A stretch of 64,000 nucleotides of DNA from Proteus terrae subsp. cibarius. Lineage in GTDB: Bacteria; Pseudomonadota; Gammaproteobacteria; Enterobacterales; Enterobacteriaceae. Where the stretch lies: the NCBI RefSeq assembly GCF_011045835.1, contig NZ_CP047349.1:3224001-3288000 (forward strand). Reading direction: 5' to 3'. The translations under genes were made by a program, and so were the position numbers. Shown here piece by piece: positions 1 through 64,000 of the stretch. The notes under the pieces were generated by a model. The model saw only the letters and a program-made list of their open reading frames with translations. It ran no database searches and was not told the origin of the DNA. The stretch's first letter is position 1, and every line of letters begins with the position of its first letter.

Positions 1-939
1 TACCCCGATAAGGAAAGCAATTGGTGCGAAGATCCAACCTAACACTAATTCTAATGAGAAATTCTCATAACCAAACCAGCCACCAATACCGCCAAGAATA
101 CCATTAACTAATGCAATCAATGCAACGAAAGCAAGTAACATGGCACCGACGTTCAGAGCAAGCTGTAAGCCTGAAGAGGCACCCGCTGCGGCAGCATCAA
201 TAATATTGGCAGGTTTCTCATCATCTGCCATTTTATCAAGTGCATCTTTTTGATCATCAGGTGTTTCTGTTTCAGGGATCAATAATTTAGCAAAGAGTAA
301 ACCACCAGGAGCGGCCATAAAGGATGCAGTGATCAAATACTCTAACGGTACGCCCATGCTGGCGTATCCAGCAAGCACAGAACCTGCAACAGAGGCTAAA
401 CCACCACACATAACAGCAAAGAGCTCTGAGGTTGTCATTCTTGCAATATAAGGGCGAACAACCAGCGGGGCTTCTGTTTGCCCAACAAAGATATTAGCTG
501 TTGCAGACATCGATTCTGTTCGTGATGTGCCTAATACTTTCTGTAAGCCACCACCAAGAATTTTAATCACAATTTGCATGATACCGAGGTAATACAGCAC
601 AGCAATTAGTGAAGAGAAGAATACGATAACAGGCAGCACGCGTAGGGCAAAAACGAAACCACCACCACCAAACAACTCAAACATTTTGTCTGATACTAGG
701 CCGGCAAACAGAAAACTCATTCCATTTTCACCGTAATCAATGACATTTTTAACACCATCAGAAATAGCCATTAATACTTTACGACCACCATCTGAATAAA
801 GTACAAATGCGCCTAAGCCAATCTGAATAAGGAATGCGCCACCAACTGTACGTAATCTAATTGCACGTCGATTGCTGGAAAACAGAATGGCTATCAATAT
901 TAATGTTGCCATTCCGACCAAGCTCATAATGAGTTGCAT
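1..939 (-). CDS. NupX/NupC-family concentrative nucleoside transporter (3' end outside window)
   Basis: Inner-membrane nucleoside:cation symporter of the CNT family. The reading frame starts at an ATG at 937-939 and stays open for 313 codons to the window edge, so the C-terminus is missing. It reads as successive hydrophobic segments, with the CNT-typical stretch GQTEAPLVVRPY followed by a conserved Gly/Ala-rich segment. The closest relative I recall is E. coli NupX/YeiM rather than NupC itself. It is chromosomal, not part of the ICE. About 250 bp of non-coding sequence separates it from yjjV, so it probably has its own promoter. The substrate (pseudouridine or other nucleosides) cannot be settled from the sequence. 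Confidence 0.8.
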   Translation of the reverse strand, partial: MQLIMSLVGMATLILIAILFSSNRRAIRLRTVGGAFLIQIGLGAFVLYSDGGRKVLMAISDGVKNVIDYGENGMSFLFAGLVSDKMFELFGGGGFVFALRVLPVIVFFSSLIAVLYYLGIMQIVIKILGGGLQKVLGTSRTESMSATANIFVGQTEAPLVVRPYIARMTTSELFAVMCGGLASVAGSVLAGYASMGVPLEYLITASFMAAPGGLLFAKLLIPETETPDDQKDALDKMADDEKPANIIDAAAAGASSGLQLALNVGAMLLAFVALIALVNGILGGIGGWFGYENFSLELVLGWIFAPIAFLIGV

Positions 940-1190
940 TGAAGGATCCCTGTTCACATAAAAATTTAATGGATTATCAATAACGCTCTAACCAGAGCTT
1001 ATTGACTCTTTTTGCCGGATAATTATACCTAGTCTAAGAAAAGAACCCTCAATACCCATCACAAATAGAGTCTGAAAAAAGTAACACAAAAGTCATAAAT
1101 GAGAAGTAGATCACACAAAAAAGAAAATTGCATTGTTGAACAGGCTAGGGAGTTTTTAACCTTTAGATAAACCGCATTTTCATTCAAGCG

Positions 1191-1973
1191 CTAGGTAATA
1201 TTGTTGAGCCCAAATAATTGTAGGCTATTGAGATAGAGTTGCTCTGCGATCGCCTCTGGTGATCCTTGACGCAGCTCACAGAGTTGGGAAAAAACGTTCT
1301 GAATACGTTCTGGGCGATTAGGTTTACCTTGAAAACCACTTACAGGCATATCAGGAGCATCTGTTTCTAATAACAGATATTCTAGTGGTAACGAGGCAAT
1401 TGCACGGCGAGTTTTTTGTGCTCGCTCATAAGTAATGGTTCCACCAACACCAATAAAATAGCCTTGCTGAATAAACTTTTCTGCCTGTTGCAGACTTCCT
1501 GCAAAACCATGAATAACCCCTTTGCGAGGCACATCATAACGGCGTAAAAGTGCACTTAGCTTATCGTGGGTTTTACGTGAATGTAGGATCACAGGTAAAT
1601 CGAATTTAATCGCTAATTTAAGCTGTGCAATTAAAAATGCCTCTTGCTTCTCTGACTGGGGATTTTCCATATAATCATCAAGCCCAATTTCGCCGATAGC
1701 AACACAACGAGAAGTCGTTTTTAATTTTTGTTCCAATTCCAAAAGATGCTGTTCAGTATGCTCATTGATATATAAAGGGTGTAATCCCAATGCACAATAT
1801 AATTGATGGTGATGGTTAGCGAGCTCTGCAACAACATCTAAATTCCAACGTGCAACGGCGGGAATAATGATTTTTTCAACATGAGCCTGACGCGCTAGTG
1901 ACAAACTGTTAGCAATATCATCATAAAAAACCGGAAAATCAAAATGGCAGTGGGTATCAATAAATTTATTCAT
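1191..1973 (-). CDS. yjjV: TatD-family metal-dependent hydrolase YjjV
   Basis: A 260-residue TIM-barrel hydrolase of the TatD DNase family. The N-terminal metal-binding motif THCHFD is present at residues 7-12. Other conserved blocks are the GEIGLDD motif near residue 95, the LHSRKTHDK histidine near residue 130 and the C-terminal LLETDAPD motif. Its start codon overlaps the 3' end of yjjU by a few bases, so the two are translationally coupled. The same pairing occurs near osmY and prfC in E. coli, which supports the chromosomal assignment. The likely role is metal-dependent nuclease or hydrolase; the physiological substrate is uncertain. Confidence 0.9.
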   Translation of the reverse strand: MNKFIDTHCHFDFPVFYDDIANSLSLARQAHVEKIIIPAVARWNLDVVAELANHHHQLYCALGLHPLYINEHTEQHLLELEQKLKTTSRCVAIGEIGLDDYMENPQSEKQEAFLIAQLKLAIKFDLPVILHSRKTHDKLSALLRRYDVPRKGVIHGFAGSLQQAEKFIQQGYFIGVGGTITYERAQKTRRAIASLPLEYLLLETDAPDMPVSGFQGKPNRPERIQNVFSQLCELRQGSPEAIAEQLYLNSLQLFGLNNIT

Positions 1974-3030
1974 TCTGAATCTGCCTCACATCAGGGTGTA
2001 CGCTGCGAGTTCCTTGTTGAATTATAGAGGCATTCTCTGCTTTATCAGCCTTCGCTTCTTGTTCAAACAAACTAAAGACTTTTTTATCGTGTTGTTTGAA
2101 TTTTTTCTTAGAAAAGTGCTGACCAATTGTTGCCAGAAAATAGCGCCCACAACGTCTGCCCACATGATAATCATGATTTAGTGCACTTAAACGACTTCCT
2201 AGCGCGCTAGATTGCAATGTGGTTGGTGGATATATTTCAATAACCACAACATCTTCTGGGGGCGATTGGATAAATTTAATTGTCTCGGTATAGGTTTCGA
2301 TATGCACTTGTGCCATCTCCATAAAGCGCTGTAAACGGCTATTTTCAAACCATTTTCCCATACGCTCAACCCATTCAGTTGTGTATTGATATTCAGAAGG
2401 AACAGTGCGAACAACAACAATAGTACGACAACCACGCCTATAAGCTTCTCTCACAGGGATAGCATCACTAATGCCACCATCATGATAAACAACATCATGA
2501 AATAAAACACCATTACGATAAAAAGCAGGAATAGCACTAGATGCTTTGATTATCTCAAGCCAAGTCGGTTCATCGGGTTGAAAATAATTTGCCTGAAAAT
2601 TATCGGAACGACTTGCCACCATATAAAATTCACGCCCTGTATCAAAACGACGTAGCGCTGTTGGCATATCAAGAGGCATTTCTTTGGCAGTCGTTTCTAT
2701 ATACCAATCAAGATCCAGTAAATTACCACCACGGACAAAGCGAAGGGGATTAAAAAATTGATTATTAGTTGTATAGCGATTAATAATTTTACGTGCATAT
2801 CCACGCTGACCACAGGCAAAAGCAGATAAATTTTGCGCTCCCGCAGACACCCCAAGTAAAATATCAAAGGGATCAAATTGTGATCGCATAAATTCATCAA
2901 GGACACCCGCAGTAAAGATCCCGCGTTGACCTCCGCCTTCACAAACTAAAGCGACTTTGCCTTGTGGTAGTGAGGATTGAAATTCGAGTGCAGTAATATT
3001 ATTTAATGTGACAGGTATATACTTCCCCAT
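1966..3030 (-). CDS. yjjU: Patatin-like phospholipase YjjU
   Basis: Patatin-family acyl hydrolase of 354 residues. It has the oxyanion-hole motif CEGGGQRG, the nucleophile elbow GVSAG and the catalytic aspartate in DGGISDAIP, so the Ser-Asp dyad is intact. I chose the ATG at 3030, giving MGKYIPVTLNN, because it has a strong ribosome-binding site (AAAGGAGA) and matches the start of E. coli YjjU. The 13 codons upstream are probably untranslated. It lies directly before yjjV in the same operon, and both belong to the conserved chromosomal neighbourhood of prfC. Confidence 0.9.
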   Translation of the reverse strand: MGKYIPVTLNNITALEFQSSLPQGKVALVCEGGGQRGIFTAGVLDEFMRSQFDPFDILLGVSAGAQNLSAFACGQRGYARKIINRYTTNNQFFNPLRFVRGGNLLDLDWYIETTAKEMPLDMPTALRRFDTGREFYMVASRSDNFQANYFQPDEPTWLEIIKASSAIPAFYRNGVLFHDVVYHDGGISDAIPVREAYRRGCRTIVVVRTVPSEYQYTTEWVERMGKWFENSRLQRFMEMAQVHIETYTETIKFIQSPPEDVVVIEIYPPTTLQSSALGSRLSALNHDYHVGRRCGRYFLATIGQHFSKKKFKQHDKKVFSLFEQEAKADKAENASIIQQGTRSVHPDVRQIQNE

Positions 3031-3159
3031 AATGTCTCCTTTATACAACTTATCAAAGGATACCCGCACATTTTTTTGTCGTCATTCTTTTTACGTATTC
3101 ATACAAATAAATCAGACAATATCTTCTTAGAATATGACGAATATAAAAGAAAATCATTT

Positions 3160-3504
3160 TTATGATTTGATATTTACATCTGAATCTACGCTTTTAACAC
3201 CTTCAATTTTTTCAATAATTTGTAAGATTTTTTCTTCTTGCGCTTTACTATCAACAAAACCTGAAAGAAAAACATGTCCAAACTCAGTGCGAATAGAAAT
3301 ATTTTCACTATCAATATCTTGCATTGGTAATAGCGTATCTTTAATCTTATTCGAGATGGAAGTATCACTTAAATAATGCCCCGTGTTATTCCCACTGTTA
3401 TTGATTTCGCTATACCACGATGTTTCAGCTGATGCGCCCATACTGACAAAAGCCAAGCCCATTGACATTACTAACGCTAATTTCAGCGTTTTATATTGTT
3501 CCAT
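3160..3504 (-). CDS. Single-BON-domain periplasmic protein (OsmY-like)
   Basis: Small exported protein of about 114 residues. An N-terminal signal peptide (MEQYKTLKLALVMSMGLAF...ASAE) precedes one BON domain, recognised by the pattern ISNKIKDTLL...ISIRTEFGHVFLSGFVDS. The ATG at 3504 follows a strong GGGGAG ribosome-binding site, so it is preferred over the upstream in-frame start at 3522. E. coli OsmY has two BON domains and about 200 residues; this protein has one, so it is a shortened relative. Its position between yjjU and prfC is the same as osmY in E. coli. A role in envelope or osmotic stress is inferred. Confidence 0.75.
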   Translation of the reverse strand: MEQYKTLKLALVMSMGLAFVSMGASAETSWYSEINNSGNNTGHYLSDTSISNKIKDTLLPMQDIDSENISIRTEFGHVFLSGFVDSKAQEEKILQIIEKIEGVKSVDSDVNIKS

Positions 3505-3522
3505 TGCTCTCCCCCTAATCAC

Positions 3523-3844
3523 AATAACTGCGACAGGAAATATGTGTGTTTTAATATCTGTATTTTTATGAATTACTACAAAACTTTAACAATCTAAGCT
3601 ATTACACTAATAAGCTATTTGAGTTAAATAAAGTAAAAAATAACAAATAAAGACTAATCCTAGTAATTTTATTCTAATAATAACGAATAAAACTATAATA
3701 AATTTTACATATATTTATAAATAAGTATAAAAACGAGCATAATGTTAACAGAAAAAAAAGAGATTAATTCCAAATGAAGAAGGGCTTTTGGGCTGGATAT
3801 TAGAGATATGTTGAGTAGATTTAATAAAGAAAAGCTAAGAAACA
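3523..3844. other. AT-rich intergenic region
   Basis: About 320 bp of very AT-rich chromosomal sequence upstream of the BON-domain gene. It presumably contains that gene's promoter. I see no supported ORF, tRNA or strong hairpin in it. Confidence 0.4.
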
Positions 3845-3845
3845 A

Positions 3846-3876
3846 AAAAGGCTATATTAAAAAAACATAGCCTTTT
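3846..3876 (-). terminator. Rho-independent terminator downstream of prfC
   Basis: The 10-bp perfect inverted repeat AAAAGGCTAT / ATAGCCTTTT closes an A-rich loop. It can act in both directions. It lies just beyond the repeat cluster that follows prfC, so it most likely ends the prfC transcript. Confidence 0.75.
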
Positions 3877-3888
3877 CATTAAGTTAAA

Positions 3889-4203
3889 TACTCTAAATAA
3901 TTCAAGATGTAGCTAGGCGACAAGTAAATGAGTCGCTAGGAGCATACATAAGTATGTGACTAGTACGAATGAACGCAGTCAACAACGCTACACCTTGAAG
4001 TATGACGAGTATCATAAGTATGTGGCTAGTACGAATGAACACAGTCAACAACGCTACACCTTGAAGCAGAAGAGTAGATACTCTAAATAATTCAAGATGT
4101 AGCTAGGCGACAAGTAAATGAGTCACTAGGAGCATACATAAGTATGTGACTAGTACGAATGAACGCAGTCAACAACGCTACACCTTGAAGTATGACGAGT
4201 ATC
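3889..4203. repeat. Cluster of imperfect palindromic MITE-like repeats abutting the prfC stop codon
   Basis: Two nearly identical copies of about 125 bp (3889-4013 and 4079-4203) flank a partial third copy (4014-4078) that has only the 3' half. Each full copy has inverted ends (TTCAAGATGTAG near the left and CTACACCTTGAAG near the right), so it can fold into one long hairpin. The last copy runs into the prfC stop codon. There is no ORF. The pattern is that of a small dispersed, non-autonomous palindromic repeat of the chromosome rather than an ICE feature. Confidence 0.75.
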
Positions 4204-5791
4204 AGTGTTCACGTGTCTGATGAAACTCAACATCAGGATAACGCTCACGCGTTAAATTCAAGTTGACCATTGTTGGTGCGATATAAGTTAAGTTATCGCC
4301 GCCATCAAGTGCCAAGTTTTGTTCATTTTTACGTTTAAACTCTTCGAGTTTTTTCTCGTTATCACACTCAACCCAGCGAGCTGTTGAAACGTTAACGGAT
4401 TCATAAATCGCTTCAACGTTATATTCACTCTTAAGTCTTGCAACAACCACATCAAACTGAAGTACACCCACAGCCCCTACGATTAAATCGTTATTTGCCA
4501 GTGGTCTAAAGACCTGTACAGCACCTTCTTCTGATAACTGCACCAATCCTTTAAGTAACTGTTTCTGTTTCAACGGATCACGTAAACGAATGCGACGGAA
4601 TAGCTCCGGTGCAAAGTTTGGAATACCGGTAAATTTCAGAATTTCACCTTGAGTGAAAGTATCACCAATTTGGATTGTACCGTGGTTATGAAGACCGATA
4701 ATATCCCCTGGATAAGCATGTTCAACGTGAGAACGGTCGCCAGCCATAAAGGTTAATGCATCAGAAATCACCACATCTTTTTTGATTCGAACTTGGTGTA
4801 ATTTCATGCCTTTATCATACATACCAGATACAACGCGCAGGAATGCAACACGGTCGCGATGTTTAGGATCCATATTGGCTTGGATCTTAAAGACGAAACC
4901 CGTGAACGTTTCTTCAGAAGCGGTAACTTCACGCATATCGGTTTGACGAGGCATTGGTGCTGGTGCCCATTTTACAAGGCCATCAAGCATATGGTTAACA
5001 CCAAAGTTACCTAATGCTGTACCAAAGAACACTGGAGTTAATTCGCCAGCTAAGAATGCTTCATGATCAAATTCATGAGATGCACCTAATACTAACTCTA
5101 ATTCATCACGTAATTGGCTTGCTAAATCATCACCAATAGCTTCATCAAGCTCTGGGTTATCTAATCCCTTAATGACGCGAGAATCCTGAATAGTATGACC
5201 TTGGCCTGTTTGATAAAGATAAGTTTCATCTTTAAGGATGTGATAAACCCCTTTAAAGAGTTTCCCGCAACCAATAGGCCAAGTCACAGGGCTACACGCA
5301 ATTTTCAACTCTGTTTCAACTTCGTCCATGAGCTCCATTGGATCACGAATATCACGGTCGAGTTTATTCATAAAAGTCAGAATTGGTGTATCACGTAGAC
5401 GCGTTACTTCCATTAACTTACGAGTACGATCTTCAACCCCTTTAGAGGAGTCAATTACCATTAAACAGCAGTCAACAGCAGTTAAAGTACGATAAGTATC
5501 TTCAGAGAAGTCTTCGTGTCCTGGAGTATCTAATAAGTTAACTAAGCAATCTGCATAAGGGAACTGCATGACTGAGGTTGTAATAGAAATACCACGTTGT
5601 TTTTCCATTTCCATCCAGTCAGATTTTGCATGCTGATTTGAACCACGACCTTTTACGGTTCCTGCACGTTGAATTGCTTGTCCGAATAACAACACTTTTT
5701 CAGTGATGGTTGTTTTACCCGCATCGGGGTGGGAGATGATAGCAAAGGTCCTTCGCTTATTGATTTCATTGAGAAAATCTTGGTTTGCCAT
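4202..5791 (-). CDS. prfC: Peptide chain release factor 3
   Basis: RF3 is a GTPase that recycles RF1 and RF2 after termination. The 529-residue product has the full GTPase signature: HPDAGKTT near residue 22, DTPGHEDF in G3 and NKLDRD in G4, followed by EF-Tu-like domains II and III. It is the insertion gene for SXT/R391 ICEs. The first codons ([15 protein letters not shown]) and the upstream promoter should be supplied by the ICE end, which keeps prfC expressed after integration. It is intact and of normal length. Its 3' end touches a palindromic repeat. Confidence 0.97.
5724..5740 (-). other. Probable ICE-prfC attachment junction core
   Basis: This 17-nt stretch reads ATCATCTCCCACCCCGA on the coding strand and encodes the IISHPD residues of prfC. 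It corresponds to the position of the 17-bp core used by SXT-family integrases in E. coli prfC. Everything to its right (higher coordinates) is ICE. The exact crossover cannot be fixed without the empty site or the other ICE end. Confidence 0.45.
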
Positions 5792-6047
5792 GTATAAATT
5801 CTTTTAGTTTGTACACGGATTTGTACACACTTTTGGAAGTACTCTCTTTTCAGTTCTTCGCTTGTCAAATCCGTCGTGTTAATCGTAATTGGCCGCTATT
5901 TTCGCTGATCTTGACTTTATAAACAATCAATGGTTATCTAATCGGCTATCATTTACTCTCAGCGTGCGCCAATGCTCAGTTGTAGCTGTTTGCAATCGTT
6001 GCTTCTTCAGCTCATGAACAGCTGTGGCTAAACCACAAATTCCTTCG

Positions 6048-6695
6048 CTACCAGAAATCGATGATAGCTTGTCGTACTACACCGATGATGGTGCAGTTGC
6101 CGTTGATCGGTATTGCAGGGTATTGCGGGTTCAAAGGTTTTAGGTACTTCTGTTCACCATCAATAACTAACTGCTTAAAGGTTGCTTCTTTCGAATCATC
6201 CAAACGCGCAACAACCAATGAACCTGAAGAATAAGGTAACTCAGGATCAACAACGATCACTGCCCCCTCAGGTATGGATTTTTTTCCGCTTGGATTTTCC
6301 ATACTGTCGCCTTTTACGCGAAGTGCGAAACAACCCTCATGTGCTTTCCCAGTGACTTCACGCCACTCCTCAGCATCTTCATGGGCAAATCCCTCCGCTA
6401 TTTCAGTCCAATCACCGGCCTGAACCCAGTTAATGAGAGGAATTCTTCCCTTAATGTCAGGCCCGACTTCTACATTACCGACTCCCAAGCCAATCTCGCC
6501 ATCACCTGTGGCGAGCCAATGAGCATTCACGCGAAGCGCCTCCGCGATCTGCATGGTGTAACGAGACCTAGCCGATTTACCAGAGCAAATCTGGCTGATC
6601 GACTGCTGTTTGATACCAATGCGACGAGCCAACTCAGACTGAGTCACCCCAGTAAGCTGCAAGGCATGGTTTAGTCGTTCGGATAAAGTTTTCAT
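6048..6695 (-). CDS. setR: SetR, CI/LexA-like repressor of the ICE
   Basis: Master repressor of SXT/R391 transfer genes. The 215-residue protein has an N-terminal helix-turn-helix (VTQSELARRIGIKQQSISQI, residues 17-36) and a C-terminal S24 self-cleaving peptidase domain. The Ala-Gly cleavage site is in NWVQAGDW, the catalytic serine in GDSMENPS and the catalytic lysine in ATFKQL. In this family RecA-stimulated autocleavage during the SOS response lifts repression of setCD. It is divergent from croS, and the 117-bp gap between them carries the operator array. It is the ICE gene closest to prfC, as in SXT. Confidence 0.96.
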   Translation of the reverse strand: MKTLSERLNHALQLTGVTQSELARRIGIKQQSISQICSGKSARSRYTMQIAEALRVNAHWLATGDGEIGLGVGNVEVGPDIKGRIPLINWVQAGDWTEIAEGFAHEDAEEWREVTGKAHEGCFALRVKGDSMENPSGKKSIPEGAVIVVDPELPYSSGSLVVARLDDSKEATFKQLVIDGEQKYLKPLNPQYPAIPINGNCTIIGVVRQAIIDFW

Positions 6696-6708
6696 AAGCC
6701 CGTATTCT

Positions 6709-6799
6709 ACAAATAAAACTGTAGCCTTTCAACAATTTTAACTGTTGACTAATCTACAGTTTAAACTGTAACATTCAATCTTGTAACAGTTATTATTGT
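6709..6799. promoter_or_regulatory. SetR/CroS operator array (four sites)
   Basis: Four related 14-bp near-palindromes lie between setR and croS: ACAAATAAAACTGT (6709-6722), ACAATTTTAACTGT (6732-6745), ACAGTTTAAACTGT (6756-6769) and ACAGTTATTATTGT (6786-6799). The shared form is ACA-N8-TGT. This layout matches the lambda-like switch known for SXT, where SetR and CroS compete for operators overlapping the two divergent promoters. Confidence 0.85.
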
Positions 6800-6812
6800 A
6801 ACAGGAGACGGT

Positions 6813-7064
6813 ATGGAAGTGTTCAACACGACACAAAAACATCTCCGCCGTGCCATTGACTTGGTCGGCGGGCAATCAGCATTAGCACGAGCCATCAACT
6901 CAAAACAGCAAAACGTCTGGTTTTGGTTGAATAAATCAGGGCGTGTTCCCGCTGAATTCGTTTTACCCATCGAACAAGCTACGCAAGGACAGGTAACCCG
7001 ATCTCAGTTAAGACCGGACATCTATCCCGCATGCCCAAGCGAGCTGAAAGCCAGTAACCAGTAG
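6813..7064 (+). CDS. croS: CroS, Cro/YdaS-like antirepressor
   Basis: An 83-residue DNA-binding protein with the YdaS/Cro pattern GGQSALARAINSKQQNVWFWL near residues 19-39. It is the first gene rightward of the operator array, immediately opposite setR, and is preceded by ACAGGAGACGG as ribosome-binding site. In SXT the equivalent protein represses setR and favours the transfer-on state. It probably starts the operon that ends with setD and setC. Confidence 0.9.
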   Translation: MEVFNTTQKHLRRAIDLVGGQSALARAINSKQQNVWFWLNKSGRVPAEFVLPIEQATQGQVTRSQLRPDIYPACPSELKASNQ

Positions 7065-7119
7065 GATTAAGGGCAAATAATGGTCAGCATTTTACGTAAA
7101 CACAAAAGCGAGTTCCTCC

Positions 7120-7989
7120 ATGCGTGACTATGGCAAGGTCTATACCCGCTTTTGGCTAAAGCAAAACGTTTTGTCCTGGAGTGACTCAGCGAAGTTGCTA
7201 GGACTGTATTTGCTTACATGCCCACATTGTAATTTGCTTGGCTGCTTTCGACTGCCGATTGGTTACGTTGCTTCTGACTTGAACTGGGATGAGCAACAGG
7301 TTGCCAAGGCTCTAAAGGAGTTAGAACAAGATCAGTTCCTCATTCGTTGCGAGGAATCCGGTTGGACTTTGATTCGGAGCTTTCTGAAGCACAACCCAAT
7401 CGAAAACCCGAACCAAGGTAAAGCAGCCTTTCGGTTGCTTAAAGATGTACCTGCCGACTTCATTGGTATGGCATCGCTTTTGAAATCTCTTGCCGCTTTT
7501 CAAGCTCGGCTACCAGAAGAATTTTCATCATTGTTTATGCCTGATGGCAACCCGGTAAGGGACTCTCAACGGTCGGATGACTCTGAGAGAAGCAATAAAC
7601 CAACAGTTAAAACTGTTGACTACATACAGTTTGAAGACTTCTGGGATGTACAAATACGCAAAGAAAAAAAAGCGAAAGCCAAAGAAGAATGGCTACGCAT
7701 GGGCCTCAATGAAGACCATGAACTCGCCTTGGAAGTGCTAACACGCTGGAAAGAGCAACGAGACAACCGATTGCAGTATCAAGATCGGACTAAGACCCCT
7801 ATGCCACATAACTGGCTTTTAAACCGCCAATGGGAAGACGAGTACGTTCGCATTGATGAAGTACAGCAATCATCGACGAGCCTAAAGGGCAGCAATCACC
7901 AGTTGAACATTGAAGAAAGCAATCGCCGCATTGCTGAAAGCTGGGCCGGACCAGGTATTCGGGAGGTTCGTTCAAGTGCAGGAGGTTGA
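7120..7989 (+). CDS. Replication-initiator-like protein of the setDC operon
   Basis: A 289-residue protein in the conserved SXT/R391 croS-setDC operon. The N-terminal half (MRDYGKVYTRFW...LNWDEQQVAKALKELEQDQFLIRC) has the winged-helix pattern seen in phage O-like replication and DnaD-like proteins. A charged linker of about 40 residues follows, then a C-terminal domain with a WLRMGLNED-type pattern. Function is unproven. An operator-like palindrome lies inside the gene at 7603-7616. The 3' end overlaps the start of the next gene. Confidence 0.7.
   Translation: MRDYGKVYTRFWLKQNVLSWSDSAKLLGLYLLTCPHCNLLGCFRLPIGYVASDLNWDEQQVAKALKELEQDQFLIRCEESGWTLIRSFLKHNPIENPNQGKAAFRLLKDVPADFIGMASLLKSLAAFQARLPEEFSSLFMPDGNPVRDSQRSDDSERSNKPTVKTVDYIQFEDFWDVQIRKEKKAKAKEEWLRMGLNEDHELALEVLTRWKEQRDNRLQYQDRTKTPMPHNWLLNRQWEDEYVRIDEVQQSSTSLKGSNHQLNIEESNRRIAESWAGPGIREVRSSAGG
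7603..7616. promoter_or_regulatory. SetR operator-like palindrome inside a coding region
   Basis: ACAGTTAAAACTGT matches the half-sites of the operators next to setR and is embedded in the 18-bp near-palindrome CAACAGTTAAAACTGTTG (7601-7618). It lies about 480 bp into the gene at 7120-7989. It could be a secondary binding site for SetR or CroS. Confidence 0.5.
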
Positions 7990-8638
7990 TAAACGCGAGT
8001 TTGCTGAAGTTTGGGGAGCTGCTTGGGCCATGTATGGCAAAAGCGTATCACCACAATTGCTATCCATCGCATTTGAAGCCCTTCGTGCTTATAGCATTGA
8101 AGAAGTGCGAATCGGTCTGACTCGGCATATTCAATCACCGGATACTGGGCAATTTTTTCCAAAGCCCGCTGACGTCATCAAGCATATCGATGGTAACTCG
8201 GGTTCAAGAGCCATGGTTGCTTGGAACAAAGTTGACAAGGCTGTTCGTCAGGTTGGCGCTTGGACATCCGTGATGTTTGACGATGCGCTTATTCACCGCG
8301 TTATTTCAGACATGGGGGGATGGGTTGAACTCTGCAAGGTAGATGACAGGGAATACCCCTTTAAACAAAAAGAGTTTTTAACACGCTACCAGGCTTACTT
8401 GTTGCGGGACGAAGTGGGTGAATACCCAAGGCTATTACAAGGTATTGCAGACCATCAGAACCAGCAAAAAGGGTTTGATATGCAAGCGCCGGTTGCCGTG
8501 GGCGACTGGTCAAAAGCAGCACAAGTTTATACAAGAGGCATCACCGACTTTATCGCAGTGCCTTTGAAAAGAATAAGCCCGAAAGCCATTCAGGCGCTTC
8601 TCGGAAATCAATTAGAGGACAAAAATGAAAACGATTAA
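7976..8638 (+). CDS. Conserved ICE protein of the setDC operon
   Basis: A 220-residue soluble protein with no function I can assign. Its N-terminal pattern (EVDKREFAEVWGAAWAMYGK) followed by FFPKPADVIKHI resembles DUF6475-type proteins associated with phage-like replication modules. I chose the GTG at 7976 because GGGAGG lies about 10 nt upstream. An earlier TTG at 7910 would extend it by 22 residues but lacks a clear ribosome-binding site. It overlaps both neighbours by about 14 nt, indicating translational coupling. Confidence 0.65.
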   Translation: MQEVDKREFAEVWGAAWAMYGKSVSPQLLSIAFEALRAYSIEEVRIGLTRHIQSPDTGQFFPKPADVIKHIDGNSGSRAMVAWNKVDKAVRQVGAWTSVMFDDALIHRVISDMGGWVELCKVDDREYPFKQKEFLTRYQAYLLRDEVGEYPRLLQGIADHQNQQKGFDMQAPVAVGDWSKAAQVYTRGITDFIAVPLKRISPKAIQALLGNQLEDKNEND

Positions 8639-9173
8639 ATCAAAAACCATTGCCCTAGTGATAGCCATGTCCGCAAGCACTTCAGTCTATGCGTTTCCGG
8701 GCTATCAGTGGGAAAAAGCAGCACAAAGCGTTGGTATTGATCCAGTCATGCTCTACGCCGTTGCCTTGGCTGAGTCGGCCTCACATCGTGGTCTCAACAT
8801 GACCAGTCCATGGCCATACGCAATTCGCAATGGTTCAAACGCAACCTACGCCAAATCTAAGACAGAAGCAGAGAAACTGTTAAACCAAGCACTGCAAGAG
8901 ACTGAAAAATATCAGCTCGATATTGGCCTTATGCAAATCAATTTGCATTGGCATGGGCATCGGGTGAGCTCAGCAGCGGAACTGCTAGACCCCATCACAA
9001 ACCTTACGGTCGGCTCCAGTATTTTGGCCGAAGCAATCAAGTCTTCACCAAATGATTTAGAGCTTGGCATAGGCCGCTATCACAGTTGGAACGAAGAGCG
9101 TGCACGCTGGTATGGGCAAAGAGTGCTTTCTATCTATCGCAATATTTTACATGAACTGGAGGTCCGTCAATGA
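8625..9173 (+). CDS. Lytic transglycosylase-like periplasmic protein
   Basis: An 182-residue exported protein. The signal peptide is MKTIKSKTIALVIAMSAS...VYA. The domain that follows resembles the SLT/lysozyme-like fold: AVALAES carries the candidate catalytic glutamate, DIGLMQINLHWHG is the typical GLMQIN block, and a late GIGRYHSWN block follows. The presumed role is local peptidoglycan opening for the conjugation apparatus. It is the fourth gene of the croS-setDC operon and overlaps setD by 4 nt. Confidence 0.85.
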   Translation: MKTIKSKTIALVIAMSASTSVYAFPGYQWEKAAQSVGIDPVMLYAVALAESASHRGLNMTSPWPYAIRNGSNATYAKSKTEAEKLLNQALQETEKYQLDIGLMQINLHWHGHRVSSAAELLDPITNLTVGSSILAEAIKSSPNDLELGIGRYHSWNEERARWYGQRVLSIYRNILHELEVRQ

Positions 9174-9469
9174 CAACCAATCAACAAGACTTCTATCAAT
9201 TAAATTTGGCGTACCTGCACGCAGCACGCGAATTAGCGCGCATTGATCCGCAAGAGGCTGTCTTGCGCTTTGGACTTACACGCGATGTGGTGGATGCACT
9301 GATTAATGCCGGTGTTGACGACCTGCAACGAGTGGCGACCTCATCATTCATGCTGTTTCAACCAAGGGGTAACCAAAGCCAACTGATTGAGATGGTGAAG
9401 AGCAAAGGCACAGGTATCCCAAGAATCGCTTATTTATTATCAACCCTAAACAACAAGGGGGATGCATGA
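9170..9469 (+). CDS. setD: SetD, FlhD-like subunit of the master activator
   Basis: A 99-residue FlhD homologue. It forms a complex with SetC that activates transfer, excision and recombination genes in SXT-family ICEs. The sequence has the FlhD-like helical N-terminus (FYQLNLAYLHAARELARIDPQEAVLRFGL) followed by an HTH-like segment. Start and stop overlap its neighbours by 4 nt on both sides (ATGA type), so it is coupled with setC. Confidence 0.93.
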   Translation: MTTNQQDFYQLNLAYLHAARELARIDPQEAVLRFGLTRDVVDALINAGVDDLQRVATSSFMLFQPRGNQSQLIEMVKSKGTGIPRIAYLLSTLNNKGDA

Positions 9470-9999
9470 TTGATAACCTGTCCAAAAGTGAGCTGTTTAC
9501 CCGAGCCTCACTGCTTATTAAATACGGATTTCGAACAACGATCATCGCGCTCGATACTGGTTTGCCAATCCACATTATCAGAAGGCTGCACAAAGAAGTG
9601 ACTGGCAAGTCACCTTGTCCTGGTCAATTACCAGAATCTGATGCCATTGTTAAAAGCAGAAGAGCCCTAGTTGAAGGCTCCCTGCTGATGGCGCTTTATG
9701 TCAATATTGGTGGTGATAATGTCTACAAGCAATTAAATATTGATGCTTTGATGAAGGCTTACGATGCGTACTTGGTTGCAAGGGAAGAAGCAGATCTTCC
9801 ATCTGAGATCCCCTGGAAAAAACTAACCATTAATGAAGGTTGGGTTCTAGCTCGTGATTTAAGATCACAGCTAGCATCCTTACACCGGTGTCGATGCGGC
9901 AGTCTGTATTTGACGGTATCTCAACAGCGCATTCAGCTTAAATGTCCTGTGTGCGAGATTATGGCCGAGCAAACCACTAGAGCACTTTTTGAGAACTAA
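9466..9999 (+). CDS. setC: SetC, FlhC-like subunit of the master activator
   Basis: A 177-residue FlhC homologue. The zinc-site cysteines are visible near the C-terminus in HRCRCGSLYL and KCPVCEI. With SetD it activates the tra promoters and the left-end genes of the ICE. It is the last gene of the croS operon, which is expressed only when SetR repression is relieved. Confidence 0.95.
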   Translation: MIDNLSKSELFTRASLLIKYGFRTTIIALDTGLPIHIIRRLHKEVTGKSPCPGQLPESDAIVKSRRALVEGSLLMALYVNIGGDNVYKQLNIDALMKAYDAYLVAREEADLPSEIPWKKLTINEGWVLARDLRSQLASLHRCRCGSLYLTVSQQRIQLKCPVCEIMAEQTTRALFEN

Positions 10000-10053
10000 C
10001 ATGCTGATGCATGATTTGATTGTGCACCGCCCGTGTACTTTGAGAGTACTAAG

Positions 10054-10485
10054 ATGACAAACTTACTTAAATCTTTACCAGCACGCTGCTGGGTTATATC
10101 ACTGGGGCTTTTTCTGGCGACTTTGGCTGCGGCTCATTTTTTTCCATCAGAAATATTAACGGCATCTGCCAAGTTCGCGGCTTTGCCATTTCTGTTCTGC
10201 ACCATGTTTTTTTTCAGCTACCTGGGATTTAAAGCAACTGCTAGTCCTATCGGACTTATAACCATCACCACTATGCTTTTAGCAATCGCATATTGGCAAG
10301 CGAGTTGGACAATTGTTGGCTTGGGACTCTTTTTCTTAGCTATTTGCACTGGAATTAGATTCTTGATTAGCCAAGTTAAAGATTCGGGTAGAACTTTGAG
10401 CATTGAAGAAAAATGGTATTGGTATAAGCTCCATTCGTTTTTTGATGGCTTTTATCCAAGGTATCCCAAAAAGCCAAAAAAATAG
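10054..10485 (+). CDS. eex: Eex, inner-membrane entry-exclusion protein
   Basis: A 143-residue inner-membrane protein with four or more hydrophobic segments and a basic C-terminus ending YPKKPKK. In SXT/R391 elements Eex blocks redundant uptake by recognising TraG in the donor. I use the ATG at 10054, giving the 143-residue length known for EexS; the earlier in-frame start at 10033 adds 7 residues. It is convergent with traG. TraG here has Pro-Gly-Glu at 606-608, so the S exclusion group is predicted. Confidence 0.85.
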   Translation: MTNLLKSLPARCWVISLGLFLATLAAAHFFPSEILTASAKFAALPFLFCTMFFFSYLGFKATASPIGLITITTMLLAIAYWQASWTIVGLGLFFLAICTGIRFLISQVKDSGRTLSIEEKWYWYKLHSFFDGFYPRYPKKPKK

Positions 10486-10506
10486 CCAGCCAACCACAAG
10501 CTGGCT
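10484..10506 (-). terminator. Terminator between eex and traG
   Basis: AGCCAGC / GCTGGCT forms a 7-bp stem. On the minus strand it is followed by a run of T (ATTTTTTT), so it should stop the leftward tra transcript after traG. It overlaps the last codon of eex. Confidence 0.8.
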
Positions 10507-10517
10507 ACCTTCTATTT

Positions 10518-13500
10518 TCAGTTCCTTCCTGATGCCTGGTTATAAGCCCTAATATCGATCAAGTTGTTCTGAGCATAATCTCCCGCAAGCGATGCATTTG
10601 AGATCACCGCTATCTGCTTATCCACAAATGCTTTATCTTCTTCGGACACACTGTCAGAAATGTAAGCGCCACTCTCATCCTTTTGACGATACTCATTTAG
10701 CATTTGCTCCCTTAGACCTAGCATTTCAGGCGACCAACTCGATGAGTCTTCAGAGTTGAATACGCGCCCCGCCAAACCTTCATTGAAAGCTTGAGCGAAC
10801 ACTTGACTTTGAATCGGGGTCAATCCCATTCTCTGCCCTTCGCTGTATGCTTCCTGTTTAAAATCATCGGCGTACTGTTCTAAAAACTCACCGTATCGAT
10901 TGTTAACTGCCGCACCGAATGCCCCAGCCAACATGGCTTCAGACTTAGTGCCCCAGTTAACTTCGGAGGCATACTGCGAACTCGATCCACTGTATGCATC
11001 ATTAAACGCCGTCAAAGGATTTTCCAAAGAGGTTCCGGCATCAACGGCTGCTTTTAACCCATCCCAGGTTGATTTGCTGGCCACCGTTGCATTGTGCAAG
11101 AAACCTCGTGAGCCAGGTTCTGCAAGGGCTTTCTCCTTGTAACTCTCATAGTCTTCGCCAAAATGATTCAAGGTATGCAGTGCTGCATCAGTATGCTTAC
11201 CACTGAAATCACCAATAGCACTGGCGCTGTTGAAGAACATTTCAGCACCAGAGACTCCGCTATCATCAGCCATAATGCGAGATCGCCACTGAGAGCCAGC
11301 TTCACTGTTTAGTCCAGATTGATAGGTACTTGTGTCAGAAGCTACGGCCTGCTGGGCTTGTTGCTGATGCGCATTCAGCTGTCCATCTACACCAGAAAGA
11401 TTGGTTTGGTAAGCGGATTGAGCCGAATTGAACTGCGTTTGAACTGTTGCAGCATCCCCATAGCCTCCCAGAACACCGGATTCAACTTGGCTTTGAGTGC
11501 CACCAAAAGTAGGTGCAGTTGATGACAACCTTTCATTAGAGCGTGGCTGAATAGATCGTAAATCGGCTCCGGTAGCCATGGCCATAACAGTCATTGCTGC
11601 TTGATAGTCATTGTCTCGTTCAGCGGGCGTCGAGGAGTTGCTATAGGTTAAAGACTCCATAGCTGCGGCCACATACGCCTGATTATCATCAGGTAGCAAG
11701 CGCTGATACATTGGAAGGTTTTCACGTAATCGGTTACCTGCTTCAACATGCTGGTTCATATAGCGACCTAAATAATCCATGACTTCAGGATTATCCGCTG
11801 CTAATCGAGTTAACGTCGCACCATCCGTGTTCCTTTGTCCTGATAGACTGTAGCTGGCCTGATCAAGCTCACTAAAGCGGTTTGATGCCGTGATAACGTC
11901 TTGTGCTGAACTCTGAAGTGACTGATAGTCTTGATTAGACAACGACATCTCAACGCCAGAGCGTCTTGAATCTGAAAGGTCCTTAACCATCGCATCGCGA
12001 AACTCAGCACGTCGTGAATCACTTGATGCCAAGCTTTGCATCTCCCCAGTGAGCGTATTTGCGGTCGTAGATCGAGAACTGCCCTCTGATGACTCAACTT
12101 GGCCACTAAAGTTACCACCTAAATCCAAGCCTGCTCGTACCCTTGATAGTTTTGGTACACGAGATGAGTCTGGCTTATCGACTCCTGGCAAGTTGCCCTG
12201 TGGAGAATCATTGCCGCCAGTACCAAGAAGCCTTCCAAGAAAGCCCTTATCAGCAACTTCTTTCTCACCGGGATTAGTAATAGTTCCATCGCCACCGATC
12301 CTTAGGCCTCCCGATAGCACGCCCGATACCAAGCCACGTACAGCGTCTTTTTTATCGTCTCCGAAACCATACCGTGTTTGAAGGTCATCAGTGACCTGAT
12401 TAACAACGGCGCTAGATGCGGAATTAGAAGAACCGATTTGACGTCCAACTGAAGATAGATTGTCGTAACTTAGCTTTTCACCAAAAGTTCGACTCATGGT
12501 ATTGCCAACCTGACGGCTAAAGGCTTGAGTTGCCTGAGTCATGGATTCTTTTGCAGAGCCGACCATTGACCCCACTGCGTTTCCGACAGAGAAACTGCTT
12601 AGTAGGTTTGACGCGCCGGTCATAGCAGAACCCGTAAGGGCTGAATTTTGGAACATTGACTGTGATTGCATTACCGGGGCATTTTTCGCGACATCTGGAC
12701 TAGCCAGCTTTTCATCAATGGCATCACCGTTTTGAAGACGCCCAGCCAAGTGGGTAGCGGTTATTGCTGAGCCATAAACGAGCATGAGCGAAATAGCCGG
12801 AACACTCGACGCCAACATGCCACCAGTAGCTATCCAGGTTTGCAGCACTGAATCCATCTGCATCATCCCAGCAAAAGATGGCACTTCTGTACCTGCAAAG
12901 GCATCAAGAGCCGACATTTTCCCTGCAACGGTTAAATGAATATACAGGTTAATGATGGCCATGACAGGCATCCAAAGTTGAATCCAAAGCAGGATTAACA
13001 AGTACTTCCCGGCCATTCGCATCCCGATTTGGCCAAGGGCTATCACAAAGGCCATCAATGGGGTGATGGCGTAAATGAAACCCTCAAAAAACGTCATCAT
13101 CGGACGAACGATACTTTGGAACAAGGTCTGCTCCGCCGCCCATTGCGTATTGCGCTGCTCAATCGCTTGGTTAACCATAACGGCTGCGGTGAAAGCTTGA
13201 TCATCCATATACTTGCCCGTCACGCTTTGCTCATAAATAGGCAAAAGCACTGACGCGCTCATGTACTCTTGGGTGTTAACCGAAGCCAAACCAAGATTAT
13301 TCAGTGCATTTCGGATCACGTCATCAGTGTCCGTTGCTGACGAAGTCCCCAATGAGGCCGACAGAACCTGTTTAAGCCTTGGAATGAAGGTTGATTCTGT
13401 CATGAGTTTCAGTTGGCTGTAAGCGTCGGTGCAGTCCAGATCGCTACTGCTACCACTGAGCATGATTCGAGTGCCATAAATGCGCGAATCAAACCTAATC

Positions 13501-14087
13501 GCAGTCATCGGGTTAGGATCACTCAGCACCTGATCTAGATTCTTTTGGCCAATGTCGATACCAATCAAGGTGCATTCTTTGATGTAGTTAAACCACGATT
13601 GCTCGATGTCCGAACCGGCGACACGATTTGCATCACCCAAACCAGAGCGATCCATCACCTGTTTTCTCACTTTAATCAGTGACTGTAAACTGGATGCAAA
13701 GCCGTATTCCGTCATGGCGGGAGTTGAGAACGCCGTTTCAAACAATCGCGTGATTTGAAAGCCAACAGTCGAAATCGTACTACCTGCGGCAGCAACACCG
13801 ATGGGCACATTATCAACCACTCGAACTTGTCCCGTGTACGCATCCTCAATGCTCACTCGGGTACTGGGTCCAAACATGGTTGCAAAGACTAGCCATGAGA
13901 CTAAAACGTGTTGAAAGTTAATCCCACGACCGCCTTGCATTAAGGCCTGAACAGAGACCATCAATACCCCAATGAGCAAGCCAATGCGAACCATTGAAGT
14001 AAAGTCGCCTGTACCAGTTATCATCGCGACAGCGTTCAGGACCTGCTCTAAAAATGCCGAATCCCCGATGGAATAGATCTCCCACAT
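10518..14087 (-). CDS. traG: TraG, mating-pair stabilisation and exclusion target
   Basis: A large F-type TraG of 1189 residues. The N-terminal 450 residues hold several membrane segments (around 30-70, 330-385 and 415-445) and match the F-type TraG_N domain. The rest is a Ser/Gln/Ala-rich periplasmic or translocated C-terminal half. Residues 606-608 are Pro-Gly-Glu, the position reported to decide exclusion specificity in SXT versus R391. It is the last gene of the traF-traH-traG cluster, with a 3-bp gap after traH. Confidence 0.96.
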   Translation of the reverse strand: MWEIYSIGDSAFLEQVLNAVAMITGTGDFTSMVRIGLLIGVLMVSVQALMQGGRGINFQHVLVSWLVFATMFGPSTRVSIEDAYTGQVRVVDNVPIGVAAAGSTISTVGFQITRLFETAFSTPAMTEYGFASSLQSLIKVRKQVMDRSGLGDANRVAGSDIEQSWFNYIKECTLIGIDIGQKNLDQVLSDPNPMTAIRFDSRIYGTRIMLSGSSSDLDCTDAYSQLKLMTESTFIPRLKQVLSASLGTSSATDTDDVIRNALNNLGLASVNTQEYMSASVLLPIYEQSVTGKYMDDQAFTAAVMVNQAIEQRNTQWAAEQTLFQSIVRPMMTFFEGFIYAITPLMAFVIALGQIGMRMAGKYLLILLWIQLWMPVMAIINLYIHLTVAGKMSALDAFAGTEVPSFAGMMQMDSVLQTWIATGGMLASSVPAISLMLVYGSAITATHLAGRLQNGDAIDEKLASPDVAKNAPVMQSQSMFQNSALTGSAMTGASNLLSSFSVGNAVGSMVGSAKESMTQATQAFSRQVGNTMSRTFGEKLSYDNLSSVGRQIGSSNSASSAVVNQVTDDLQTRYGFGDDKKDAVRGLVSGVLSGGLRIGGDGTITNPGEKEVADKGFLGRLLGTGGNDSPQGNLPGVDKPDSSRVPKLSRVRAGLDLGGNFSGQVESSEGSSRSTTANTLTGEMQSLASSDSRRAEFRDAMVKDLSDSRRSGVEMSLSNQDYQSLQSSAQDVITASNRFSELDQASYSLSGQRNTDGATLTRLAADNPEVMDYLGRYMNQHVEAGNRLRENLPMYQRLLPDDNQAYVAAAMESLTYSNSSTPAERDNDYQAAMTVMAMATGADLRSIQPRSNERLSSTAPTFGGTQSQVESGVLGGYGDAATVQTQFNSAQSAYQTNLSGVDGQLNAHQQQAQQAVASDTSTYQSGLNSEAGSQWRSRIMADDSGVSGAEMFFNSASAIGDFSGKHTDAALHTLNHFGEDYESYKEKALAEPGSRGFLHNATVASKSTWDGLKAAVDAGTSLENPLTAFNDAYSGSSSQYASEVNWGTKSEAMLAGAFGAAVNNRYGEFLEQYADDFKQEAYSEGQRMGLTPIQSQVFAQAFNEGLAGRVFNSEDSSSWSPEMLGLREQMLNEYRQKDESGAYISDSVSEEDKAFVDKQIAVISNASLAGDYAQNNLIDIRAYNQASGRN

Positions 14088-14090
14088 GAC

Positions 14091-15479
14091 CTATTCCCCC
14101 AGTGCCGTAGATTTAACGGTGTAATAACGCTGTTTGCGAATGGTCTGAATCACCTGGTTAAAATGTGCCAGCAACTCTTGCTCTGAGCCGTATCTTCGCT
14201 GCAACGCAGCGTACTCCTCATTGATTTGGCGACGTGCACGTTCAAGGTCTTCCGTTAATAACTTCGCATAGGCATGATCTTCCACACCGGAGGTACTTCT
14301 AGCTGCATTGAGCATGTCTTCAACCAATGCTCGGGCCATCTCAACAGCAATAAATGGCGCAGCTCTTGAAGCAAACGACCTAGCAGCCCCTTCATTTAAT
14401 GCAGAAAGTGTTCGAATCATGCCGCCAATGCTTGCAGGAGCCGAGGTCATAAAAGCCTTTTCGGTGGTGCTAGCTGCCCCAGTATTTCGAGCAAACTTAA
14501 AAATAATGCCGTTACTAGAACCTGTACCAAGAAGTAAATTTTCGACCTGAGTTGATAACCCGGCTAGGGTCACGTTAGTGATTGTCGGATTTAGACAGCC
14601 GTCTTGTGTCACTGTGTCACATCGGTACATAGCGACGTTACCGCCATGAATTAGATGCTCAATAGTCACTTTATTGCCATTCAGTCTGGTCAGTTTTGGG
14701 GCTTTACCTTGACCATCAGCCGCATTAGCTAGATCACCAACGATGATCGAGCCCGTCACGGACATAACCGCTTCAAGAAAACGGTCATCCCCAGATGCAA
14801 ACCAGCTTGATGCCGAGTGACGTTTCAGTGCTCGCCAAACCAAGTTGCCTTTAATCGTTTTGTTCACATCAGATGCCGCGACACTCGAAGCATTCTCATA
14901 TGGGTTCTTACCATTGGACTCACTCCAACTGGTAAAAACGTCTCCAGCCCCTTTAAGTGAGCTCAACATGCTGGCTTCTGTTTGCCCCTTTTTACCAAAA
15001 GCGGCCAGGGTATCGTTCACGACTCCCTGAGCCATTTGACAGGAATTGCCAAAATACTCGTTCAACTGCTGGATTTTCTTTTGCAGTGTCTCCATGTGCT
15101 GGGAGCATTTCTCACACATAGCACTGAGCGCCAATTGGAATGCGTACCCCTTGGCGTTTGCAGCAACAGAGCGAAGTAATTGAACAAACTGATCCGCGTT
15201 AACAAATGACAAACTTCCCGCGAACATATCAATGCCACCACAACCGGCTTGGAATGACGGAGACACCATAGAGACGAGGTTCTCGTTCATGATTCTGTTA
15301 CGGACAACAACGCTTCCACCAGATATAACGCCACGCCGCTGACTCTCGAATACACCTGGCGCAGTGGTGTTGGTCATTGAACCAAACAACTGGTTCATCT
15401 CCTGTTGCAAGCTTGCTTGGCTCATAGATGAAAAACCAATCGCACAGGCGATTAGCGATACTCGGATTACTTTTTTCAT
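14091..15479 (-). CDS. traH: TraH, conjugative pilus assembly protein
   Basis: A 462-residue periplasmic F-type TraH. The signal peptide (MKKVIRVSLIACAIGFSSMSQA) is clear. The sequence has typical TraH features, including the GGCGGIDMFAGSLSFVNADQF-like block near residue 80 (here preceded by QA) and a CEKC motif near residue 118. A coiled C-terminus (LERARRQINEEYAALQRRY) follows. It acts with TraF, TraU and TraW in pilus assembly. It is tightly packed between traF and traG. Confidence 0.95.
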   Translation of the reverse strand: MKKVIRVSLIACAIGFSSMSQASLQQEMNQLFGSMTNTTAPGVFESQRRGVISGGSVVVRNRIMNENLVSMVSPSFQAGCGGIDMFAGSLSFVNADQFVQLLRSVAANAKGYAFQLALSAMCEKCSQHMETLQKKIQQLNEYFGNSCQMAQGVVNDTLAAFGKKGQTEASMLSSLKGAGDVFTSWSESNGKNPYENASSVAASDVNKTIKGNLVWRALKRHSASSWFASGDDRFLEAVMSVTGSIIVGDLANAADGQGKAPKLTRLNGNKVTIEHLIHGGNVAMYRCDTVTQDGCLNPTITNVTLAGLSTQVENLLLGTGSSNGIIFKFARNTGAASTTEKAFMTSAPASIGGMIRTLSALNEGAARSFASRAAPFIAVEMARALVEDMLNAARSTSGVEDHAYAKLLTEDLERARRQINEEYAALQRRYGSEQELLAHFNQVIQTIRKQRYYTVKSTALGE

Positions 15480-15481
15480 CG

Positions 15482-16426
15482 TTATAACCCTCCTTGTGCA
15501 CGCAGATAGCGAACAAGGAACTCAGGGTCCTGTAATATCTTTTCGTTAAGCTCTTGGGCTGACATCGCGAGTGACACGCCGGGTTGAACAGGTCTGGTGG
15601 CATAGTAAGTTTGATCGTCAATCCAACCGGCTTGATGGGCTGCGAGAATAATTCGATTATTGAGCTCATCAAGGCTCATTGCACCCTGACCAATGGGAGT
15701 GATGACATTAGGTGGATCAACTAAGAACACGGCAGGGACAGTCGTAACGGACAATGATTGAGCTTGTCCTGAATCGACTTTGAAATTGGGAAACTCTCCA
15801 CCCGGTAAAGGCAAGCCATCGACAGCAATAGCAAATACCTCGAAACCGTAGTTTAAAGCCATTGATTCGATGATAGGCGCTTGAGCGTGGCAATAAGGGC
15901 AATCCGAACGATAGAAGAAGAACAAGCCAGCCCGTTTTGCTACCTCACCTAAAGCAACATCCCGTTGAGCGCCAGCTTCTCGATCCATCCGATTGGCAGC
16001 ATAGGTCGCCAAGGGTCTGCGACTGATTTCATCCAAAACTGGATCACCCATGACCACCTGCTGACTAACATCAGCAAACTGTGAGCCCTTATCCATCATG
16101 ACGCGCTGGAGGTACAGATAGGCTCTGACGTTCTCATTCGTAGGCTCATCAATTGCCTTGTCCATGAACGACTGCATGTGCTCACGAAACCAGGCAGCAC
16201 TGAAGGGCTTCAGCTCGCTCTGAATCGACTCTGCCGCACCAGATTCCGGCTTAATAAGCTCTTCAGCCTCCGCTGGCTCAGGAATGACCTGATACCAAAA
16301 CCAGCCTTCCTGGCCACGCTGATAGAATTGCCCATCACTAGCATGGGCGGGCAAGATGAATAGAAAGAAAATAATGATTGGGATGGTCACCCATAGGATG
16401 AACCAAGGTAACAAAGGGGTTCTCAT
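15482..16426 (-). CDS. traF: TraF, thioredoxin-fold pilus assembly protein
   Basis: A 314-residue periplasmic protein with an N-terminal signal/anchor segment (LPWFILWVTIPIIIFFLF). The C-terminal thioredoxin-like domain has an intact CPYC redox motif in FFYRSDCPYCHAQAPI and a cis-proline VTTVPAVF. It is F-type TraF, first gene of the traFHG cluster. The 240 bp upstream separates it from the hotspot 3 cargo and should contain its promoter. Confidence 0.94.
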   Translation of the reverse strand: MRTPLLPWFILWVTIPIIIFFLFILPAHASDGQFYQRGQEGWFWYQVIPEPAEAEELIKPESGAAESIQSELKPFSAAWFREHMQSFMDKAIDEPTNENVRAYLYLQRVMMDKGSQFADVSQQVVMGDPVLDEISRRPLATYAANRMDREAGAQRDVALGEVAKRAGLFFFYRSDCPYCHAQAPIIESMALNYGFEVFAIAVDGLPLPGGEFPNFKVDSGQAQSLSVTTVPAVFLVDPPNVITPIGQGAMSLDELNNRIILAAHQAGWIDDQTYYATRPVQPGVSLAMSAQELNEKILQDPEFLVRYLRAQGGL

Positions 16427-16666
16427 TGTCAGCTCCAGAAAATTTCACAGAGCTAACATGCTAAAGATCCCCGCCAGTGCCATTGGCCAGATAGATGAAG
16501 GAATTGTGTGTGTTTCTGACTATAGGGAACTGTCAACCCAACTCAGCTGACTTGTCACTATCTCGATAATGCCTATGATATAAAACTGATACCCAACTCA
16601 ATAAACAATCTCGACTTCAAAAAAATGACATTTCGTTGAACAATGGCCTTTCTCCACAAAAAAACG

Positions 16667-18094
16667 TCACCGATTAAAAACCTTAGAATAAAGGGCATTA
16701 ATAAAAATGCTGCACTGCTCTTTCATTTTCCTATTAAAATCAATATACGTATCTTCAGGGATTTTTAGAAAAAGCACATGGAACGGTATCTCTTGTCCTT
16801 GCTGGTGAATAATATCTGAAATCACACCCTGTGTTTTTTCAAGGTTAAGTGAAGCCCATCGTTCTTCTGATATAGGGTAAATAAATCCACATCCCTTGAT
16901 TGCGGCAACATTTCCATACTGCCCTATGTAAGTATGTAGCTGAAAAAGATCTTCACGCTTCACCCCAAATTGTGAATCAAATGCTTTATACTTCACATCA
17001 AATACGAATAAACTCTCATCGATTTCTATAACAAGATCAGGTTCAAGTTTTCTCATATAACCACTGAGAGCACCAGATGCTATTTGCTGACGTTGCTCGA
17101 ACTTACCTAGCAGGCGTAGCCCATCTCGCTTAATGAGCTTACGAATGAAATATTCAAACAACATCGAAATATCGAAAAAGAAAGCACTCGAATCCTGCTG
17201 CGAATCAAAATCAGAGCCCTTCCGGTCAATGACTTGCTTAGATAAGTCAATGAGCACGTTATAATCATTGTAGAAAGGGTTGGTGAAATGAGAAGTCCTC
17301 AAAATTTCTTGCTGTGACCTTTTAATCCCCTGATTGGCAGTCAGAAATGCACTATAGATATTTCGTGTTTGGTGACAAAATGAGTAATGTGCGACTGCTT
17401 CATAAGCTTTTATAAAAAGTGAAGTTGCAGGGCTGTCGTAGCTGTGCTCTCGGTACGAGCATAAATATTTTCCAGATGACTTATTCTGGAAATAATCTGT
17501 AGCATTTATAGTTCCCCTTACGCGGGAAATACGATCATTTCTTGTAATATAAGTCTTTGGCAAGCCCAGGCGGTATGCTCTCTTAAACTTAATGTTCCAT
17601 AGATATGCTAAAAGCCACTCGTAACCGTCTGCGTGACTTTCTCCTCCAATGTTTTCTAATTCGAGAAATCCATCGGCATCTGCAATGATGTATTGAAGGA
17701 AAGCATCACCAAAACGTGAGCTGATCTTCAGAGAGTAATCTCCTCGCTTAACAAATCCGATTAGATTGCCCGTGTCGAGATTAAAATTTCTTGCATCCGT
17801 ACCAGAGACACCGATGAAACCGCCATCTGTATTGTGTTCGTAATCTTCATCATTGAAGAGTATTAAAGCATCGGAAATATTATCATTCAGCGTTTTTTCG
17901 ACATCACGAGATACCGAATTCAAAAAGTGCCAAATTGCAGACTCGTCGTTATGAGGATAGGTCCATTGTCCTTTTGATTTGGCACTAAGGGTTATCGACT
18001 TTCCTAAACGTCTATTTGTCAAAATGCCTTCGCTGACAAAATAGGACTGGTTATCGACCAGTGTGCCGTTCTTAATGATATCGAAAAGCCACAC
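16667..18094 (-). CDS. mcrC: McrC-like nuclease subunit of a type IV restriction system
   Basis: A 475-residue McrC/5-methylcytosine-specific nuclease subunit. The C-terminal PD-(D/E)xK site is visible as EPDLVIEIDESLFVFDVKYK. The N-terminal part (SRFGDAFLQYIIADADGFLELEN) matches the McrC/LlaJI family. It lies 3 bp downstream of mcrB and is co-transcribed with it. McrBC systems cut modified foreign DNA without a partner methylase, and none is seen here. It is ICE cargo in hotspot 3 between traF and the conserved gene at 19761. Confidence 0.9.
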   Translation of the reverse strand: MWLFDIIKNGTLVDNQSYFVSEGILTNRRLGKSITLSAKSKGQWTYPHNDESAIWHFLNSVSRDVEKTLNDNISDALILFNDEDYEHNTDGGFIGVSGTDARNFNLDTGNLIGFVKRGDYSLKISSRFGDAFLQYIIADADGFLELENIGGESHADGYEWLLAYLWNIKFKRAYRLGLPKTYITRNDRISRVRGTINATDYFQNKSSGKYLCSYREHSYDSPATSLFIKAYEAVAHYSFCHQTRNIYSAFLTANQGIKRSQQEILRTSHFTNPFYNDYNVLIDLSKQVIDRKGSDFDSQQDSSAFFFDISMLFEYFIRKLIKRDGLRLLGKFEQRQQIASGALSGYMRKLEPDLVIEIDESLFVFDVKYKAFDSQFGVKREDLFQLHTYIGQYGNVAAIKGCGFIYPISEERWASLNLEKTQGVISDIIHQQGQEIPFHVLFLKIPEDTYIDFNRKMKEQCSIFINALYSKVFNR

Positions 18095-18097
18095 AGT

Positions 18098-19741
18098 TTA
18101 AACCCCAAATGCCTTTCCGAAGGAGCTAATCAGTTCAGTCTCCTTACCTGTTCCACGAAGATACTCCTGTAATAACGGACGAATACAATCATCCCATACA
18201 CGCTCTCGTACCTCCGAAACTGTAAGGCTGGTTGCATACTTCAAGTCCATCAAATAGGCATGACCAATTTGGTAATCATTACCAAGCAAAGGTTCTTTAG
18301 CTATCAATTCATTCAAGCGTTCAAGGTTATCCACCAAGGGCAGCCAAGCTTTGCAAAATTGGTTCAAATGGTATTTCAATAGCGCCATATCAGGCACCAC
18401 TTCTTCCCAACGGAATCTTCGACGCAAAGCGAAGTCAAAACTTTCGACACTTCTGTCTATCGTGTTCATCGTTCCAATAAGATAGATGTTTGTTGGGATG
18501 AAGAACAAATACCCTTGTGCGTCCTTAAGCATACCAGTATGTTCATTGTTCAGATTGGAATATTGGGTTTTAACGCAACCTCTAGTGCCTCGGTATTCCA
18601 GACAGTACATTAACTCACCAAAAACGCGAGACAACTCAGCTCGGTTTACCTCATCAATTATAAAGAAAAATGGTGGTACTGCTTCCGATACAAGCTTGGA
18701 TATATCTGATATTTCGAAAATATCCTGCCAATGCTCGCCTGATAACTTTTCTCTAAACGGGAGAAGTTCCTTGATAGTAAGAGACTCCCACTTCTGAGTA
18801 AGTCCAAGCCCATACACATCGATTTCCCACTTACCAGCGCTTCGGCAAAACTCTTTAAAAACACCATTTTGCAACGTTAATTGAGAGTTCCCATCACTGT
18901 CCAAAACAGGACGTAGCCCTTCCATAAAGTCTTCATAACTGAAAGAAGGATGAAATTGAACCAACTCAATCTGACTTGCATGTGTGAGACGGCTGTAGGG
19001 AGCAAATTCCTCTTTCCAGATGTCAAACAAGAGCGAAGTTTGCAGGCGAGCTTGATAAGTTTTCCCTGTCCCCGGCGCACCGTATTTAACAATCTGCTTC
19101 TTTAAACTGAATGGGTTTGACAAATTCTCGTAAAGCACCCAAACAAACTGACTAAGATAAAACTCATCAGTTTTACCTTCCCGAAGCTCATTATCAAACT
19201 CGCTTTTGATGCTCTTTAATAGAAAAATGTTTTTAGCAAACCAACTTTGATTTTCTTCTGCTGGGTATGCTGGAATTATTCCTTCGCGTATAAGCCAACT
19301 AAAAACCTGATTAAATTTACCGGAATCAACCGTTGTGGAGACTTCGAGCGTACAAGCTGCTGCCACTCGATTAACGAGAACAGGGTTGTTGGATTTACCT
19401 TGGTTAGACCACGAATCAGAAAAAATCGTGAAGTTTTCACTGTTTGGAATCAATATAAATTTTTCTAATGCGGATATGAAATTCTTGTTTTTAATGAATG
19501 ACTGGAAGTTGTCATTGCTCAACACTGACTGTCCGCGAGAAGCGATACCGTTGCTCTTCTCATAGAGTAACTGCTTCAGAAAGGCTTCATCATTTTGAGA
19601 CAAGCCTTCTCCAGATGTGATTCGCTCACGGATTTGAGCGACCTGACTGTAAAAGTCACGATAGGCTTTGTGCCATCCATTGACTTCATGCTTCCTGTTC
19701 TCAATAAGATATTTATATAGGTTTTTCAGTCTACTTTTCAT
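18098..19741 (-). CDS. mcrB: McrB-like AAA+ GTPase subunit of a type IV restriction system
   Basis: A 547-residue McrB-type motor. Walker A is GAPGTGKT, Walker B lies in FFFIIDEVNRAELSRVFGE and the McrB nucleotide-specificity motif appears as IGTMNTIDRSVESFD. The roughly 200-residue N-terminal part should be the DNA-recognition module. It does not resemble the classical E. coli McrB DUF3578 domain in any way I can recognise, so the modification recognised is unknown. With McrC it forms a modification-dependent restriction complex. Confidence 0.9.
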   Translation of the reverse strand: MKSRLKNLYKYLIENRKHEVNGWHKAYRDFYSQVAQIRERITSGEGLSQNDEAFLKQLLYEKSNGIASRGQSVLSNDNFQSFIKNKNFISALEKFILIPNSENFTIFSDSWSNQGKSNNPVLVNRVAAACTLEVSTTVDSGKFNQVFSWLIREGIIPAYPAEENQSWFAKNIFLLKSIKSEFDNELREGKTDEFYLSQFVWVLYENLSNPFSLKKQIVKYGAPGTGKTYQARLQTSLLFDIWKEEFAPYSRLTHASQIELVQFHPSFSYEDFMEGLRPVLDSDGNSQLTLQNGVFKEFCRSAGKWEIDVYGLGLTQKWESLTIKELLPFREKLSGEHWQDIFEISDISKLVSEAVPPFFFIIDEVNRAELSRVFGELMYCLEYRGTRGCVKTQYSNLNNEHTGMLKDAQGYLFFIPTNIYLIGTMNTIDRSVESFDFALRRRFRWEEVVPDMALLKYHLNQFCKAWLPLVDNLERLNELIAKEPLLGNDYQIGHAYLMDLKYATSLTVSEVRERVWDDCIRPLLQEYLRGTGKETELISSFGKAFGV

Positions 19742-19760
19742 TTATTCCCTTGTTACTGGA

Positions 19761-20513
19761 TTATCGGACACACATCTTGAATTCATTTTGCGCTTTTGTG
19801 AGAGACTCATTTAGCCTGTAAACAGTAACCAAAGTCTTCATCGCTCCTGACGGAACGACCACAAAATGCAAATCACTGTTACTGTGCCGCCAAATATCAG
19901 CTTTGTTACTATATTTTTGGTTCTTATGAAGAGCTACCTTTTCAGGCAAAATTGCTTTTGTCAATGATGAGCTAAATAACCTTGAAGTCAAAGCCTTCCA
20001 AGGATGCTTAGGTACGCCGTCTGAAAGCCGTTCCACAAATCGTTCTAGCGCGTGACGAGTCACCACGACAGGCCCAATATTCGGAACGTTGATGACCTCA
20101 TCGATTTCTCTCACTGTAGCATTATCGACGCTGTATTCTTCGAAGGAATGTGAGAGCCAATCGTCCCGCTTCTCTACCGAGATCTGTGCTTCCTGGTATC
20201 GAGTGAGCAAAAACCTAGTCAGGCTGTAAAGTGAATGCTGAGTTGAGCGTTGTTTCTGTAACTTTTTGATAGCTCCTTTACTGACTCGGATTTGAAGCCC
20301 ATTACCGCTTCGGTTACTCCCCATCATCTCTTTCACTGACAGTAGGTGATGAATAGCATAAAGCTCAGCTGCAATTGGCTTTTGCTGCTCAGGTAGCTTG
20401 TCGTATTGCTCACCTAAATCGACCTTTAGCTCACCACCTCTTCGAAGTCCGGTCTTCCAGTAAACCTTAAACTCACCATCAATCTGCTTTGTTAACAGGG
20501 TTAATACCATCAT
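19761..20513 (-). CDS. Conserved ICE core protein flanking hotspot 3
   Basis: A 250-residue protein in the position of SXT s073, the conserved boundary gene of hotspot 3. The N-terminal half has an RNase H-like pattern (AAELYAIHHLLS...LQIRVSKGAIKKLQ) without an obvious full catalytic set. The C-terminal half (VVVTRHALERFVER...HFVVVPSGAMKTLVTVYRL) resembles small phage-type nuclease or toxin-like domains. Both are pattern impressions only. It is separated from mcrB by 19 bp and from the primase-like gene by about 90 bp. Confidence 0.6.
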   Translation of the reverse strand: MMVLTLLTKQIDGEFKVYWKTGLRRGGELKVDLGEQYDKLPEQQKPIAAELYAIHHLLSVKEMMGSNRSGNGLQIRVSKGAIKKLQKQRSTQHSLYSLTRFLLTRYQEAQISVEKRDDWLSHSFEEYSVDNATVREIDEVINVPNIGPVVVTRHALERFVERLSDGVPKHPWKALTSRLFSSSLTKAILPEKVALHKNQKYSNKADIWRHSNSDLHFVVVPSGAMKTLVTVYRLNESLTKAQNEFKMCVR

Positions 20514-20602
20514 GTTTATTTCTCCTATTGGTTATCTATTTTTCATTCTCCATGTTTTTTCAAATATGCAAGGCGCAAAAAAAGGGGCCGAAGCCCCTTG
20601 GA

Positions 20603-21676
20603 TCAGATATGAACTTTAGGAAAGCCCATGGCACCGTAAACATTCAGCACATCATTCCAATCCCAACTTTTCACGCCGAGTGACGTTGGTATAGGAGGGA
20701 TCAAGACTTGTGTCAGAATGCCTTTTTTCCAGGCTTTTTTCTTGAGTTCATTCGCTGCATTCAGGCCGGTCTCAGAGAGATCGTGATCTGCCCAGATGTA
20801 CAGCATTTTCACATTACTTGGTGGTTCAAACCTAGCCAGTAGCGTTGCATTCACAACCGACCAACATGTTTGCCCCGTTGCTCTGGTAACCGCTAAAGCC
20901 GTTTCTATACCTTCAGAAACACCTAGTACTTCACCAGGCTCACCTATAGGAATGGCACCACCAGTGATTGTTCTGTCACTTGGTATCGGCATCATCTTTT
21001 TAGGCTTTTCAACCGGCGCTTTGAATCCATCTTCACTTAGGTAGATCCGATGAAACGTGGCCGAACGCCCTTGCTGAGTAACGATTTTACCTAGCAGCGC
21101 TGGGTAGCTATCGATAAACAGGCCATCTTCATCATGGTAAGGCAAGTTTGGATGAAACCTCAGCACCGAATCCCATTCAGGACGAAGCCGCGTCACAATG
21201 CCACGACGATGCAAGTAGTTCCAAACTGGTTGCGCACGAGTATCTGCAAGAGAAAACGTTTCTCCCCAGGTTTGATTCAAGCGATGGATAATCGCTTTGT
21301 CCTCGTCCTGCTTTCTAGCCTTCCAATCAACAGCGTTACTCGGTATTGGCCGAGTAGGCACTTGTATTTGTCCGGGTTGAATACCTAGAACTTGGCCGAT
21401 TGCTTCAATAGACTGAGCAAAGTTCCATCCATTAATCCAAGACAACAGTTCAAAGCCATCATGAAAGATACCGCAGGAGTTACAAACGCCACCTCCGGTA
21501 TATTCAGCATCTTTGAATAGCCTAAAGCCATCACGACCGCCATGAACAGGACACGCCACATGACGGCCTTTTCGAGCAATGGCGGCATCAAGTTCTGGCA
21601 CCAATGCCGCTAATACTTGAAGCCATTGGCCATTAAGATATGGCCTTACTGTTTCAATTTGTAAAGGTAACGCCAT
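20603..21676 (-). CDS. Zinc-finger/Toprim primase-like protein
   Basis: A 357-residue protein with a CHC2-type zinc site (CPVHGG...GGVCNSCG) near residues 42-70. A Toprim domain follows, with VSEGIETALAV (catalytic glutamate) and YIWADHDLSETG (acidic pair). It resembles the P4-type or TraC-type primases carried by ICEs and phages and probably primes DNA synthesis after transfer. The start has a strong ribosome-binding site (AAGGAGGT). A long structured leader lies upstream. Confidence 0.85.
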   Translation of the reverse strand: MALPLQIETVRPYLNGQWLQVLAALVPELDAAIARKGRHVACPVHGGRDGFRLFKDAEYTGGGVCNSCGIFHDGFELLSWINGWNFAQSIEAIGQVLGIQPGQIQVPTRPIPSNAVDWKARKQDEDKAIIHRLNQTWGETFSLADTRAQPVWNYLHRRGIVTRLRPEWDSVLRFHPNLPYHDEDGLFIDSYPALLGKIVTQQGRSATFHRIYLSEDGFKAPVEKPKKMMPIPSDRTITGGAIPIGEPGEVLGVSEGIETALAVTRATGQTCWSVVNATLLARFEPPSNVKMLYIWADHDLSETGLNAANELKKKAWKKGILTQVLIPPIPTSLGVKSWDWNDVLNVYGAMGFPKVHI

Positions 21677-21694
21677 ATAACCTCCTTAAGTAAA

Positions 21695-21764
21695 AAGCCG
21701 ACTCCTACCACTGGTGGTAAAAGTCAGCTTGGGTCCTGCATTGAGCCGTTTGGTTAATGCAGGA
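21695..21764 (-). promoter_or_regulatory. Structured leader of the primase-like gene
   Basis: Two hairpins lie between the 113-residue gene and the primase-like gene. One is nested, AAGCCGACT / AGTCAGCTT (21695-21730), and encloses TACCAC/GTGGTA. The other is TCCTGCATT / AATGCAGGA (21734-21764). There is no T-run, so they are not simple terminators. They resemble the two-hairpin leaders upstream of other genes in this block. Confidence 0.5.
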
Positions 21765-21767
21765 ACG

Positions 21768-22109
21768 TTAGTCAAGCTGGATACCATGTCGTCTTAATAG
21801 CCACATGATGGACTCACGAAGCACATCAGGATCGACAACCGCAGCCATTGCGCAAACACGAAAGCAAAATGGCGTTAATTCGTCATTTTGAATCCACGAC
21901 AACACATCCTTGCGCAACCGAGTACTGACACGACCGTCCAGCAATACACGGATCGCATCCAAAAGAATGCCTTCGCGTAACTGCCAGATTTCCGTGTCAG
22001 ACCAAGTGACTGGGGCATCATCAAACTCAAATATAAATTCGAGCTGTGATAACGTGTGTTGATGGGACTGCTTTTGTGATGAAGGTGAATGGGCAATGCG
22101 CCCATTCAT
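21768..22109 (-). CDS. Small conserved ICE protein
   Basis: A 113-residue protein with no recognised domain. It is mostly helical by composition (TEIWQLREGILLDAIRVLLDGRVSTRLRKDVLSWI). Its start overlaps the radC stop by one base, so it is coupled to radC. The same gene is found in this position in SXT-like elements, as far as I recall. Function unknown. Confidence 0.6.
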   Translation of the reverse strand: MNGRIAHSPSSQKQSHQHTLSQLEFIFEFDDAPVTWSDTEIWQLREGILLDAIRVLLDGRVSTRLRKDVLSWIQNDELTPFCFRVCAMAAVVDPDVLRESIMWLLRRHGIQLD

Positions 22110-22606
22110 TAAAGATAACCGCGTTCGGCAAGCGAAACGCAGCCCTCGTATGCGACCACGACATGGTCAAGCGTTCGAATATCAACAAGTGACAAGGCGT
22201 CACGGAGTCGATGAGTGATGCGTTTATCAGCTTCACTGGGTTCAGGATCACCCGATGGATGGTTATGAACCAGTATCACTGCTGCCGCATTAAGTTCTAG
22301 CGCTCGTTTTGTTACTTCCCTTGGATACACGCTCGCCGCATCTAAAGTGCCTTTGAACAGCTCTTCAAATCGAATGACACGATGCTTTGTATCAAGAAAC
22401 AGCACGCCAAAGACTTCGTGCTCATACTCGTGCATCAGTGTTTGCAGGTATGAGAACGCCGACGATGGCTGTTCAATTTTTCGACCTTTACTCAATCGAC
22501 CACGGGCAAGCTTGAGCGCCATATCTAAGATATCCGCTTCAGTCACTTGCTCAGGAACGATATAAGTACCGGCTTCTTCGCCAGCTAAGAACTTTTTGTT
22601 TTTCAT
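22109..22606 (-). CDS. radC: RadC/JAMM-domain protein
   Basis: A 165-residue RadC-family MPN(+)/JAMM protein. The metal motif is complete: VILVHNHPSGDPEPSEAD gives His-x-His-x7-Ser-x2-Asp, with the upstream glutamate in HEVFGVLFL. The start at 22606 (MKNKKFLAGEE) follows GGGGAGACTCCT; a 12-codon upstream extension is unlikely to be translated. The RadC role in recombination is unproven, but RadC-like genes are common in mobile elements. Confidence 0.88.
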   Translation of the reverse strand: MKNKKFLAGEEAGTYIVPEQVTEADILDMALKLARGRLSKGRKIEQPSSAFSYLQTLMHEYEHEVFGVLFLDTKHRVIRFEELFKGTLDAASVYPREVTKRALELNAAAVILVHNHPSGDPEPSEADKRITHRLRDALSLVDIRTLDHVVVAYEGCVSLAERGYL

Positions 22607-22607
22607 A

Positions 22608-22674
22608 GGAGTCTCCCCAAAAAAAAGCGGAGACGAACCCATGCCCTGAAGGGGACGGAATCGTCCCCGCAGGG
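22608..22674 (-). promoter_or_regulatory. Two-hairpin leader of radC
   Basis: The inverted pair GTCTCC (22611-22616) / GGAGAC (22629-22634) can mask the ribosome-binding site. Upstream is a strong nested hairpin, CCCTG-GGGGACG / CGTCCCC-CAGGG (22644-22674). It belongs to the repeated leader family of this block. Confidence 0.6.
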
Positions 22675-22691
22675 TGGTAAATTTGATGTGG

Positions 22692-24347
22692 TTACTGAAT
22701 TAACAGTTGTTGTGTTACTTCGAATAACTCACGCTTCAGATCTTTGACGTCGTTAATCACGATGCTTTGAGGAAAGAATTTCTCAACACTGCGTGTTTGA
22801 ATCCCTATTCCCAGCAGCTCAAAGCCACTTCGTCTGCATCGGTCAACAATGTCATGCGTGGCAGCCCAATCATCTGGGTCACCATCCGTTAGCACTATCA
22901 TTAGCTTTCGCTTCTGTTTTTGCGCTAACAAACTGTTTGCCGCAAACCACATCGCTTGTGCCATAGGCGTACAACCTCGTGGTTTTTGGTCAAAACAGGC
23001 GGCCCGATGTCGAACCGATTGCTTGGGCAATAACGCGATAGAAACTTCCTGATGAATACCAGGAAAATAACTGACCGCAGGTACAACACCCGGTATGCCT
23101 TCCAGTGCCATGGCCAAAGCCAAAGCGGCTTCATTGGCAACATGAAAGTACTTGCGATTACCTTCGCCAATGGGCTTACCCATTGAGCCCGATATATCGA
23201 CAAGCAAGTGCACAGCAGCATTAGGCGCAATGCGGGGCTGCCTTTGAATAAACAATCTCGACTCACCTGCTTGTGAAGCGGCAAGACGATGTGTTGCAAC
23301 TCGAAGACCGTGCTGTTTGGCATGATTCCGATTGTCCTGACTGGACTGAACCATGCCCCTAAGTCGGGCTCGAATTTGAGCGGACTCAGACGCCGATAAG
23401 CTCAAGATGGCCTCATCACCCAACATAGCCTGCTCTGCTTGGGGCAAACTGAGTGGAGTGACGCCCTGATGTCCTTCAGCTTGTTCCGACAACACTTCTG
23501 CCACTTGTGCAAAGGTATCGGGTTCAAACTGAGCGGCACTGGCCTCTAAGGCTTGTCGCAAATTGTCAGCTTGATCAGAGTTATCAGAATCACCCGTTTC
23601 AGCAGCATCCCCTGTTGCAGACGAACCTGTTTCCGGGGTTTGACTGTCACTACTGCTATTGCTGTCATTACTCGCATCTTGTCTAATGTCATTACCGCTA
23701 TCAGCATCCGACTCATCCTGAGGGGGACGAGATTCTTCTTCCAACATGGCAACGATGGCATCGACAAGTTTTAGCACTTCACCTGTAGACACCAGGCTAG
23801 GCACTGCTGTCAGCATGGCGCTTAACCGGCTCATCGCTGCGGTAGGAAAGAGTTGTCTTACTCTTTCATCAACTGCTTGATACAAAGGCGTCAGCGCTTT
23901 CTGGCCCAGAAAATGGCATCTCAAGCGGAACAACAACCAGGCTTGCAAGTTAGATGCAGGCTCAAGCTGTTCAGGTACACTCATTTGCTGAGTGTCCACC
24001 ATGTACTCAATCACTTGCGAAATACTGCGCCGGGTTCCGGGGTAATCCTTTGCCAATTCGTTTTCAATGCGAACATCCTCAATAATATTGAGAAGTGCCT
24101 TACGGATCGGCTTGGACGACGCCTTCTGCACCATGTCAAAATTGGTATGCCGAATATGCGCCGCTTCATGAGCCAGATAACCCCAAGCTATCTGTTGATA
24201 GTGTGGGTCGTCTGGGTTTGCTGTTGGGATCACAATCCGCTCACCATCTGTAAACGCATCTTGTCCTTGAATAAGCACCTTCACACCAAACTTTTCGCCA
24301 TAAGCGGCGGCAACGATTGGCAGTGCATTTTTTAATGGATGATTCAT
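22692..24347 (-). CDS. CobT-like von Willebrand factor A protein
   Basis: A 551-residue protein. The N-terminus carries a zinc-metalloprotease-like motif (GYLAHEAAHIRHTNFD) near residue 57. A very acidic, Ser/Asp-rich linker covers about residues 200-250. The C-terminal VWA domain has the MIDAS motif VDISGSMGK near residue 385 and VLTDGDPDDW. The arrangement matches CobT-like partners of MoxR/CobS AAA+ proteins, and such an AAA+ gene lies upstream at 26738. The pair probably remodels a macromolecular complex rather than making cobalamin. Confidence 0.85.
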   Translation of the reverse strand: MNHPLKNALPIVAAAYGEKFGVKVLIQGQDAFTDGERIVIPTANPDDPHYQQIAWGYLAHEAAHIRHTNFDMVQKASSKPIRKALLNIIEDVRIENELAKDYPGTRRSISQVIEYMVDTQQMSVPEQLEPASNLQAWLLFRLRCHFLGQKALTPLYQAVDERVRQLFPTAAMSRLSAMLTAVPSLVSTGEVLKLVDAIVAMLEEESRPPQDESDADSGNDIRQDASNDSNSSSDSQTPETGSSATGDAAETGDSDNSDQADNLRQALEASAAQFEPDTFAQVAEVLSEQAEGHQGVTPLSLPQAEQAMLGDEAILSLSASESAQIRARLRGMVQSSQDNRNHAKQHGLRVATHRLAASQAGESRLFIQRQPRIAPNAAVHLLVDISGSMGKPIGEGNRKYFHVANEAALALAMALEGIPGVVPAVSYFPGIHQEVSIALLPKQSVRHRAACFDQKPRGCTPMAQAMWFAANSLLAQKQKRKLMIVLTDGDPDDWAATHDIVDRCRRSGFELLGIGIQTRSVEKFFPQSIVINDVKDLKRELFEVTQQLLIQ

Positions 24348-24405
24348 GGGAGTCTCCTAATCATTAGGGGGAATACTCCCTCAGCGGGAGCGTTTCCCCG
24401 CTGGG
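24348..24405 (-). promoter_or_regulatory. Two-hairpin leader of the CobT-like gene
   Basis: GGGAGT (24348-24353) just before the start codon pairs with ACTCCC (24375-24380). Upstream is the GC-rich hairpin CAGCGGG / CCCGCTG (24382-24403). The arrangement is the same as at radC and other genes of this block. Confidence 0.6.
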
Positions 24406-24416
24406 AATGTGATTGT

Positions 24417-24857
24417 TTAAACCTGTGCTTCTAGCTTATCCAGGTCGTATTTTTGACCTAACCAAGCCACCAATTGAGCTGGACTCTCGTGCTGCTCAAA
24501 TGACGTTTTAAGCTGGTCTAAACTCAGGATGTCATCCAATGTCAGACCGTACTGGTCTTGTAACTGAGTAGACACCTCGTGTTGATATTGCAGCCAGGCC
24601 CGCTCAAAAGCGGTTTGCTGCAATGCCATGTTTGGAACAAATACCATGGCCGTTACCCAAGCTCCTTGTGCGTCCGCATCTGCGATCAAAACAGGGTTCT
24701 TGGGGATCACGACACTATGTGTTGAGTACGACCGTTGTACTAACGTTCGACAACACGCCACTTCTGGTATCGATTCACTTTCAACCGCATCAGTCACACC
24801 ACGAAAATGTGCTTCAAACTGGTTCAGTTGGCTGGGGGTATGGATGGTTGATTGCAT
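24417..24857 (-). CDS. Conserved hypothetical ICE protein
   Basis: A 146-residue acidic protein with no domain I recognise. It contains hydrophobic helical segments (VTAMVFVPNMALQQTAFERAWLQYQ) and an acidic C-terminus. It lies between the CobT-like and DUF3150 genes, both of the same transcription unit, with structured leaders on either side. Function unknown. Confidence 0.65.
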   Translation of the reverse strand: MQSTIHTPSQLNQFEAHFRGVTDAVESESIPEVACCRTLVQRSYSTHSVVIPKNPVLIADADAQGAWVTAMVFVPNMALQQTAFERAWLQYQHEVSTQLQDQYGLTLDDILSLDQLKTSFEQHESPAQLVAWLGQKYDLDKLEAQV

Positions 24858-24861
24858 AATT

Positions 24862-24914
24862 TCCTCTTACATAGTTCAGAGGACATGCGCCCTTCAGGGC
24901 AACATGCCCTCAAG
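24862..24914 (-). promoter_or_regulatory. Two-hairpin leader of the gene at 24417-24857
   Basis: TCCTCT (24862-24867) pairs perfectly with AGAGGA (24878-24883) over the ribosome-binding site. An adjacent hairpin AGGGCA / TGCCCT sits at 24892-24914. Same leader family. Confidence 0.6.
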
Positions 24915-24918
24915 GACG

Positions 24919-25872
24919 TTAGAAATAAAATGAGTTTGGTACAGTCGAACCAAGGTTTGGTCTGACGGTTGGTTGTGGTATTGCACGTAAGTTATCTGCC
25001 TGAGCAGATACTGGCTGTGCGGGTTTAGGTTCAGGTTTGGGCATCAGTTGTCTGATATCCAATTGACCTTCACCGTGCATTCTCATCTTGTCTGGATCAG
25101 ACAAAATTAAAATGGTCGCCATCAGTTCGTGATAGAGATTGTCTGTCACAGGGCCAGTCTTCGGCAGACGAACAAATAAATTGTCCATCGCTTCAACCAT
25201 CGGCTGAACTCGATGATCCAGGAATGACAAACCATCCAACTTGTCTCTTAACCGCTTCAGAGGATTAAGGGCACGCTGACTGATTTGATTCTTTCCTGCA
25301 ACGGAACGCTCAAACAGTTCATTAGCATCACGAGCCACCTCCCTAAAGAGGGTGTGTCCCATGCCATTGACCTTGTCATCTAAGCCACCAGCTTGTTCAG
25401 CCGGTTGCATTCGATAGATGGCATAATCGAACTGAAGCCGTTGTTCCACGTCTTCGATGGGTGACAGCGCACGCCGGATTGCATCTGCAAATTCCGGGTG
25501 TTTTGCAACCCAGTCAAACGTCACCTGATCATAGTTGTCCAAGAACAGCTGCTTGCACTGCGCAAACTCCTGACCGATCCGGTCAAGCTCTGGAACAATC
25601 TGATCAATTCGGTCTTCAGGGACGGCATAGCCACCTAAAAACCGCACACCGACTTGCTCACACAAGCGCTGCGCTTCTTTCTTAAGCCTTTCAAAGTTCG
25701 CCAATGCCTCTGGGTCGCAAATTTTTTTACTCCCTAAGCTGGCAACATCCTTCGGTGGAAGTTGACTACCATTGGCTAATCTGAAATCTTCAGGCCTTAG
25801 TTTTTTTCTACCGCTCCAGATGGAACAGTCGATGTGACAAATCAAAAGTTTGTCGAGGGTTTGAATACTCAT
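24919..25872 (-). CDS. DUF3150-type protein
   Basis: A 317-residue protein of the DUF3150 type (LLICHIDCSIWSGRKKLRPEDF at the N-terminus, RFLGGYAVPEDR near residue 100). Helical middle; proline-rich C-terminal tail. Such genes usually accompany the CobS-CobT-like pair in ICEs and IncA/C plasmids, as they do here. Biochemical function unknown. Confidence 0.75.
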   Translation of the reverse strand: MSIQTLDKLLICHIDCSIWSGRKKLRPEDFRLANGSQLPPKDVASLGSKKICDPEALANFERLKKEAQRLCEQVGVRFLGGYAVPEDRIDQIVPELDRIGQEFAQCKQLFLDNYDQVTFDWVAKHPEFADAIRRALSPIEDVEQRLQFDYAIYRMQPAEQAGGLDDKVNGMGHTLFREVARDANELFERSVAGKNQISQRALNPLKRLRDKLDGLSFLDHRVQPMVEAMDNLFVRLPKTGPVTDNLYHELMATILILSDPDKMRMHGEGQLDIRQLMPKPEPKPAQPVSAQADNLRAIPQPTVRPNLGSTVPNSFYF

Positions 25873-25873
25873 A

Positions 25874-25938
25874 GTGCATCCTCATGCGAGATGGGGACGC
25901 ACCACTCCCAGCAGGAGCAATGGCCCCCGTTTGGGTGG
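25874..25938 (-). promoter_or_regulatory. Two-hairpin leader of the DUF3150 gene
   Basis: GTGCATCC (25874-25881) pairs with GGACGCAC (25895-25902) with one G-T type mismatch. A longer imperfect stem is closed by CCACTCCCA / TGGGTGG (25902-25938). Same leader family, weaker than the others. Confidence 0.45.
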
Positions 25939-25970
25939 TAGTAGTTGACGCGCTAATGGCAACATCACTA

Positions 25971-26741
25971 TCAGAAATAGTAATTTTGCGAATCAGGCGA
26001 CGATTGGTTGAGATCGATTTTCGCAGGCATTAAGTCCAGTGCTTCAGCAATCGGGCGAACCCGCTCTAAATCACTGCCTAGCAACCGCAATACATCTTTT
26101 TCCAACTTCAGTTGGTCGGATACTTCTATCCCTTCAGGACTCGCTACTGTGAGCGAACACAGTGGTGGTAATTGACGCTTAAAGGCCAGTAACAGCAACA
26201 ATGGCCACGGGCCATCATCCGTGTTAACAATGCCAGCGCCTTCACCTGACACCATGCTGATTTGATTGGTACTAGGTAATCCGCTTTTGCAAAACCCTAA
26301 TGACCATTCTCCAATCCTGACCTGGTTATCATCAATAACAGCCAAGCCATAGGCTTCAAGCAGCTTTGCCATATCGAACAACGCTTTTTGCGCCAGCGAG
26401 ATTTGGCCATTGACGTCCTTGCGAGTACGAAACTCCCAACTGACGTTATTGGCGCACGCGACGCTATCTAGCGCATTTGAGAGTTCAAATGGCCGCCCTT
26501 GATGATCAATGCCGACTTGTCCAACCAATCGATAACCCTTGTTGATTTTCTCATTAATTCGTCGGTCTGCTTCAGCGTTAGGATCAGTCGAATCAATCAA
26601 TCGCTGCTGCGACAATTGACCAGCTTTTCCAAACCGAACTTCAATCTCCTGGGTGTCTGATCCAACGTAAATGGCCCATTCTTTGGCTGTCCCATCAGAA
26701 TGACTGTAACGGTAAAGAGCAAAGCACTTTTCCATCATCAA
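25971..26741 (-). CDS. WGR-domain-like protein
   Basis: A 256-residue protein whose first 80 residues resemble a WGR-type module (FALYRYSHSDGTAKEWAIYVG...EIEVRFGKAGQLSQQR). No catalytic motif is visible in the remainder. It overlaps the CobS-like gene by 4 nt (ATGA), so it is translationally coupled to it. A nucleic-acid-binding adaptor role is a guess. Confidence 0.6.
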   Translation of the reverse strand: MMMEKCFALYRYSHSDGTAKEWAIYVGSDTQEIEVRFGKAGQLSQQRLIDSTDPNAEADRRINEKINKGYRLVGQVGIDHQGRPFELSNALDSVACANNVSWEFRTRKDVNGQISLAQKALFDMAKLLEAYGLAVIDDNQVRIGEWSLGFCKSGLPSTNQISMVSGEGAGIVNTDDGPWPLLLLLAFKRQLPPLCSLTVASPEGIEVSDQLKLEKDVLRLLGSDLERVRPIAEALDLMPAKIDLNQSSPDSQNYYF

Positions 26742-27697
26742 TCCTCCCAGTGGTCACCGAAGACATCAGCGGCAATACGGTGAATGGCTTCACGTTGCTC
26801 CAACTCAGCACGAGCCGTCAAAGACCGAACCAGTGCATACTCCACTGCGTTAGGAGCGCCTTTAAAAGCAAGTGTTAACTTTGCCCAGCGCACCAAAGTC
26901 CGAGTGGACATGGTGATACTAAGCTCTGCACCGCTATCCGTACCCCCAATAAAAAGACGACGGATGTCACCAGCCACTTTCACCATTTTTTGGCGAAAGA
27001 CTTCTGGCAAGCCAGGCGCAACGTTCTCCAGAATGGCTTCCTCTACAGAAGGCTCTGCATAGGTCGCTTCGATGATTCTAAAGCGATCAAGAAAAGCCAA
27101 ATTCTGTTGGAGCACACCTTGATACAAGCCCGTTTGGTCACCGCTGCCCGCACTGTTGCCGGTTGCGATAAAACGAAACTTGGTATGTGGCATGATGATC
27201 TCTCCGCCATTTTGTGCGATGACCAACGGGGCACCTTCCAAAATGTCATTGAGTCCAGCCAGTTCAGCAGGCTCAGCAAGATCCATTTCATTAATGATCA
27301 GCAAATGGCCATGCTTTACAGCCAGTGCTAACGGTCCATACACAAAGGTCATGTTGCCATTAACCAGCGTGTGGTGACCGATAAGATCGGACAACTCCAA
27401 TCGACCATGTGCAGTAATTTGCTGAACAGGCCAATTCAATCGAGAAGCAACTTGGCAAATTAGCGAGGTCTTACCGCATCCCGTGGGGCCTGTAATATAC
27501 AAACCGTCACCGTCGGGGTTAGACAAGAACGCCAATACGTCACGTAAGTCTTCTTTTCTAAAAACATACTCGTCCTTGCGAACGGGAATGTTTGGATGGG
27601 TAGTGTCGGCACCAAATCCTTCCAGAACGAAAGCATCAGGAGCCGGAACATTAAACGCTTGATTCACTTGAACCAAAAATGGGGATTGTTCAGTCAT
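26738..27697 (-). CDS. CobS/MoxR-like AAA+ ATPase
   Basis: A 319-residue AAA+ protein. Walker A is GPTGCGKTS near residue 84, Walker B is HLLIINEMDLAEPAEL, sensor 1 is FRFIATGNSAGSGD and an arginine-finger region lies in FLDRFRIIEA. The ATG at 27697 (MTEQSPFLVQV) has GAGGT upstream; a longer 39-codon extension covers the structured leader and is unlikely. It pairs with the VWA/CobT-like protein at 22692. Confidence 0.88.
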   Translation of the reverse strand: MTEQSPFLVQVNQAFNVPAPDAFVLEGFGADTTHPNIPVRKDEYVFRKEDLRDVLAFLSNPDGDGLYITGPTGCGKTSLICQVASRLNWPVQQITAHGRLELSDLIGHHTLVNGNMTFVYGPLALAVKHGHLLIINEMDLAEPAELAGLNDILEGAPLVIAQNGGEIIMPHTKFRFIATGNSAGSGDQTGLYQGVLQQNLAFLDRFRIIEATYAEPSVEEAILENVAPGLPEVFRQKMVKVAGDIRRLFIGGTDSGAELSITMSTRTLVRWAKLTLAFKGAPNAVEYALVRSLTARAELEQREAIHRIAADVFGDHWED

Positions 27698-27703
27698 GGT
27701 AAA

Positions 27704-27759
27704 CCTCATCTGTTTTGACGAGGCCCCATGCCCCAACAGGGACTGAAGTCCCCGTCGGG
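27704..27759 (-). promoter_or_regulatory. Two-hairpin leader of the CobS-like gene
   Basis: A short CCTC / GAGG pair lies near the ribosome-binding site (27704-27707 and 27720-27723). The strong hairpin GGGACT / AGTCCC at 27739-27752 is enclosed by CCC...GGG. Same leader family; the masking pair is only 4 bp here. Confidence 0.5.
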
Positions 27760-27906
27760 TGGAGTGTTGATTGTGGTATGGCTGTGTATGTAAGAGTTCA
27801 GCTCGCTCTATCATTCGTACCCAGCATTGGCTACGAGTGAAACTGCTTTCTGATGCACTCGATATAAGCGCATGAGAAAGGAGCCGAAATCGGCTCCAAG
27901 TGAACG

Positions 27907-28923
27907 TTAAAAGTAAAATGAGCTCGGCGAGTCACCTGGCAGAACCAAGTTTTCTTGCTCAAGACTGATTTTGATTGGTGTTTCAACGGGCTGCTCTGGC
28001 TTATTGGTGCTAATGCGCAACCGCTCTTGTGGCGCTTTTCGGTAAGCGGCTAAAACCTGTTCATCCAGCTCGCCTAATTTATCGGTGGCCAATTGCTTAT
28101 AGTCCACCGTACCTGCCATCATGTAGCGGCTGAGTTTGACCCCAGCATAGTCGGCATGAGCGTAGTTACCCATCATAGCGACCAATTTCGACTGAGCTTC
28201 TCGCATTTCCTCTTTCAAAGATTTAATGTGATTTTCCAGTCGAACCACTTCGGCATGTGCTGAGCAATACTGCCGAGACAGCGATGTCCAGCGGTATTGG
28301 GCTTCACCCTTGGGAACAAAACAATCTTGCTCAGGGCATTTTGACGGTTCTTTTTTAGTTTGAACTAACTCCCAAAACTGAAGCGCCGTTTCTTGCAATT
28401 CAGTTAAGAACGCAGCGTCTCGTTGTATTTCAAACTCAATCAGTTGATCCTCAAAATAGAATACCAACCAACCACGCGTGCTATTGGCGACCAGTATTTG
28501 ATGCTGTACTTGCACCCAATACAACTGGTACGCCTCGCTTTGTTCTCGGTGAGCTTGCACATCCTCAAAAACTGACTGGCAAGGACATTTCAGTTCAACG
28601 GGTTCGCCCGCATCGTTGATGCCATCAAAGCTGGCTCGAAAGATTGCGTTATGATCGGCTTCTGCACATAACGGCAGAAGAAAGTCATTATGCGCATTCT
28701 CAAATGCTCGCCTTGCTTGAGGCTCCAACCGAATACCGCGAAGCACATTAGGATTATTCGACAGGTCTTCCGGTAATACGAATCCGGTTTTTTCTGCCCA
28801 TAATCGCCAAGGTGTTTTGTAGGGTGAACGCCCCATAATAATTGGGGCTTCAGATGCCGTAACCCCTGCAATGCGCCACTGGTGCCATGCAGGAGTACGC
28901 TGTGATAGGTCGATAACCTTCAT
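27907..28923 (-). CDS. exo: YqaJ-family exonuclease (Exo)
   Basis: A 338-residue lambda-exonuclease-type protein of the YqaJ family. It has WRIAGVTASEAPIIMGRSPYKTPWRLW at the N-terminus, EPVELKCP as the catalytic Glu-x-Lys and QLYWVQVQHQILVA as the downstream motif. Together with Bet (29211) it forms the ICE-encoded Red-like recombination system that generates hybrid ICEs. A C-terminal extension (VRLENHIKSLKEEMREA) looks coiled-coil. Induction by SetCD is known for the family. Confidence 0.9.
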   Translation of the reverse strand: MKVIDLSQRTPAWHQWRIAGVTASEAPIIMGRSPYKTPWRLWAEKTGFVLPEDLSNNPNVLRGIRLEPQARRAFENAHNDFLLPLCAEADHNAIFRASFDGINDAGEPVELKCPCQSVFEDVQAHREQSEAYQLYWVQVQHQILVANSTRGWLVFYFEDQLIEFEIQRDAAFLTELQETALQFWELVQTKKEPSKCPEQDCFVPKGEAQYRWTSLSRQYCSAHAEVVRLENHIKSLKEEMREAQSKLVAMMGNYAHADYAGVKLSRYMMAGTVDYKQLATDKLGELDEQVLAAYRKAPQERLRISTNKPEQPVETPIKISLEQENLVLPGDSPSSFYF

Positions 28924-28927
28924 ATTG

Positions 28928-28975
28928 CCTCCTTTGAGGGGAGACTCCCCCGAAGGAGAGAACTCCCCTTCAGGG
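28928..28975 (-). promoter_or_regulatory. Two-hairpin leader of exo
   Basis: A short CCTC / GAGG pair (28928-28931 and 28936-28939) lies beside the start codon. The hairpin GAAGGAG / CTCCCCTTC flanked by CCC...GGG occupies 28947-28975. Same leader family. Confidence 0.5.
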
Positions 28976-28983
28976 TTAAGTGG

Positions 28984-29127
28984 TTACTTTGCAGCTTGTG
29001 CTAACGCTGTTTGGTGCTGAACAACACTTGCTTGAACCGAATCAATTGCCGCTTTACCGGCTTGAATCGAACCTACGACAAGGGCAACAACCAATACCAA
29101 GCGAAAAAGTGAGGCTGATTTAGTCAT
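28984..29127 (-). CDS. Small exported or membrane protein (47 residues)
   Basis: A 48-codon ORF between bet and exo. ATG at 29127 follows GGAGATCTTCC, and TAA is at 28984-28986. The product starts MTKSASLFRLVLVVALVVGS and has one hydrophobic segment with a possible signal-peptidase site (SIQAGKAA). A matching two-hairpin leader upstream and a normal ribosome-binding site argue that it is translated. Function unknown. Confidence 0.6.
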   Translation of the reverse strand: MTKSASLFRLVLVVALVVGSIQAGKAAIDSVQASVVQHQTALAQAAK

Positions 29128-29188
29128 GGAAGATCTCCAAAAAAAAAGACGAGACCTTCCCCCTGACGGGAGAATAATCCCGCCAGGG
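29128..29188 (-). promoter_or_regulatory. Two-hairpin leader of the 47-residue gene
   Basis: GGAAGATCTC (29128-29137) pairs with GAGACCTTCC (29151-29160) with one mismatch and covers the ribosome-binding site. Upstream is the strong hairpin CCCTGACGGGA / TCCCGCCAGGG (29161-29188). Confidence 0.65.
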
Positions 29189-29210
29189 TTCGTAAAATGA
29201 ATGCGTGGCG

Positions 29211-30029
29211 CTAAGAACCTAAAGGCTGTGTGAGCGCTTTGGCTGCTTGTTGCTGTGCATTAAATATTTCTTGTTTCGCAAACGTCAGTTCAACACCTTG
29301 AAAATGTTCATTGGCATATTCCAATGCACTATTCCAAGCGTTTGAAGCTTCCGCCCGCTCGATAAGCTTGTAAACAAGCCCTCGGGTTCGATCATCAACT
29401 TGCTCGGGTGGAATCAACGATGGCTCAACAACGTGTGTTGCTTGGCCTTCGATAATTCGCTCCGCTTCGTCTTGATCGAAAATTCCCACAAAGCCAAACG
29501 CAATGCGGGAACACTGGATCATGGATTTATGTCTTAGCATTCGCTTAGTGTGCGTCTGCCATGGACCATCTACACGGTAAGGGCCATTTTTTCCGTTACC
29601 CTCAAAAGGCGGTCGATAGACTTCATCCAGGTATTCAGTGATTTTGACTGGGTGCGAACGGTCGCGCCGGTAGATAATGCATTCCATCCATTCCGGGCAT
29701 TCTTTCGCGCCATCCAGGGAGACTTTGTTTTCTGAAGTCTTAAACTCCATGCCATCAAACTGGTCGTGTTGATTGATGATGCGAGACCATCCATCGACAC
29801 CTACCACTGGAATAATTCCAGCTTGCTTATCAGGGAACGCAAAAATCTCTTTGGTGAAAGGGTTCAAGCCGTACTGATCTGCAACCACCAAGAGCGCCAT
29901 CATCTGCTCATTGGTCGGTGCACTACCGTCACGTTGCTTGAATGCTGTTGCTTTTAGGGTATCGAACAGTTTGTTTGGATCGACACTAAAGCGCTCAGCA
30001 AAGCGTTGGATTAGCTTTGGTTTTTCCAT
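29211..30029 (-). CDS. bet: Bet/RecT-family single-strand annealing protein
   Basis: A 272-residue Bet-family recombinase: NEQMMALLVVADQYGLNPFTKEIFAF and VVGVDGWSRIINQH are the family hallmark blocks. The ATG at 30029 has GGAG upstream; a TTG at 30044 would add five residues. It anneals ssDNA produced by the YqaJ exonuclease. SSB lies immediately upstream and exo downstream, giving a complete Red-like cassette. Confidence 0.92.
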   Translation of the reverse strand: MEKPKLIQRFAERFSVDPNKLFDTLKATAFKQRDGSAPTNEQMMALLVVADQYGLNPFTKEIFAFPDKQAGIIPVVGVDGWSRIINQHDQFDGMEFKTSENKVSLDGAKECPEWMECIIYRRDRSHPVKITEYLDEVYRPPFEGNGKNGPYRVDGPWQTHTKRMLRHKSMIQCSRIAFGFVGIFDQDEAERIIEGQATHVVEPSLIPPEQVDDRTRGLVYKLIERAEASNAWNSALEYANEHFQGVELTFAKQEIFNAQQQAAKALTQPLGS

Positions 30030-30032
30030 TGT

Positions 30033-30089
30033 GGACTCCGACAATCAAAGTGGGAGTCTGCCCCTGACGGGAAAGTACTCCCGGCTGGG
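30033..30089 (-). promoter_or_regulatory. Two-hairpin leader of bet
   Basis: GGACTCC (30033-30039) pairs with GGAGTCT (30053-30059), giving 6 of 7 pairs across the ribosome-binding site. The hairpin CGGGA / TCCCG enclosed by CCC...GGG follows at 30061-30089. Confidence 0.6.
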
Positions 30090-30108
30090 TTAAAGCGTTT
30101 TTGCTCGG

Positions 30109-30528
30109 TTAAAAATCTGGTTCAGGATAAGTTTGTGCCCAATTAGTTTGGGAGCCTGCATCATCCGCCGCTGATGGCTCAGATGCTTTGTTCACATTAT
30201 CAAGAAGCAGAAACTCGTCCGCGTCCACTTCGGTCAATCGATGCTTAATGCCATCTTTCTCCCATGAGCGCGTGCGCTGAGGCCCTTGAACAAAAAGCTT
30301 CGCTCCTTTTTGGATTAAATCTTTTGCCCTGAGCCCTAACTTAAATCCACCACGATCTCGAAAAACGACCCGATGCCATTCCGTATGCTCTTTGAGCTCA
30401 TTGGATTGACGGTCGCGCCATTTCTCAGAAGTGGCCAGTGAAATGCTGGTCACTAAATCACCTGATGGATAGGCTCGCGTCTCTGGCTCAGAGCCAACAT
30501 AGCCTATGAGTGTTACTTGGTTTTTCAT
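30109..30528 (-). CDS. ssb: Single-stranded DNA-binding protein
   Basis: A 139-residue SSB with an OB fold: NQVTLIGYVGSEPETRAYPSGDLVTSISLATSEKW at the N-terminus, then HRVVFRDR. The C-terminus ends EPDF, an acidic tip like that of cellular SSB (DDDIPF) that recruits partners. It precedes bet in the same operon and lies 15 bp after the small membrane protein gene. It has no two-hairpin leader of its own. Confidence 0.92.
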   Translation of the reverse strand: MKNQVTLIGYVGSEPETRAYPSGDLVTSISLATSEKWRDRQSNELKEHTEWHRVVFRDRGGFKLGLRAKDLIQKGAKLFVQGPQRTRSWEKDGIKHRLTEVDADEFLLLDNVNKASEPSAADDAGSQTNWAQTYPEPDF

Positions 30529-30543
30529 GATGTTCTCCTCGTC

Positions 30544-30870
30544 TTAGTTGAACTCAGTGCACACAGTTGCTTCTACCCGGCTGGGCAAAGAAGACTGACG
30601 GCGCAGATAGGTTGGTATTTCGAGTAAAGCCATGTCGTACTGATGTGGCTCTTTGTAAAACGCAGATGTCAAACGGGGCATACCAGGAGCTTTAGGCACT
30701 GCCATTGGACGACGTTTTGGTGTTGGTGTGAACAACCGCTTGATTTGAGTAAATACAAATCGAAACGGGCGCACGCTTTGACGAGCAAGCAATCGCAAAA
30801 GCGACCAGCTCAGTTTTGCAAGCAACATAATGCCTGCGATTTGGATAATAAATCCGAAGATATATTCCAT
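30544..30870 (-). CDS. Small membrane-anchored ICE protein
   Basis: A 108-residue protein with one N-terminal hydrophobic segment (YIFGFIIQIAGIMLLAKLSWSLL) and a basic, proline-containing middle (TPTPKRRPMAVPKAPG). It is the first gene of the leftward recombination operon, so the promoter should lie in the gap up to 31237. Function unknown. It has the strongest ribosome-binding-site-masking hairpin in the window. Confidence 0.65.
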   Translation of the reverse strand: MEYIFGFIIQIAGIMLLAKLSWSLLRLLARQSVRPFRFVFTQIKRLFTPTPKRRPMAVPKAPGMPRLTSAFYKEPHQYDMALLEIPTYLRRQSSLPSRVEATVCTEFN

Positions 30871-30871
30871 T

Positions 30872-30936
30872 GGTGACTCCTTATGTTGGTTTTGAAGGAG
30901 TCACCCCCAACTGGGGAAAACTCCCCCAGTTGGGTG
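30872..30936 (-). promoter_or_regulatory. Two-hairpin leader of the gene at 30544-30870
   Basis: GGTGACTCCTT (30872-30882) and AAGGAGTCACC (30895-30905) form a perfect 11-bp stem that contains the whole ribosome-binding site. An adjacent long hairpin (30902-30936) has CAACTGGGG pairing with CCCCAGTTG. It is the clearest member of the leader family. Confidence 0.7.
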
Positions 30937-31237
30937 GTGAAAAGGCGAACCGTAAGGAACGCATGGTTGAGCATGTAAAAACATGCAGGCTATTTGTTTA
31001 AGGAGGCTAGCTACCTCTTAGTACCACTGAGAATACTCAGCGGCGGGCTTCCTTTGAGCTCATGCTCTCAGGCGCAGATATCACTGAAACAGATCAGCAA
31101 TATTTGATAGTCAGTGTAACCGTCTTATCCAGACAGGGTAGTTAGAAAGATGCTCAATTCTTCCACCTAGCTGAAAGGCCAATACCTCACAGAGGATTAG
31201 GCTAGGGACTGATTATTGTCATATCAGGAGCAAACTT
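30937..31237. promoter_or_regulatory. Divergent promoter region of the recombination block
   Basis: About 300 bp between two divergent ICE genes with no ORF I support. It has small hairpins (GCATGT / ACATGC near 30976 and CTGAG / CTCAG near 31026). It is where SetCD-dependent promoters for both directions would be expected. I cannot place the SetCD box with confidence. Confidence 0.45.
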
Positions 31238-31840
31238 ATGGCCCAAGCAAAACCCAATTACTCAAAACCCATCTTTGAACAATCATTCACAATTAACAGC
31301 TTACAGGCGCAACGTGTCGTTGACCGTGTTTTTAGGCGCACGGTCAGTGCGCTTTACGGAATCGATGTCATCCTACGCATCATTGGTGATGAGAACGAAA
31401 TCGATGAAGTGGAACAGATCATTAGCCAGTTGATCGAGGATTGCGCTAAGGCGGTAGACAGCGAACAAGCTCGTTTGGACAAACTAATGGAGTCCAACGG
31501 CATCGATGAAGTACCTGACTACACCGACCCAATTACCTTCAACGCCAAAATAAGCTCGCCCCAGGTTGGCCAGTTTGTTGGCTTAGTTCGCAAACTCGAT
31601 GCGTTGATGATCTCAATGGACACACTCTGGTTATCTAGCGTGCTTAGCAACAAGCAACGTGTTGATGGTAACTACGCATGGCAACAGCGCATCATCAAAC
31701 TGGCTCGACGCATTATTGATATCGAAATTCGAGCACGAAAATCAGCCCAAGCGAAGGGTAAAGAAGCAGAGGTTGAGCAAGCGGTGCCTTCAACCGATGA
31801 CGGTATCACTGAAGAGGAAACAGATAACCCCGCCAGCTAG
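31238..31840 (+). CDS. AcaB/DUF1845-like ICE protein
   Basis: A 200-residue protein resembling the DUF1845 (PFL_4669/AcaB-like) family of ICEs and IncC plasmids. Features are QAQRVVDRVFRRTVSALYGIDVILRIIG at the N-terminus and RKLDALMISMDTLWLSSVLSN in the middle. It corresponds to the conserved boundary gene of hotspot 4 (s063 in SXT). It is followed by a good terminator. AcaB is a transcriptional activator in IncC plasmids; a regulatory role here is inference. Confidence 0.7.
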   Translation: MAQAKPNYSKPIFEQSFTINSLQAQRVVDRVFRRTVSALYGIDVILRIIGDENEIDEVEQIISQLIEDCAKAVDSEQARLDKLMESNGIDEVPDYTDPITFNAKISSPQVGQFVGLVRKLDALMISMDTLWLSSVLSNKQRVDGNYAWQQRIIKLARRIIDIEIRARKSAQAKGKEAEVEQAVPSTDDGITEEETDNPAS

Positions 31841-31861
31841 CCAATTAGGCTCCCATCACAC

Positions 31862-31886
31862 AGCCCCTCTCGAAGGGGCTTTTTCA
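31862..31886 (+). terminator. Terminator after the AcaB-like gene
   Basis: AGCCCCT-ctcga-AGGGGCT followed by TTTTT. A textbook Rho-independent terminator about 22 nt after the stop codon. Confidence 0.9.
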
Positions 31887-31932
31887 AGATACGAAGCAAG
31901 GCTAGCGCTGCATATAACTATTCAAGCATTGG

Positions 31933-32595
31933 CTATACATGATTTTTGTAAGCGTGGTAGTTATCAAGTACTTGATGATAAAGCATGGCCGACTTTTTTC
32001 TTGCAGCAGGATGGAAGGCATTGATGAAGACAACCCCCTCATTAACATGCACTCGTTCGCTAACTTTTTTAAGTTCAGGGAAGACGTAACGTTTAACTTG
32101 ATTATATGTGCCGCAAAGTACAACAATGTCAGGGTTAATCAACTCAATTTGCCTTCTAACAAAAGGGGCAAATTCTCTGGCATGGGCGTCAAACGATTTT
32201 TGGTCGGTTCGCGCACTTCCCGAGGTTTTCCTTATGTTTATGTATGCAATACTCTTAACGGCAATTTTTTCATTTAATTTGGCATCTCTCAGGGACGGCA
32301 CAACCCCATCATATTTTTGAAGTCCGTAAGCCCAACGCCCCACCCGACGGAGAACATTTCCTCGCCACCATCCACTTGCCTTCACTTCAATAGCTCTATT
32401 AATAGCGTTGACAATATTTTGCTCTGCCTCATTTGTTTCCTTTAAAACAAACAAAACTTTTTTGCCACAACTATCCCAGTCCTCAGCTGAAATCACTCCA
32501 TCGTAGTTGAAATACCAATCCTTCGGGAATGCCTCTTCCCATGCAACCATCAACTTATCAAGACAGTCTATTTCTGAAACATATTTATCATCCAT
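31933..32595 (-). CDS. Uracil-DNA-glycosylase-like cargo protein
   Basis: A 220-residue protein in hotspot 4. Visible patterns are VLFVLKETNE near residue 50, VLRRVGRWAYGL near residue 82, YINIRKTSGSA near residue 115, INPDIVVLCGTYNQV near residue 153 and INAFHPAAR near residue 195. This resembles the fold order of family 4/5-like uracil-DNA glycosylases (late VLCG strand and HP motif), but the classical catalytic motif is not clear. The gene lies between conserved ICE genes and looks like variable cargo, so a DNA-repair or defence role is possible. Alternatives cannot be excluded. Confidence 0.5.
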   Translation of the reverse strand: MDDKYVSEIDCLDKLMVAWEEAFPKDWYFNYDGVISAEDWDSCGKKVLFVLKETNEAEQNIVNAINRAIEVKASGWWRGNVLRRVGRWAYGLQKYDGVVPSLRDAKLNEKIAVKSIAYINIRKTSGSARTDQKSFDAHAREFAPFVRRQIELINPDIVVLCGTYNQVKRYVFPELKKVSERVHVNEGVVFINAFHPAARKKSAMLYHQVLDNYHAYKNHV

Positions 32596-32625
32596 AGGAA
32601 AACTCAGGCAGGTTCTTATGAAACA

Positions 32626-32958
32626 TCATTTGGATAGATGGGTAGTTCCATCAGGTAGCCATTCAATATTTAAAGTGCCACCACCGAAACGTACAATCCC
32701 TTCCTTTTTCGGAAGCTCGTTACATTGACCTCGGTATTCTATGAAATTATCCAGAAGTTCAAGCAAGTGTAGTTTGAAGCCTGATTCGGTGACCTGATCA
32801 AAAATGTCATCTTCAAGAGTCCAAGATGTTCCGCTTAGGCGGTCTTCGTCATCTTCCGCACGAAACACTACCTCACCCGACACCTTCACAATGTCAGGGT
32901 GTTGTTTTGAAAGCATAGCCAAGCGAGTAGCTTCAAAGTTTTGATCGAAATTAGGCAT
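32626..32958 (-). CDS. Small hypothetical cargo protein
   Basis: A 110-residue acidic protein (MPNFDQNFEATRL...). No domain recognised. I use the ATG at 32958, preceded by AAAGGA; the longer frame to 33099 begins with an unlikely hydrophobic stretch. It lies 30 bp upstream of the glycosylase-like gene in the same direction, so the two may form a pair in hotspot 4. Function unknown. Confidence 0.5.
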   Translation of the reverse strand: MPNFDQNFEATRLAMLSKQHPDIVKVSGEVVFRAEDDEDRLSGTSWTLEDDIFDQVTESGFKLHLLELLDNFIEYRGQCNELPKKEGIVRFGGGTLNIEWLPDGTTHLSK

Positions 32959-33189
32959 TATTAATTTTCCTTTTATCATAAATTTGATATGTGCCAGACT
33001 ATCAGCTTTTCCTTTTTGCAGCAGCCTCCTAAGTCTGAAAATAGTAAAAAAATCAGAGCAAATTGCGCACAAGCTGAACAGAAAACATAAGAGGCACAAA
33101 GTGCCAAATTGGTTACCTTAAGGCAAATTACGCTCATTAAAGTAACCAAAATGGAACATTATTGGCGCAGCTATTTTAGAAGGACGTGC

Positions 33190-36100
33190 TCAATTGTTCC
33201 CCGAAATTTCTTCCGTCGCCTCCTGACGCAGTTTCTGGGCATCCATTCCGTTTAGCCTTTCAATAGCTCTGTCTGCGGCACTTTGACGGTTTCCATCCAC
33301 GTTTAGCGTACTTCCTGAGCCTGTGAGTCGTTCCAGATCCAGTGACGGTACTTCGGGTAGGTTGCCCGTGATCGATAAGATACCTATCCATTCATCCAGA
33401 TTGACTTGGCTCCAATCCACCTGGTTTAACTGACTCGCGGTCAATCCTTCACAGTTGGGAGATTTCGCACTGCCCCAGCCAAGGCCCAATTGCGGACGCA
33501 CTTGCTCTTGAATGATCCGTGAAAGCGGCGAAGTAAAACAGCAATATGATTGCCGTTTCTCAACACAGGCACCTAAGAACTTAGACTTGCAGTAAGAGCC
33601 TACATAGTGGCAACTCTTCAATACCCGCTTGGCGTTCATCTCAAACTCACTCTGCTCACATTTCCAGATAAGCTGAATGAGGATCATAGTGACTGAATAA
33701 ATCATGTAGGCCGTCATAACCGTACTCAGAACCGCGCCCGCAGCGCCACCCAGCGCAAAGTTACCGCCCGAAACAACACCATCGGCTCCAACTGCGCCAC
33801 CAACGTTGCTAAATAGTGCCGATTGCGCCCCCGAACCAAAGGTCGTGCCTACCCACTCAGCCGTTTTGTTGGTCAACACCTGCATAAAGCCAGTCGCAGC
33901 TTGCTCCGCTCCCGCGCCAGCAGCCGTTGATGGCCCAGCCCCCATGAGAGAGTCCCATGCAGACACAAAAGGCTCTTTGACCGCACTCCAAGTGCTCGTG
34001 ATTGGCTCCCTGAGCGTATTCCACGAACCATAGATAGCTGACGACGGATTCATGGCCATGACTGCCGTATCAAGCTTGTTAACCGCCACTATCATCGTGA
34101 TGTAGTCCGATAACGACACGCCACTTGGCTTTTCACAGCAATCCACTATGCCGCCAACGGCTTTTTTGCACTGGCCAGCATTACCTTTAAAGATCGTACA
34201 CTCAACGTTATCTTGGCCATCAGCTCCCGTACAAGACATATCATTGGTCATAAACTGCGCCGCATTAAGCATCGCAGCGGCCTCTGCAAAGTTAGCCTGC
34301 TTGATTGACTCTGGCTCTAAACAATCAGTGCCCATACAGCGAACTGGCCCCTCACAGTTGTATTGAGTTTCCATTCGTGCATTTTGCACTTCAACGCTTT
34401 GTCCGCAGTCATACACCAAACTTTGGATATAACAGAAGCCTTCATGACCAGCCCCGCCTTCAGTGCATTCGGTTCTGACATACTGGCAGGCAGGGTTTTG
34501 CTCTAGCGCGGCACACGTATTGGTGGTCGTGTTTTGTCCGTTATTGACGATGGTTTGTGTATTACCATTGGCATCTACCCAGCTATCTGAGCTGCCCATA
34601 TTGAACTCTGGATGAGCAGTCGAAGCATTGTAGGTCGCTCTTGCCCTCCAGCATGAGAGCCCCAGCCCATCAGAACTGCCGCGACTGGTTAAATGAGCAG
34701 GAGACGAAACAACAGACGGATAAAGACTTTCAAGATTCGCCAACTCTCCACTACCAACCGTTAATCCGTCGATTCGTTTTGTGCCCGTATCTAAACACTG
34801 CCACTGCACCGCAGTAAACTGATCCGTTTGCATCAAGCATTGGTCTATGCCTGGGTCACTTGATTGATGAACAACGTCCTGCTCTAAGTACTTGCCGGAG
34901 AAGGTCAAGGAAGCACTCAGTTTCGCAGGAGCCAAACACTTCTGAACTTCTCGGCTGCAAGTATCGAAATCGACTTTGTTCCAGCCTGTTTCACATCTGG
35001 AACGAGTGACTTCCTGAGGTTCATGCCACGAAATAATCGACCCATTAACGACCTTGCACAATGAGCCAACCAAGGTTCCTTTTGGACAGGTCATTTCAGG
35101 GTATTTAATGGACGGTTTCGTCTCAGTCACCGTCTCCTTATTGCCCGTCAATGAGAGTGTCGTTTTCCAACCATTTGCCTTGGACGGCGACTCGGTGATT
35201 TTTATCTCAGTATTTTGATTATCAAAAATCCTCAGTGTCGCGTTTCCAGTTTGCATAGTATTGCTGTGCTGTGGAACAAAACTGAGCGTTTCAGAGCTAA
35301 AGCAACCACGCTCAATGGACCAGCTTTGTTGATGGGTTTCAGCGGATACACGTCGCTCTAACTGACACTGAGTAAGCGTGCTGATCTTCTCGCACACTTG
35401 GTAATCCGGTATATGCTTGGTTTCAGTAAATGGCGTGATCGTCTGCGTAGGCTCACAGGCCTCAAAACTACTCGGCATAAGGTTGGATACCACACACTTT
35501 GGATCGCTGGTTTGCAATCCACAGTCATAGGTATCGGTAAAACGAATGCATTCACCTCTATCATTGGTTTCGGCACATTCTGACGACATGAATCCACAGG
35601 AAGGATTTGCTTCAAGCACTTGGCAGGCCTGATTTTCAATCCCCTTATAGCTTTCGTCATCCACACTCACTTGAACACGCCGACACAAAGGCGATATGCC
35701 AGCCACAGGGCTTGGGGCAAAGTAGGATTCACAAACTGAAACACCATTGACCACCGTACATCCGTTGGTTGAAGACGGCTGATCCGTGCATTGAATGCTG
35801 TAGTCTGAAAACTTCGTCGGGATATCCGCTGCTTGTTCAATACAGGATTGTGGCGACCAACTATCATTCATCACCACCTTGGTTGGATCAAAGCGCACCT
35901 TGATGCGTGCATACCCCTCACCACTACCCGTAACCGATACGCGAATTTTTACCGGCACATCCAAACCTGGTTCTACCGCTTTTAGCTTGGCAGTGAGGTC
36001 AGTATTAGGATTGCGTTCCCAACTGGTACTAAGCTCGCAGCGACCTGCCGTTTCTGGTGGAAAGTTATTGTTCGGCCCAGACCAGACTTTCTGATCACCA

Positions 36101-36882
36101 AGCCACACTTGCATGTAGTCATCCCATTTGGCGTACTCAAGTACGGCTGAGGTAATCGCATCGGGGTTCACGACTTTGAGTGTGATGGCCTGTTCAAACA
36201 CTTTACAACGGCCACTCCAGTAGTTGTCGCCAATACGTCCTATCCAAACTTCAAGACACCCCTCACCACAAGAGCGAAGGTTCATCGGTCCTGAAACATG
36301 CTCAATAATGCCTGCCGTGTAATCGTGAGTAATAGTGCAACTGTTAACCGCTGTATTGAGCCTGTCGCATTGCTGGTAATTTGGGCTACCTTCACCTTGA
36401 GACTCACAGCCTGGGAAGCTTTGCGTTAATAGATTGGGGTCAGTTTGAACCGCATCACTTAATGCCCAAAGTGGATCATTGACCATATCTGGCCGAGACC
36501 TGTCTTTGATTTGCTGTAGCGAGCGAAATGCTTCACCCGTAGCGCCACTTTCGGATGCCATGCTCTCTTGGCGCTGCGTCCCCAATTGATTCATACTGGC
36601 ATCAGAGCCATAAACGCCCATTAAGATATCCAATGAGCCCTGATCCATACCAGGGAAAAGCTCTTGCAAGTTAATCGTCTCATTACCACTGCCATTCGGC
36701 ACCGACAATGTATTGCCATTGAGTGCGGGCATCGTCCAGTTTTGCAGCAATTGCTTACCTTCTTGTTGTCCGCTTAAGCCGGATTGGCGCTGCACATCAG
36801 CGGCGACACCATGTAGGGGCAAGCACGCCATAGTGATAGATAAAATACCCGCTAACACTCGGGTGAAAAGTGTTGGTTTCAT
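33190..36882 (-). CDS. traN: TraN, outer-membrane mating-pair stabilisation protein
   Basis: A 1230-residue, cysteine-rich F-type TraN, about twice the length of F TraN, as usual in SXT/R391 ICEs. The signal peptide is at the N-terminus (RVLAGILSITMACLPLHGVAA). Dozens of cysteines in patterns such as CEVLEANPSC-like repeats (QACQVLEANPSCGFMSSEC at about 430 and TCAALEQNPACQYVRTEC at about 780) suggest duplicated modules. Alanine/glycine-rich and hydrophobic segments lie near residue 1050. It stabilises the donor-recipient contact. It lies 2 bp after traU. Confidence 0.95.
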   Translation of the reverse strand: MKPTLFTRVLAGILSITMACLPLHGVAADVQRQSGLSGQQEGKQLLQNWTMPALNGNTLSVPNGSGNETINLQELFPGMDQGSLDILMGVYGSDASMNQLGTQRQESMASESGATGEAFRSLQQIKDRSRPDMVNDPLWALSDAVQTDPNLLTQSFPGCESQGEGSPNYQQCDRLNTAVNSCTITHDYTAGIIEHVSGPMNLRSCGEGCLEVWIGRIGDNYWSGRCKVFEQAITLKVVNPDAITSAVLEYAKWDDYMQVWLGDQKVWSGPNNNFPPETAGRCELSTSWERNPNTDLTAKLKAVEPGLDVPVKIRVSVTGSGEGYARIKVRFDPTKVVMNDSWSPQSCIEQAADIPTKFSDYSIQCTDQPSSTNGCTVVNGVSVCESYFAPSPVAGISPLCRRVQVSVDDESYKGIENQACQVLEANPSCGFMSSECAETNDRGECIRFTDTYDCGLQTSDPKCVVSNLMPSSFEACEPTQTITPFTETKHIPDYQVCEKISTLTQCQLERRVSAETHQQSWSIERGCFSSETLSFVPQHSNTMQTGNATLRIFDNQNTEIKITESPSKANGWKTTLSLTGNKETVTETKPSIKYPEMTCPKGTLVGSLCKVVNGSIISWHEPQEVTRSRCETGWNKVDFDTCSREVQKCLAPAKLSASLTFSGKYLEQDVVHQSSDPGIDQCLMQTDQFTAVQWQCLDTGTKRIDGLTVGSGELANLESLYPSVVSSPAHLTSRGSSDGLGLSCWRARATYNASTAHPEFNMGSSDSWVDANGNTQTIVNNGQNTTTNTCAALEQNPACQYVRTECTEGGAGHEGFCYIQSLVYDCGQSVEVQNARMETQYNCEGPVRCMGTDCLEPESIKQANFAEAAAMLNAAQFMTNDMSCTGADGQDNVECTIFKGNAGQCKKAVGGIVDCCEKPSGVSLSDYITMIVAVNKLDTAVMAMNPSSAIYGSWNTLREPITSTWSAVKEPFVSAWDSLMGAGPSTAAGAGAEQAATGFMQVLTNKTAEWVGTTFGSGAQSALFSNVGGAVGADGVVSGGNFALGGAAGAVLSTVMTAYMIYSVTMILIQLIWKCEQSEFEMNAKRVLKSCHYVGSYCKSKFLGACVEKRQSYCCFTSPLSRIIQEQVRPQLGLGWGSAKSPNCEGLTASQLNQVDWSQVNLDEWIGILSITGNLPEVPSLDLERLTGSGSTLNVDGNRQSAADRAIERLNGMDAQKLRQEATEEISGNN

Positions 36883-36884
36883 GG

Positions 36885-37913
36885 TTAACCTCCCGAGTTA
36901 CAGCAGTCTTGCCAGCGCCACAAAATGTAGAGCGCATCTTCACCGGCACCGGGGATCGTTCGCCACTCTCCCCATTTCATGGTGCTTTCACCGATGACAT
37001 GCGCACTTTCAGTTTCTGGTACAGGGAAGAACATACTCATCTTGTATTGGGATTTCGGCAGCATGGGTTCGATAACAGGTCGGCATAGCGCACTGTTCCC
37101 CATTGTTCGCCTTGCAAGACCACGCCTGTGTTGAGCCGCGATTGCACGCGCCGCTAAATGGCTGGTGTTTTCTGCTAATGAACCAAAGGCTAAGGTGTGG
37201 CCAGATAACGGATAGAGATGGCCCCAACTGCCAGCACACCAAAACAACTGATCGATGGGTTTACCAAGCGTTGATGAAGCAGCGTCAGCGGTACAAGCAG
37301 AGATAGCCAATGGATTAGCAACAGCAGCAGCTTCAGGCTGAGTAAAAAAGGCCAGTTCATCGTTCAGCCATGTTGGGTCCAATTCCGACAAATACATCAA
37401 GTCAAAATCCATGTAACCATCGGCATTGCAATTGCCATCCATGAACAAATCGAGCATGACCAAAAGCGGAAAGGCGTAATAATGGTAATGGTAGAAAGCA
37501 AGATCACCGGTATCGTATTCACCTTCACCATGACCACCTTGCAATCGCCTATCACCTAACGGTAAGCGAATCCCTCCAAGGGAAGGCGAACAACCCGGCG
37601 TTCTGACCAGTTCAATCAGACGCGCTGGCTCCCACATGCTGGTAACAATACCTGGCCTTGGCACACCTAAGTTGTCTTCACATAAGCAAAACGACTTGTT
37701 TGATGCGCCGCTTGGGACACTGCCAGAGCCAAGAGGAAGACCCGCCACTCGGATAGGAAAAATGCATGACCAGCAAACATCCGTCAGCAACTTACCGGAC
37801 AATAAACCCGCGTCTGGGCAGGTCAGTTCGGCTTTAGCAGAAATAGATGCGCCCAGGACAAACATGACAACGAGAGTCCGCAACAGACGATACGTATTAT
37901 TGAGCTTTTTCAT
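36885..37913 (-). CDS. traU: TraU, pilus assembly and DNA transfer protein
   Basis: A 342-residue periplasmic F-type TraU with a signal peptide (MKKLNNTYRLLRTLVVMFVLGASISAKA). The mature protein has typical cysteines and aromatic blocks (CPDAGLLSGKLLTDVCWSCIFP, FFPVPETESAHVIGES). The ATG at 37913 has AAGGAG upstream and is preferred. The gene overlaps the traW 3' end. Confidence 0.95.
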   Translation of the reverse strand: MKKLNNTYRLLRTLVVMFVLGASISAKAELTCPDAGLLSGKLLTDVCWSCIFPIRVAGLPLGSGSVPSGASNKSFCLCEDNLGVPRPGIVTSMWEPARLIELVRTPGCSPSLGGIRLPLGDRRLQGGHGEGEYDTGDLAFYHYHYYAFPLLVMLDLFMDGNCNADGYMDFDLMYLSELDPTWLNDELAFFTQPEAAAVANPLAISACTADAASSTLGKPIDQLFWCAGSWGHLYPLSGHTLAFGSLAENTSHLAARAIAAQHRRGLARRTMGNSALCRPVIEPMLPKSQYKMSMFFPVPETESAHVIGESTMKWGEWRTIPGAGEDALYILWRWQDCCNSGG

Positions 37914-39021
37914 GAACAAGCTCCTTTGCTGGAATTTCTTCTATTTCAAACGCGAGCCCCTTTGCTTGAACAAACGATGGGGTGACTTGCAAATCAAAGC
38001 GCTGCTTTAGCGAGGCATTGAGAAGGTAAACCGGACTATCCAATGTCTTTTCGAGCGCATTGAGGCGATTCCAACCTTGAGTACGGTCGAGCTGCGTGGT
38101 GATAAGCGTAATGCGGCGCAGTGTCCTATCTTGCGTCTCAAGCCAATGCGCAACTGCGTCCACTTCTTCAGCGTTCGACGCATTAAACACCACAAGCTGC
38201 TGAGTAAACGGCAAGGCTTTGAGCGGGTTAATACGCGTTCCTGCTGGGATCAATGTTCGGCCATTGGCATCCAATAGTGGCCGCTGCATGACGATGGTTG
38301 GATCAACCGTTCTTATCCGATACTGCGTGGCTTTGGGTAAGTCAGTGAAAGTTTGGCGAGACCAGAAACGCTCAATGGCTTTTTTCTTTAACGCGCCCAG
38401 GTCAAGCGACTGTAAACGCTGCATCGCCACTTGCATTAAATCCGGTTCTAAAATGGAATGAATAGGACCGCGTTGACCCAATGAACCGGTATTGCCTGTT
38501 TCAATTTGACGCTGCAACCAGTCCTTGCTGTAAACCCCTAGTGCACTTGCAGTCACCTTGTCATCTTCTATGCGGAAAATGGCAGGCACGCTAGTCACCC
38601 GCCAGTGCACAAAGGCTTTCGGATCGATTCGAACCTGAGGAACAGGATCAAGTCCCACCATCAGCGTATGCCAATCACGGATAGCCGCCCCCAAGGTCTT
38701 TCCTTCAGGAATTCCCCGAAACAACACAATAGCGCCGGTTGCACTGGCCTCTTTAAATAGCTGCTTCAGTGAGGAATCCCCCAGTGAAGACGACGCAAAA
38801 ATCAACCATTCATCGTTGTGTTTGAGCGACGCAGGTTGTTCAATCGGTGAAAAAGGCTCGATAAATTCAGATGAACCATCCACAACACTTTGTAAAATGC
38901 TGCGGCTCATTTCGACGATCTTTTTGTCCTCGTCAGACAACGGATAAGGCTCTTGTGCCCAGGACACTTGACGAAAAGCCAATGGCGCAACCAACAAAAA
39001 TAAGAGGCATAGTCTTCTCAT
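37897..39021 (-). CDS. traW: TraW with fused TrbC-like N-terminal domain
   Basis: A 374-residue periplasmic protein. A signal peptide (MRRLCLLFLLVAPLAF) precedes a TrbC-like thioredoxin-fold domain (DEWLIFASSSLGDSSLKQLFKEA...GAIVLFRGI, about residues 60-190). A TraW domain follows (TVDPTIVMQRPLLDANGRTLIPAGTRINPLKAL, about 230-330). The fusion replaces the separate TraW and TrbC of plasmid F. I chose the ATG at 39021 because AGGAGGT lies just upstream; the frame is open to 39117 but that part overlaps trhF. Confidence 0.9.
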   Translation of the reverse strand: MRRLCLLFLLVAPLAFRQVSWAQEPYPLSDEDKKIVEMSRSILQSVVDGSSEFIEPFSPIEQPASLKHNDEWLIFASSSLGDSSLKQLFKEASATGAIVLFRGIPEGKTLGAAIRDWHTLMVGLDPVPQVRIDPKAFVHWRVTSVPAIFRIEDDKVTASALGVYSKDWLQRQIETGNTGSLGQRGPIHSILEPDLMQVAMQRLQSLDLGALKKKAIERFWSRQTFTDLPKATQYRIRTVDPTIVMQRPLLDANGRTLIPAGTRINPLKALPFTQQLVVFNASNAEEVDAVAHWLETQDRTLRRITLITTQLDRTQGWNRLNALEKTLDSPVYLLNASLKQRFDLQVTPSFVQAKGLAFEIEEIPAKELVHEKAQ

Positions 39022-39031
39022 CTTCCACCTC

Positions 39032-39544
39032 CTACCAAAGCGGCCAAGCGCGACCAACAATCTGCTCGCGCTTAACGGCATTCCAATAGCGGGAGTCGAA
39101 ACTCGTTGCTGCCTCACCGGAAAACCAATATTCGTTTTCTTGCAGCGTCAATGAGCGGCTAAATTGTGATTCCGCCACACCAAGACGCTGGGCTAATGCC
39201 ATGCCATTTGAGACTTCAGCACCGTTCACCAGTACATGCTCAGGCGTCACCTTGACCTCATCCCCAGGCATCCCTGTTAGGCGTTTCAGCATACGAGTAC
39301 CGTCGTTATATAACGGAGCAAGTCCTTTTGAGTGGAAGGCATACAAACCATCCTTAACGGGCTCTTTATTCCATAGGTCAATCAGATACACCGTGGTATC
39401 AGGCAGGCATCGCTCTTGCTGGGTATCAATACCTATTCGGTAGCGCATCATGGCGTAGGTGCCTACCAAGGCCATGATTAACGCAAGAATGGTCAAACGG
39501 ATGAGATATGGCCGCCAAGGCATTCTTTTACGGAGTATCTGCAT
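39032..39544 (-). CDS. trhF: TrhF, S26-like signal peptidase of the transfer system
   Basis: A 170-residue membrane-anchored protein of the TraF/LepB S26 type. An N-terminal transmembrane segment (LIRLTILALIMALVGTYAMM) is followed by the nucleophile region. The Lys region reads RMLKRLTGMPGDEV and the late motif is YWFSGEAATSFDSRYW. The position normally held by the catalytic serine appears as ERCLPD, with Cys where Ser would be expected. It may process the pilin. It overlaps the TrbI-like gene. Confidence 0.85.
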   Translation of the reverse strand: MQILRKRMPWRPYLIRLTILALIMALVGTYAMMRYRIGIDTQQERCLPDTTVYLIDLWNKEPVKDGLYAFHSKGLAPLYNDGTRMLKRLTGMPGDEVKVTPEHVLVNGAEVSNGMALAQRLGVAESQFSRSLTLQENEYWFSGEAATSFDSRYWNAVKREQIVGRAWPLW

Positions 39545-39875
39545 GAGACACCTCCTTTGATCCTACTGGCACGAATACAGAATCATCTGCACCCACCACC
39601 GCTTGGGCATCCAGCACGATAAAACCGGCTGCTTTTAACTTTTCAATTTGCTGATTGGTCTGAAGCAACCTGGATTCGATGTCTTGTTCGCTGGCATTGG
39701 GGCCCAGTGACAACACCGCCTCCCCAAAATCGACGACTGCAATGGGCGTACTTAACGCCAACTGGCTGTGGATGGGTTCGAGTGTTTTCATTAAGAGCCA
39801 GCTGGTCATTAAACCGCTACCAGCAATAGACAAAGTAATAGAGGCCATAAATGGCCAAAGCGTGGTCTTATTCAT
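39528..39875 (-). CDS. TrbI-like inner-membrane transfer protein
   Basis: A 115-residue protein with an N-terminal membrane segment (MASITLSIAGSGLMTSWLL) and a periplasmic helical part (ASEQDIESRLLQTNQQIEKLKAAGFIVLDAQAVV). Size, topology and position between traC and trhF match F-type TrbI, a pilus-retraction-related protein. It overlaps both neighbours, so the cluster is translationally coupled. Confidence 0.65.
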   Translation of the reverse strand: MNKTTLWPFMASITLSIAGSGLMTSWLLMKTLEPIHSQLALSTPIAVVDFGEAVLSLGPNASEQDIESRLLQTNQQIEKLKAAGFIVLDAQAVVGADDSVFVPVGSKEVSHADTP

Positions 39876-42267
39876 AGCCTCGCTCCTTCAACAACTGAGA
39901 GATGGCATCAGCAACAGAAAGGCCTTTGCGCGTTAACTGTTTAATCGCGTTTACATCTTCTGCACGGGACGAGTACAACAGCTTGTGAAACGGATCGACA
40001 ATGAGGCGGCCAATCCCGGTGCCCATTTCGGTAATAAAGAAAATTTCGGAATAGACACCCGTGACGGTATGAACCGTTTTTAGGTACTCATAACCGCCTT
40101 CACCTAGTGGCAAGCGGCCTTCTTTTTTGAGCGCGTTGATGGTTTCAGCTTTTTGACCAAGCAGGTACATATTGGCCGAGTTTTCAGCGATGGCTTTACC
40201 TGTTGGGCTGTCATACAAATCGTTGACCGATTGCGTTACCGTTACAGCACTGCCGCCATATTTTCGAAATCGACGGTAACCCGTCTCAATGAACTTACCG
40301 ACATCACCTTGAGTCAGCAGATCCCAGGCTTCGTCAATGAACACAATCTTGCGACGATCCCGCTCACCTAAGTACATCTCTTGTTGGATTTGGTAGATAA
40401 GCTGAAGCAACACCACTTGTTGCAGGTGCTTGCGTCCCTTGAGCTCTTCTAACTCCAGAACGGTGAAACGGTTTTTGAAGCGAATATTGTTGTGGCCATT
40501 AAAGAAGCGGCCATATTCGCCCTGTGTCGTAAACGGATAGAGCTGCTCACCCACGTCTTGCACACGACGGTCTTCATGATTTTTTAAGGCCTCTGCCACA
40601 TCATCAACCAACATGGCACGACCTTTTTTCTCCCAAAGTTCACGGGTCTGACGCTTTAGGTTGGCCATCTGAAAATCAGTTAATGACTGCGTAGGCGCGG
40701 CCATTGCGGCCAATAATCCAACCAGTACATCCGCTTCTTCGTCATAGTCCTCAACGATTTCAAACGGATTTAAGCAAATGCCACTGTCCCGCCCGAACTG
40801 TAAGAACTCACCGTCATAGACTTCACACAGCTTTTCATAAGAGCGGCCAACATCAATCACCCAGCATTGCCCGCCTTCTGATAAGTAGGAGGAGATGATT
40901 TCGTTCACCAGGAAAGACTTGCCCGACCCCGATTGCGCTGCTATGCAACAGTTGTAATTACTGCCCGAGTCATAAAGGGACACACTCATGATCTGGCCAT
41001 TACGGGAAACAAAGTTAATCACTGGCGTGCCCGTGCCTTTCCAATCCGCAAACAAAGGCAACAGAGGGATCACATGTCGTGTCGCCATAGTCTTGAATCG
41101 AAACAAGTCGTTCATCGCCTGGCGGTCAGCACCAAATGGCAGGGCATTCAGAAAAATGGGCAAACAGAAGTACTTGTCTTCCATCAGCTCAAATCCGAGT
41201 TCTTTGAAGTAAGTTCGAGCATTTGAAACAGAGCTGATGGACGCATCTTCCGTTGGTGAAAACAGCGTTAAGGTCATATTTGCCCGAATAGGGCGATCAC
41301 CTTCTTGCAAGGCTTCAAAAAGAACATCAAATCCCTTTTTCTTGGCTGCAAGCACCGGCACAAACTTGAGCATCGGGCCATAAGCCTGATTGACCGCCCA
41401 TTGACGCTTCGTCTCTAAACGAGATCGCATCGCCTCGGCTGAAGGAAAGTGAATGGTGACATTCAGCAAAAAGCTCCCGCGTAAACCGCGACTGCCCGTC
41501 ATCATATCGCCCGCAAAACTTGCGGCATGGCCAAACCAGATCCGCTCAGGCAGGCGCTTAAACGATAGGGTTTTAACTCGGTAATCACCCAGCATCAGAC
41601 CTTGACTATCCACTTTGATACCCCGGTCATAATCCAACACTTGCTCTCGAAGTGGCTTATCTGCCTCACTGCGGATTGGTGATGGATTACGCCAGGAAGC
41701 ATCTTTTCCCCAGTTAAGCTGCGCACTTAATGCCGAGAGCCAGTTTCGGTCAGTCATCTCAGTAACGCGAAAACCAACCGTTGCCAGCGCTTGAGAGAAA
41801 GAAGCCCGAAGCGCGGATGCTCTACTCAACTCACGCTCCGTCGGTATAGGATTTTCCAAAGGCAATTTGCAGGTGACGATCAGTTGAAAGTTGCGTACCT
41901 GAGTCTGGGTCGATTCTTCTATCGGTTGAACCGTACCCCCATCGAGAAAATCCGCACGTTTGCGTATCGACGCCCTAAGCAATGGATCGGATTGACGATG
42001 CCGTAAGCCCATCATGCGCTGAAGGTCGGTTTGAATATCAGGGGATGCGTACAGACCAAATTGCAGCAAAGTGTCTTTTGGCCAGTCGTTGTTGAGTAGA
42101 ACATTAACCCTGTCTGCAACAGACTCATCACCACCCGGCAATGGGTCACATAGAAAACCAAAGCCAACACTCTGGTCTTCCATGAAAAACAGTTGCTCAT
42201 CGTCTGAATAGGCCAATACTGGCAATAGCTCAGAAGCGCGTTGCCCTGAATAAAGAGAGGCTTTCAT
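39868..42267 (-). CDS. traC: TraC, VirB4-like ATPase of the type IV secretion system
   Basis: A 799-residue F-type TraC. Walker A is AAQSGSGKSFLVNE near residue 455 and Walker B is RRKIVFIDEAWDLL near residue 635. It energises pilus assembly at the inner membrane. I use the ATG at 42267 (MKASLYSGQRASELL), which gives the usual length and overlaps the dsbC stop by one base. Confidence 0.95.
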   Translation of the reverse strand: MKASLYSGQRASELLPVLAYSDDEQLFFMEDQSVGFGFLCDPLPGGDESVADRVNVLLNNDWPKDTLLQFGLYASPDIQTDLQRMMGLRHRQSDPLLRASIRKRADFLDGGTVQPIEESTQTQVRNFQLIVTCKLPLENPIPTERELSRASALRASFSQALATVGFRVTEMTDRNWLSALSAQLNWGKDASWRNPSPIRSEADKPLREQVLDYDRGIKVDSQGLMLGDYRVKTLSFKRLPERIWFGHAASFAGDMMTGSRGLRGSFLLNVTIHFPSAEAMRSRLETKRQWAVNQAYGPMLKFVPVLAAKKKGFDVLFEALQEGDRPIRANMTLTLFSPTEDASISSVSNARTYFKELGFELMEDKYFCLPIFLNALPFGADRQAMNDLFRFKTMATRHVIPLLPLFADWKGTGTPVINFVSRNGQIMSVSLYDSGSNYNCCIAAQSGSGKSFLVNEIISSYLSEGGQCWVIDVGRSYEKLCEVYDGEFLQFGRDSGICLNPFEIVEDYDEEADVLVGLLAAMAAPTQSLTDFQMANLKRQTRELWEKKGRAMLVDDVAEALKNHEDRRVQDVGEQLYPFTTQGEYGRFFNGHNNIRFKNRFTVLELEELKGRKHLQQVVLLQLIYQIQQEMYLGERDRRKIVFIDEAWDLLTQGDVGKFIETGYRRFRKYGGSAVTVTQSVNDLYDSPTGKAIAENSANMYLLGQKAETINALKKEGRLPLGEGGYEYLKTVHTVTGVYSEIFFITEMGTGIGRLIVDPFHKLLYSSRAEDVNAIKQLTRKGLSVADAISQLLKERGYE

Positions 42268-42959
42268 TAACGCCCCTCCAACCAAGCAGAAAGATCATAA
42301 GGACGGCCTCGGCTGATGCGACCATCATTGGCGACGATGAAAGGCACACCTTGAATGCCCAGGATTTGAGCCGTCACCAGGGTACGCTGCATTGGCTCTA
42401 AGTTGCAGGCATCATCCTGTTCTAGGTTACCAATCCGGCCATTGAGCAATGCATCGGTGGCCGCTTTCTTGTCACGCGCACAGCCAAGCTGGCGAACCTG
42501 ACGCTCTGAATCAGGACCAAGCACTGGCACAGGGAGAATTTGGAAGGTGTATTCTTTGGTTAACGGTAAGGCTTGCTTCAAAAGCTCATGGCAGTGCGGG
42601 CATCGTGGATCAACAAAGACCACCACTTTCTTTTTGCCTTCGCCCAGCGTCAGTGGGTTCAAATCATCCATTTTTAAGCCAAGACGACTTAAGTCCAGCG
42701 TGTTTCCCGCTTCACGAATCTCTTCAAGGCTGGTAAGCGGCTTTTTCGACCAGGCATCATAGAGCGTGCCATCAATGACGAACCGGCCACTGTCTGACAT
42801 GAAAACAATACGGCCATTGCTTTCGACCGCTTTCATACCCGTGACAGGTAAAGAAACCATGCCGTCAATTTTGCCAACGGGCGACACTTCAGACACAGGT
42901 TCAGCTTGAACCAAAGGAGACAGCGCAAGCGCCAGAATGATTGGAGATAGTTTTCGCAT
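42267..42959 (-). CDS. dsbC: DsbC-like periplasmic disulfide isomerase
   Basis: A 230-residue DsbC/DsbG-type protein with signal peptide (MRKLSPIILALALSPLVQA), a dimerisation domain and a thioredoxin domain with CPHC in VVVFVDPRCPHCHELL. The cis-proline is in GIQGVPFIVAN. It probably folds cysteine-rich TraN, TraU and TraH. It is the conserved boundary (s054 in SXT) of hotspot 2. Confidence 0.92.
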   Translation of the reverse strand: MRKLSPIILALALSPLVQAEPVSEVSPVGKIDGMVSLPVTGMKAVESNGRIVFMSDSGRFVIDGTLYDAWSKKPLTSLEEIREAGNTLDLSRLGLKMDDLNPLTLGEGKKKVVVFVDPRCPHCHELLKQALPLTKEYTFQILPVPVLGPDSERQVRQLGCARDKKAATDALLNGRIGNLEQDDACNLEPMQRTLVTAQILGIQGVPFIVANDGRISRGRPYDLSAWLEGR

Positions 42960-43006
42960 GAGGAGTCCTCGTTAATGTAAATCGAGGCTCCAGTCTATGC
43001 AGTTGT

Positions 43007-43038
43007 CCTATGTGGACTCGGTTAGATAGATTGAAGAA
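43007..43038 (+). repeat. Left copy of a 32-bp direct repeat bounding the hotspot 2 cargo
   Basis: Starts CCTATGTGG and ends TTGAAGAA. It is identical to 63665-63696 across all 32 bases, and the flanking bases differ. It lies 48 bp upstream of the dsbC start codon. The two copies enclose a block of about 20.6 kb. Confidence 0.9.
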
Positions 43039-43103
43039 TTTGTCGTCTTGCTAAGCAGCACCAACACCAAATATTAATGAAAACAATCACACACTCAAAT
43101 AAC

Positions 43104-44549
43104 TCAATTGTCTCTCATATACTTTTGCAAAGTTTTTTGATCCACCTTCAATGCTTCTGCGGCTTTAACCCATGTACCGAATTGCTTTTTGGCAGCTGTT
43201 GCAAATTCCTTATGAAACGCTTTCGTTAACTCATCCTTAGTTGTCTTGGATAAATCACCAAATGCAAACCTTGTGTCAGGACTATCCTCCTGGATAACAG
43301 GCTCGCCCAACGCAGCTAATGAGCTAGAGATTGCCGACTCTGAAGTTTGAGAGCTCAAAAACGCACAAGACATGTATGCCAGCTTTTTTAGGTCACGTAA
43401 GTTACCTGGTAAATATGCCGAGTTAAAAAACTGGATTAATTCATTTGACACCGGAGCTTCCGCAGGCAGATTGGGGTTAACATTAACTTCCTGCCAGATT
43501 CTTTGCCAATCCGACAGAATATCTTCTCTGCATGCACGAAGTGGAGGTATTGTTATTGTGAGCATGGATACACGATCAAAGAAATCAGCATCGAGTATCG
43601 TTGCCAATTGCTCAAGTGATTTATTACTCGCACAAACTAGCTCGAAGTCAGATGCTTCCTCAGTGTCACTTCCAACAGGGCGAAAACTGTGATAGTTATC
43701 TTGAAGCACTCGAACCAGCTTTCGCTGAACCGAAGTTGGTAAATCTTGAATCTCATCCAAAAACAAAACTTTTCCATTTGCTTCTTTCAAAAGTCCATTG
43801 CGATCCTTTTCTGCCCCAGTGAAGGCACCTTTTACGTGGCCAAACAACATACTATCAACCACTTGAGAATCTAGTCCTCCACATGCAAGCGTAACAACCT
43901 GCTTTTGCTTTACCTTACCGACAACGGTTTCAATTAGCCTCGTTTTCCCTGTACCACGTTCACCCAGTACAAGTAACGGAGCTTTGGGAACACAAGAGAA
44001 CTGCTTTAACGTTTGTAATGCATCCTGCCTTGCTTTTGATTTAGGGTCTAAATCGTAAAGGGCGTAACCGCCCTCTGAACTTGAAATAGCAGAGATCTCT
44101 GCCAAATACGTATTTACACTGAAATCAACTTTGGCAATGCTGGTTCTTTTGGTATCGGGGTTATATTGTGATGACCAGAGGATTGTTTCGCGTGGAAAAT
44201 GCCCCCGAGCATGAAGAATCAACCAAACCGCATGCATCGCCGGAGTTCCCGGCGATACATTGATATGAAGATTCTGTTCAAGCTTTAGCTCTGGAATAAT
44301 CTCAGACTCTATTGCGTGATAAATTTCGTTGTGATCAGCTGGGTTCTCGATAGCTACAGTTCGAAAGGTAATCTGTATATCGCCAAATTCATGCTCTTTG
44401 TACAGACTGTTATCCCCAGCTGACTGAGTAAGAACAATTACTTTGCCAACATAAACTTTACGATTCTTAAGCCGCTTTAACGCTTCGTCTAATACCTCAA
44501 CCCCAGCTCTTTTTGAGTGCCAACAAAGCAGTGTGTTTTTGTTATCCAA
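43104..44549 (-). CDS. RtcR-like sigma-54 activator with N-terminal CARF-like domain
   Basis: A 481-residue bacterial enhancer-binding protein. Residues 1-150 look like a CARF domain, including the ligand-loop motif INVSPGTPAMHAVWL (97-110). The AAA+ domain has Walker A GERGTGKT (196-203), the sigma-54-contacting loop GAFTGA (241-246), Walker B LFLDEIQDL and an R-finger region. A C-terminal Fis-like HTH lies at about 455-478 (FGTWVKAAEALKVDQKTLQKYM). In RtcR the CARF domain senses RNA ends or a related ligand; in CRISPR proteins CARF binds cyclic oligoadenylate. It is the last gene of the cargo operon, 2 bp after the PLD-like gene. Confidence 0.85.
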   Translation of the reverse strand: MDNKNTLLCWHSKRAGVEVLDEALKRLKNRKVYVGKVIVLTQSAGDNSLYKEHEFGDIQITFRTVAIENPADHNEIYHAIESEIIPELKLEQNLHINVSPGTPAMHAVWLILHARGHFPRETILWSSQYNPDTKRTSIAKVDFSVNTYLAEISAISSSEGGYALYDLDPKSKARQDALQTLKQFSCVPKAPLLVLGERGTGKTRLIETVVGKVKQKQVVTLACGGLDSQVVDSMLFGHVKGAFTGAEKDRNGLLKEANGKVLFLDEIQDLPTSVQRKLVRVLQDNYHSFRPVGSDTEEASDFELVCASNKSLEQLATILDADFFDRVSMLTITIPPLRACREDILSDWQRIWQEVNVNPNLPAEAPVSNELIQFFNSAYLPGNLRDLKKLAYMSCAFLSSQTSESAISSSLAALGEPVIQEDSPDTRFAFGDLSKTTKDELTKAFHKEFATAAKKQFGTWVKAAEALKVDQKTLQKYMRDN

Positions 44550-44551
44550 AG

Positions 44552-45646
44552 CTACGCCTCCAATACAATTCGGGCGTTTGGCAATTCACTTTGCTTCAGC
44601 CTTTTTGCCATGGCAAGTTCGTATTCTTGACGAACTGTAATTGCTAACTGTTTTTTTGTCAGTCGAACAACCTTTGGCTCATAACTCTCTCTAGGCGATC
44701 CTGAATCCTGCTTCTTAGAAGTTTCATCCTTAGCCGTTAAAGGTTTGAAATACTCTGGACTGGCGTTAGTGATAACTGGCGGCTCTATACGCCATTTATA
44801 CTCAATCTTGTGCGATGTTTTTTCCCGCCAGTTTGCATTGGGTATTTTTGGGTGCTTATCCATATCAGACAAACAATCTGCTTTTATAGGTGATAACTCA
44901 ACAATGTCTACTTCGCTGACTGAGTACCTCTTGAATGTATTATTTTCCCAAGCTTCAAAACCACCAGAAATCATCCCTAGACTCATGTCGATGCTCAATT
45001 CATTGTGGCTATTAGTTAAAAACATATCCAAGCAGTTCATCAGCTCTTTTACCTGAGTACCGGTGAGTTTTACGCCTAACTCAAAGCCTTGATCCATACC
45101 ATGCGCTTGAAAATTGGCCGACATCACCATGCCATGCATTCCATCTACTACAATAGCTTTGGCATGTAGCCATTTAAAACACATCACCGATGCACCAGCC
45201 TGTTTCATAGCCATCAACGCTGGCATGGCTGCGGGTCTTTGGCGAGATAGAATGGTGACTTTTAGCCCCGACTTCGCACGTTCACATATTGCTTTTACAA
45301 GCTGATGGTCCTCTTGCCATCCAAAACTCGATATGATGAGTTCATTTTCCGCTTGATTGATCAACGCTAATGCGTGTTCCCTAATTCGAGCGTCTTCACT
45401 CGATGTGACCAGTATTTCAGTTAATTCCCTTGGATATCTGACATTGCCCGGCGACTTATATGCTGAGAATTCACCACGGCTTGTCATATGGTGCTGCGCA
45501 CTCTCGAAGATTGCCCAACGGAACACATTCACGATCTCAGCTATTTGATGGCGTGAAAGCGCGACCCCCAGCTCTTCATTTCGTAAAAGTGCTTCTTCTG
45601 TAAGGTTTGCCGTTAAAAGCAACCCTTTAGCATTTACCAGTTTCAT
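44552..45646 (-). CDS. Phospholipase-D-like nuclease, second part (HKD motif 2)
   Basis: A 364-residue product containing a complete HKD half-site, HAKAIVVDGMHGMVMSANFQ near residue 165, preceded by a PLD-type strand (ELIISSFGWQED). Its first residues (KGLLLTANLTEEALLRNEELGV) look like the downstream half of another HKD motif, whose upstream half is in the gene at 45627-46088. The two frames overlap by 20 nt, so they are probably one gene of about 510 codons broken by a frameshift. The lysine-rich C-terminus has no known domain. Confidence 0.7.
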   Translation of the reverse strand: MKLVNAKGLLLTANLTEEALLRNEELGVALSRHQIAEIVNVFRWAIFESAQHHMTSRGEFSAYKSPGNVRYPRELTEILVTSSEDARIREHALALINQAENELIISSFGWQEDHQLVKAICERAKSGLKVTILSRQRPAAMPALMAMKQAGASVMCFKWLHAKAIVVDGMHGMVMSANFQAHGMDQGFELGVKLTGTQVKELMNCLDMFLTNSHNELSIDMSLGMISGGFEAWENNTFKRYSVSEVDIVELSPIKADCLSDMDKHPKIPNANWREKTSHKIEYKWRIEPPVITNASPEYFKPLTAKDETSKKQDSGSPRESYEPKVVRLTKKQLAITVRQEYELAMAKRLKQSELPNARIVLEA

Positions 45647-46088
45647 GTAATGCGTCTATAACAACGGCTTTTGCGTGGAAATGCGGCGCAGATGCAAAGT
45701 GAACATGTCCAGACAATTTGTTTAACATTTCCTTATGCTGCACAAGACACTTCTTACCAAAGTCATCGTCAGGCACATCGCCATCAAGACGAGTCTCACA
45801 TGCCAATAGTATGTACACACGAACTTTGCGCTTTGCAGCTTTTAGGACAGCAGATTCGACATTCTCATCAGCAAGTAAAAACGTACTAAGAATAACCGAG
45901 TGCTCAGCATTATCGATTAATTCGACAACTCTTGATTGCAGCTCATTGCAGAACAAAGAGCTATTTATAGGTTGCGGATCAGATACCTGTTTAGGTAAAA
46001 CAGGCAAAAGCACAGGGGGCAACTTGGTATTTGATTGATCAACAATCTTAGTTTCAGTCTTAGTAAACTTTTCAATTAAATTCATCAC
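45627..46088 (-). CDS. Phospholipase-D-like nuclease, first part (HKD motif 1, apparently frameshifted)
   Basis: A 153-residue product with a PLD-type strand (ILSTFLLADENVESAVLKAAKRKVRVYILLA) and the first part of an HKD motif, HFHAKAVVIDA, right at its C-terminus. The rest of the motif continues in another frame in the gene at 44552-45646. Typical PLD nucleases carry two HKD motifs in one chain or dimerise, so a single-base change near 45630-45645 is the simplest explanation. It is not shown whether the split is a mutation, a read error or translational frameshifting. Confidence 0.6.
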   Translation of the reverse strand: MMNLIEKFTKTETKIVDQSNTKLPPVLLPVLPKQVSDPQPINSSLFCNELQSRVVELIDNAEHSVILSTFLLADENVESAVLKAAKRKVRVYILLACETRLDGDVPDDDFGKKCLVQHKEMLNKLSGHVHFASAPHFHAKAVVIDALHETGKC

Positions 46089-46097
46089 TATTATTCC

Positions 46098-47207
46098 TTA
46101 TAGGTTCCAATCATGGGCTGCAATGACATGCCAGGTATGCTGATTTTGCTGGTCTTCTTCAGTCCAAAACTGATTTGCCAACTCAGCCCTATCAGGTAGT
46201 GTGAAATTCCAACTTTTAAAAGGTTCGAGTGCTTTTTCTCTCCAAACTTGGTACTTGCTATTAGTGGCATACATATTGATATTTTTCTCTAATCTCCATT
46301 CAGCCCACTTTTTAGCATCCAATTCAGTCAATGCTGATATAGAAATATTGTGTAACTTCATCGCATCAAACGAGCCCAACTTGTGAACAGATGGTCTTTT
46401 TACGTTTACCGAGCGCTTCATATTGATTCGCTCAGATTCAGTAGTATTTTCGAAAACCACTGACAAGATTTCAGTTTGCTCATCCCATTGTTCAAGCAAG
46501 CCCTCACTATGCAGAAGTACCTTCAAAACTTGCTGACGACTGATTGGTTCAACCCGACGTGAAAATATAAGATCCTTTCCGCGCTTCACATCGACATTGC
46601 CTTCAGTCACATTCCACTCGATGTAATACGGTTTTCCTTGCGGTGAGATGCGCTCACCTTTGAGTTCAATTTTGTCAACGCGTACTTCCGAACCTCCACC
46701 TATTGGTTCAACCTTCAGGCCACGAACGTCTTTGACTAGTTGAGGAACCTCAACTAGTCGCTTTGCTCTTTCATTTAGCTCATTTCTGTTTTTTCCAAGT
46801 CCGATCGACGCTGCACTAGGCTCTGTGTGCGCATCAATAGTAAGAAGTGGATGAGGCAATAAAGGCTCATGACAAACGCAAAGGCTCCAACACCCATCTT
46901 CTGGCACTAGGATTTGATCTTTCTCAAGAGCAATCAGTCCTGATTCAGTAAGCCTGTATTGGTCTCGATTAGACTCAGCAAGCCCATATAATCGACATAT
47001 GTTTAGTAACCTATCAGCAACGACACGACGTCCGATTTTGTCCCCAAATAAATGCTCGGAGCACTCAGCAGAACTCGCATTCGGATAATCTTGAAGGAAT
47101 TGCAGCACGCAGTTAATTTCTGGACGGCTATCTGCCAGCGCGATTTCACCCTGTATGAGCCAACTTTCAGTCTTAATTTCTCGTTTTAGTATGATGTCCT
47201 GGCTCAT
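46098..47207 (-). CDS. Winged-helix protein of the hotspot 2 cargo operon
   Basis: A 369-residue protein with no function I recognise. The N-terminal 110 residues look like a winged-helix unit (ASSAECSEHLFGDKIGRRVVADRLLNICRLYGLAE...YRLTESGLIAL). The remainder is a beta-rich part (KVEPIGGGSEVRVDKIELKGERISPQG), then a helical C-terminus with many tryptophans. It overlaps the helicase 3' end by 4 nt and the PLD gene follows after 9 bp, so the genes form one operon. It may be the specificity or adaptor subunit. Confidence 0.6.
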   Translation of the reverse strand: MSQDIILKREIKTESWLIQGEIALADSRPEINCVLQFLQDYPNASSAECSEHLFGDKIGRRVVADRLLNICRLYGLAESNRDQYRLTESGLIALEKDQILVPEDGCWSLCVCHEPLLPHPLLTIDAHTEPSAASIGLGKNRNELNERAKRLVEVPQLVKDVRGLKVEPIGGGSEVRVDKIELKGERISPQGKPYYIEWNVTEGNVDVKRGKDLIFSRRVEPISRQQVLKVLLHSEGLLEQWDEQTEILSVVFENTTESERINMKRSVNVKRPSVHKLGSFDAMKLHNISISALTELDAKKWAEWRLEKNINMYATNSKYQVWREKALEPFKSWNFTLPDRAELANQFWTEEDQQNQHTWHVIAAHDWNL

Positions 47208-47628
47208 AGTGCCTCCTGTGATTCAGTCTCGATTGTTGTAGACCAGTAAGAATTGCTGGCAAAAGTACCTAACACACCCGATGCCTTTTGCATTGCAGGG
47301 CGGTTTCCGTACACAATGAGCTGATGCTTGGCCCTCGTAATTGCCACATTCAAGCGATTTGGGCTTTCAAGAAAACTCGTGGGATGGTTATTTGCGAAAC
47401 TAAGCATGACAAAATCAGCCTCATGCCCCTGAAAACGGTCTACGGTACATATCTGAATATCAATATACGGTGAGGATTTTTCACCTCGATAGAAATGCCT
47501 TACTCCGTGATGATTTCCCGTCCACTTTCGTAAAGCTCGACGTATAGCTCGCTCTTGAGCCCGATAGAATGCCAAAACAGCAACTTCCCAAGGCTTTTGT
47601 TGGTTTTTCTCAACATTTGGGTTTGATT
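47204..47628 (-). pseudogene. 3' part of the interrupted Upf1-like helicase gene
   Basis: Encodes the last roughly 140 residues of an SF1 helicase, including motif V (CTVDRFQGHEADFVML) and motif VI (RLNVAITRAKHQLIVYGN). It joins in frame with the 5' part at 60859-63168 once the Tn7-like element and one TSD copy are removed: the join reads SWAKS-NPNVEK. The reconstructed protein would be 909 residues. The upstream end at 47624-47628 is the TSD TGATT. Confidence 0.9.
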
Positions 47629-47778
47629 TGTGGGCGGACAAAATAGTTGGGAACTGGGAGGGGTGGAAATGGGGTTTTTAAGGATTATTTAGGGGAGAGT
47701 GACAAAATAGATGGGAACTGGGTGTAGCGTCGCAAGCTAATGCGAAAATTAAAAATGACAAAATAGTTTGGAACTAGA
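47629..47778 (+). repeat. Tn7-like left end with three TnsB sites
   Basis: TnsB-type sites begin GACAAAATAG at 47637 and 47701, and at 47757 within AAATGACAAAATAG. They continue TTGGGAACT, ATGGGAACT and TTTGGAACT. The spacing and wording are those of classical Tn7L as I recall it. Confidence 0.9.
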
Positions 47779-48137
47779 TTTCACTTATCTGGTTAACTAA
47801 TCTAGCTAACCTGCCGCTCAGCTTAGTACGATCCTATATCCAACTGATCATAATCCTTTCATCAGTATCCCAAATTAAATCCCCCTCCTAGACTGCCTCA
47901 CCAACACTTTACAGTGATCCCGTATTTCTGGACAGGTGATTGATTTTTTTCGCTTGTACAGGTATTAAGCCACAGTTATCTTGATGTAGACATTATGCAT
48001 TGTAATAGCCCATTAACATGCGCTAAGAGCATAAATTAATATACAGTAACAAGCATTACGATGTGCTAATGTTTGGAAAGCAGCCTCTTCCAACTACAAT
48101 AATAAGTTAACTATCCTCCACCCACAAATAATTACAA
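47779..48137. other. Non-coding stretch inside the Tn7-like left arm
   Basis: About 360 bp with no supported ORF between the left end and the brxA remnant. It is AT-rich and probably contains the former promoter of the BREX operon. No clear hairpin or repeat seen. Confidence 0.4.
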
Positions 48138-48332
48138 ATGACCCCTTTCCGCTATAACTCCGATCTCACCAGCGGCTCGCTACAAACCCGAAAGTGTCGC
48201 ATTATTACTGGCTTGTTACTCCAAGAGCTTGATGAAGCTGCCTGGGATAAAGCCATGTATGAGGAAAATGTGATCCCCTCCGCCAATATCGGACACCTTA
48301 GAAACTGAGTAAACTTACTCCAGAGGTGATCC

Positions 48333-48626
48333 ATGAGCAAGAAACCAACCCCAAAAGAGAACAAGAAGTATACAGCTGAGTTCAAAAGTGAGGCTATTAA
48401 ACTGGCCGAACGATTGAGCGTAGCGGAAGCCGCCGAAAAACTGGGCATCTATGCCAGCCAAATTTACAGTTGGCGCAGCGCACTCAACAACAGCCGCACT
48501 GGTGTCGAAAGAGAATCGCTCCTCGCCGCTGAAAACGCACGCCTCAAGCGTCAGCTCGCCGAGCAAGCAGAGGAGCTCGAAATCCTAAAAAAGGCGGCCA
48601 CCTACTTCGCGAAGCATCAAAAATAA
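48333..48626 (+). CDS. IS3-family transposase OrfA
   Basis: A 97-residue OrfA with an HTH (IKLAERLSVAEAAEKLGIYASQIYSW) and a leucine-zipper-like coiled coil (RESLLAAENARLKRQLAEQAEEL). An A6G run at 48587-48593 in its 3' half is a candidate slippery site for the -1 frameshift that makes the OrfAB transposase. Confidence 0.9.
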   Translation: MSKKPTPKENKKYTAEFKSEAIKLAERLSVAEAAEKLGIYASQIYSWRSALNNSRTGVERESLLAAENARLKRQLAEQAEELEILKKAATYFAKHQK

Positions 48627-48640
48627 AACGCTACGAATTT

Positions 48641-49492
48641 ATGCTGACAAATAGCGAGCTCTATTCAATAGCGATGATGGCGCGCGTTCTGTTAGTTTCG
48701 CGAAGTGGGTATTACAGCTGGCTTGATAATCGTGAAATGGTTAGTTGGCGCATGCAGCAAAGAGAATCGATTGATGCGTTGGTAAAGGCTGCATTTGAAG
48801 CTGGTAAAGGCCGGTATGGTGCCGAACGAATTTTTTATGATTTGGCGGAGCAAGATAATCCGCTCGATATAAAGACGATTCGAAAAAGCCTGAAAAGACA
48901 GGGATTAATTGCAAAGGCTGCCAGGTTATTCAAGGTGACTACTGACAGCAATCATTCACTACCTATTGCGCCAAACCTGTTGGCGAGAGATTTTTCTGCG
49001 CATCAACCTAATGAAAAATGGGTAACGGATATTACGTATATTCAAACGACAGAAGGTTGGTTGTATCTCGCCGTGATGATTGATTTATATTCGCGTAAAA
49101 TTGTTGGTTGGTCGATGAGTAAACATATTGATGCGCAATTGGTTTGTGATGCGTTGACCATGGCATTGTGGCGACGCAAATTCCCCAAAGGCGTTATTGT
49201 TCACAGCGACCGAGGCAGCCAATATGCATCGCACGCGTTTAGGGGGTTATTGGAAAAATATTCGCTCACACAGAGTATGAGTCGCAAGGGCGATTGCTGG
49301 GATAATGCGTGTGCGGAAAGCTTTTTCCACTCTCTTAAGGTTGAGCTGATTCACGGCGAGCCGTTACAGGATGGAAAGCAAACGCGCGAATTTGTTTTTG
49401 AATATATCGAAGTAGATTACAATCGGTACCGCCGCCACAGCGCAATTGGCTTTATTAGTCCTGAACGCTTTGAGGCAAGAAATGTATGTTAG
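48641..49492 (+). CDS. IS3-family transposase OrfB
   Basis: A 283-residue rve-domain DDE transposase. The acidic residues lie in WVTDITYI, VIVHSDRGSQYAS and NACAESFFHSLK (D, D-35-E spacing pattern). It is normally made as a fusion with OrfA by frameshifting. It looks intact. Confidence 0.92.
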   Translation: MLTNSELYSIAMMARVLLVSRSGYYSWLDNREMVSWRMQQRESIDALVKAAFEAGKGRYGAERIFYDLAEQDNPLDIKTIRKSLKRQGLIAKAARLFKVTTDSNHSLPIAPNLLARDFSAHQPNEKWVTDITYIQTTEGWLYLAVMIDLYSRKIVGWSMSKHIDAQLVCDALTMALWRRKFPKGVIVHSDRGSQYASHAFRGLLEKYSLTQSMSRKGDCWDNACAESFFHSLKVELIHGEPLQDGKQTREFVFEYIEVDYNRYRRHSAIGFISPERFEARNVC

Positions 49493-49819
49493 TTAACTGT
49501 CCGATGTTGGCGGCGGGGATCAATGTGCTTCAGAAACGCACGCAATCTACGGTAAGACGTATTTCTTCAGCGCTTAGAAAACGCCTAGAACACCTAAGCT
49601 CTAACTTTTGGGCTTTTGCGTTTTTATGTTAGGCATTGTCTGGCAGCTGGAGGAAGTGTAATGACCATGAATGGTCACTGTGATTAACAGTATCTTGCTT
49701 AAACTTATCTGAACAATAGTAGAACTGGCTCATATTTATCCCCTCTATGATTGTTTATCTTTTTCACCATAAAAAGTATCAGGGGCTACTCAGGGCTACA
49801 TAAAGATATTTATCTACTT

Positions 49820-50797
49820 TTACTGATTGATAAGTAGCATCAGTCCATCCGCAGGACTGGTGGTGCCGGCAAAATGCTGACCCAACACATGCGTATAGAT
49901 TTGCGTGGTCTTAACATCGGTATGCCCTAAGAGTTCTTGCACAGTGCGAATATCACGCCCCGCTTGTAATAGATGCGTAGCAAACGAGTGACGAAATGTA
50001 TGACAAGTGACACGCTTGCTAACGATGCCTGCTTTTTGTACGGCTGCCTTCAATGCCTTTCGCGCAACGGAGTCATGCAGATGATGGCGGCATAATTTGC
50101 CGTTATACGGGTGGTTGCAGAGCGTGCTGGAGGGAAAGACAAACATCCACGCCGCTTGTCGATAAGCAGAAGGGTATTTGCGATCTAAAGCAAAAGGCAG
50201 CGATGGCCCTACGCCTTGTAAGTTGTCGTCTTGCTGAATAAGCCGCGCTTGCTCAATGAGTTGTTTTATTGCTGGGATTAGGCGCGTGGGCAGTAGGCTG
50301 TTTCTGCTTTTCCCACCCTTACCGTCATGCACAGTGATGCAGCCATTATCAAAATCAAAATCTTTAACCCGCAAACGCAAGCATTCATTAATGCGCAAAC
50401 CTGCACCATACAGCAGCGCAAAAATAACTTGGTTGCGAGTATCCATAACCTGCAAAATGCGTTGCACTTCATTTGCAGAGATAACAGAGGGTAGCCGTCT
50501 AGGCTTGCTTGCAGGGATATAATCAATATCGCCCAACGGCTGTTGTAAAAACCTGTTGTACAAAAAAGCTAGGGCATTTAAAGCGATTTTCTGCGTGTTT
50601 ATGGCTACATGTCTGCTGTTTGCTAAGCTGGATAAAAACAGCCTGACCTCTTCACTGCCCATGGTCTGAGGATGACGTTTTTTGTGAAACAGAATAAAAC
50701 GCTTAATCCAGTGCAAGTAAGTTTTTTCAGTTTTCAGCGCATAACCTTTTTGCCGCATATCCGTGCGTATAGAATTTAAAAATGGACTGTTAGACAT
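49820..50797 (-). CDS. intI2: Class 2 integron integrase with Gln179 (full length)
   Basis: A 325-residue tyrosine recombinase starting MSNSPFLNSIRTD; the in-frame upstream codons to 50818 are not needed. The RHRY residues are intact: R in GAGLRINECL, HTFRHSFATHL, the second His in LLGHTDVKT and the final Tyr in QIYTHVLG. Codon 179 (50261-50263 on the plus strand, TTG) reads CAA for Gln. In the widespread Tn7 intI2 this codon is TAA. The integrase should therefore be complete and active, able to move cassettes at attI2. Convergent with nothing; attI2 lies upstream. Confidence 0.96.
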   Translation of the reverse strand: MSNSPFLNSIRTDMRQKGYALKTEKTYLHWIKRFILFHKKRHPQTMGSEEVRLFLSSLANSRHVAINTQKIALNALAFLYNRFLQQPLGDIDYIPASKPRRLPSVISANEVQRILQVMDTRNQVIFALLYGAGLRINECLRLRVKDFDFDNGCITVHDGKGGKSRNSLLPTRLIPAIKQLIEQARLIQQDDNLQGVGPSLPFALDRKYPSAYRQAAWMFVFPSSTLCNHPYNGKLCRHHLHDSVARKALKAAVQKAGIVSKRVTCHTFRHSFATHLLQAGRDIRTVQELLGHTDVKTTQIYTHVLGQHFAGTTSPADGLMLLINQ

Positions 50798-51039
50798 AAA
50801 ACGCTCCTTGTCTTGCAACTGTCTGCCTATACAGCCTATTCTAGCTGGGATTTAAAAAAGTGCCTGTTTTTTACGCCTAGAGATGCTTGTTTACCGGTAG
50901 AGTTTTAATTTAATGCTAAATAAATTAAAGTGTTATGAGTTCTTTGGGTGAGATAATGTGCATCATGCAAATAGGATAGACGGCATGCACGATTTGTAAT
51001 AACAGAGTGTCTTATATTTTTAAAGAAAGTCTATTTAAT

Positions 51040-51114
51040 ACAAGTGATTATATTAATTAACGGTAAGCATCAGCGGGTGACAAAACGAGCATGCTTACTA
51101 ATAAAATGTTAACC
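51040..51114 (+). other. attI2 integron recombination site
   Basis: The stretch upstream of the first cassette contains the attI2 wording as I recall it (TTAATTAACGGTAAGCATC, then GAGCATGCTTACTAATAAA) and ends in the GTTAACC core at 51108-51114. Recombination places the first cassette after the G of GTT. Confidence 0.85.
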
Positions 51115-51128
51115 TCTGAGGAAGAATT

Positions 51129-51602
51129 GTGAAACTATCACTAATGGTAGCTATATCGAAGAATGGAGTTATCGGGAATGGCCCTGATATTCCATGGAGT
51201 GCCAAAGGTGAACAGCTCCTGTTTAAAGCTATTACCTATAACCAATGGCTGTTGGTTGGACGCAAGACTTTTGAATCAATGGGAGCATTACCCAACCGAA
51301 AGTATGCGGTCGTAACACGTTCAAGTTTTACATCTGACAATGAGAACGTATTGATCTTTCCATCAATTAAAGATGCTTTAACCAACCTAAAGAAAATAAC
51401 GGATCATGTCATTGTTTCAGGTGGTGGGGAGATATACAAAAGCCTGATCGATCAAGTAGATACACTACATATATCTACAATAGACATCGAGCCGGAAGGT
51501 GATGTTTACTTTCCTGAAATCCCCAGCAATTTTAGGCCAGTTTTTACCCAAGACTTCGCCTCTAACATAAATTATAGTTACCAAATCTGGCAAAAGGGTT
51601 AA
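51129..51602 (+). CDS. dfrA1: Trimethoprim-resistant dihydrofolate reductase DfrA1
   Basis: A 157-residue DHFR starting [18 protein letters not shown] and ending YQIWQKG. It matches DfrA1 at every position I can recall. The family's substrate residues are present ([24 protein letters not shown]). It gives trimethoprim resistance. First cassette, 14 bp after the attI2 core, with GAGGAAG as ribosome-binding site. It is driven by the integron promoter in the attI2/intI2 region. Confidence 0.98.
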
Positions 51603-51691
51603 CAAGTGGCAGCAACGGATTCGCAAACCTGTCATGCCTTTTGTACCAAAAGCCGCGCCAGGTTTGCGATCCGCTGTGCCAGGCGTTATGT
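51598..51691 (+). repeat. attC site of the dfrA1 cassette
   Basis: An imperfect palindrome of about 94 bp starting GTTAACAAGTGG and ending CCAGGCGTTATG. Inner inverted arms GGATTCGCAAACCTG / CAGGTTTGCGATCC are seen. This is the known dfrA1 attC pattern. Confidence 0.9.
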
Positions 51692-51712
51692 TCTTGTCGG
51701 AGAGCTAAGAAA

Positions 51713-52069
51713 ATGACCAAAGAAGTATCCAGTATTAGTGAATTGAAAGCAGCAATGAAGTCTGATGCTAACGAGATAATCACGCATGATGATGATCTGG
51801 TCAAAAAGCTAAAGGCTGTAAAGCTGGCCAAATCTTGGGGGCCTGCCGCGGTAGGAGGAATTATCGCCGCCATTCCTCTTGTGATTACAACTGGTCCAGT
51901 CGGTGCGGGAGCGGTCGCAGCATTTGCACCATCTGCTGGTGTAGCAACGTCAACGATCGTGGCTTTGATAGTAGCTGTTGGTGGAACGATCGCGATCAGC
52001 CTGTTTTCCGACTGGGAGTATGTCGAGATTGGAGCCGGCGGAATAAAAATGAAGCGTAAGAAAACATAA
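51713..52069 (+). CDS. Gene-cassette ORF encoding a two-TM hypothetical protein
   Basis: A 118-residue protein with a charged helical N-terminus (SSISELKAAMKSDANEIITHDDD) and two hydrophobic segments (AAVGGIIAAIPLVITTGPVG and TSTIVALIVAVGGTIAISL). Second cassette in the array. It is not sat2, which occupies this slot in classical Tn7. No function known to me; membrane location is likely. Confidence 0.8.
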   Translation: MTKEVSSISELKAAMKSDANEIITHDDDLVKKLKAVKLAKSWGPAAVGGIIAAIPLVITTGPVGAGAVAAFAPSAGVATSTIVALIVAVGGTIAISLFSDWEYVEIGAGGIKMKRKKT

Positions 52070-52147
52070 CAATCGCAGGCACGGCGACGGCTTTTCCATT
52101 GCGGCTTCGCCTCCATTTCAAAGCCGCGCATGCTGCGGGCGTTATGC
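52064..52147 (+). repeat. attC site of cassette 2
   Basis: About 84 bp overlapping the stop codon, from CATAACAATCGCAGG to CGGGCGTTATGC. The palindromic arms GGCACGGCGACGGCTTT / AAAGCCGCGCATGC are imperfect. Confidence 0.75.
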
Positions 52148-52284
52148 ACGTCCACTAAAGAAGTTTTACATGCCTGAAAAATTAATGCAGCAATAGAGTT
52201 AGCGAACGTTGGTACGTACTACAACGTCCTTTTGAACGTGTAAAGCTCAAAAGGGTAAACCGGCTGATAAAGAGGATGTATATT

Positions 52285-52716
52285 ATGTCAAAAAATCGAA
52301 GCGAGGACGTTTGGTTAGATCCTGAAACCGGGCTGATGTGGCAAACGGCAACAAGCGATAATAAGATAGATTGGAAAGATGTAGGTAGGTATGCTGAGCA
52401 ATTAAACCAATTAAATTATGGAGGCTATAGCGATTGGAGAGTGCCGACTGTATTTGAATTAGAAACGCTAAATACTGAGAAACCTTATTTCATAAAAGGT
52501 GGCCCTAGTTCAGGAATTTTTATTAAAGAGCCGCTTTTGCATTCTATGGATTTTGACCGTCAGTCTTTTTGGACATCAAGCCAAGCTGATGAAATAGATG
52601 GAAATAGAGCGCGCACATTCCTTGTCAATTTTTTTTACGCAAAGAGAAAGCCACATAGTGAATCACGTAGTGGCTATGCTTGTTATTCCAAATATGTCAG
52701 GTGTGTTCGTTACTGA
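52285..52716 (+). CDS. Lcl_C/DUF1566-like cassette protein
   Basis: A 143-residue protein of the DUF1566/Lcl_C type: WLDPETGLMWQT at the N-terminus, GGYSDWRVPTVFELETL in the middle and FWTSSQADE then RYVRCVRY-like ending. Such domains are common in Vibrio chromosomal integron cassettes. The second ATG (52285) has AGAGGA at the right distance and is preferred over the ATG at 52276. Role unknown. Third and last cassette. Confidence 0.8.
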   Translation: MSKNRSEDVWLDPETGLMWQTATSDNKIDWKDVGRYAEQLNQLNYGGYSDWRVPTVFELETLNTEKPYFIKGGPSSGIFIKEPLLHSMDFDRQSFWTSSQADEIDGNRARTFLVNFFYAKRKPHSESRSGYACYSKYVRCVRY

Positions 52717-52845
52717 TATGAAAACCTTCATTTTCAACCACGTTTCTTAATAAAACTATTTCGCAGCTGGTTGGCAAAAAAGTTTCTAATTGGTCAAGTA
52801 ACAAAAAATATTTTGCATGGCACAAAGATCGATGGGCAGAAAATG

Positions 52846-52975
52846 CATAACAAATCGCTCAAGCACCGCCACTTCGTGGCTGGACAGTTTTTAAGTTGCG
52901 CTTTTGTGGATTTGCTGCGCAAAAGTATTCCACAAAACCACAACTTAAAAACTGCCGCTTAGCTCGGCGTTAAAG
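52846..52975 (+). repeat. Long attC site of cassette 3
   Basis: A palindrome of about 130 bp from CATAACAAATCGCTC to GCGTTAAAG. The inner arms ACAGTTTTTAAGTTG / CAACTTAAAAACTG and GCGCTTTTGTGGA / TCCACAAAACC are visible. The length and AACAAA...GCGTTA wording resemble the VCR-like sites of chromosomal integrons. It ends only 23 bp before the tnsE stop codon. Confidence 0.8.
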
Positions 52976-52998
52976 TAACTAGGGTTTCAGTCATTCCT

Positions 52999-54615
52999 TT
53001 AATGCGTAAATTGCTCTCTAACCACTCTCTCAGCCCACCCATCCATATCCTCTCTCGACACTTGCAGCTCACCCAGCCCCTTCGGATGATTCACCCCTCT
53101 ATGCCCCCCTTGTCCATATAATTGACCCAGCAAACCATTCGGCCAGTTCAATGAGTTCTTCACTACCCCACGTCGTATTCGCTCAAAATCATTGCGCCAT
53201 GTTTCGCTATCAACACCAGTCAATACTTTGGTAGAAAGCATTTTCACCCCATCCGATGCATCCACCTCTAGCAAAACAAATTCACTACCATTACGTCGCA
53301 ACCCAACCGCTTTAATCACTCTTGGTGAACCATCCTTACACAGATGTAATCGGCTACGTCCAACTTTTGGCAAAACCAAGGTTTCTTCAAAAAGCACCCG
53401 ACATGCAAATTTAGTTTTTAGAATTGAAAGTAGCTCATTAAAGGCTGCAAAACGACTGGCGAAAATGCTGTTGTAATTTGTTGCATCTTGTTTTCCACCC
53501 ACATCTGCCGCTGCTAGTACACCGCCTAAGTGTGGTTCGTCAGTACTCACTAAATTACTATCTTCATCTGTAGTAGCCTCTTCTTTTTCTAAGATTGTTT
53601 GGCTACTTTTTCTTGCCCTGCGAGATTTTTCAATTCGACTAGGTCTACTAAAACTTATCCATGTCGGCTCAGCCTCTATGACTCGTGTGTCTGTGTCTAT
53701 ATTGGCCGTCTCTTCATCATCTAACTGTAGGTCCTCATCATCAACGATTGACTCAGTTGGAATTGCTACGTGCTGCGTACTGCCGCCACTTTCCTCTTTT
53801 TCCTGAAAAGAGGCATGGCTAATAGTTGTTGTGCTAGGAAGCATAGCGTTGATTTCTAAACCTACTATTTCCTCAACTAAATAATCCCTACTCTCATTAG
53901 AAAAACGTCCTTTTACATGTAGTTTCCATCCTTGCATGGGCGGAGGATCAAAGCTAAAACACCAACTTTCAACGTTGTTTTTAATTTCTCTATTTTGTTG
54001 ATAGTGCTTAAAAATGCTTTCGTACGAATCCATGACATCTGGATCAGAAAATAGCCAAGCTAAAAGCTGCACTACGGCCGACTGCTCTAACGCCTCTTTA
54101 GGAAACGAAGAACTAGGCAAAATCCGTATCTCTAAATGGTCTCGTTCAACCTCATAGTGAACATCAAACTCTTGCTGTAAAGCGGTACTGCTCAAACAAC
54201 TTCGACAGAAATAGGAATTAATTAAAAATAACGACCGAGCTAACTCTAACTGCGGAATGTGATAACGAATCTTGCTATATTGTGTTTCAGCTTCATAAAT
54301 AAATGAACTCTGCGCTCCATCCTTGTTGCGTACGGAAGCAAAGGACGAGAGATTAGGAAAATCGATCATTTTGGCTCGTTGAAGATCCGATGCACCAAAC
54401 TCAATCACACGATCCGCCTTATTTATTTGCTTTGTTGTACTGTTAACCACCTTAGCTCGACTTAATAAAGGCAAATGAGTAAATCGAGTCCATTTCCGTT
54501 CTTGCATTGGATTAAACCAAACAAAAATACGCCACTCCTTATGACCCGAGTTACGGAATAAATGACCAATATGTACAACCTGCACATTGTCATTAAATTT
54601 AGCTAGCCTAACCAC
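52999..54615 (-). CDS. tnsE: TnsE, target selector for conjugating/replicating DNA
   Basis: A 538-residue TnsE of Tn7, start MVRLAKFNDNVQVV, same length as the classical protein and near-identical by memory. It directs Tn7 transposition to lagging-strand and conjugal DNA by binding 3'-recessed ends and the processivity clamp. Its use here would explain why the element sits in an ICE. Intact. The 3' end abuts the last attC of the integron. Confidence 0.96.
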   Translation of the reverse strand: MVRLAKFNDNVQVVHIGHLFRNSGHKEWRIFVWFNPMQERKWTRFTHLPLLSRAKVVNSTTKQINKADRVIEFGASDLQRAKMIDFPNLSSFASVRNKDGAQSSFIYEAETQYSKIRYHIPQLELARSLFLINSYFCRSCLSSTALQQEFDVHYEVERDHLEIRILPSSSFPKEALEQSAVVQLLAWLFSDPDVMDSYESIFKHYQQNREIKNNVESWCFSFDPPPMQGWKLHVKGRFSNESRDYLVEEIVGLEINAMLPSTTTISHASFQEKEESGGSTQHVAIPTESIVDDEDLQLDDEETANIDTDTRVIEAEPTWISFSRPSRIEKSRRARKSSQTILEKEEATTDEDSNLVSTDEPHLGGVLAAADVGGKQDATNYNSIFASRFAAFNELLSILKTKFACRVLFEETLVLPKVGRSRLHLCKDGSPRVIKAVGLRRNGSEFVLLEVDASDGVKMLSTKVLTGVDSETWRNDFERIRRGVVKNSLNWPNGLLGQLYGQGGHRGVNHPKGLGELQVSREDMDGWAERVVREQFTH

Positions 54616-56141
54616 TCACTCTTCCCCATAAACCATTTCCAAGAATCTTTGTGCTTCCTCAGTTATCCGCTCTTTAGATAACGTTGCACTTCTTAATAAT
54701 CGCCAGCGCCTAAGCTCAACATCTTCCTGTTTAAGCTTAATAAAGGCTTGGCTAATCCGTCTAATTTGATAATCTTCCACACTCTCTGAGTAACGCTTTA
54801 AGCAAAGCGCTACCAAAGGCAGTTTCTGTAGATTTTTAGCAAGTGAAGTTCCATTCGGGATTTGCTTTAGCAACCAATTCGCTGTCGCCCTTGGATGGTC
54901 AAGGCTGCTATCTAGACGCTTTATGATTCTTAATATTTGTCGTACAGCAATTCGATCTCTTTGGTTCCAATCAACTCTAGGGGCGGGTGCCAGACGCTCT
55001 TGTTTATGCTGTTGATTCCAGTGAACTAACCAATCCCTGTCATGTCGGTAAAGCCAAGCGTATAGCGCCCCACCCTCTAAAGACTGTCTTGCCTCGTTAA
55101 TCCCTTGGTATAGATGCACCAGCTGCTGCCATTTTTTACGTTTAATAGATAAATCTTCAGAGTTAGGTTGCACAGACTGGCTGACAGGTCTTGTCGCTAT
55201 AGAGTGCCCAGTAATAGCACTTGCCTGCTGTAGCACCTCTATAACCGTTAGTTTTGGCAATAAGGCTTGCCACACAATACTATGCTGTAAATAACTAAAG
55301 GCTTTTCTATGCTTACGGAATATACTTTTCAGCCAACACGTGTCCTTGTTCTCTGCCAACGTTAAATCCAGTTTCTCTAATGCCTCATCACTAAAAGTCT
55401 GCCTCACTCTCTCCGCCACCAAGTCATGACGAATGTGCTTGCTTTTGATTAGCCCTAGATCCTGCGCTAAGCGCTGATAAAACAGCGTCCACTGTCAAGG
55501 CTTGGGGAAAGCTCTTGCGCTCGTGGAGCGTCTAACAGAGGGGCTATATAAGCAGCTAGTGCTGTTAATTGAGATAGGGAGTCTTTGGGGTAGTCTGAAA
55601 GCAGCTCAGTATGACTCACAGCCCAAAATTGATGTCGGTGATCATCTACTGCTCTATCAAAGAAGACTAAAGCACCGTGTTTTGGACAATATGGCAAAGC
55701 GGGCAAATACCAATCTCGTTGCCAAAAGGCTTCCCCATACCTATTTAGCTGAAGAGCAACGCAATCAGGGCAGTATCTAAAGCGGTTATCACTCTTAACT
55801 CTAGAGGCAGCGACTCCTAGCATTAAATGCACTGCACCTTGCGCTTGGTACTCCATTAACCAAATCGCTTCGTCTCGGCGCTCTTTACCCACAAATGGGG
55901 CATATAAAGGGAATAAGGTATGCTCATAAATAAGCTGCTGAACAGCGTAATGTCCTGTTTGATGTAGATGTCTTGCTATGACACCTAAATGCGAGGGCAG
56001 ATCTAAGGTAGCGATCACCTTGCGGTTGCCATACACCTCATCCAACAGCTGCTTAGGGCTAACAATCCCTTGATAAACGCCTGCCCGTGCAATAGTGCTA
56101 TAAATCAGCTCATTCGAGTACGGGACAGGAAAGTTTCTCAT
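54616..56141 (-). pseudogene. tnsD: tnsD, frameshifted attTn7 target selector
   Basis: The span is 1526 nt, one short of the 1527 needed for the 508-residue Tn7 TnsD. The N-terminal frame (56141-55467) is Tn7-like through APRAQELSPSL, then shifts and ends 11 residues later. The C-terminal frame resumes as QWTLFYQRLAQ in the other frame. A single T is missing (plus strand) in CCACTGTCAAGG near 55495, where Tn7 has CACTGTTCAAGG. The zinc-site cysteines (CPDC...YCPKH) stay in the N-terminal part. TnsD binds glmS; this copy should be inactive. Confidence 0.92.
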
Positions 56142-56143
56142 CG

Positions 56144-57811
56144 TTAGCCTGCTTGTTTGAATAAGCTCGCCATATCCACTATTACCCCTTTCCCTTTTAA
56201 CCGTTCATGCATGGTTTTTTCAGGTTGGCGTTGTGAATAGATATAACGTAAGTCCGTATCAGGAAAACTATCCCAGTCGCTTGGTTTGACTACCTTTGTA
56301 GCCGAAACCTTTTTACTCTTGGAAGGCTTTTCTAGTTCTAACACTACCGTTTCGCCTTCCATCAACCACTGCAAAACAAGAGGCAGTAGCTTTTGTCTTG
56401 TCATCGTTGGATTCTGGCTAAACGCTTTTTTAATAGTGGGAATTAACAAGCTTGAATCATAATCCTCTCTTAGCATCAGATATAAGTGGCGCTGATCTTC
56501 GGTATCTAGCTCCTGAAGCGCTTTTTCTTCTGGTGTTTGTTCTTGTATCGCTGCGATGTCTAGCTGAAGTTGAATTAACCGTTTATCAATCTCAGGAACC
56601 ACTAAGTCAGAGTAACGGGCTATACGTTCTGGTATGCCCGAACGTAATGCCTCTAGCATGGGGTGCACAGGCTTTAACTCATCTTGATACACTTGCCGCA
56701 ATAAACTAGGGGTAATACGCTCATTGCCTAAAGCTAGTGCACGGAGCTGAGCGAGTACAAAAAGTTTTACTACAATATCCATCACTCCTTGGCTCAGCTC
56801 ATACCAGACATCCCGAATCTCCTCAGACAACAACTCATCTTTACGTTGTAACAGCTGTAATTGCCAAAGATTATCCGTAAAGGCAATCCACTCTTGATTG
56901 GGCTTTCCACGTTGTGTTTGTTGTATAGGATCCCAGAAAATAGCCCCAAACCCTGCACCTCTACGGGCAGACCGCAAGTCAGCCTCAAAAATCTCCCGTG
57001 CTTTAGGCGTACCAATCAGCATCACTGGTACGCCAATAATATTCACCATCGTTACAAAAAAATTCAGCATCTCTTGAGAGCCTCCCGAGCGAGAGCGGCT
57101 TAAATGCTGAATTTCATCAATAACCAACACCCCTAAAGCATGTGCATTGGCTATTTGTGACATCAAAGCCAACATGGTTTCTATACCATGACGTTTTAAT
57201 CCATAACGACGCTCATAGTTCGAGCCTAAGGCTCGATCCAACGCTCTGAAAAAATTCAAGCAGATCTCTTTTAGCGAACCATTATGCGAGCAGTCTATTT
57301 TCAAATACACCACTTGCTCTACATTAAGCTCGGGGTGATAAATCACTTGAGGGTAAGTAGCTAAGATACGATGTAGCGAGGTAGTTTTACCGCTACCAGA
57401 ACAACCAATTAACAATAAACTTTGTGCCGTGGACCGAGCCTCCTCAAAGCGAAATGCCTCCAACTCTCCCTTTTGAACACGCTCATAGCCATTTTGTAAG
57501 TGCTTTTGCAAATCACCTGTTTTTGGATTTCTGCCTACGTAGCCACCTCGAATCATGACCGAAATACGCTCACTCAGTAGCAAATGCGTACCTAATGGCT
57601 GAAAATAGTCATCTGGAATACGACAAATGGTATGAGCTCTGATAACACGGGGCTTTTGCAAGTCAGAGGAGGTAAGCTGTAAAGAGGATTTCAGTGATGC
57701 AGCACTATTCACTGACTCTTGCAGTGGTGGTAAGGCCTCGATAAAAGGATTGCCACGATAAGCCTCTACCCCCGTATCACGATAAACCGCTTGAATCTGG
57801 GTAGCACTCAT
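56144..57811 (-). CDS. tnsC: TnsC, AAA+ regulator of Tn7 transposition
   Basis: A 555-residue AAA+ ATPase with Walker [16 protein letters not shown] near residue 132 and Walker [14 protein letters not shown] near residue 228. It forms the filament/ring linking TnsD or TnsE to the TnsAB transposase. Length and sequence match Tn7. It overlaps the tnsB stop by 4 nt and lies 2 bp from tnsD. Confidence 0.96.
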
Positions 57812-59916
57812 GACTCATCCTTTTCTGGTGGATCCTGAAATAACTCAGGCACGTATGTGGGTAGGCTGTAATCCTCTTGATCATCCGCCTCCACTGCGAT
57901 GAAAGGAATCACTTTCGCCTCCTCTCCAGACGAACTAGGCTTCAAAAGCTCTGCACGCTTTTTACGCTCTGAAGTCACGGCTTCTTTTTTATTGGTTTTA
58001 ATCTGCTTAATGCGTGTTGATTTGGACTCAGTGGTACTAGGCGTTAGCTTGTTGGCTTTCTGAATAGTTTGCTGAATAAACGCCTCAAGCTCCCTGCGTT
58101 TAGTTAACTCATCCTGCTTCGCATTAGCTTTATTGTGTTTTTCTTGTGCTTGTATATCCCAAACCTCCCAAAATGAGAGACCTTTAAACTGCCGACTACG
58201 TTCCGTTAGATTACAGCGCCAAAATACACGGCTGCCAACTTGCGGAAACAAATAAATCGTATCAACCAGCACTGGGTCATAAGCCGCTTCTAAATGTTGA
58301 GGTCTAGCTATATCAGTGCTCCGCTGCAACCAACCCTCACGTAGAATCTCTGACCCCGAGTAATACAAACCCCACAAATTAACGCCAAATGAAGAAATAG
58401 AGACCTTTCGGCGAGGTAGTAACGCTACTCGCAACTGCTCTTGCTCCACAGCCCTTAAACTACCTGTACGATGCTGCATCCCCCATTGCCATAACTGGAC
58501 AGGAATAGACGGTAAATCTGTAGGAAAATCAGCATCTCGATCGTATTTATCCATCACCAGATGGTTATTTCTGAATAAGATCGTACGCAAAATAATTTGT
58601 GTGAACTCAAATACCGACAGAGATGCATCCAACCTATAGTCTGTTTCACCATGGCTTTTGATCCGACTGCCCTCTACAATGCCTGGAGCAAAGGATTTAA
58701 ACTCAGCTTGAAGGGTTCTAAACGTACTTTCCACTATGCCTTTAGCATCGCCACGTCTAGGTGGAGCACTTTCCACTCGCACATTAAAACTAGAAACTAA
58801 GGCTTCGACCTGATGACTCATTAATTCGCCACGGTCCGCTAGCAACACATCTGGCAAACCTACACACGGCCAGTCTGAGCTACTAATCTCAATATCATGC
58901 TGGGCACAAATCGCCGTTTTGTCAGAGCAAGCATTTACAAAAGCCTGCATCGCCACCACATAAGACGGATTTTCAAAGCCGATATAAAAGCCCGTGATCA
59001 TCCGACTAAACACATCAATCACAATGTAAAGCGTTGGTCTTCCTATGATTTTTTGGCGATCATGATGATCCACTAAATAAATATCAGCAATCGTGGCATC
59101 AATCTCATAACGACTCCCTGGGCCTAACGCCTGAGAAGTGGCTGTACTACTTAAGGGTCGTACGTCTTTTTTATATACCCCTGCTTTAACTCTGGACTTT
59201 AACCGCTGAGCTTTAGGGTATTCTCGATCATAAAAATAACGAAACTGACGTAGCGTTGGATAATCCTCTTGGGGAATGCGAGGAAAATACTGAGCAAACA
59301 AGTCCACAAATCGTCTATAGGCAACGGTGGTCTTTATACCTTTTTGATTTAATAGATGCTTTTCTATGGTCAACCTAAAAAGCCGTTCAATCTCGGGCGT
59401 TACCTTGGTTCCTTCACCCTTACCATATTCTCTGGCTCGGCCAATTTTTGCTGTTCCTGTCGCTGAGCGTCTTCCCCCTGGTGCACCGCTGTTTTTGTAG
59501 TCGGGAATTAATGCATTAGGCGTTTGACCACGCTGCCAATACCTTCTTAATAATCGATAAACTGTTTTTTTCGAAACCTGCTTAGACTCCACAACAGCAT
59601 CAATTAAACGTGCTCTTTCAGAAGCATCAAAAATACCCTTATGCTGCAAGAGTGGTAGCAATACCTTAATATTTTCTTCTCTACGAATAAAACGTACAGA
59701 CCCTATTTCTGGATCCTCTTGGTCTAGGTAATCAAAGGGATCCGTACTCCTCACTAACTGACCTGAGTCCAAGGCAGCCAAGAGACTCAACTCCAAAATC
59801 CTTTCTGGCAACGCCTTCGGATTTTCAATATCAATCCAGATCAACTCCCCCTGACTAATATCTAAAACCCGATAAAAGCGGCTTTCTACTTGAAGCACCT
59901 CATTAATTTGCCACAT
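57808..59916 (-). CDS. tnsB: TnsB, DDE transposase with a divergent N-terminal domain
   Basis: A 702-residue transposase from the ATG at 59916 ([12 protein letters not shown]). The DDE catalytic core has [24 protein letters not shown] and [15 protein letters not shown]. From about residue 128 on ([13 protein letters not shown]...) it is near-identical to Tn7 TnsB as I recall it. The first ~125 residues ([21 protein letters not shown]...) are clearly different. That region belongs to the end-binding domain. It overlaps tnsA by about 14 nt at its start. Confidence 0.93.
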
Positions 59917-60724
59917 AAAGCCCCCTTTGCGCTGCTCCATCGTGCTCTATATCCAGCTCAGCACAGGTACTCAATCTAAACGGCTTATAAATATTAAATT
60001 TAATAAAGCCATTAGCGACTAATGCTCTAACATCACTTAACGTTTTACCTAGCTCCAAATCATAAGCAATATCAACCTGCTTACAGACATTGATAATGTT
60101 TTCATCTCCTTTTTCCTGCAGAATATGAGCTAATGTTGGCAGTTGTGCTAAAAGCTCCGCAGAAGCCCCTTCTGCTTTCACCGAATAAAGCCATTCAATA
60201 TTTTCTTTTACTACGGGATTTATTTCTTTATCAGTAAAAATGAACCAAGGAATTTGTTTTTGCTGCCAATAACGACGCTCTAGTTCTAATTTTTCTAGGG
60301 TGCGCTCGTCTTGTAAGGCTGCTGCAGGTTTGACTTGAATAGCAAACTGCTCAAAAGGACCGTTTTTGCAGTCCACCAAAAAATCAGTAGACATAACCTG
60401 ATCTACGCCGCGAATAGCAGGATGCTTAATGCCACTATCTATTGCAATCTGCTTGGTGTCACTAGGTAATAGGGGGAACTGCTCGCGTATATCTAGCACG
60501 CTGCTCTCCCATTCAAGGCTAAGAAAAACAGCAAGTTCTAAGTCAGAGAGCAAATGATGAACTCGTCCCGTTTTATGAGAATAAATACGGTGGGAACGAC
60601 CTAATGAAGGGACTTCTTGTACTGTTAGCCATGGAATGTAGTCCTTACCATGCCCTTGGCCACGCCCCTCTTTAATACGACGGGCAATTTGTACTTCTGA
60701 GAATGAAGATTTTGCTTTAGCCAT
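59903..60724 (-). CDS. tnsA: TnsA, endonuclease subunit of Tn7 transposase
   Basis: A 273-residue restriction-enzyme-like endonuclease that cuts the 5' ends of Tn7. The catalytic residues E63, D114 and K132 lie in ...SDLELAVF, VMSTDFLVDC and FAIQVKPA. It is near-identical to Tn7 TnsA up to about residue 248, then the C-terminus (RLSTCAELDIEHDGAAQRGL) differs from the classical sequence I recall. It is the first tns gene next to the right end, with a hairpin (CCAGTATGC... / CAGCATAACTGG) in its leader. Confidence 0.95.
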   Translation of the reverse strand: MAKAKSSFSEVQIARRIKEGRGQGHGKDYIPWLTVQEVPSLGRSHRIYSHKTGRVHHLLSDLELAVFLSLEWESSVLDIREQFPLLPSDTKQIAIDSGIKHPAIRGVDQVMSTDFLVDCKNGPFEQFAIQVKPAAALQDERTLEKLELERRYWQQKQIPWFIFTDKEINPVVKENIEWLYSVKAEGASAELLAQLPTLAHILQEKGDENIINVCKQVDIAYDLELGKTLSDVRALVANGFIKFNIYKPFRLSTCAELDIEHDGAAQRGLYVAN

Positions 60725-60770
60725 AATAAAAGTCCAGTATGCTTTTTCACAGCATAACTGGACCGATTTC

Positions 60771-60858
60771 AGTTTACAACTATTTTGTCTAGATGCAATC
60801 TATACTGTCACAGGCGCAAACTATTTTGTCTAGGCGCAATCTATTTTGTTACTCTACA
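60771..60858 (-). repeat. Tn7-like right end with four TnsB-type sites, divergent from Tn7R
   Basis: Four overlapping sites read on the minus strand: AACAAAATAGATTGCGCCT (60833-60852 region), GACAAAATAGTTTGCGCCT (60812-60831), GACAGTATAGATTGCATCT (60791-60809) and GACAAAATAGTTGTAAACT (60771-60789). The terminal bases are TGTAGAGTAACA rather than the TGTGGGCGGACA seen at the left end. The outer three sites differ from classical Tn7R in their inner halves. The innermost is Tn7-like. Confidence 0.8.
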
Positions 60859-63168
60859 TGATTTTGCCCAAGAATCAAAGCGACTTAATTCTTTTAATAT
60901 TTCTTCTAATTCAGCGGTGATTTCACCTTCTTTGCCTTTTCGACCTTTAACATCGTGCCATATACAACGATGTGAGCCGCTTCGGAATCCCCAGTCCCGC
61001 TTTTCAGCTTGGCCATCAGGACTTTGCAGTGCTTTTTCATGGTATATATGTACTCGGGAAAACTCGGCAATGTCTGGATGCATTCTGTGCTGGTAACTAA
61101 GCCGTATTTGTCGTTGTTCCAAAACACTGGCTGGAAGTCCATCAGACAGAGCGGTGCCTTGTTTCTGATACTCTGTTCGTTCAAATCCAACTTGTAGTGA
61201 TTCAAGGATAGAAGGCAGTGCGATCCTACGTACCCTGTCTATTGCAGTGAACGTATCTTTTTCTGAGTCAAATGGTAGTAGCGCTTTGATATCTTCCTCT
61301 AACTTATTAACAGTTTTAGAACTTCCGTTAGATTCTGTATTTAGGCGCTGTTCGTACATACGAGCCAGTCGCCACGCTAACTGGGATTCCCAGCTATCGG
61401 ACTCGGTCTTGATTTTTGTACGAGTTAATCTCGAATGCGCTGCAAGTCGCATTTCTAACTTTTCCGGTAACGCAGGCAGCCCCCTTATGGTCGTCAAATC
61501 CAGGGGTAGGTGATTAGCATTCTGAGCGATGAACGCTGACGAACCAAGGACTACTGATGCGTAAGGGAGATCTGTCTTCGGACCTTTAGATGATGCAACC
61601 AATACATTTTTGGACTTTGCTTGCTGATGATAAAATTCAATTGTCTTTTCATCGTCAGTGCAAACCAAGGATACTTCTCGTTTCTGAATATTGATTTGTC
61701 GAGCAGAGAAAATATCTGCGCATGCTTCTCGCTGATAACTATCCTGTAAACATGGCTGCAAATTTACTTCGGTAGCTTCATCATCAACATAAGGTGAAAG
61801 CTGTTTTGGGTCTCCCACCATGATCCAACGCTTGGCAAGTACCGCTGGCACCAAAAACTCTTGAAAAGTTGTTTTTGATGCTTCATCAATAATCATCACA
61901 TCGAAGATTGGCGATGTTGATTGTTTATTTTTGATATCAGGATGCTGAAGCAAACCAATAGTTGTCCCGCAAACTAAATTCGCCGCTTCAAGAACAAGAC
62001 GCTCAACAATATGTTTACCTTCACCGACCTTACTTTTAAGTAACTTCTGACTAACTGAAATGTGCGGTTGTTGCTGAAGATGTTTTAGCAATCTTGTGCG
62101 TTCAGTTTTAACAAACTCTTCCAATTGCCATGGCTTTGCCTTTTGAGAAACGCTTGATTTATCTCCAATCCGTACAGGTAACACCATGTCGCGATAAATA
62201 TTTTCTTCAGACATCATTCGTTCAAGAACATTGTCAACAGCAACGTGTGTTGATGCACAAAGTAAGATCCGCTTACCTCGCTTTATTAATTGAAGAATCA
62301 GTTCGCAAATGGCTGTAGTTTTGCCAGATCCAGGGGGGCCTTCAAGGAAGGCAAAGTCTGGTGTATTGAGTGCAATATTTACAAAATCACGCTGCTGAGA
62401 TGTTCCCTCTCTTGCTCCATCGGTAAGAACGTAGTAGTCATCGTTAAATAAGTGCTCATCATAAGGAACATTCGGCCACTTAGCATGATCCTTACCTTCA
62501 AACAGCCTCAATAGCGGAAGATGGTGAATAGAAGGGGTGTCTTGTAAGCTTTGTAATGCATTAATCTGACACTTTAACTGGTATGTGTTTGGACGAATAA
62601 CCAAATAGTCGTGGTCAGGTAAACGATCCAATAACAAGCTGTCATTCTCTACATTTCTGTCCAGGACTGAAATTGCGTTGGATTTATTGAATCCAACATT
62701 GCTTTGTGATTTACCCGTCAAATGCCAACCATAACCGTCTGGACACTCATACGACGACAGCCCATTGCCTAATTCACTCGCAATTTCGTCCGCGTGCTCC
62801 TCAGTTGCATAAGCCATTTTAGGTTTACCGTGACTTCTACAATTTGGGCATTCTCTAGCGGCACTACCCACGGCTTTCCATCTAGCGGGGCTTGCTTCGT
62901 ATACCGTGTCGGTACTTTCATCTAAAAAGAGCTTTAAGTTCTTTTCGAAATCACCGCAGTTATCGGCAGGCTCAACTAATTGTATCCATACTCCACTTTG
63001 AGCATCGTCCAGCTTTTCCCAAGCTATCGCTTTAACAGCCTTCGTACTTTCTAGGTATTTTCGAGTGGTGTCTAAATACTTATAAAAGTCACCAAGACCA
63101 CTCACTGCTTTACTAAGCAGGATGTCTGGCCTGTGAATTCCTAAGTTTGCGTATCTTAATAACGCCAT
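60859..63168 (-). pseudogene. 5' part of the interrupted Upf1-like SF1 helicase gene
   Basis: Encodes about 770 residues of an SF1 Upf1/AAA_11-type helicase. Walker A is FLEGPPGSGKTT near residue 280, the DEAD-box-like motif II is VMIIDEASKT, motif III lies in WIMVGDPKQLSPYVDD, and a cysteine pair (CPNC near 106) precedes a GWHLTGKS block. Strong ribosome-binding site AAAGGACG before the ATG at 63168. The Tn7-like insertion cuts the gene after SWAKS, before motifs V and VI, so the product is non-functional. It is the first gene of the cargo operon, 48 bp downstream of the sigma-54 element. Confidence 0.9.
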
Positions 63169-63207
63169 GTTTCGTCCTTTGATCGAATAAGTTGTTCATC
63201 CTAAATA

Positions 63208-63222
63208 TCAAGCATCGTGCCA
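63208..63222 (-). promoter_or_regulatory. Sigma-54 promoter of the helicase operon
   Basis: On the minus strand: TGGCACG-ATGC-TTGA. The -24 box TGGCACG is perfect and the N4 spacing is right; the -12 box is TTGA where the consensus is TTGC, one mismatch. The helicase ATG is about 40 nt downstream. The last gene of the same operon encodes a sigma-54 activator, which supports the assignment. Small inverted repeats upstream (ACCC-ttt-GGGT near 63301, GTAC-cattt-GTAC near 63327) could bind the activator. Confidence 0.65.
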
Positions 63223-63429
63223 ACAACCTTCGATTCAAAGGCCTTATTAATTGCGCACCACCGAACAAATAAAGGTTTTTACAGAAAGGTATTTTTCACA
63301 CCCTTTGGGTAAATTTATAACCTATAAGTACCATTTTGTACATCACATAACTCTCATGAAGCCAAGACAATGAAAAGAACCCAAACAACTTTACTTTGAC
63401 TACTTTTAACTGAAACGCCGTCATGATAA
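63223..63429. other. Upstream control region of the helicase operon
   Basis: About 200 bp with no supported ORF, holding short inverted repeats and AT-rich stretches. It may contain the enhancer for the sigma-54 activator and a possible promoter pointing right (TTGACT near 63397). Confidence 0.35.
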
Positions 63430-63490
63430 ACGGGTACGGGGTAGGATGACGCCCAAGCCGTCAGATATCTGGCCGCTTGGGCATTTTTTA
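63430..63490 (+). ncRNA. Putative small RNA ending in a strong terminator
   Basis: GCCCAAGC (63451-63458) and GCTTGGGC (63475-63482) form an 8-bp stem followed by ATTTTTTA. It is a good rightward Rho-independent terminator, yet no plus-strand gene lies within 13 kb to its left except transposon cargo. A small RNA of about 60 nt from a promoter near 63397 is the simplest reading, but the promoter is weak. Confidence 0.35.
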
Positions 63491-63508
63491 TTGTTATCAG
63501 GTGCACAG

Positions 63509-63661
63509 TAAAACGGCGCTGATTGCTGGAACTGTTGTGCTAATGACTTCTTGAGTGCTGGCAACGATAGGTTAAGGTTGCAGACATAACACTTTTATCG
63601 CCTACAAGCGATGACAGAAGCGCCGTTGCTAGCCAAACGGTTTAGCTGAGCCCGTTTTTTT
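63509..63661 (+). ncRNA. Structured non-coding region with terminator
   Basis: AACGGCGCT (63512-63520) and AGCGCCGTT (63619-63627) form a 9-bp closing stem around about 98 nt with internal small hairpins (ATCGC / GCGAT). It is followed by a second stem AACGG / CCGTT and a T-run (63636-63661). No ORF is supported. It may be an RNA gene or a leftover of an attachment or replication site. Confidence 0.35.
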
Positions 63662-63664
63662 ACA

Positions 63665-63696
63665 CCTATGTGGACTCGGTTAGATAGATTGAAGAA
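63665..63696 (+). repeat. Right copy of the 32-bp direct repeat bounding the hotspot 2 cargo
   Basis: Identical to 43007-43038 over 32 bases, starting CCTATGTGG and ending TTGAAGAA. It lies 52 bp before the stop codon end of the MosT-like gene. Confidence 0.9.
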
Positions 63697-63748
63697 ATCG
63701 CAATCTAACTAGGGGGCTTATAGCTCGTTGAGGATTGTTATAAACGAA

Positions 63749-64000
63749 TTACTCGGCGTTTGCGTTAACAAGCCAATCATCAAGCACTTGCTTTAATTTA
63801 TCTAATTGCTCTTGATGTTTTGCTTGATTCTTTGCCAATTTGTTAATATTCTGCAACTTCCAACGAATCGCTGGCAAGTCTGCTGCATTAGGATAGTCAA
63901 ACAATGCCCAGTCAGGTTGCCCTCTTTTGAATGACATAAGGAAAGCATGATCCCTTTCTGTGAAATGTTTTTGCAGTTCAATTAACATCATGGGCCTAAC
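63749..64000 (-). CDS. 3' end of an AbiEii/DUF1814 toxin gene, probably mosT (5' end outside window)
   Basis: The frame is open to the right edge. The last about 80 residues read VRPMMLIELQKHFTERDHAFLMSFKRGQPDWALF...LPAIRWKLQNINKL, the typical end of AbiEii/DUF1814 nucleotidyltransferase toxins. In SXT the toxin MosT of the MosAT addiction pair has this domain and sits in hotspot 2 next to dsbC. Position and direction agree, but the upstream antitoxin lies outside the window. Confidence 0.6.
   Translation of the reverse strand, partial: VRPMMLIELQKHFTERDHAFLMSFKRGQPDWALFDYPNAADLPAIRWKLQNINKLAKNQAKHQEQLDKLKQVLDDWLVNANAE

What the first reader, a model, noticed from the sequence alone, without database searches (positions are those of the whole stretch)
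43104..63222. CARF-like sigma-54 activator, PLD nuclease, winged-helix protein and Upf1-like helicase in one operon: candidate undescribed defence or stress system
Four genes are packed head to tail with 4-nt overlap or gaps of 2-9 bp: helicase (63168 to 60859, resuming 47628 to 47204), winged-helix protein (47207-46098), double-HKD PLD-like nuclease (46088-44552) and an RtcR-like protein (44549-43104) with a CARF-type SPGTP motif and intact GAFTGA. Helicase plus PLD pairs are known in defence (DISARM and Mokosh carry such domains). A CARF-sensing sigma-54 activator in the same operon would make the system switch on in response to a nucleotide or RNA-end signal. It sits in an ICE hotspot known for defence cargo. 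I do not know a named system with this composition.
Basis: partly seen in the sequence, partly recalled or inferred. Interest (0 to 1): 0.85.

Follow-up and report, generated by a model that had tools for sequence, protein, structure and literature searches.

The report
Likely CARF-switched helicase-nuclease defence operon
Four bacterial genes (a helicase, a winged-helix protein, a cutting enzyme and a sensor that appears to switch the set on) travel together as one unit across distant bacteria and look like an unnamed defence against invading DNA or RNA, although the copy in this genome is broken.

Summary
The operon is real. A scan with the winged-helix protein gave 27 loci; 24 carry helicase > winged-helix > tandem PLD > RtcR-like gene in that order on one strand; two contigs end early; one locus lacks PLD and RtcR. 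The regulator matches PADLOC RtcR_PspF1 (CARF-AAA-HTH) over its length.

New here: (1) a sigma-54 -24/-12 element near the helicase start (22 of 30 copies score 12 or more; 3 of 233 control upstreams). (2) A tandem dyad upstream; in 12 of 16 copies examined the -24 element starts 97-102 bp from it, and half-sites vary with the regulator's HTH. (3) One alphaproteobacterial lineage lost GAFTGA and -24/-12 together. So the regulator most likely drives its own operon. (4) The winged-helix gene is mosaic between copies, like a specificity subunit. (5) Some neighbours are Wadjet, Zac and BrxL genes.

Corrections: in the window the PLD frame is broken and a Tn7-like element with a dfrA1-like gene splits the helicase, so this copy is probably dead. 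Defence is inferred. Nearest kinds: CoCoNuT CnuH/CnuE and Mokosh; membership not met.

The parts
43104..44549 (-). RtcR-like activator: N-terminal CARF-type domain, sigma-54 AAA+ with GAFTGA, C-terminal HTH; last gene of the operon
44552..45646 (-). PLD gene, downstream piece (second HKD and C-terminal part); out of frame with 45627-46088
   Evidence: PLDc_2 1e-14; single ORF in most other copies
45627..46088 (-). PLD gene, upstream piece (first HKD)
   Evidence: PLDc_2 3.6e-8
46098..47207 (-). winged-helix protein, 369 aa, no Pfam/NCBIfam/PADLOC match; residues 25-98 MarR-like wHTH; mosaic between copies
47204..47641 (-). UPF1-like SF1 helicase, 3' piece (AAA_12; the first residues of this ORF belong to the insertion)
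   Evidence: AAA_12 1.3e-21; residues 767-908 of the intact relative
47629..60858 (.). insertion inside the helicase gene (ends approximate): Tn7-like element with TnsA, TnsC and TniQ, integron integrase, DfrA1-like gene at 51129-51602, IS3-family transposase
60841..63168 (-). UPF1-like SF1 helicase, 5' piece (AAA_11, part of AAA_12; the last residues belong to the insertion)
   Evidence: AAA_11 5.8e-37; residues 1-770 of the intact relative
63207..63222 (-). sigma-54-type -24/-12 element upstream of the operon (the -12 half departs from consensus: TTGA for TTGC)
   Evidence: score 12.7, 1 of 100 shuffles as high; same place in closely related copies
63288..63322 (-). putative activator-binding region: two GGT-N9-ACC dyads 20 bp apart; first base 100 bp from the first base of the -24 element
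   Evidence: coordinates; spacing; conserved among 8 aligned upstreams of close relatives; counterpart of the GGGYN6RCCC tandem of distant copies

Best explanation
It is a compact, inducible defence operon. The last gene is a CARF-type sigma-54 activator that keeps the operon low until its CARF domain meets a signal, most likely an RNA end such as a tRNA fragment with a 2',3'-cyclic phosphate made during infection. It then oligomerises on the tandem dyad upstream of the helicase and fires the -24/-12 promoter. Because its own gene is in the operon, the switch amplifies itself. The products are a UPF1-like SF1 helicase, a winged-helix adaptor whose middle differs between copies, and a tandem-HKD PLD nuclease; together they find and degrade invader nucleic acid, with the adaptor giving the target choice. 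Shown: linkage, order, selection, conservation and fixed spacing of promoter and dyad, domain identities, mosaic adaptor. Inferred: ligand, self-amplification, complex formation, target, and the defence role itself.
For: Four-gene synteny in 24 of 27 loci, plus plasmids of Vibrio rumoiensis, V. aerogenes and Pontibrevibacter. -24/-12 element near the helicase start in 22 of 30 copies at score 12 or more, against 3 of 233 other upstreams. Tandem dyad: 10 of 13 hand-picked sites recovered by a leave-one-lineage-out matrix with 0 of 229 background regions as high. The -24 element starts 97-102 bp from the dyad in 12 of 16 copies examined, window included, although its distance from the mechanical start codon runs from -93 to +65; among 283 other 21-base windows of the same regions, 0 reach score 11 and 1 reaches 8.5. 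Half-sites differ with the HTH helix: DEKTLR with GGGY/RCCC; SVKTLQRD with GGAC/GTCC; VDQKTLQKYM with GGT-N9-ACC. L036 and L042 lost GAFTGA and have no -24/-12, though L036's genome has RpoN. HKD motifs kept twice in nearly all copies (by the pattern used L036 lacks the second). Purifying selection. In the middle of the wHTH gene identity falls to 64-68% between copies that are about 86-99% alike elsewhere, and all four combinations of two allele markers exist. PADLOC on 110 neighbour proteins of 15 loci: 118 families at 1e-10 (25 shown), among them JetA/B/C, ZacB/C, BrxL, GajA/B and DndC; control of 91 proteins of the own genome: 3 families, all 'mad'. The V. aerogenes copy lies beside type III-B CRISPR genes. 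[quoted passage not shown]
Against: No phage or plasmid challenge exists. The -12 half is TTGA or TTGA-like, off consensus, in the window and its close relatives. L033 (87 bp) and L030 (120 bp) depart from the fixed spacing, and L038 (11.1) and L039 (8.8) have weaker promoter scores. The dyad sites were picked by eye; a generic double-dyad test did not separate them from background; L030, L037 and, marginally, L034 (3 of 229) are not recovered by the matrix, and close relatives of the window do not match it (window: 15 of 229 background as high). The GAFTGA/promoter loss is one lineage. The control for neighbours came from one other genome; 'mad3' matched two proteins in both sets. Of 20 neighbour proteins scanned one by one at 1e-20, 17 gave nothing. 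In E. coli the RtcR CARF domain also binds and needs RtcAB (PMC9650030, passages), so the signal need not be an RNA end alone.
Confidence: 0.62

Rival explanations
1. It targets competing mobile elements (incoming plasmids or ICEs) rather than phages; the ICE and plasmids carry it to exclude rivals.
For: The window's copy sits among conjugation genes of an ICE; 9 loci share that flank; others are on plasmids. Wadjet genes, an anti-plasmid system (recalled), are neighbours in L031.
Against: Copies in Pseudomonas and Aquabacterium genomes lie beside Zac and BrxL genes, which belong to systems known for anti-phage work (recalled).
Confidence: 0.2
2. It is an RNA-damage or stress-response operon like rtcBA, with the helicase and PLD clearing or processing damaged RNA, and no role against invaders.
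For: The regulator is RtcR-like; the helicase's best solved relatives are UPF1, SMUBP-2 and NAM7.
Against: Rare: 2 of 398 phylum and 2 of 369 class genomes at 1e-60, the same two, with only up to 4 candidates scored per genome; mobile location, defence neighbours, mosaic adaptor, and breakage in 4 of 15 close copies (window, L011, L018, L022).
Confidence: 0.12
3. It is simply a member of a named system (Mokosh, or a CoCoNuT without its GTPase).
For: The helicase 5' piece scores 192 bits to PADLOC MkoA; PLD in both; CoCoNuT relatives are described as helicase plus wHTH-nuclease, with RtcR homologs common (PMC11090510, first parts of sections 9 and 11).
Against: No kinase or NERD domain in the intact helicase; wHTH and PLD are separate genes; McrC (PF10117) found in 3 of 15 genomes or records, none adjacent.
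Confidence: 0.06

Closest known systems
CoCoNuT type II/III modules CnuH-CnuE (Bell et al. 2024, PMC11090510)
   Same: UPF1-like helicase next to a winged-helix/nuclease partner; type III-C has two PLD domains; RtcR homologs accompany types II and III-A
   Different: No McrC found beside the cassette; wHTH and PLD are separate proteins; the RtcR-like gene is last, where the paper describes it at the 5' end; the extra ~200 residues of this helicase lie between the two RecA domains (query 461-681 against UPF1 380-399), while the paper describes an insertion after Walker A
Mokosh (types I and II)
   Same: UPF1-like helicase with a PLD protein; MkoA model matches the helicase
   Different: No NERD or kinase domain detected; separate wHTH protein; sigma-54/CARF control
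RtcR of the rtcBA RNA-repair operon
   Same: CARF-AAA-HTH architecture; sigma-54 control of an operon
   Different: Below the RtcR equivalog cut-off (191.6 of 650 bits); goes with a helicase-nuclease operon and is itself part of it
DISARM (DrmC)
   Same: PLD protein with a helicase in a defence operon; DrmC is the best PLD model
   Different: No DrmA or DrmB match among the four genes; PLD pieces below the DrmC_I cut-off (68.7 and 33.4 of 133 bits)

Membership tests
RtcR_PspF1 CARF regulators (PADLOC model) | Full-length CARF-AAA-HTH match (the library gives no cut-off) | tested here: met
   702 bits, residues 3-480 on 2-467 of 468
CARF domain | Six-stranded Rossmann-like core with a 5-6 hairpin; motifs after strands 1 and 4 | tested here: inconclusive
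   Predicted order of elements fits and motifs CWHS and SPGTP follow strands 1 and 4, but pLDDT there is 62-87 by blocks and the rows of the fold search are AAA+ matches
RtcR equivalog (RNA repair) | NF038308 cut-off 650 bits | tested here: not met
   191.6 bits
Mokosh | UPF1-like helicase | tested here: met
   MkoA 192 bits; UPF1 best PDB match
Mokosh | NERD (type I; table in PMC10952713, one passage) or kinase domain (recalled) on the helicase protein, or helicase-PLD fusion (type II, recalled) | tested here: not met
   Pfam scan of the intact V. aerogenes helicase at E 0.01 shows none of these; PLD is a separate gene
CoCoNuT | CnuB/CnuC (McrB/McrC-like) in the operon | tested here: not met
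   PF10117 in 3 of 15 genomes or records, none beside the cassette; McrB not searched
CoCoNuT | CnuE: wHTH fused to the effector nuclease (types II, III-A, III-C) | tested here: not met
   wHTH and PLD are separate genes in the copies holding both
DISARM | DrmC cut-off, with DrmA/DrmB | tested here: not met
   68.7 and 33.4 of 133 bits; no DrmA/DrmB match among the four genes
sigma-54-dependent operon | -24/-12 element plus upstream activator sites | tested here: met
   for most lineages; absent in L036, L040, L042; weak in L038 and L039
anti-phage defence | Protection from phage | not testable with these tools
   needs plating assays

The most novel reading that the evidence does not exclude
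An undescribed, widespread immune system in which a CARF domain of the RNA-end-sensing (RtcR) type, not the cyclic-oligoadenylate type, turns on a helicase-nuclease machine through sigma-54. The system would carry its own sensor, enhancer and amplifier in one operon, and a recombining winged-helix subunit would set its specificity, as HsdS does for type I restriction. Infection would be read as broken RNA and answered by transcriptional arming rather than by direct nuclease activation.
Probability: 0.4. Interest if true: 0.82.

Novelty: new variant of a known kind. Interest (0 to 1): 0.62.

Why it matters
RtcR-like CARF sigma-54 activators outside rtcBA were predicted in 2014 to switch on genes against viruses (PMC4012209, passages), but in my searches I saw no paper giving promoter and enhancer sites for one. 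This cassette offers a small, strictly ordered unit with predicted sites at a fixed spacing and diverged intact copies, so the question of which signal such CARF domains read in infection becomes directly testable with a reporter.

Tried and rejected
Chance adjacency of the four genes: rejected by synteny over distant lineages. Generic test for two neighbouring palindromes: no separation from shuffles or background, so only the sequence-specific matrix and the spacing are used. Phage or virus origin: no wHTH match in 50,697 phage records, and the viral-contig scan with the RtcR-like protein gave no confirmed relative. E. coli genomes: no DNA match with 43104-47100. PDB profile search with the wHTH alignment: nothing significant (best E 0.015). 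Rest of the wHTH protein (99-369): no fold named; the listed VIA rows cover 25-98. A search from the RtcR side in class and phylum samples added only a genome whose contig length equals that of L033, so it is not an independent reverse test of linkage. Neighbours of the 54%-identical helicases labelled Vibrio parahaemolyticus and V. vulnificus could not be seen: a Vibrio genus sample of 216 gave three matches, L018's genome and two whose positions equal the known plasmid copies. The CARF superfamily review of 2020 (10.1093/nar/gkaa635), likely source of the RtcR_PspF1 model (recalled), is not held, so a note of this neighbourhood there is not excluded.

The sigma-54 matrix was typed from recalled consensus frequencies. 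Names recalled and given by no call: SXT/R391 (as label of this ICE), mosAT, HS2, TnsB; the calls give TraC, AbiEi/AbiEii, TrbI-like, TnsA, TnsC, TniQ.
Full report
What is there. On the minus strand, 63168 to 43104, lie a UPF1-like helicase (two pieces, 60841-63168 and 47204-47641), a 369-aa winged-helix protein (46098-47207), a PLD gene (44552-46088) and an RtcR-like activator (43104-44549). The helicase is split by a Tn7-like element with TnsA, TnsC, TniQ, an integron integrase and a DfrA1-like gene. The PLD gene, read by the first stage as whole, is two ORFs in different frames. Most other copies have a single ORF of about 500-520 aa with two HKD motifs; exceptions are mechanical ORFs extended at the N-terminus, a 382-aa ORF near the end of contig L027, and L036 with one motif found by the pattern. 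The copy in this genome is therefore unlikely to work. It sits in an integrative conjugative element: TraC and a DsbC-like protein on one side, AbiEi/AbiEii and conjugation genes on the other.

Is it a unit? One scan of 84,980 species' genomes with a winged-helix alignment gave 46 pattern hits, of which 27 encode a relative. In 24 of these 27 the order is helicase, winged-helix, PLD, RtcR on one strand (a few cut by contig ends or with a broken helicase); in 2 (L025, L027) the contig ends after PLD; in 1 (L040, a planctomycete MAG) only helicase and winged-helix are present, the latter longer (508 aa), with a 170-aa neighbour weakly like HEPN (E 0.0015, below cut-off). The loci span Gamma-, Beta- and Alphaproteobacteria, Myxococcota and MAG contigs labelled Trueperaceae and Deltaproteobacteria, with winged-helix identity down to 28% in four-gene loci; short MAG contigs may be misbinned. 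Three plasmids carry it whole, and one Klebsiella plasmid carries a remnant with an IS21 element in the winged-helix gene and no helicase found within the stretch read. dN/dS is 0.035-0.27 in 32 gene-by-pair comparisons among copies close to the window's. Of 15 such close copies (window, L009-L011, L014-L023, L041; 9 of the fetched ones share the ICE flank), four are visibly broken (window, L011, L018, L022). In the host genus 2 of 20 genomes have it, the own one included.

Control of the operon. A sigma-54 matrix typed from recalled frequencies gave a -24/-12 element near the helicase start at score 12 or more in 22 of 30 copies (12 of 17 outside the close group; L034 and L035 are near-duplicates), against 3 of 233 upstream regions of other ORFs in the same loci; upstream of the three inner genes 1 of 90 reached 12. 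In several distant copies the element is canonical (TGGCAC-N5-TTGCT/A or nearly so); in the close group the -12 half is TTGA. Upstream of it in many distant copies lies GGGYN6RCCC twice at a period of 20 bp. Thirteen such sites were picked by eye; with a matrix from the other lineages 10 of 13 came back with 0 of 229 background regions as high, L034 with 3, while L030 and L037 failed. The close group does not match that matrix (window 15 of 229 as high) but has a conserved pair GGT-N9-ACC, also 20 bp apart.

Fixed spacing. From the first base of the dyad to the first base of the -24 element is 97-102 bp in 12 of 16 copies examined (L025, L026, L027, L028, L029, L031, L032, L034, L037, L038, L039, window); 87 in L033, 120 in L030, and no element in L036 and L042. 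The distance to the mechanical start codon meanwhile runs from -93 to +65, so the spacing belongs to the pair of sites; in L032, L038 and L039 the mechanical ORF start lies too far upstream, the conserved MALLHY start or its like being further in. Of 283 other 21-base windows in the same regions none reached score 11 and one reached 8.5. L038 (11.1) and L039 (8.8), which looked like exceptions upstream of the mechanical start, have candidates at 99 and 97 bp.

Regulator and site vary together. DEKTLR in the HTH goes with GGGY/RCCC, SVKTLQRD with GGAC/GTCC in Pseudomonas, VDQKTLQKYM with GGT-N9-ACC in the close group. Two related alphaproteobacterial copies (L036, L042) lost GAFTGA, the sigma-54 contact motif (recalled), and have no -24/-12, yet keep one dyad; L036's genome has RpoN, as do 10 of 12 genomes or records tested, the exceptions being the L040 MAG and one plasmid record. 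I conclude that the RtcR-like protein most likely controls its own operon.

A variable subunit. In the pairs compared along the operon, 200-base windows are 86.5-100% identical except in the middle of the winged-helix gene, where L010/L021, L023/L021 and L023/L010 fall to 64.5-67.5% in different windows. dS there is 0.83 for L010/L021 against 0.21-0.28 in the other three genes. Two allele markers occur in all four combinations (window, P0001, P0002; P0005, P0007, P0008; P0006; P0011) among 22 database proteins and the window; the other 15 of 23 are 'other' at one or both markers. Exchange of parts fits a target-choosing or phage-evading surface (inference).

Neighbourhood. From 15 loci I gave PADLOC 110 of 151 neighbour ORFs listed (mostly short or edge ones left out by hand); 118 families matched at 1e-10, 25 shown, including JetA/B/C, ZacB/C, BrxL, GajA/GajB, DndC, WYL and a methyltransferase. 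As control, 91 of 104 ORFs from 7 arbitrary stretches of the own genome matched 3 families, all 'mad'; mad3 also matched two neighbour proteins, so it is uninformative. Placed: JetA in L031, Zac in L034, BrxL in L029; Gabija and Dnd genes were not placed. Of the 20 neighbours scanned one by one at 1e-20, 17 gave nothing and 3 matched (two Zac, one BrxL). The families overlap, so 118 is not a count of genes, and the control is one genome.

Known relatives. CoCoNuT helicases are described as typically followed by a winged-helix domain fused to a nuclease, two PLD domains in type III-C, with RtcR homologs near types II and III-A (PMC11090510, first parts of sections 9 and 11; passages). Here no McrC lies beside the cassette (3 of 15 genomes or records have one, none adjacent) and the parts are separate genes, so it is not filed as a CoCoNuT, though the working principle may be shared. 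Mokosh pairs a UPF1-like helicase with PLD; its NERD or kinase domain was not found. Other papers: PMC7790460 and PMC9650030 seen as passages, PMC12839542 as passages, PMC10952713 as one passage; the rest only in search listings.

Verdict. A real, selected, strictly ordered operon with strong signs of self-control through sigma-54 and a probable defence role; unnamed in the libraries scanned and in the search listings I saw; a new variant of helicase-nuclease defence. My odds: unit 0.99, self-control 0.9, defence or anti-mobile-element role 0.75, details of ligand and target about 0.4 (inference).

Noticed in passing
window 16667-19741: An McrC-like protein (PF10117) with a neighbouring 547-aa ORF that may be McrB, in the same window about 25 kb from the cassette; no PADLOC match at 1e-10.
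   Followed up: partly
window 10518-16426: Three minus-strand ORFs (1189, 462, 314 aa) without a PADLOC match at 1e-10, next to the McrC gene; possible further cargo.
   Followed up: no
window 47629-60858: Tn7-like transposon with TnsA, TnsC, TniQ, an integron integrase and a DfrA1-like gene inserted in the helicase gene.
   Followed up: partly
window 63749-64000 and L043:1750-3514: AbiEi/AbiEii toxin-antitoxin pair between the cassette and the conjugation genes.
   Followed up: partly
L040:6277-8333: Planctomycete MAG: helicase and winged-helix without PLD or RtcR, winged-helix protein extended to 508 aa, then a 170-aa protein weakly like HEPN; no RpoN match in that genome.
   Followed up: partly
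L011:12001-18669: Klebsiella pneumoniae plasmid carries regulator and PLD of the cassette, with the winged-helix gene split by an IS21 element, on a plasmid with CTX-M-15.
   Followed up: no
L060:6001-6852: Rhodobacter xanthinilyticus plasmid: helicase fragment of this kind followed by IS26, near tet(C).
   Followed up: no
L009:200-6021: Near the cassette on the Vibrio rumoiensis plasmid: Hsp70-family protein, AAA ATPase and hypothetical proteins in one run of genes.
   Followed up: no
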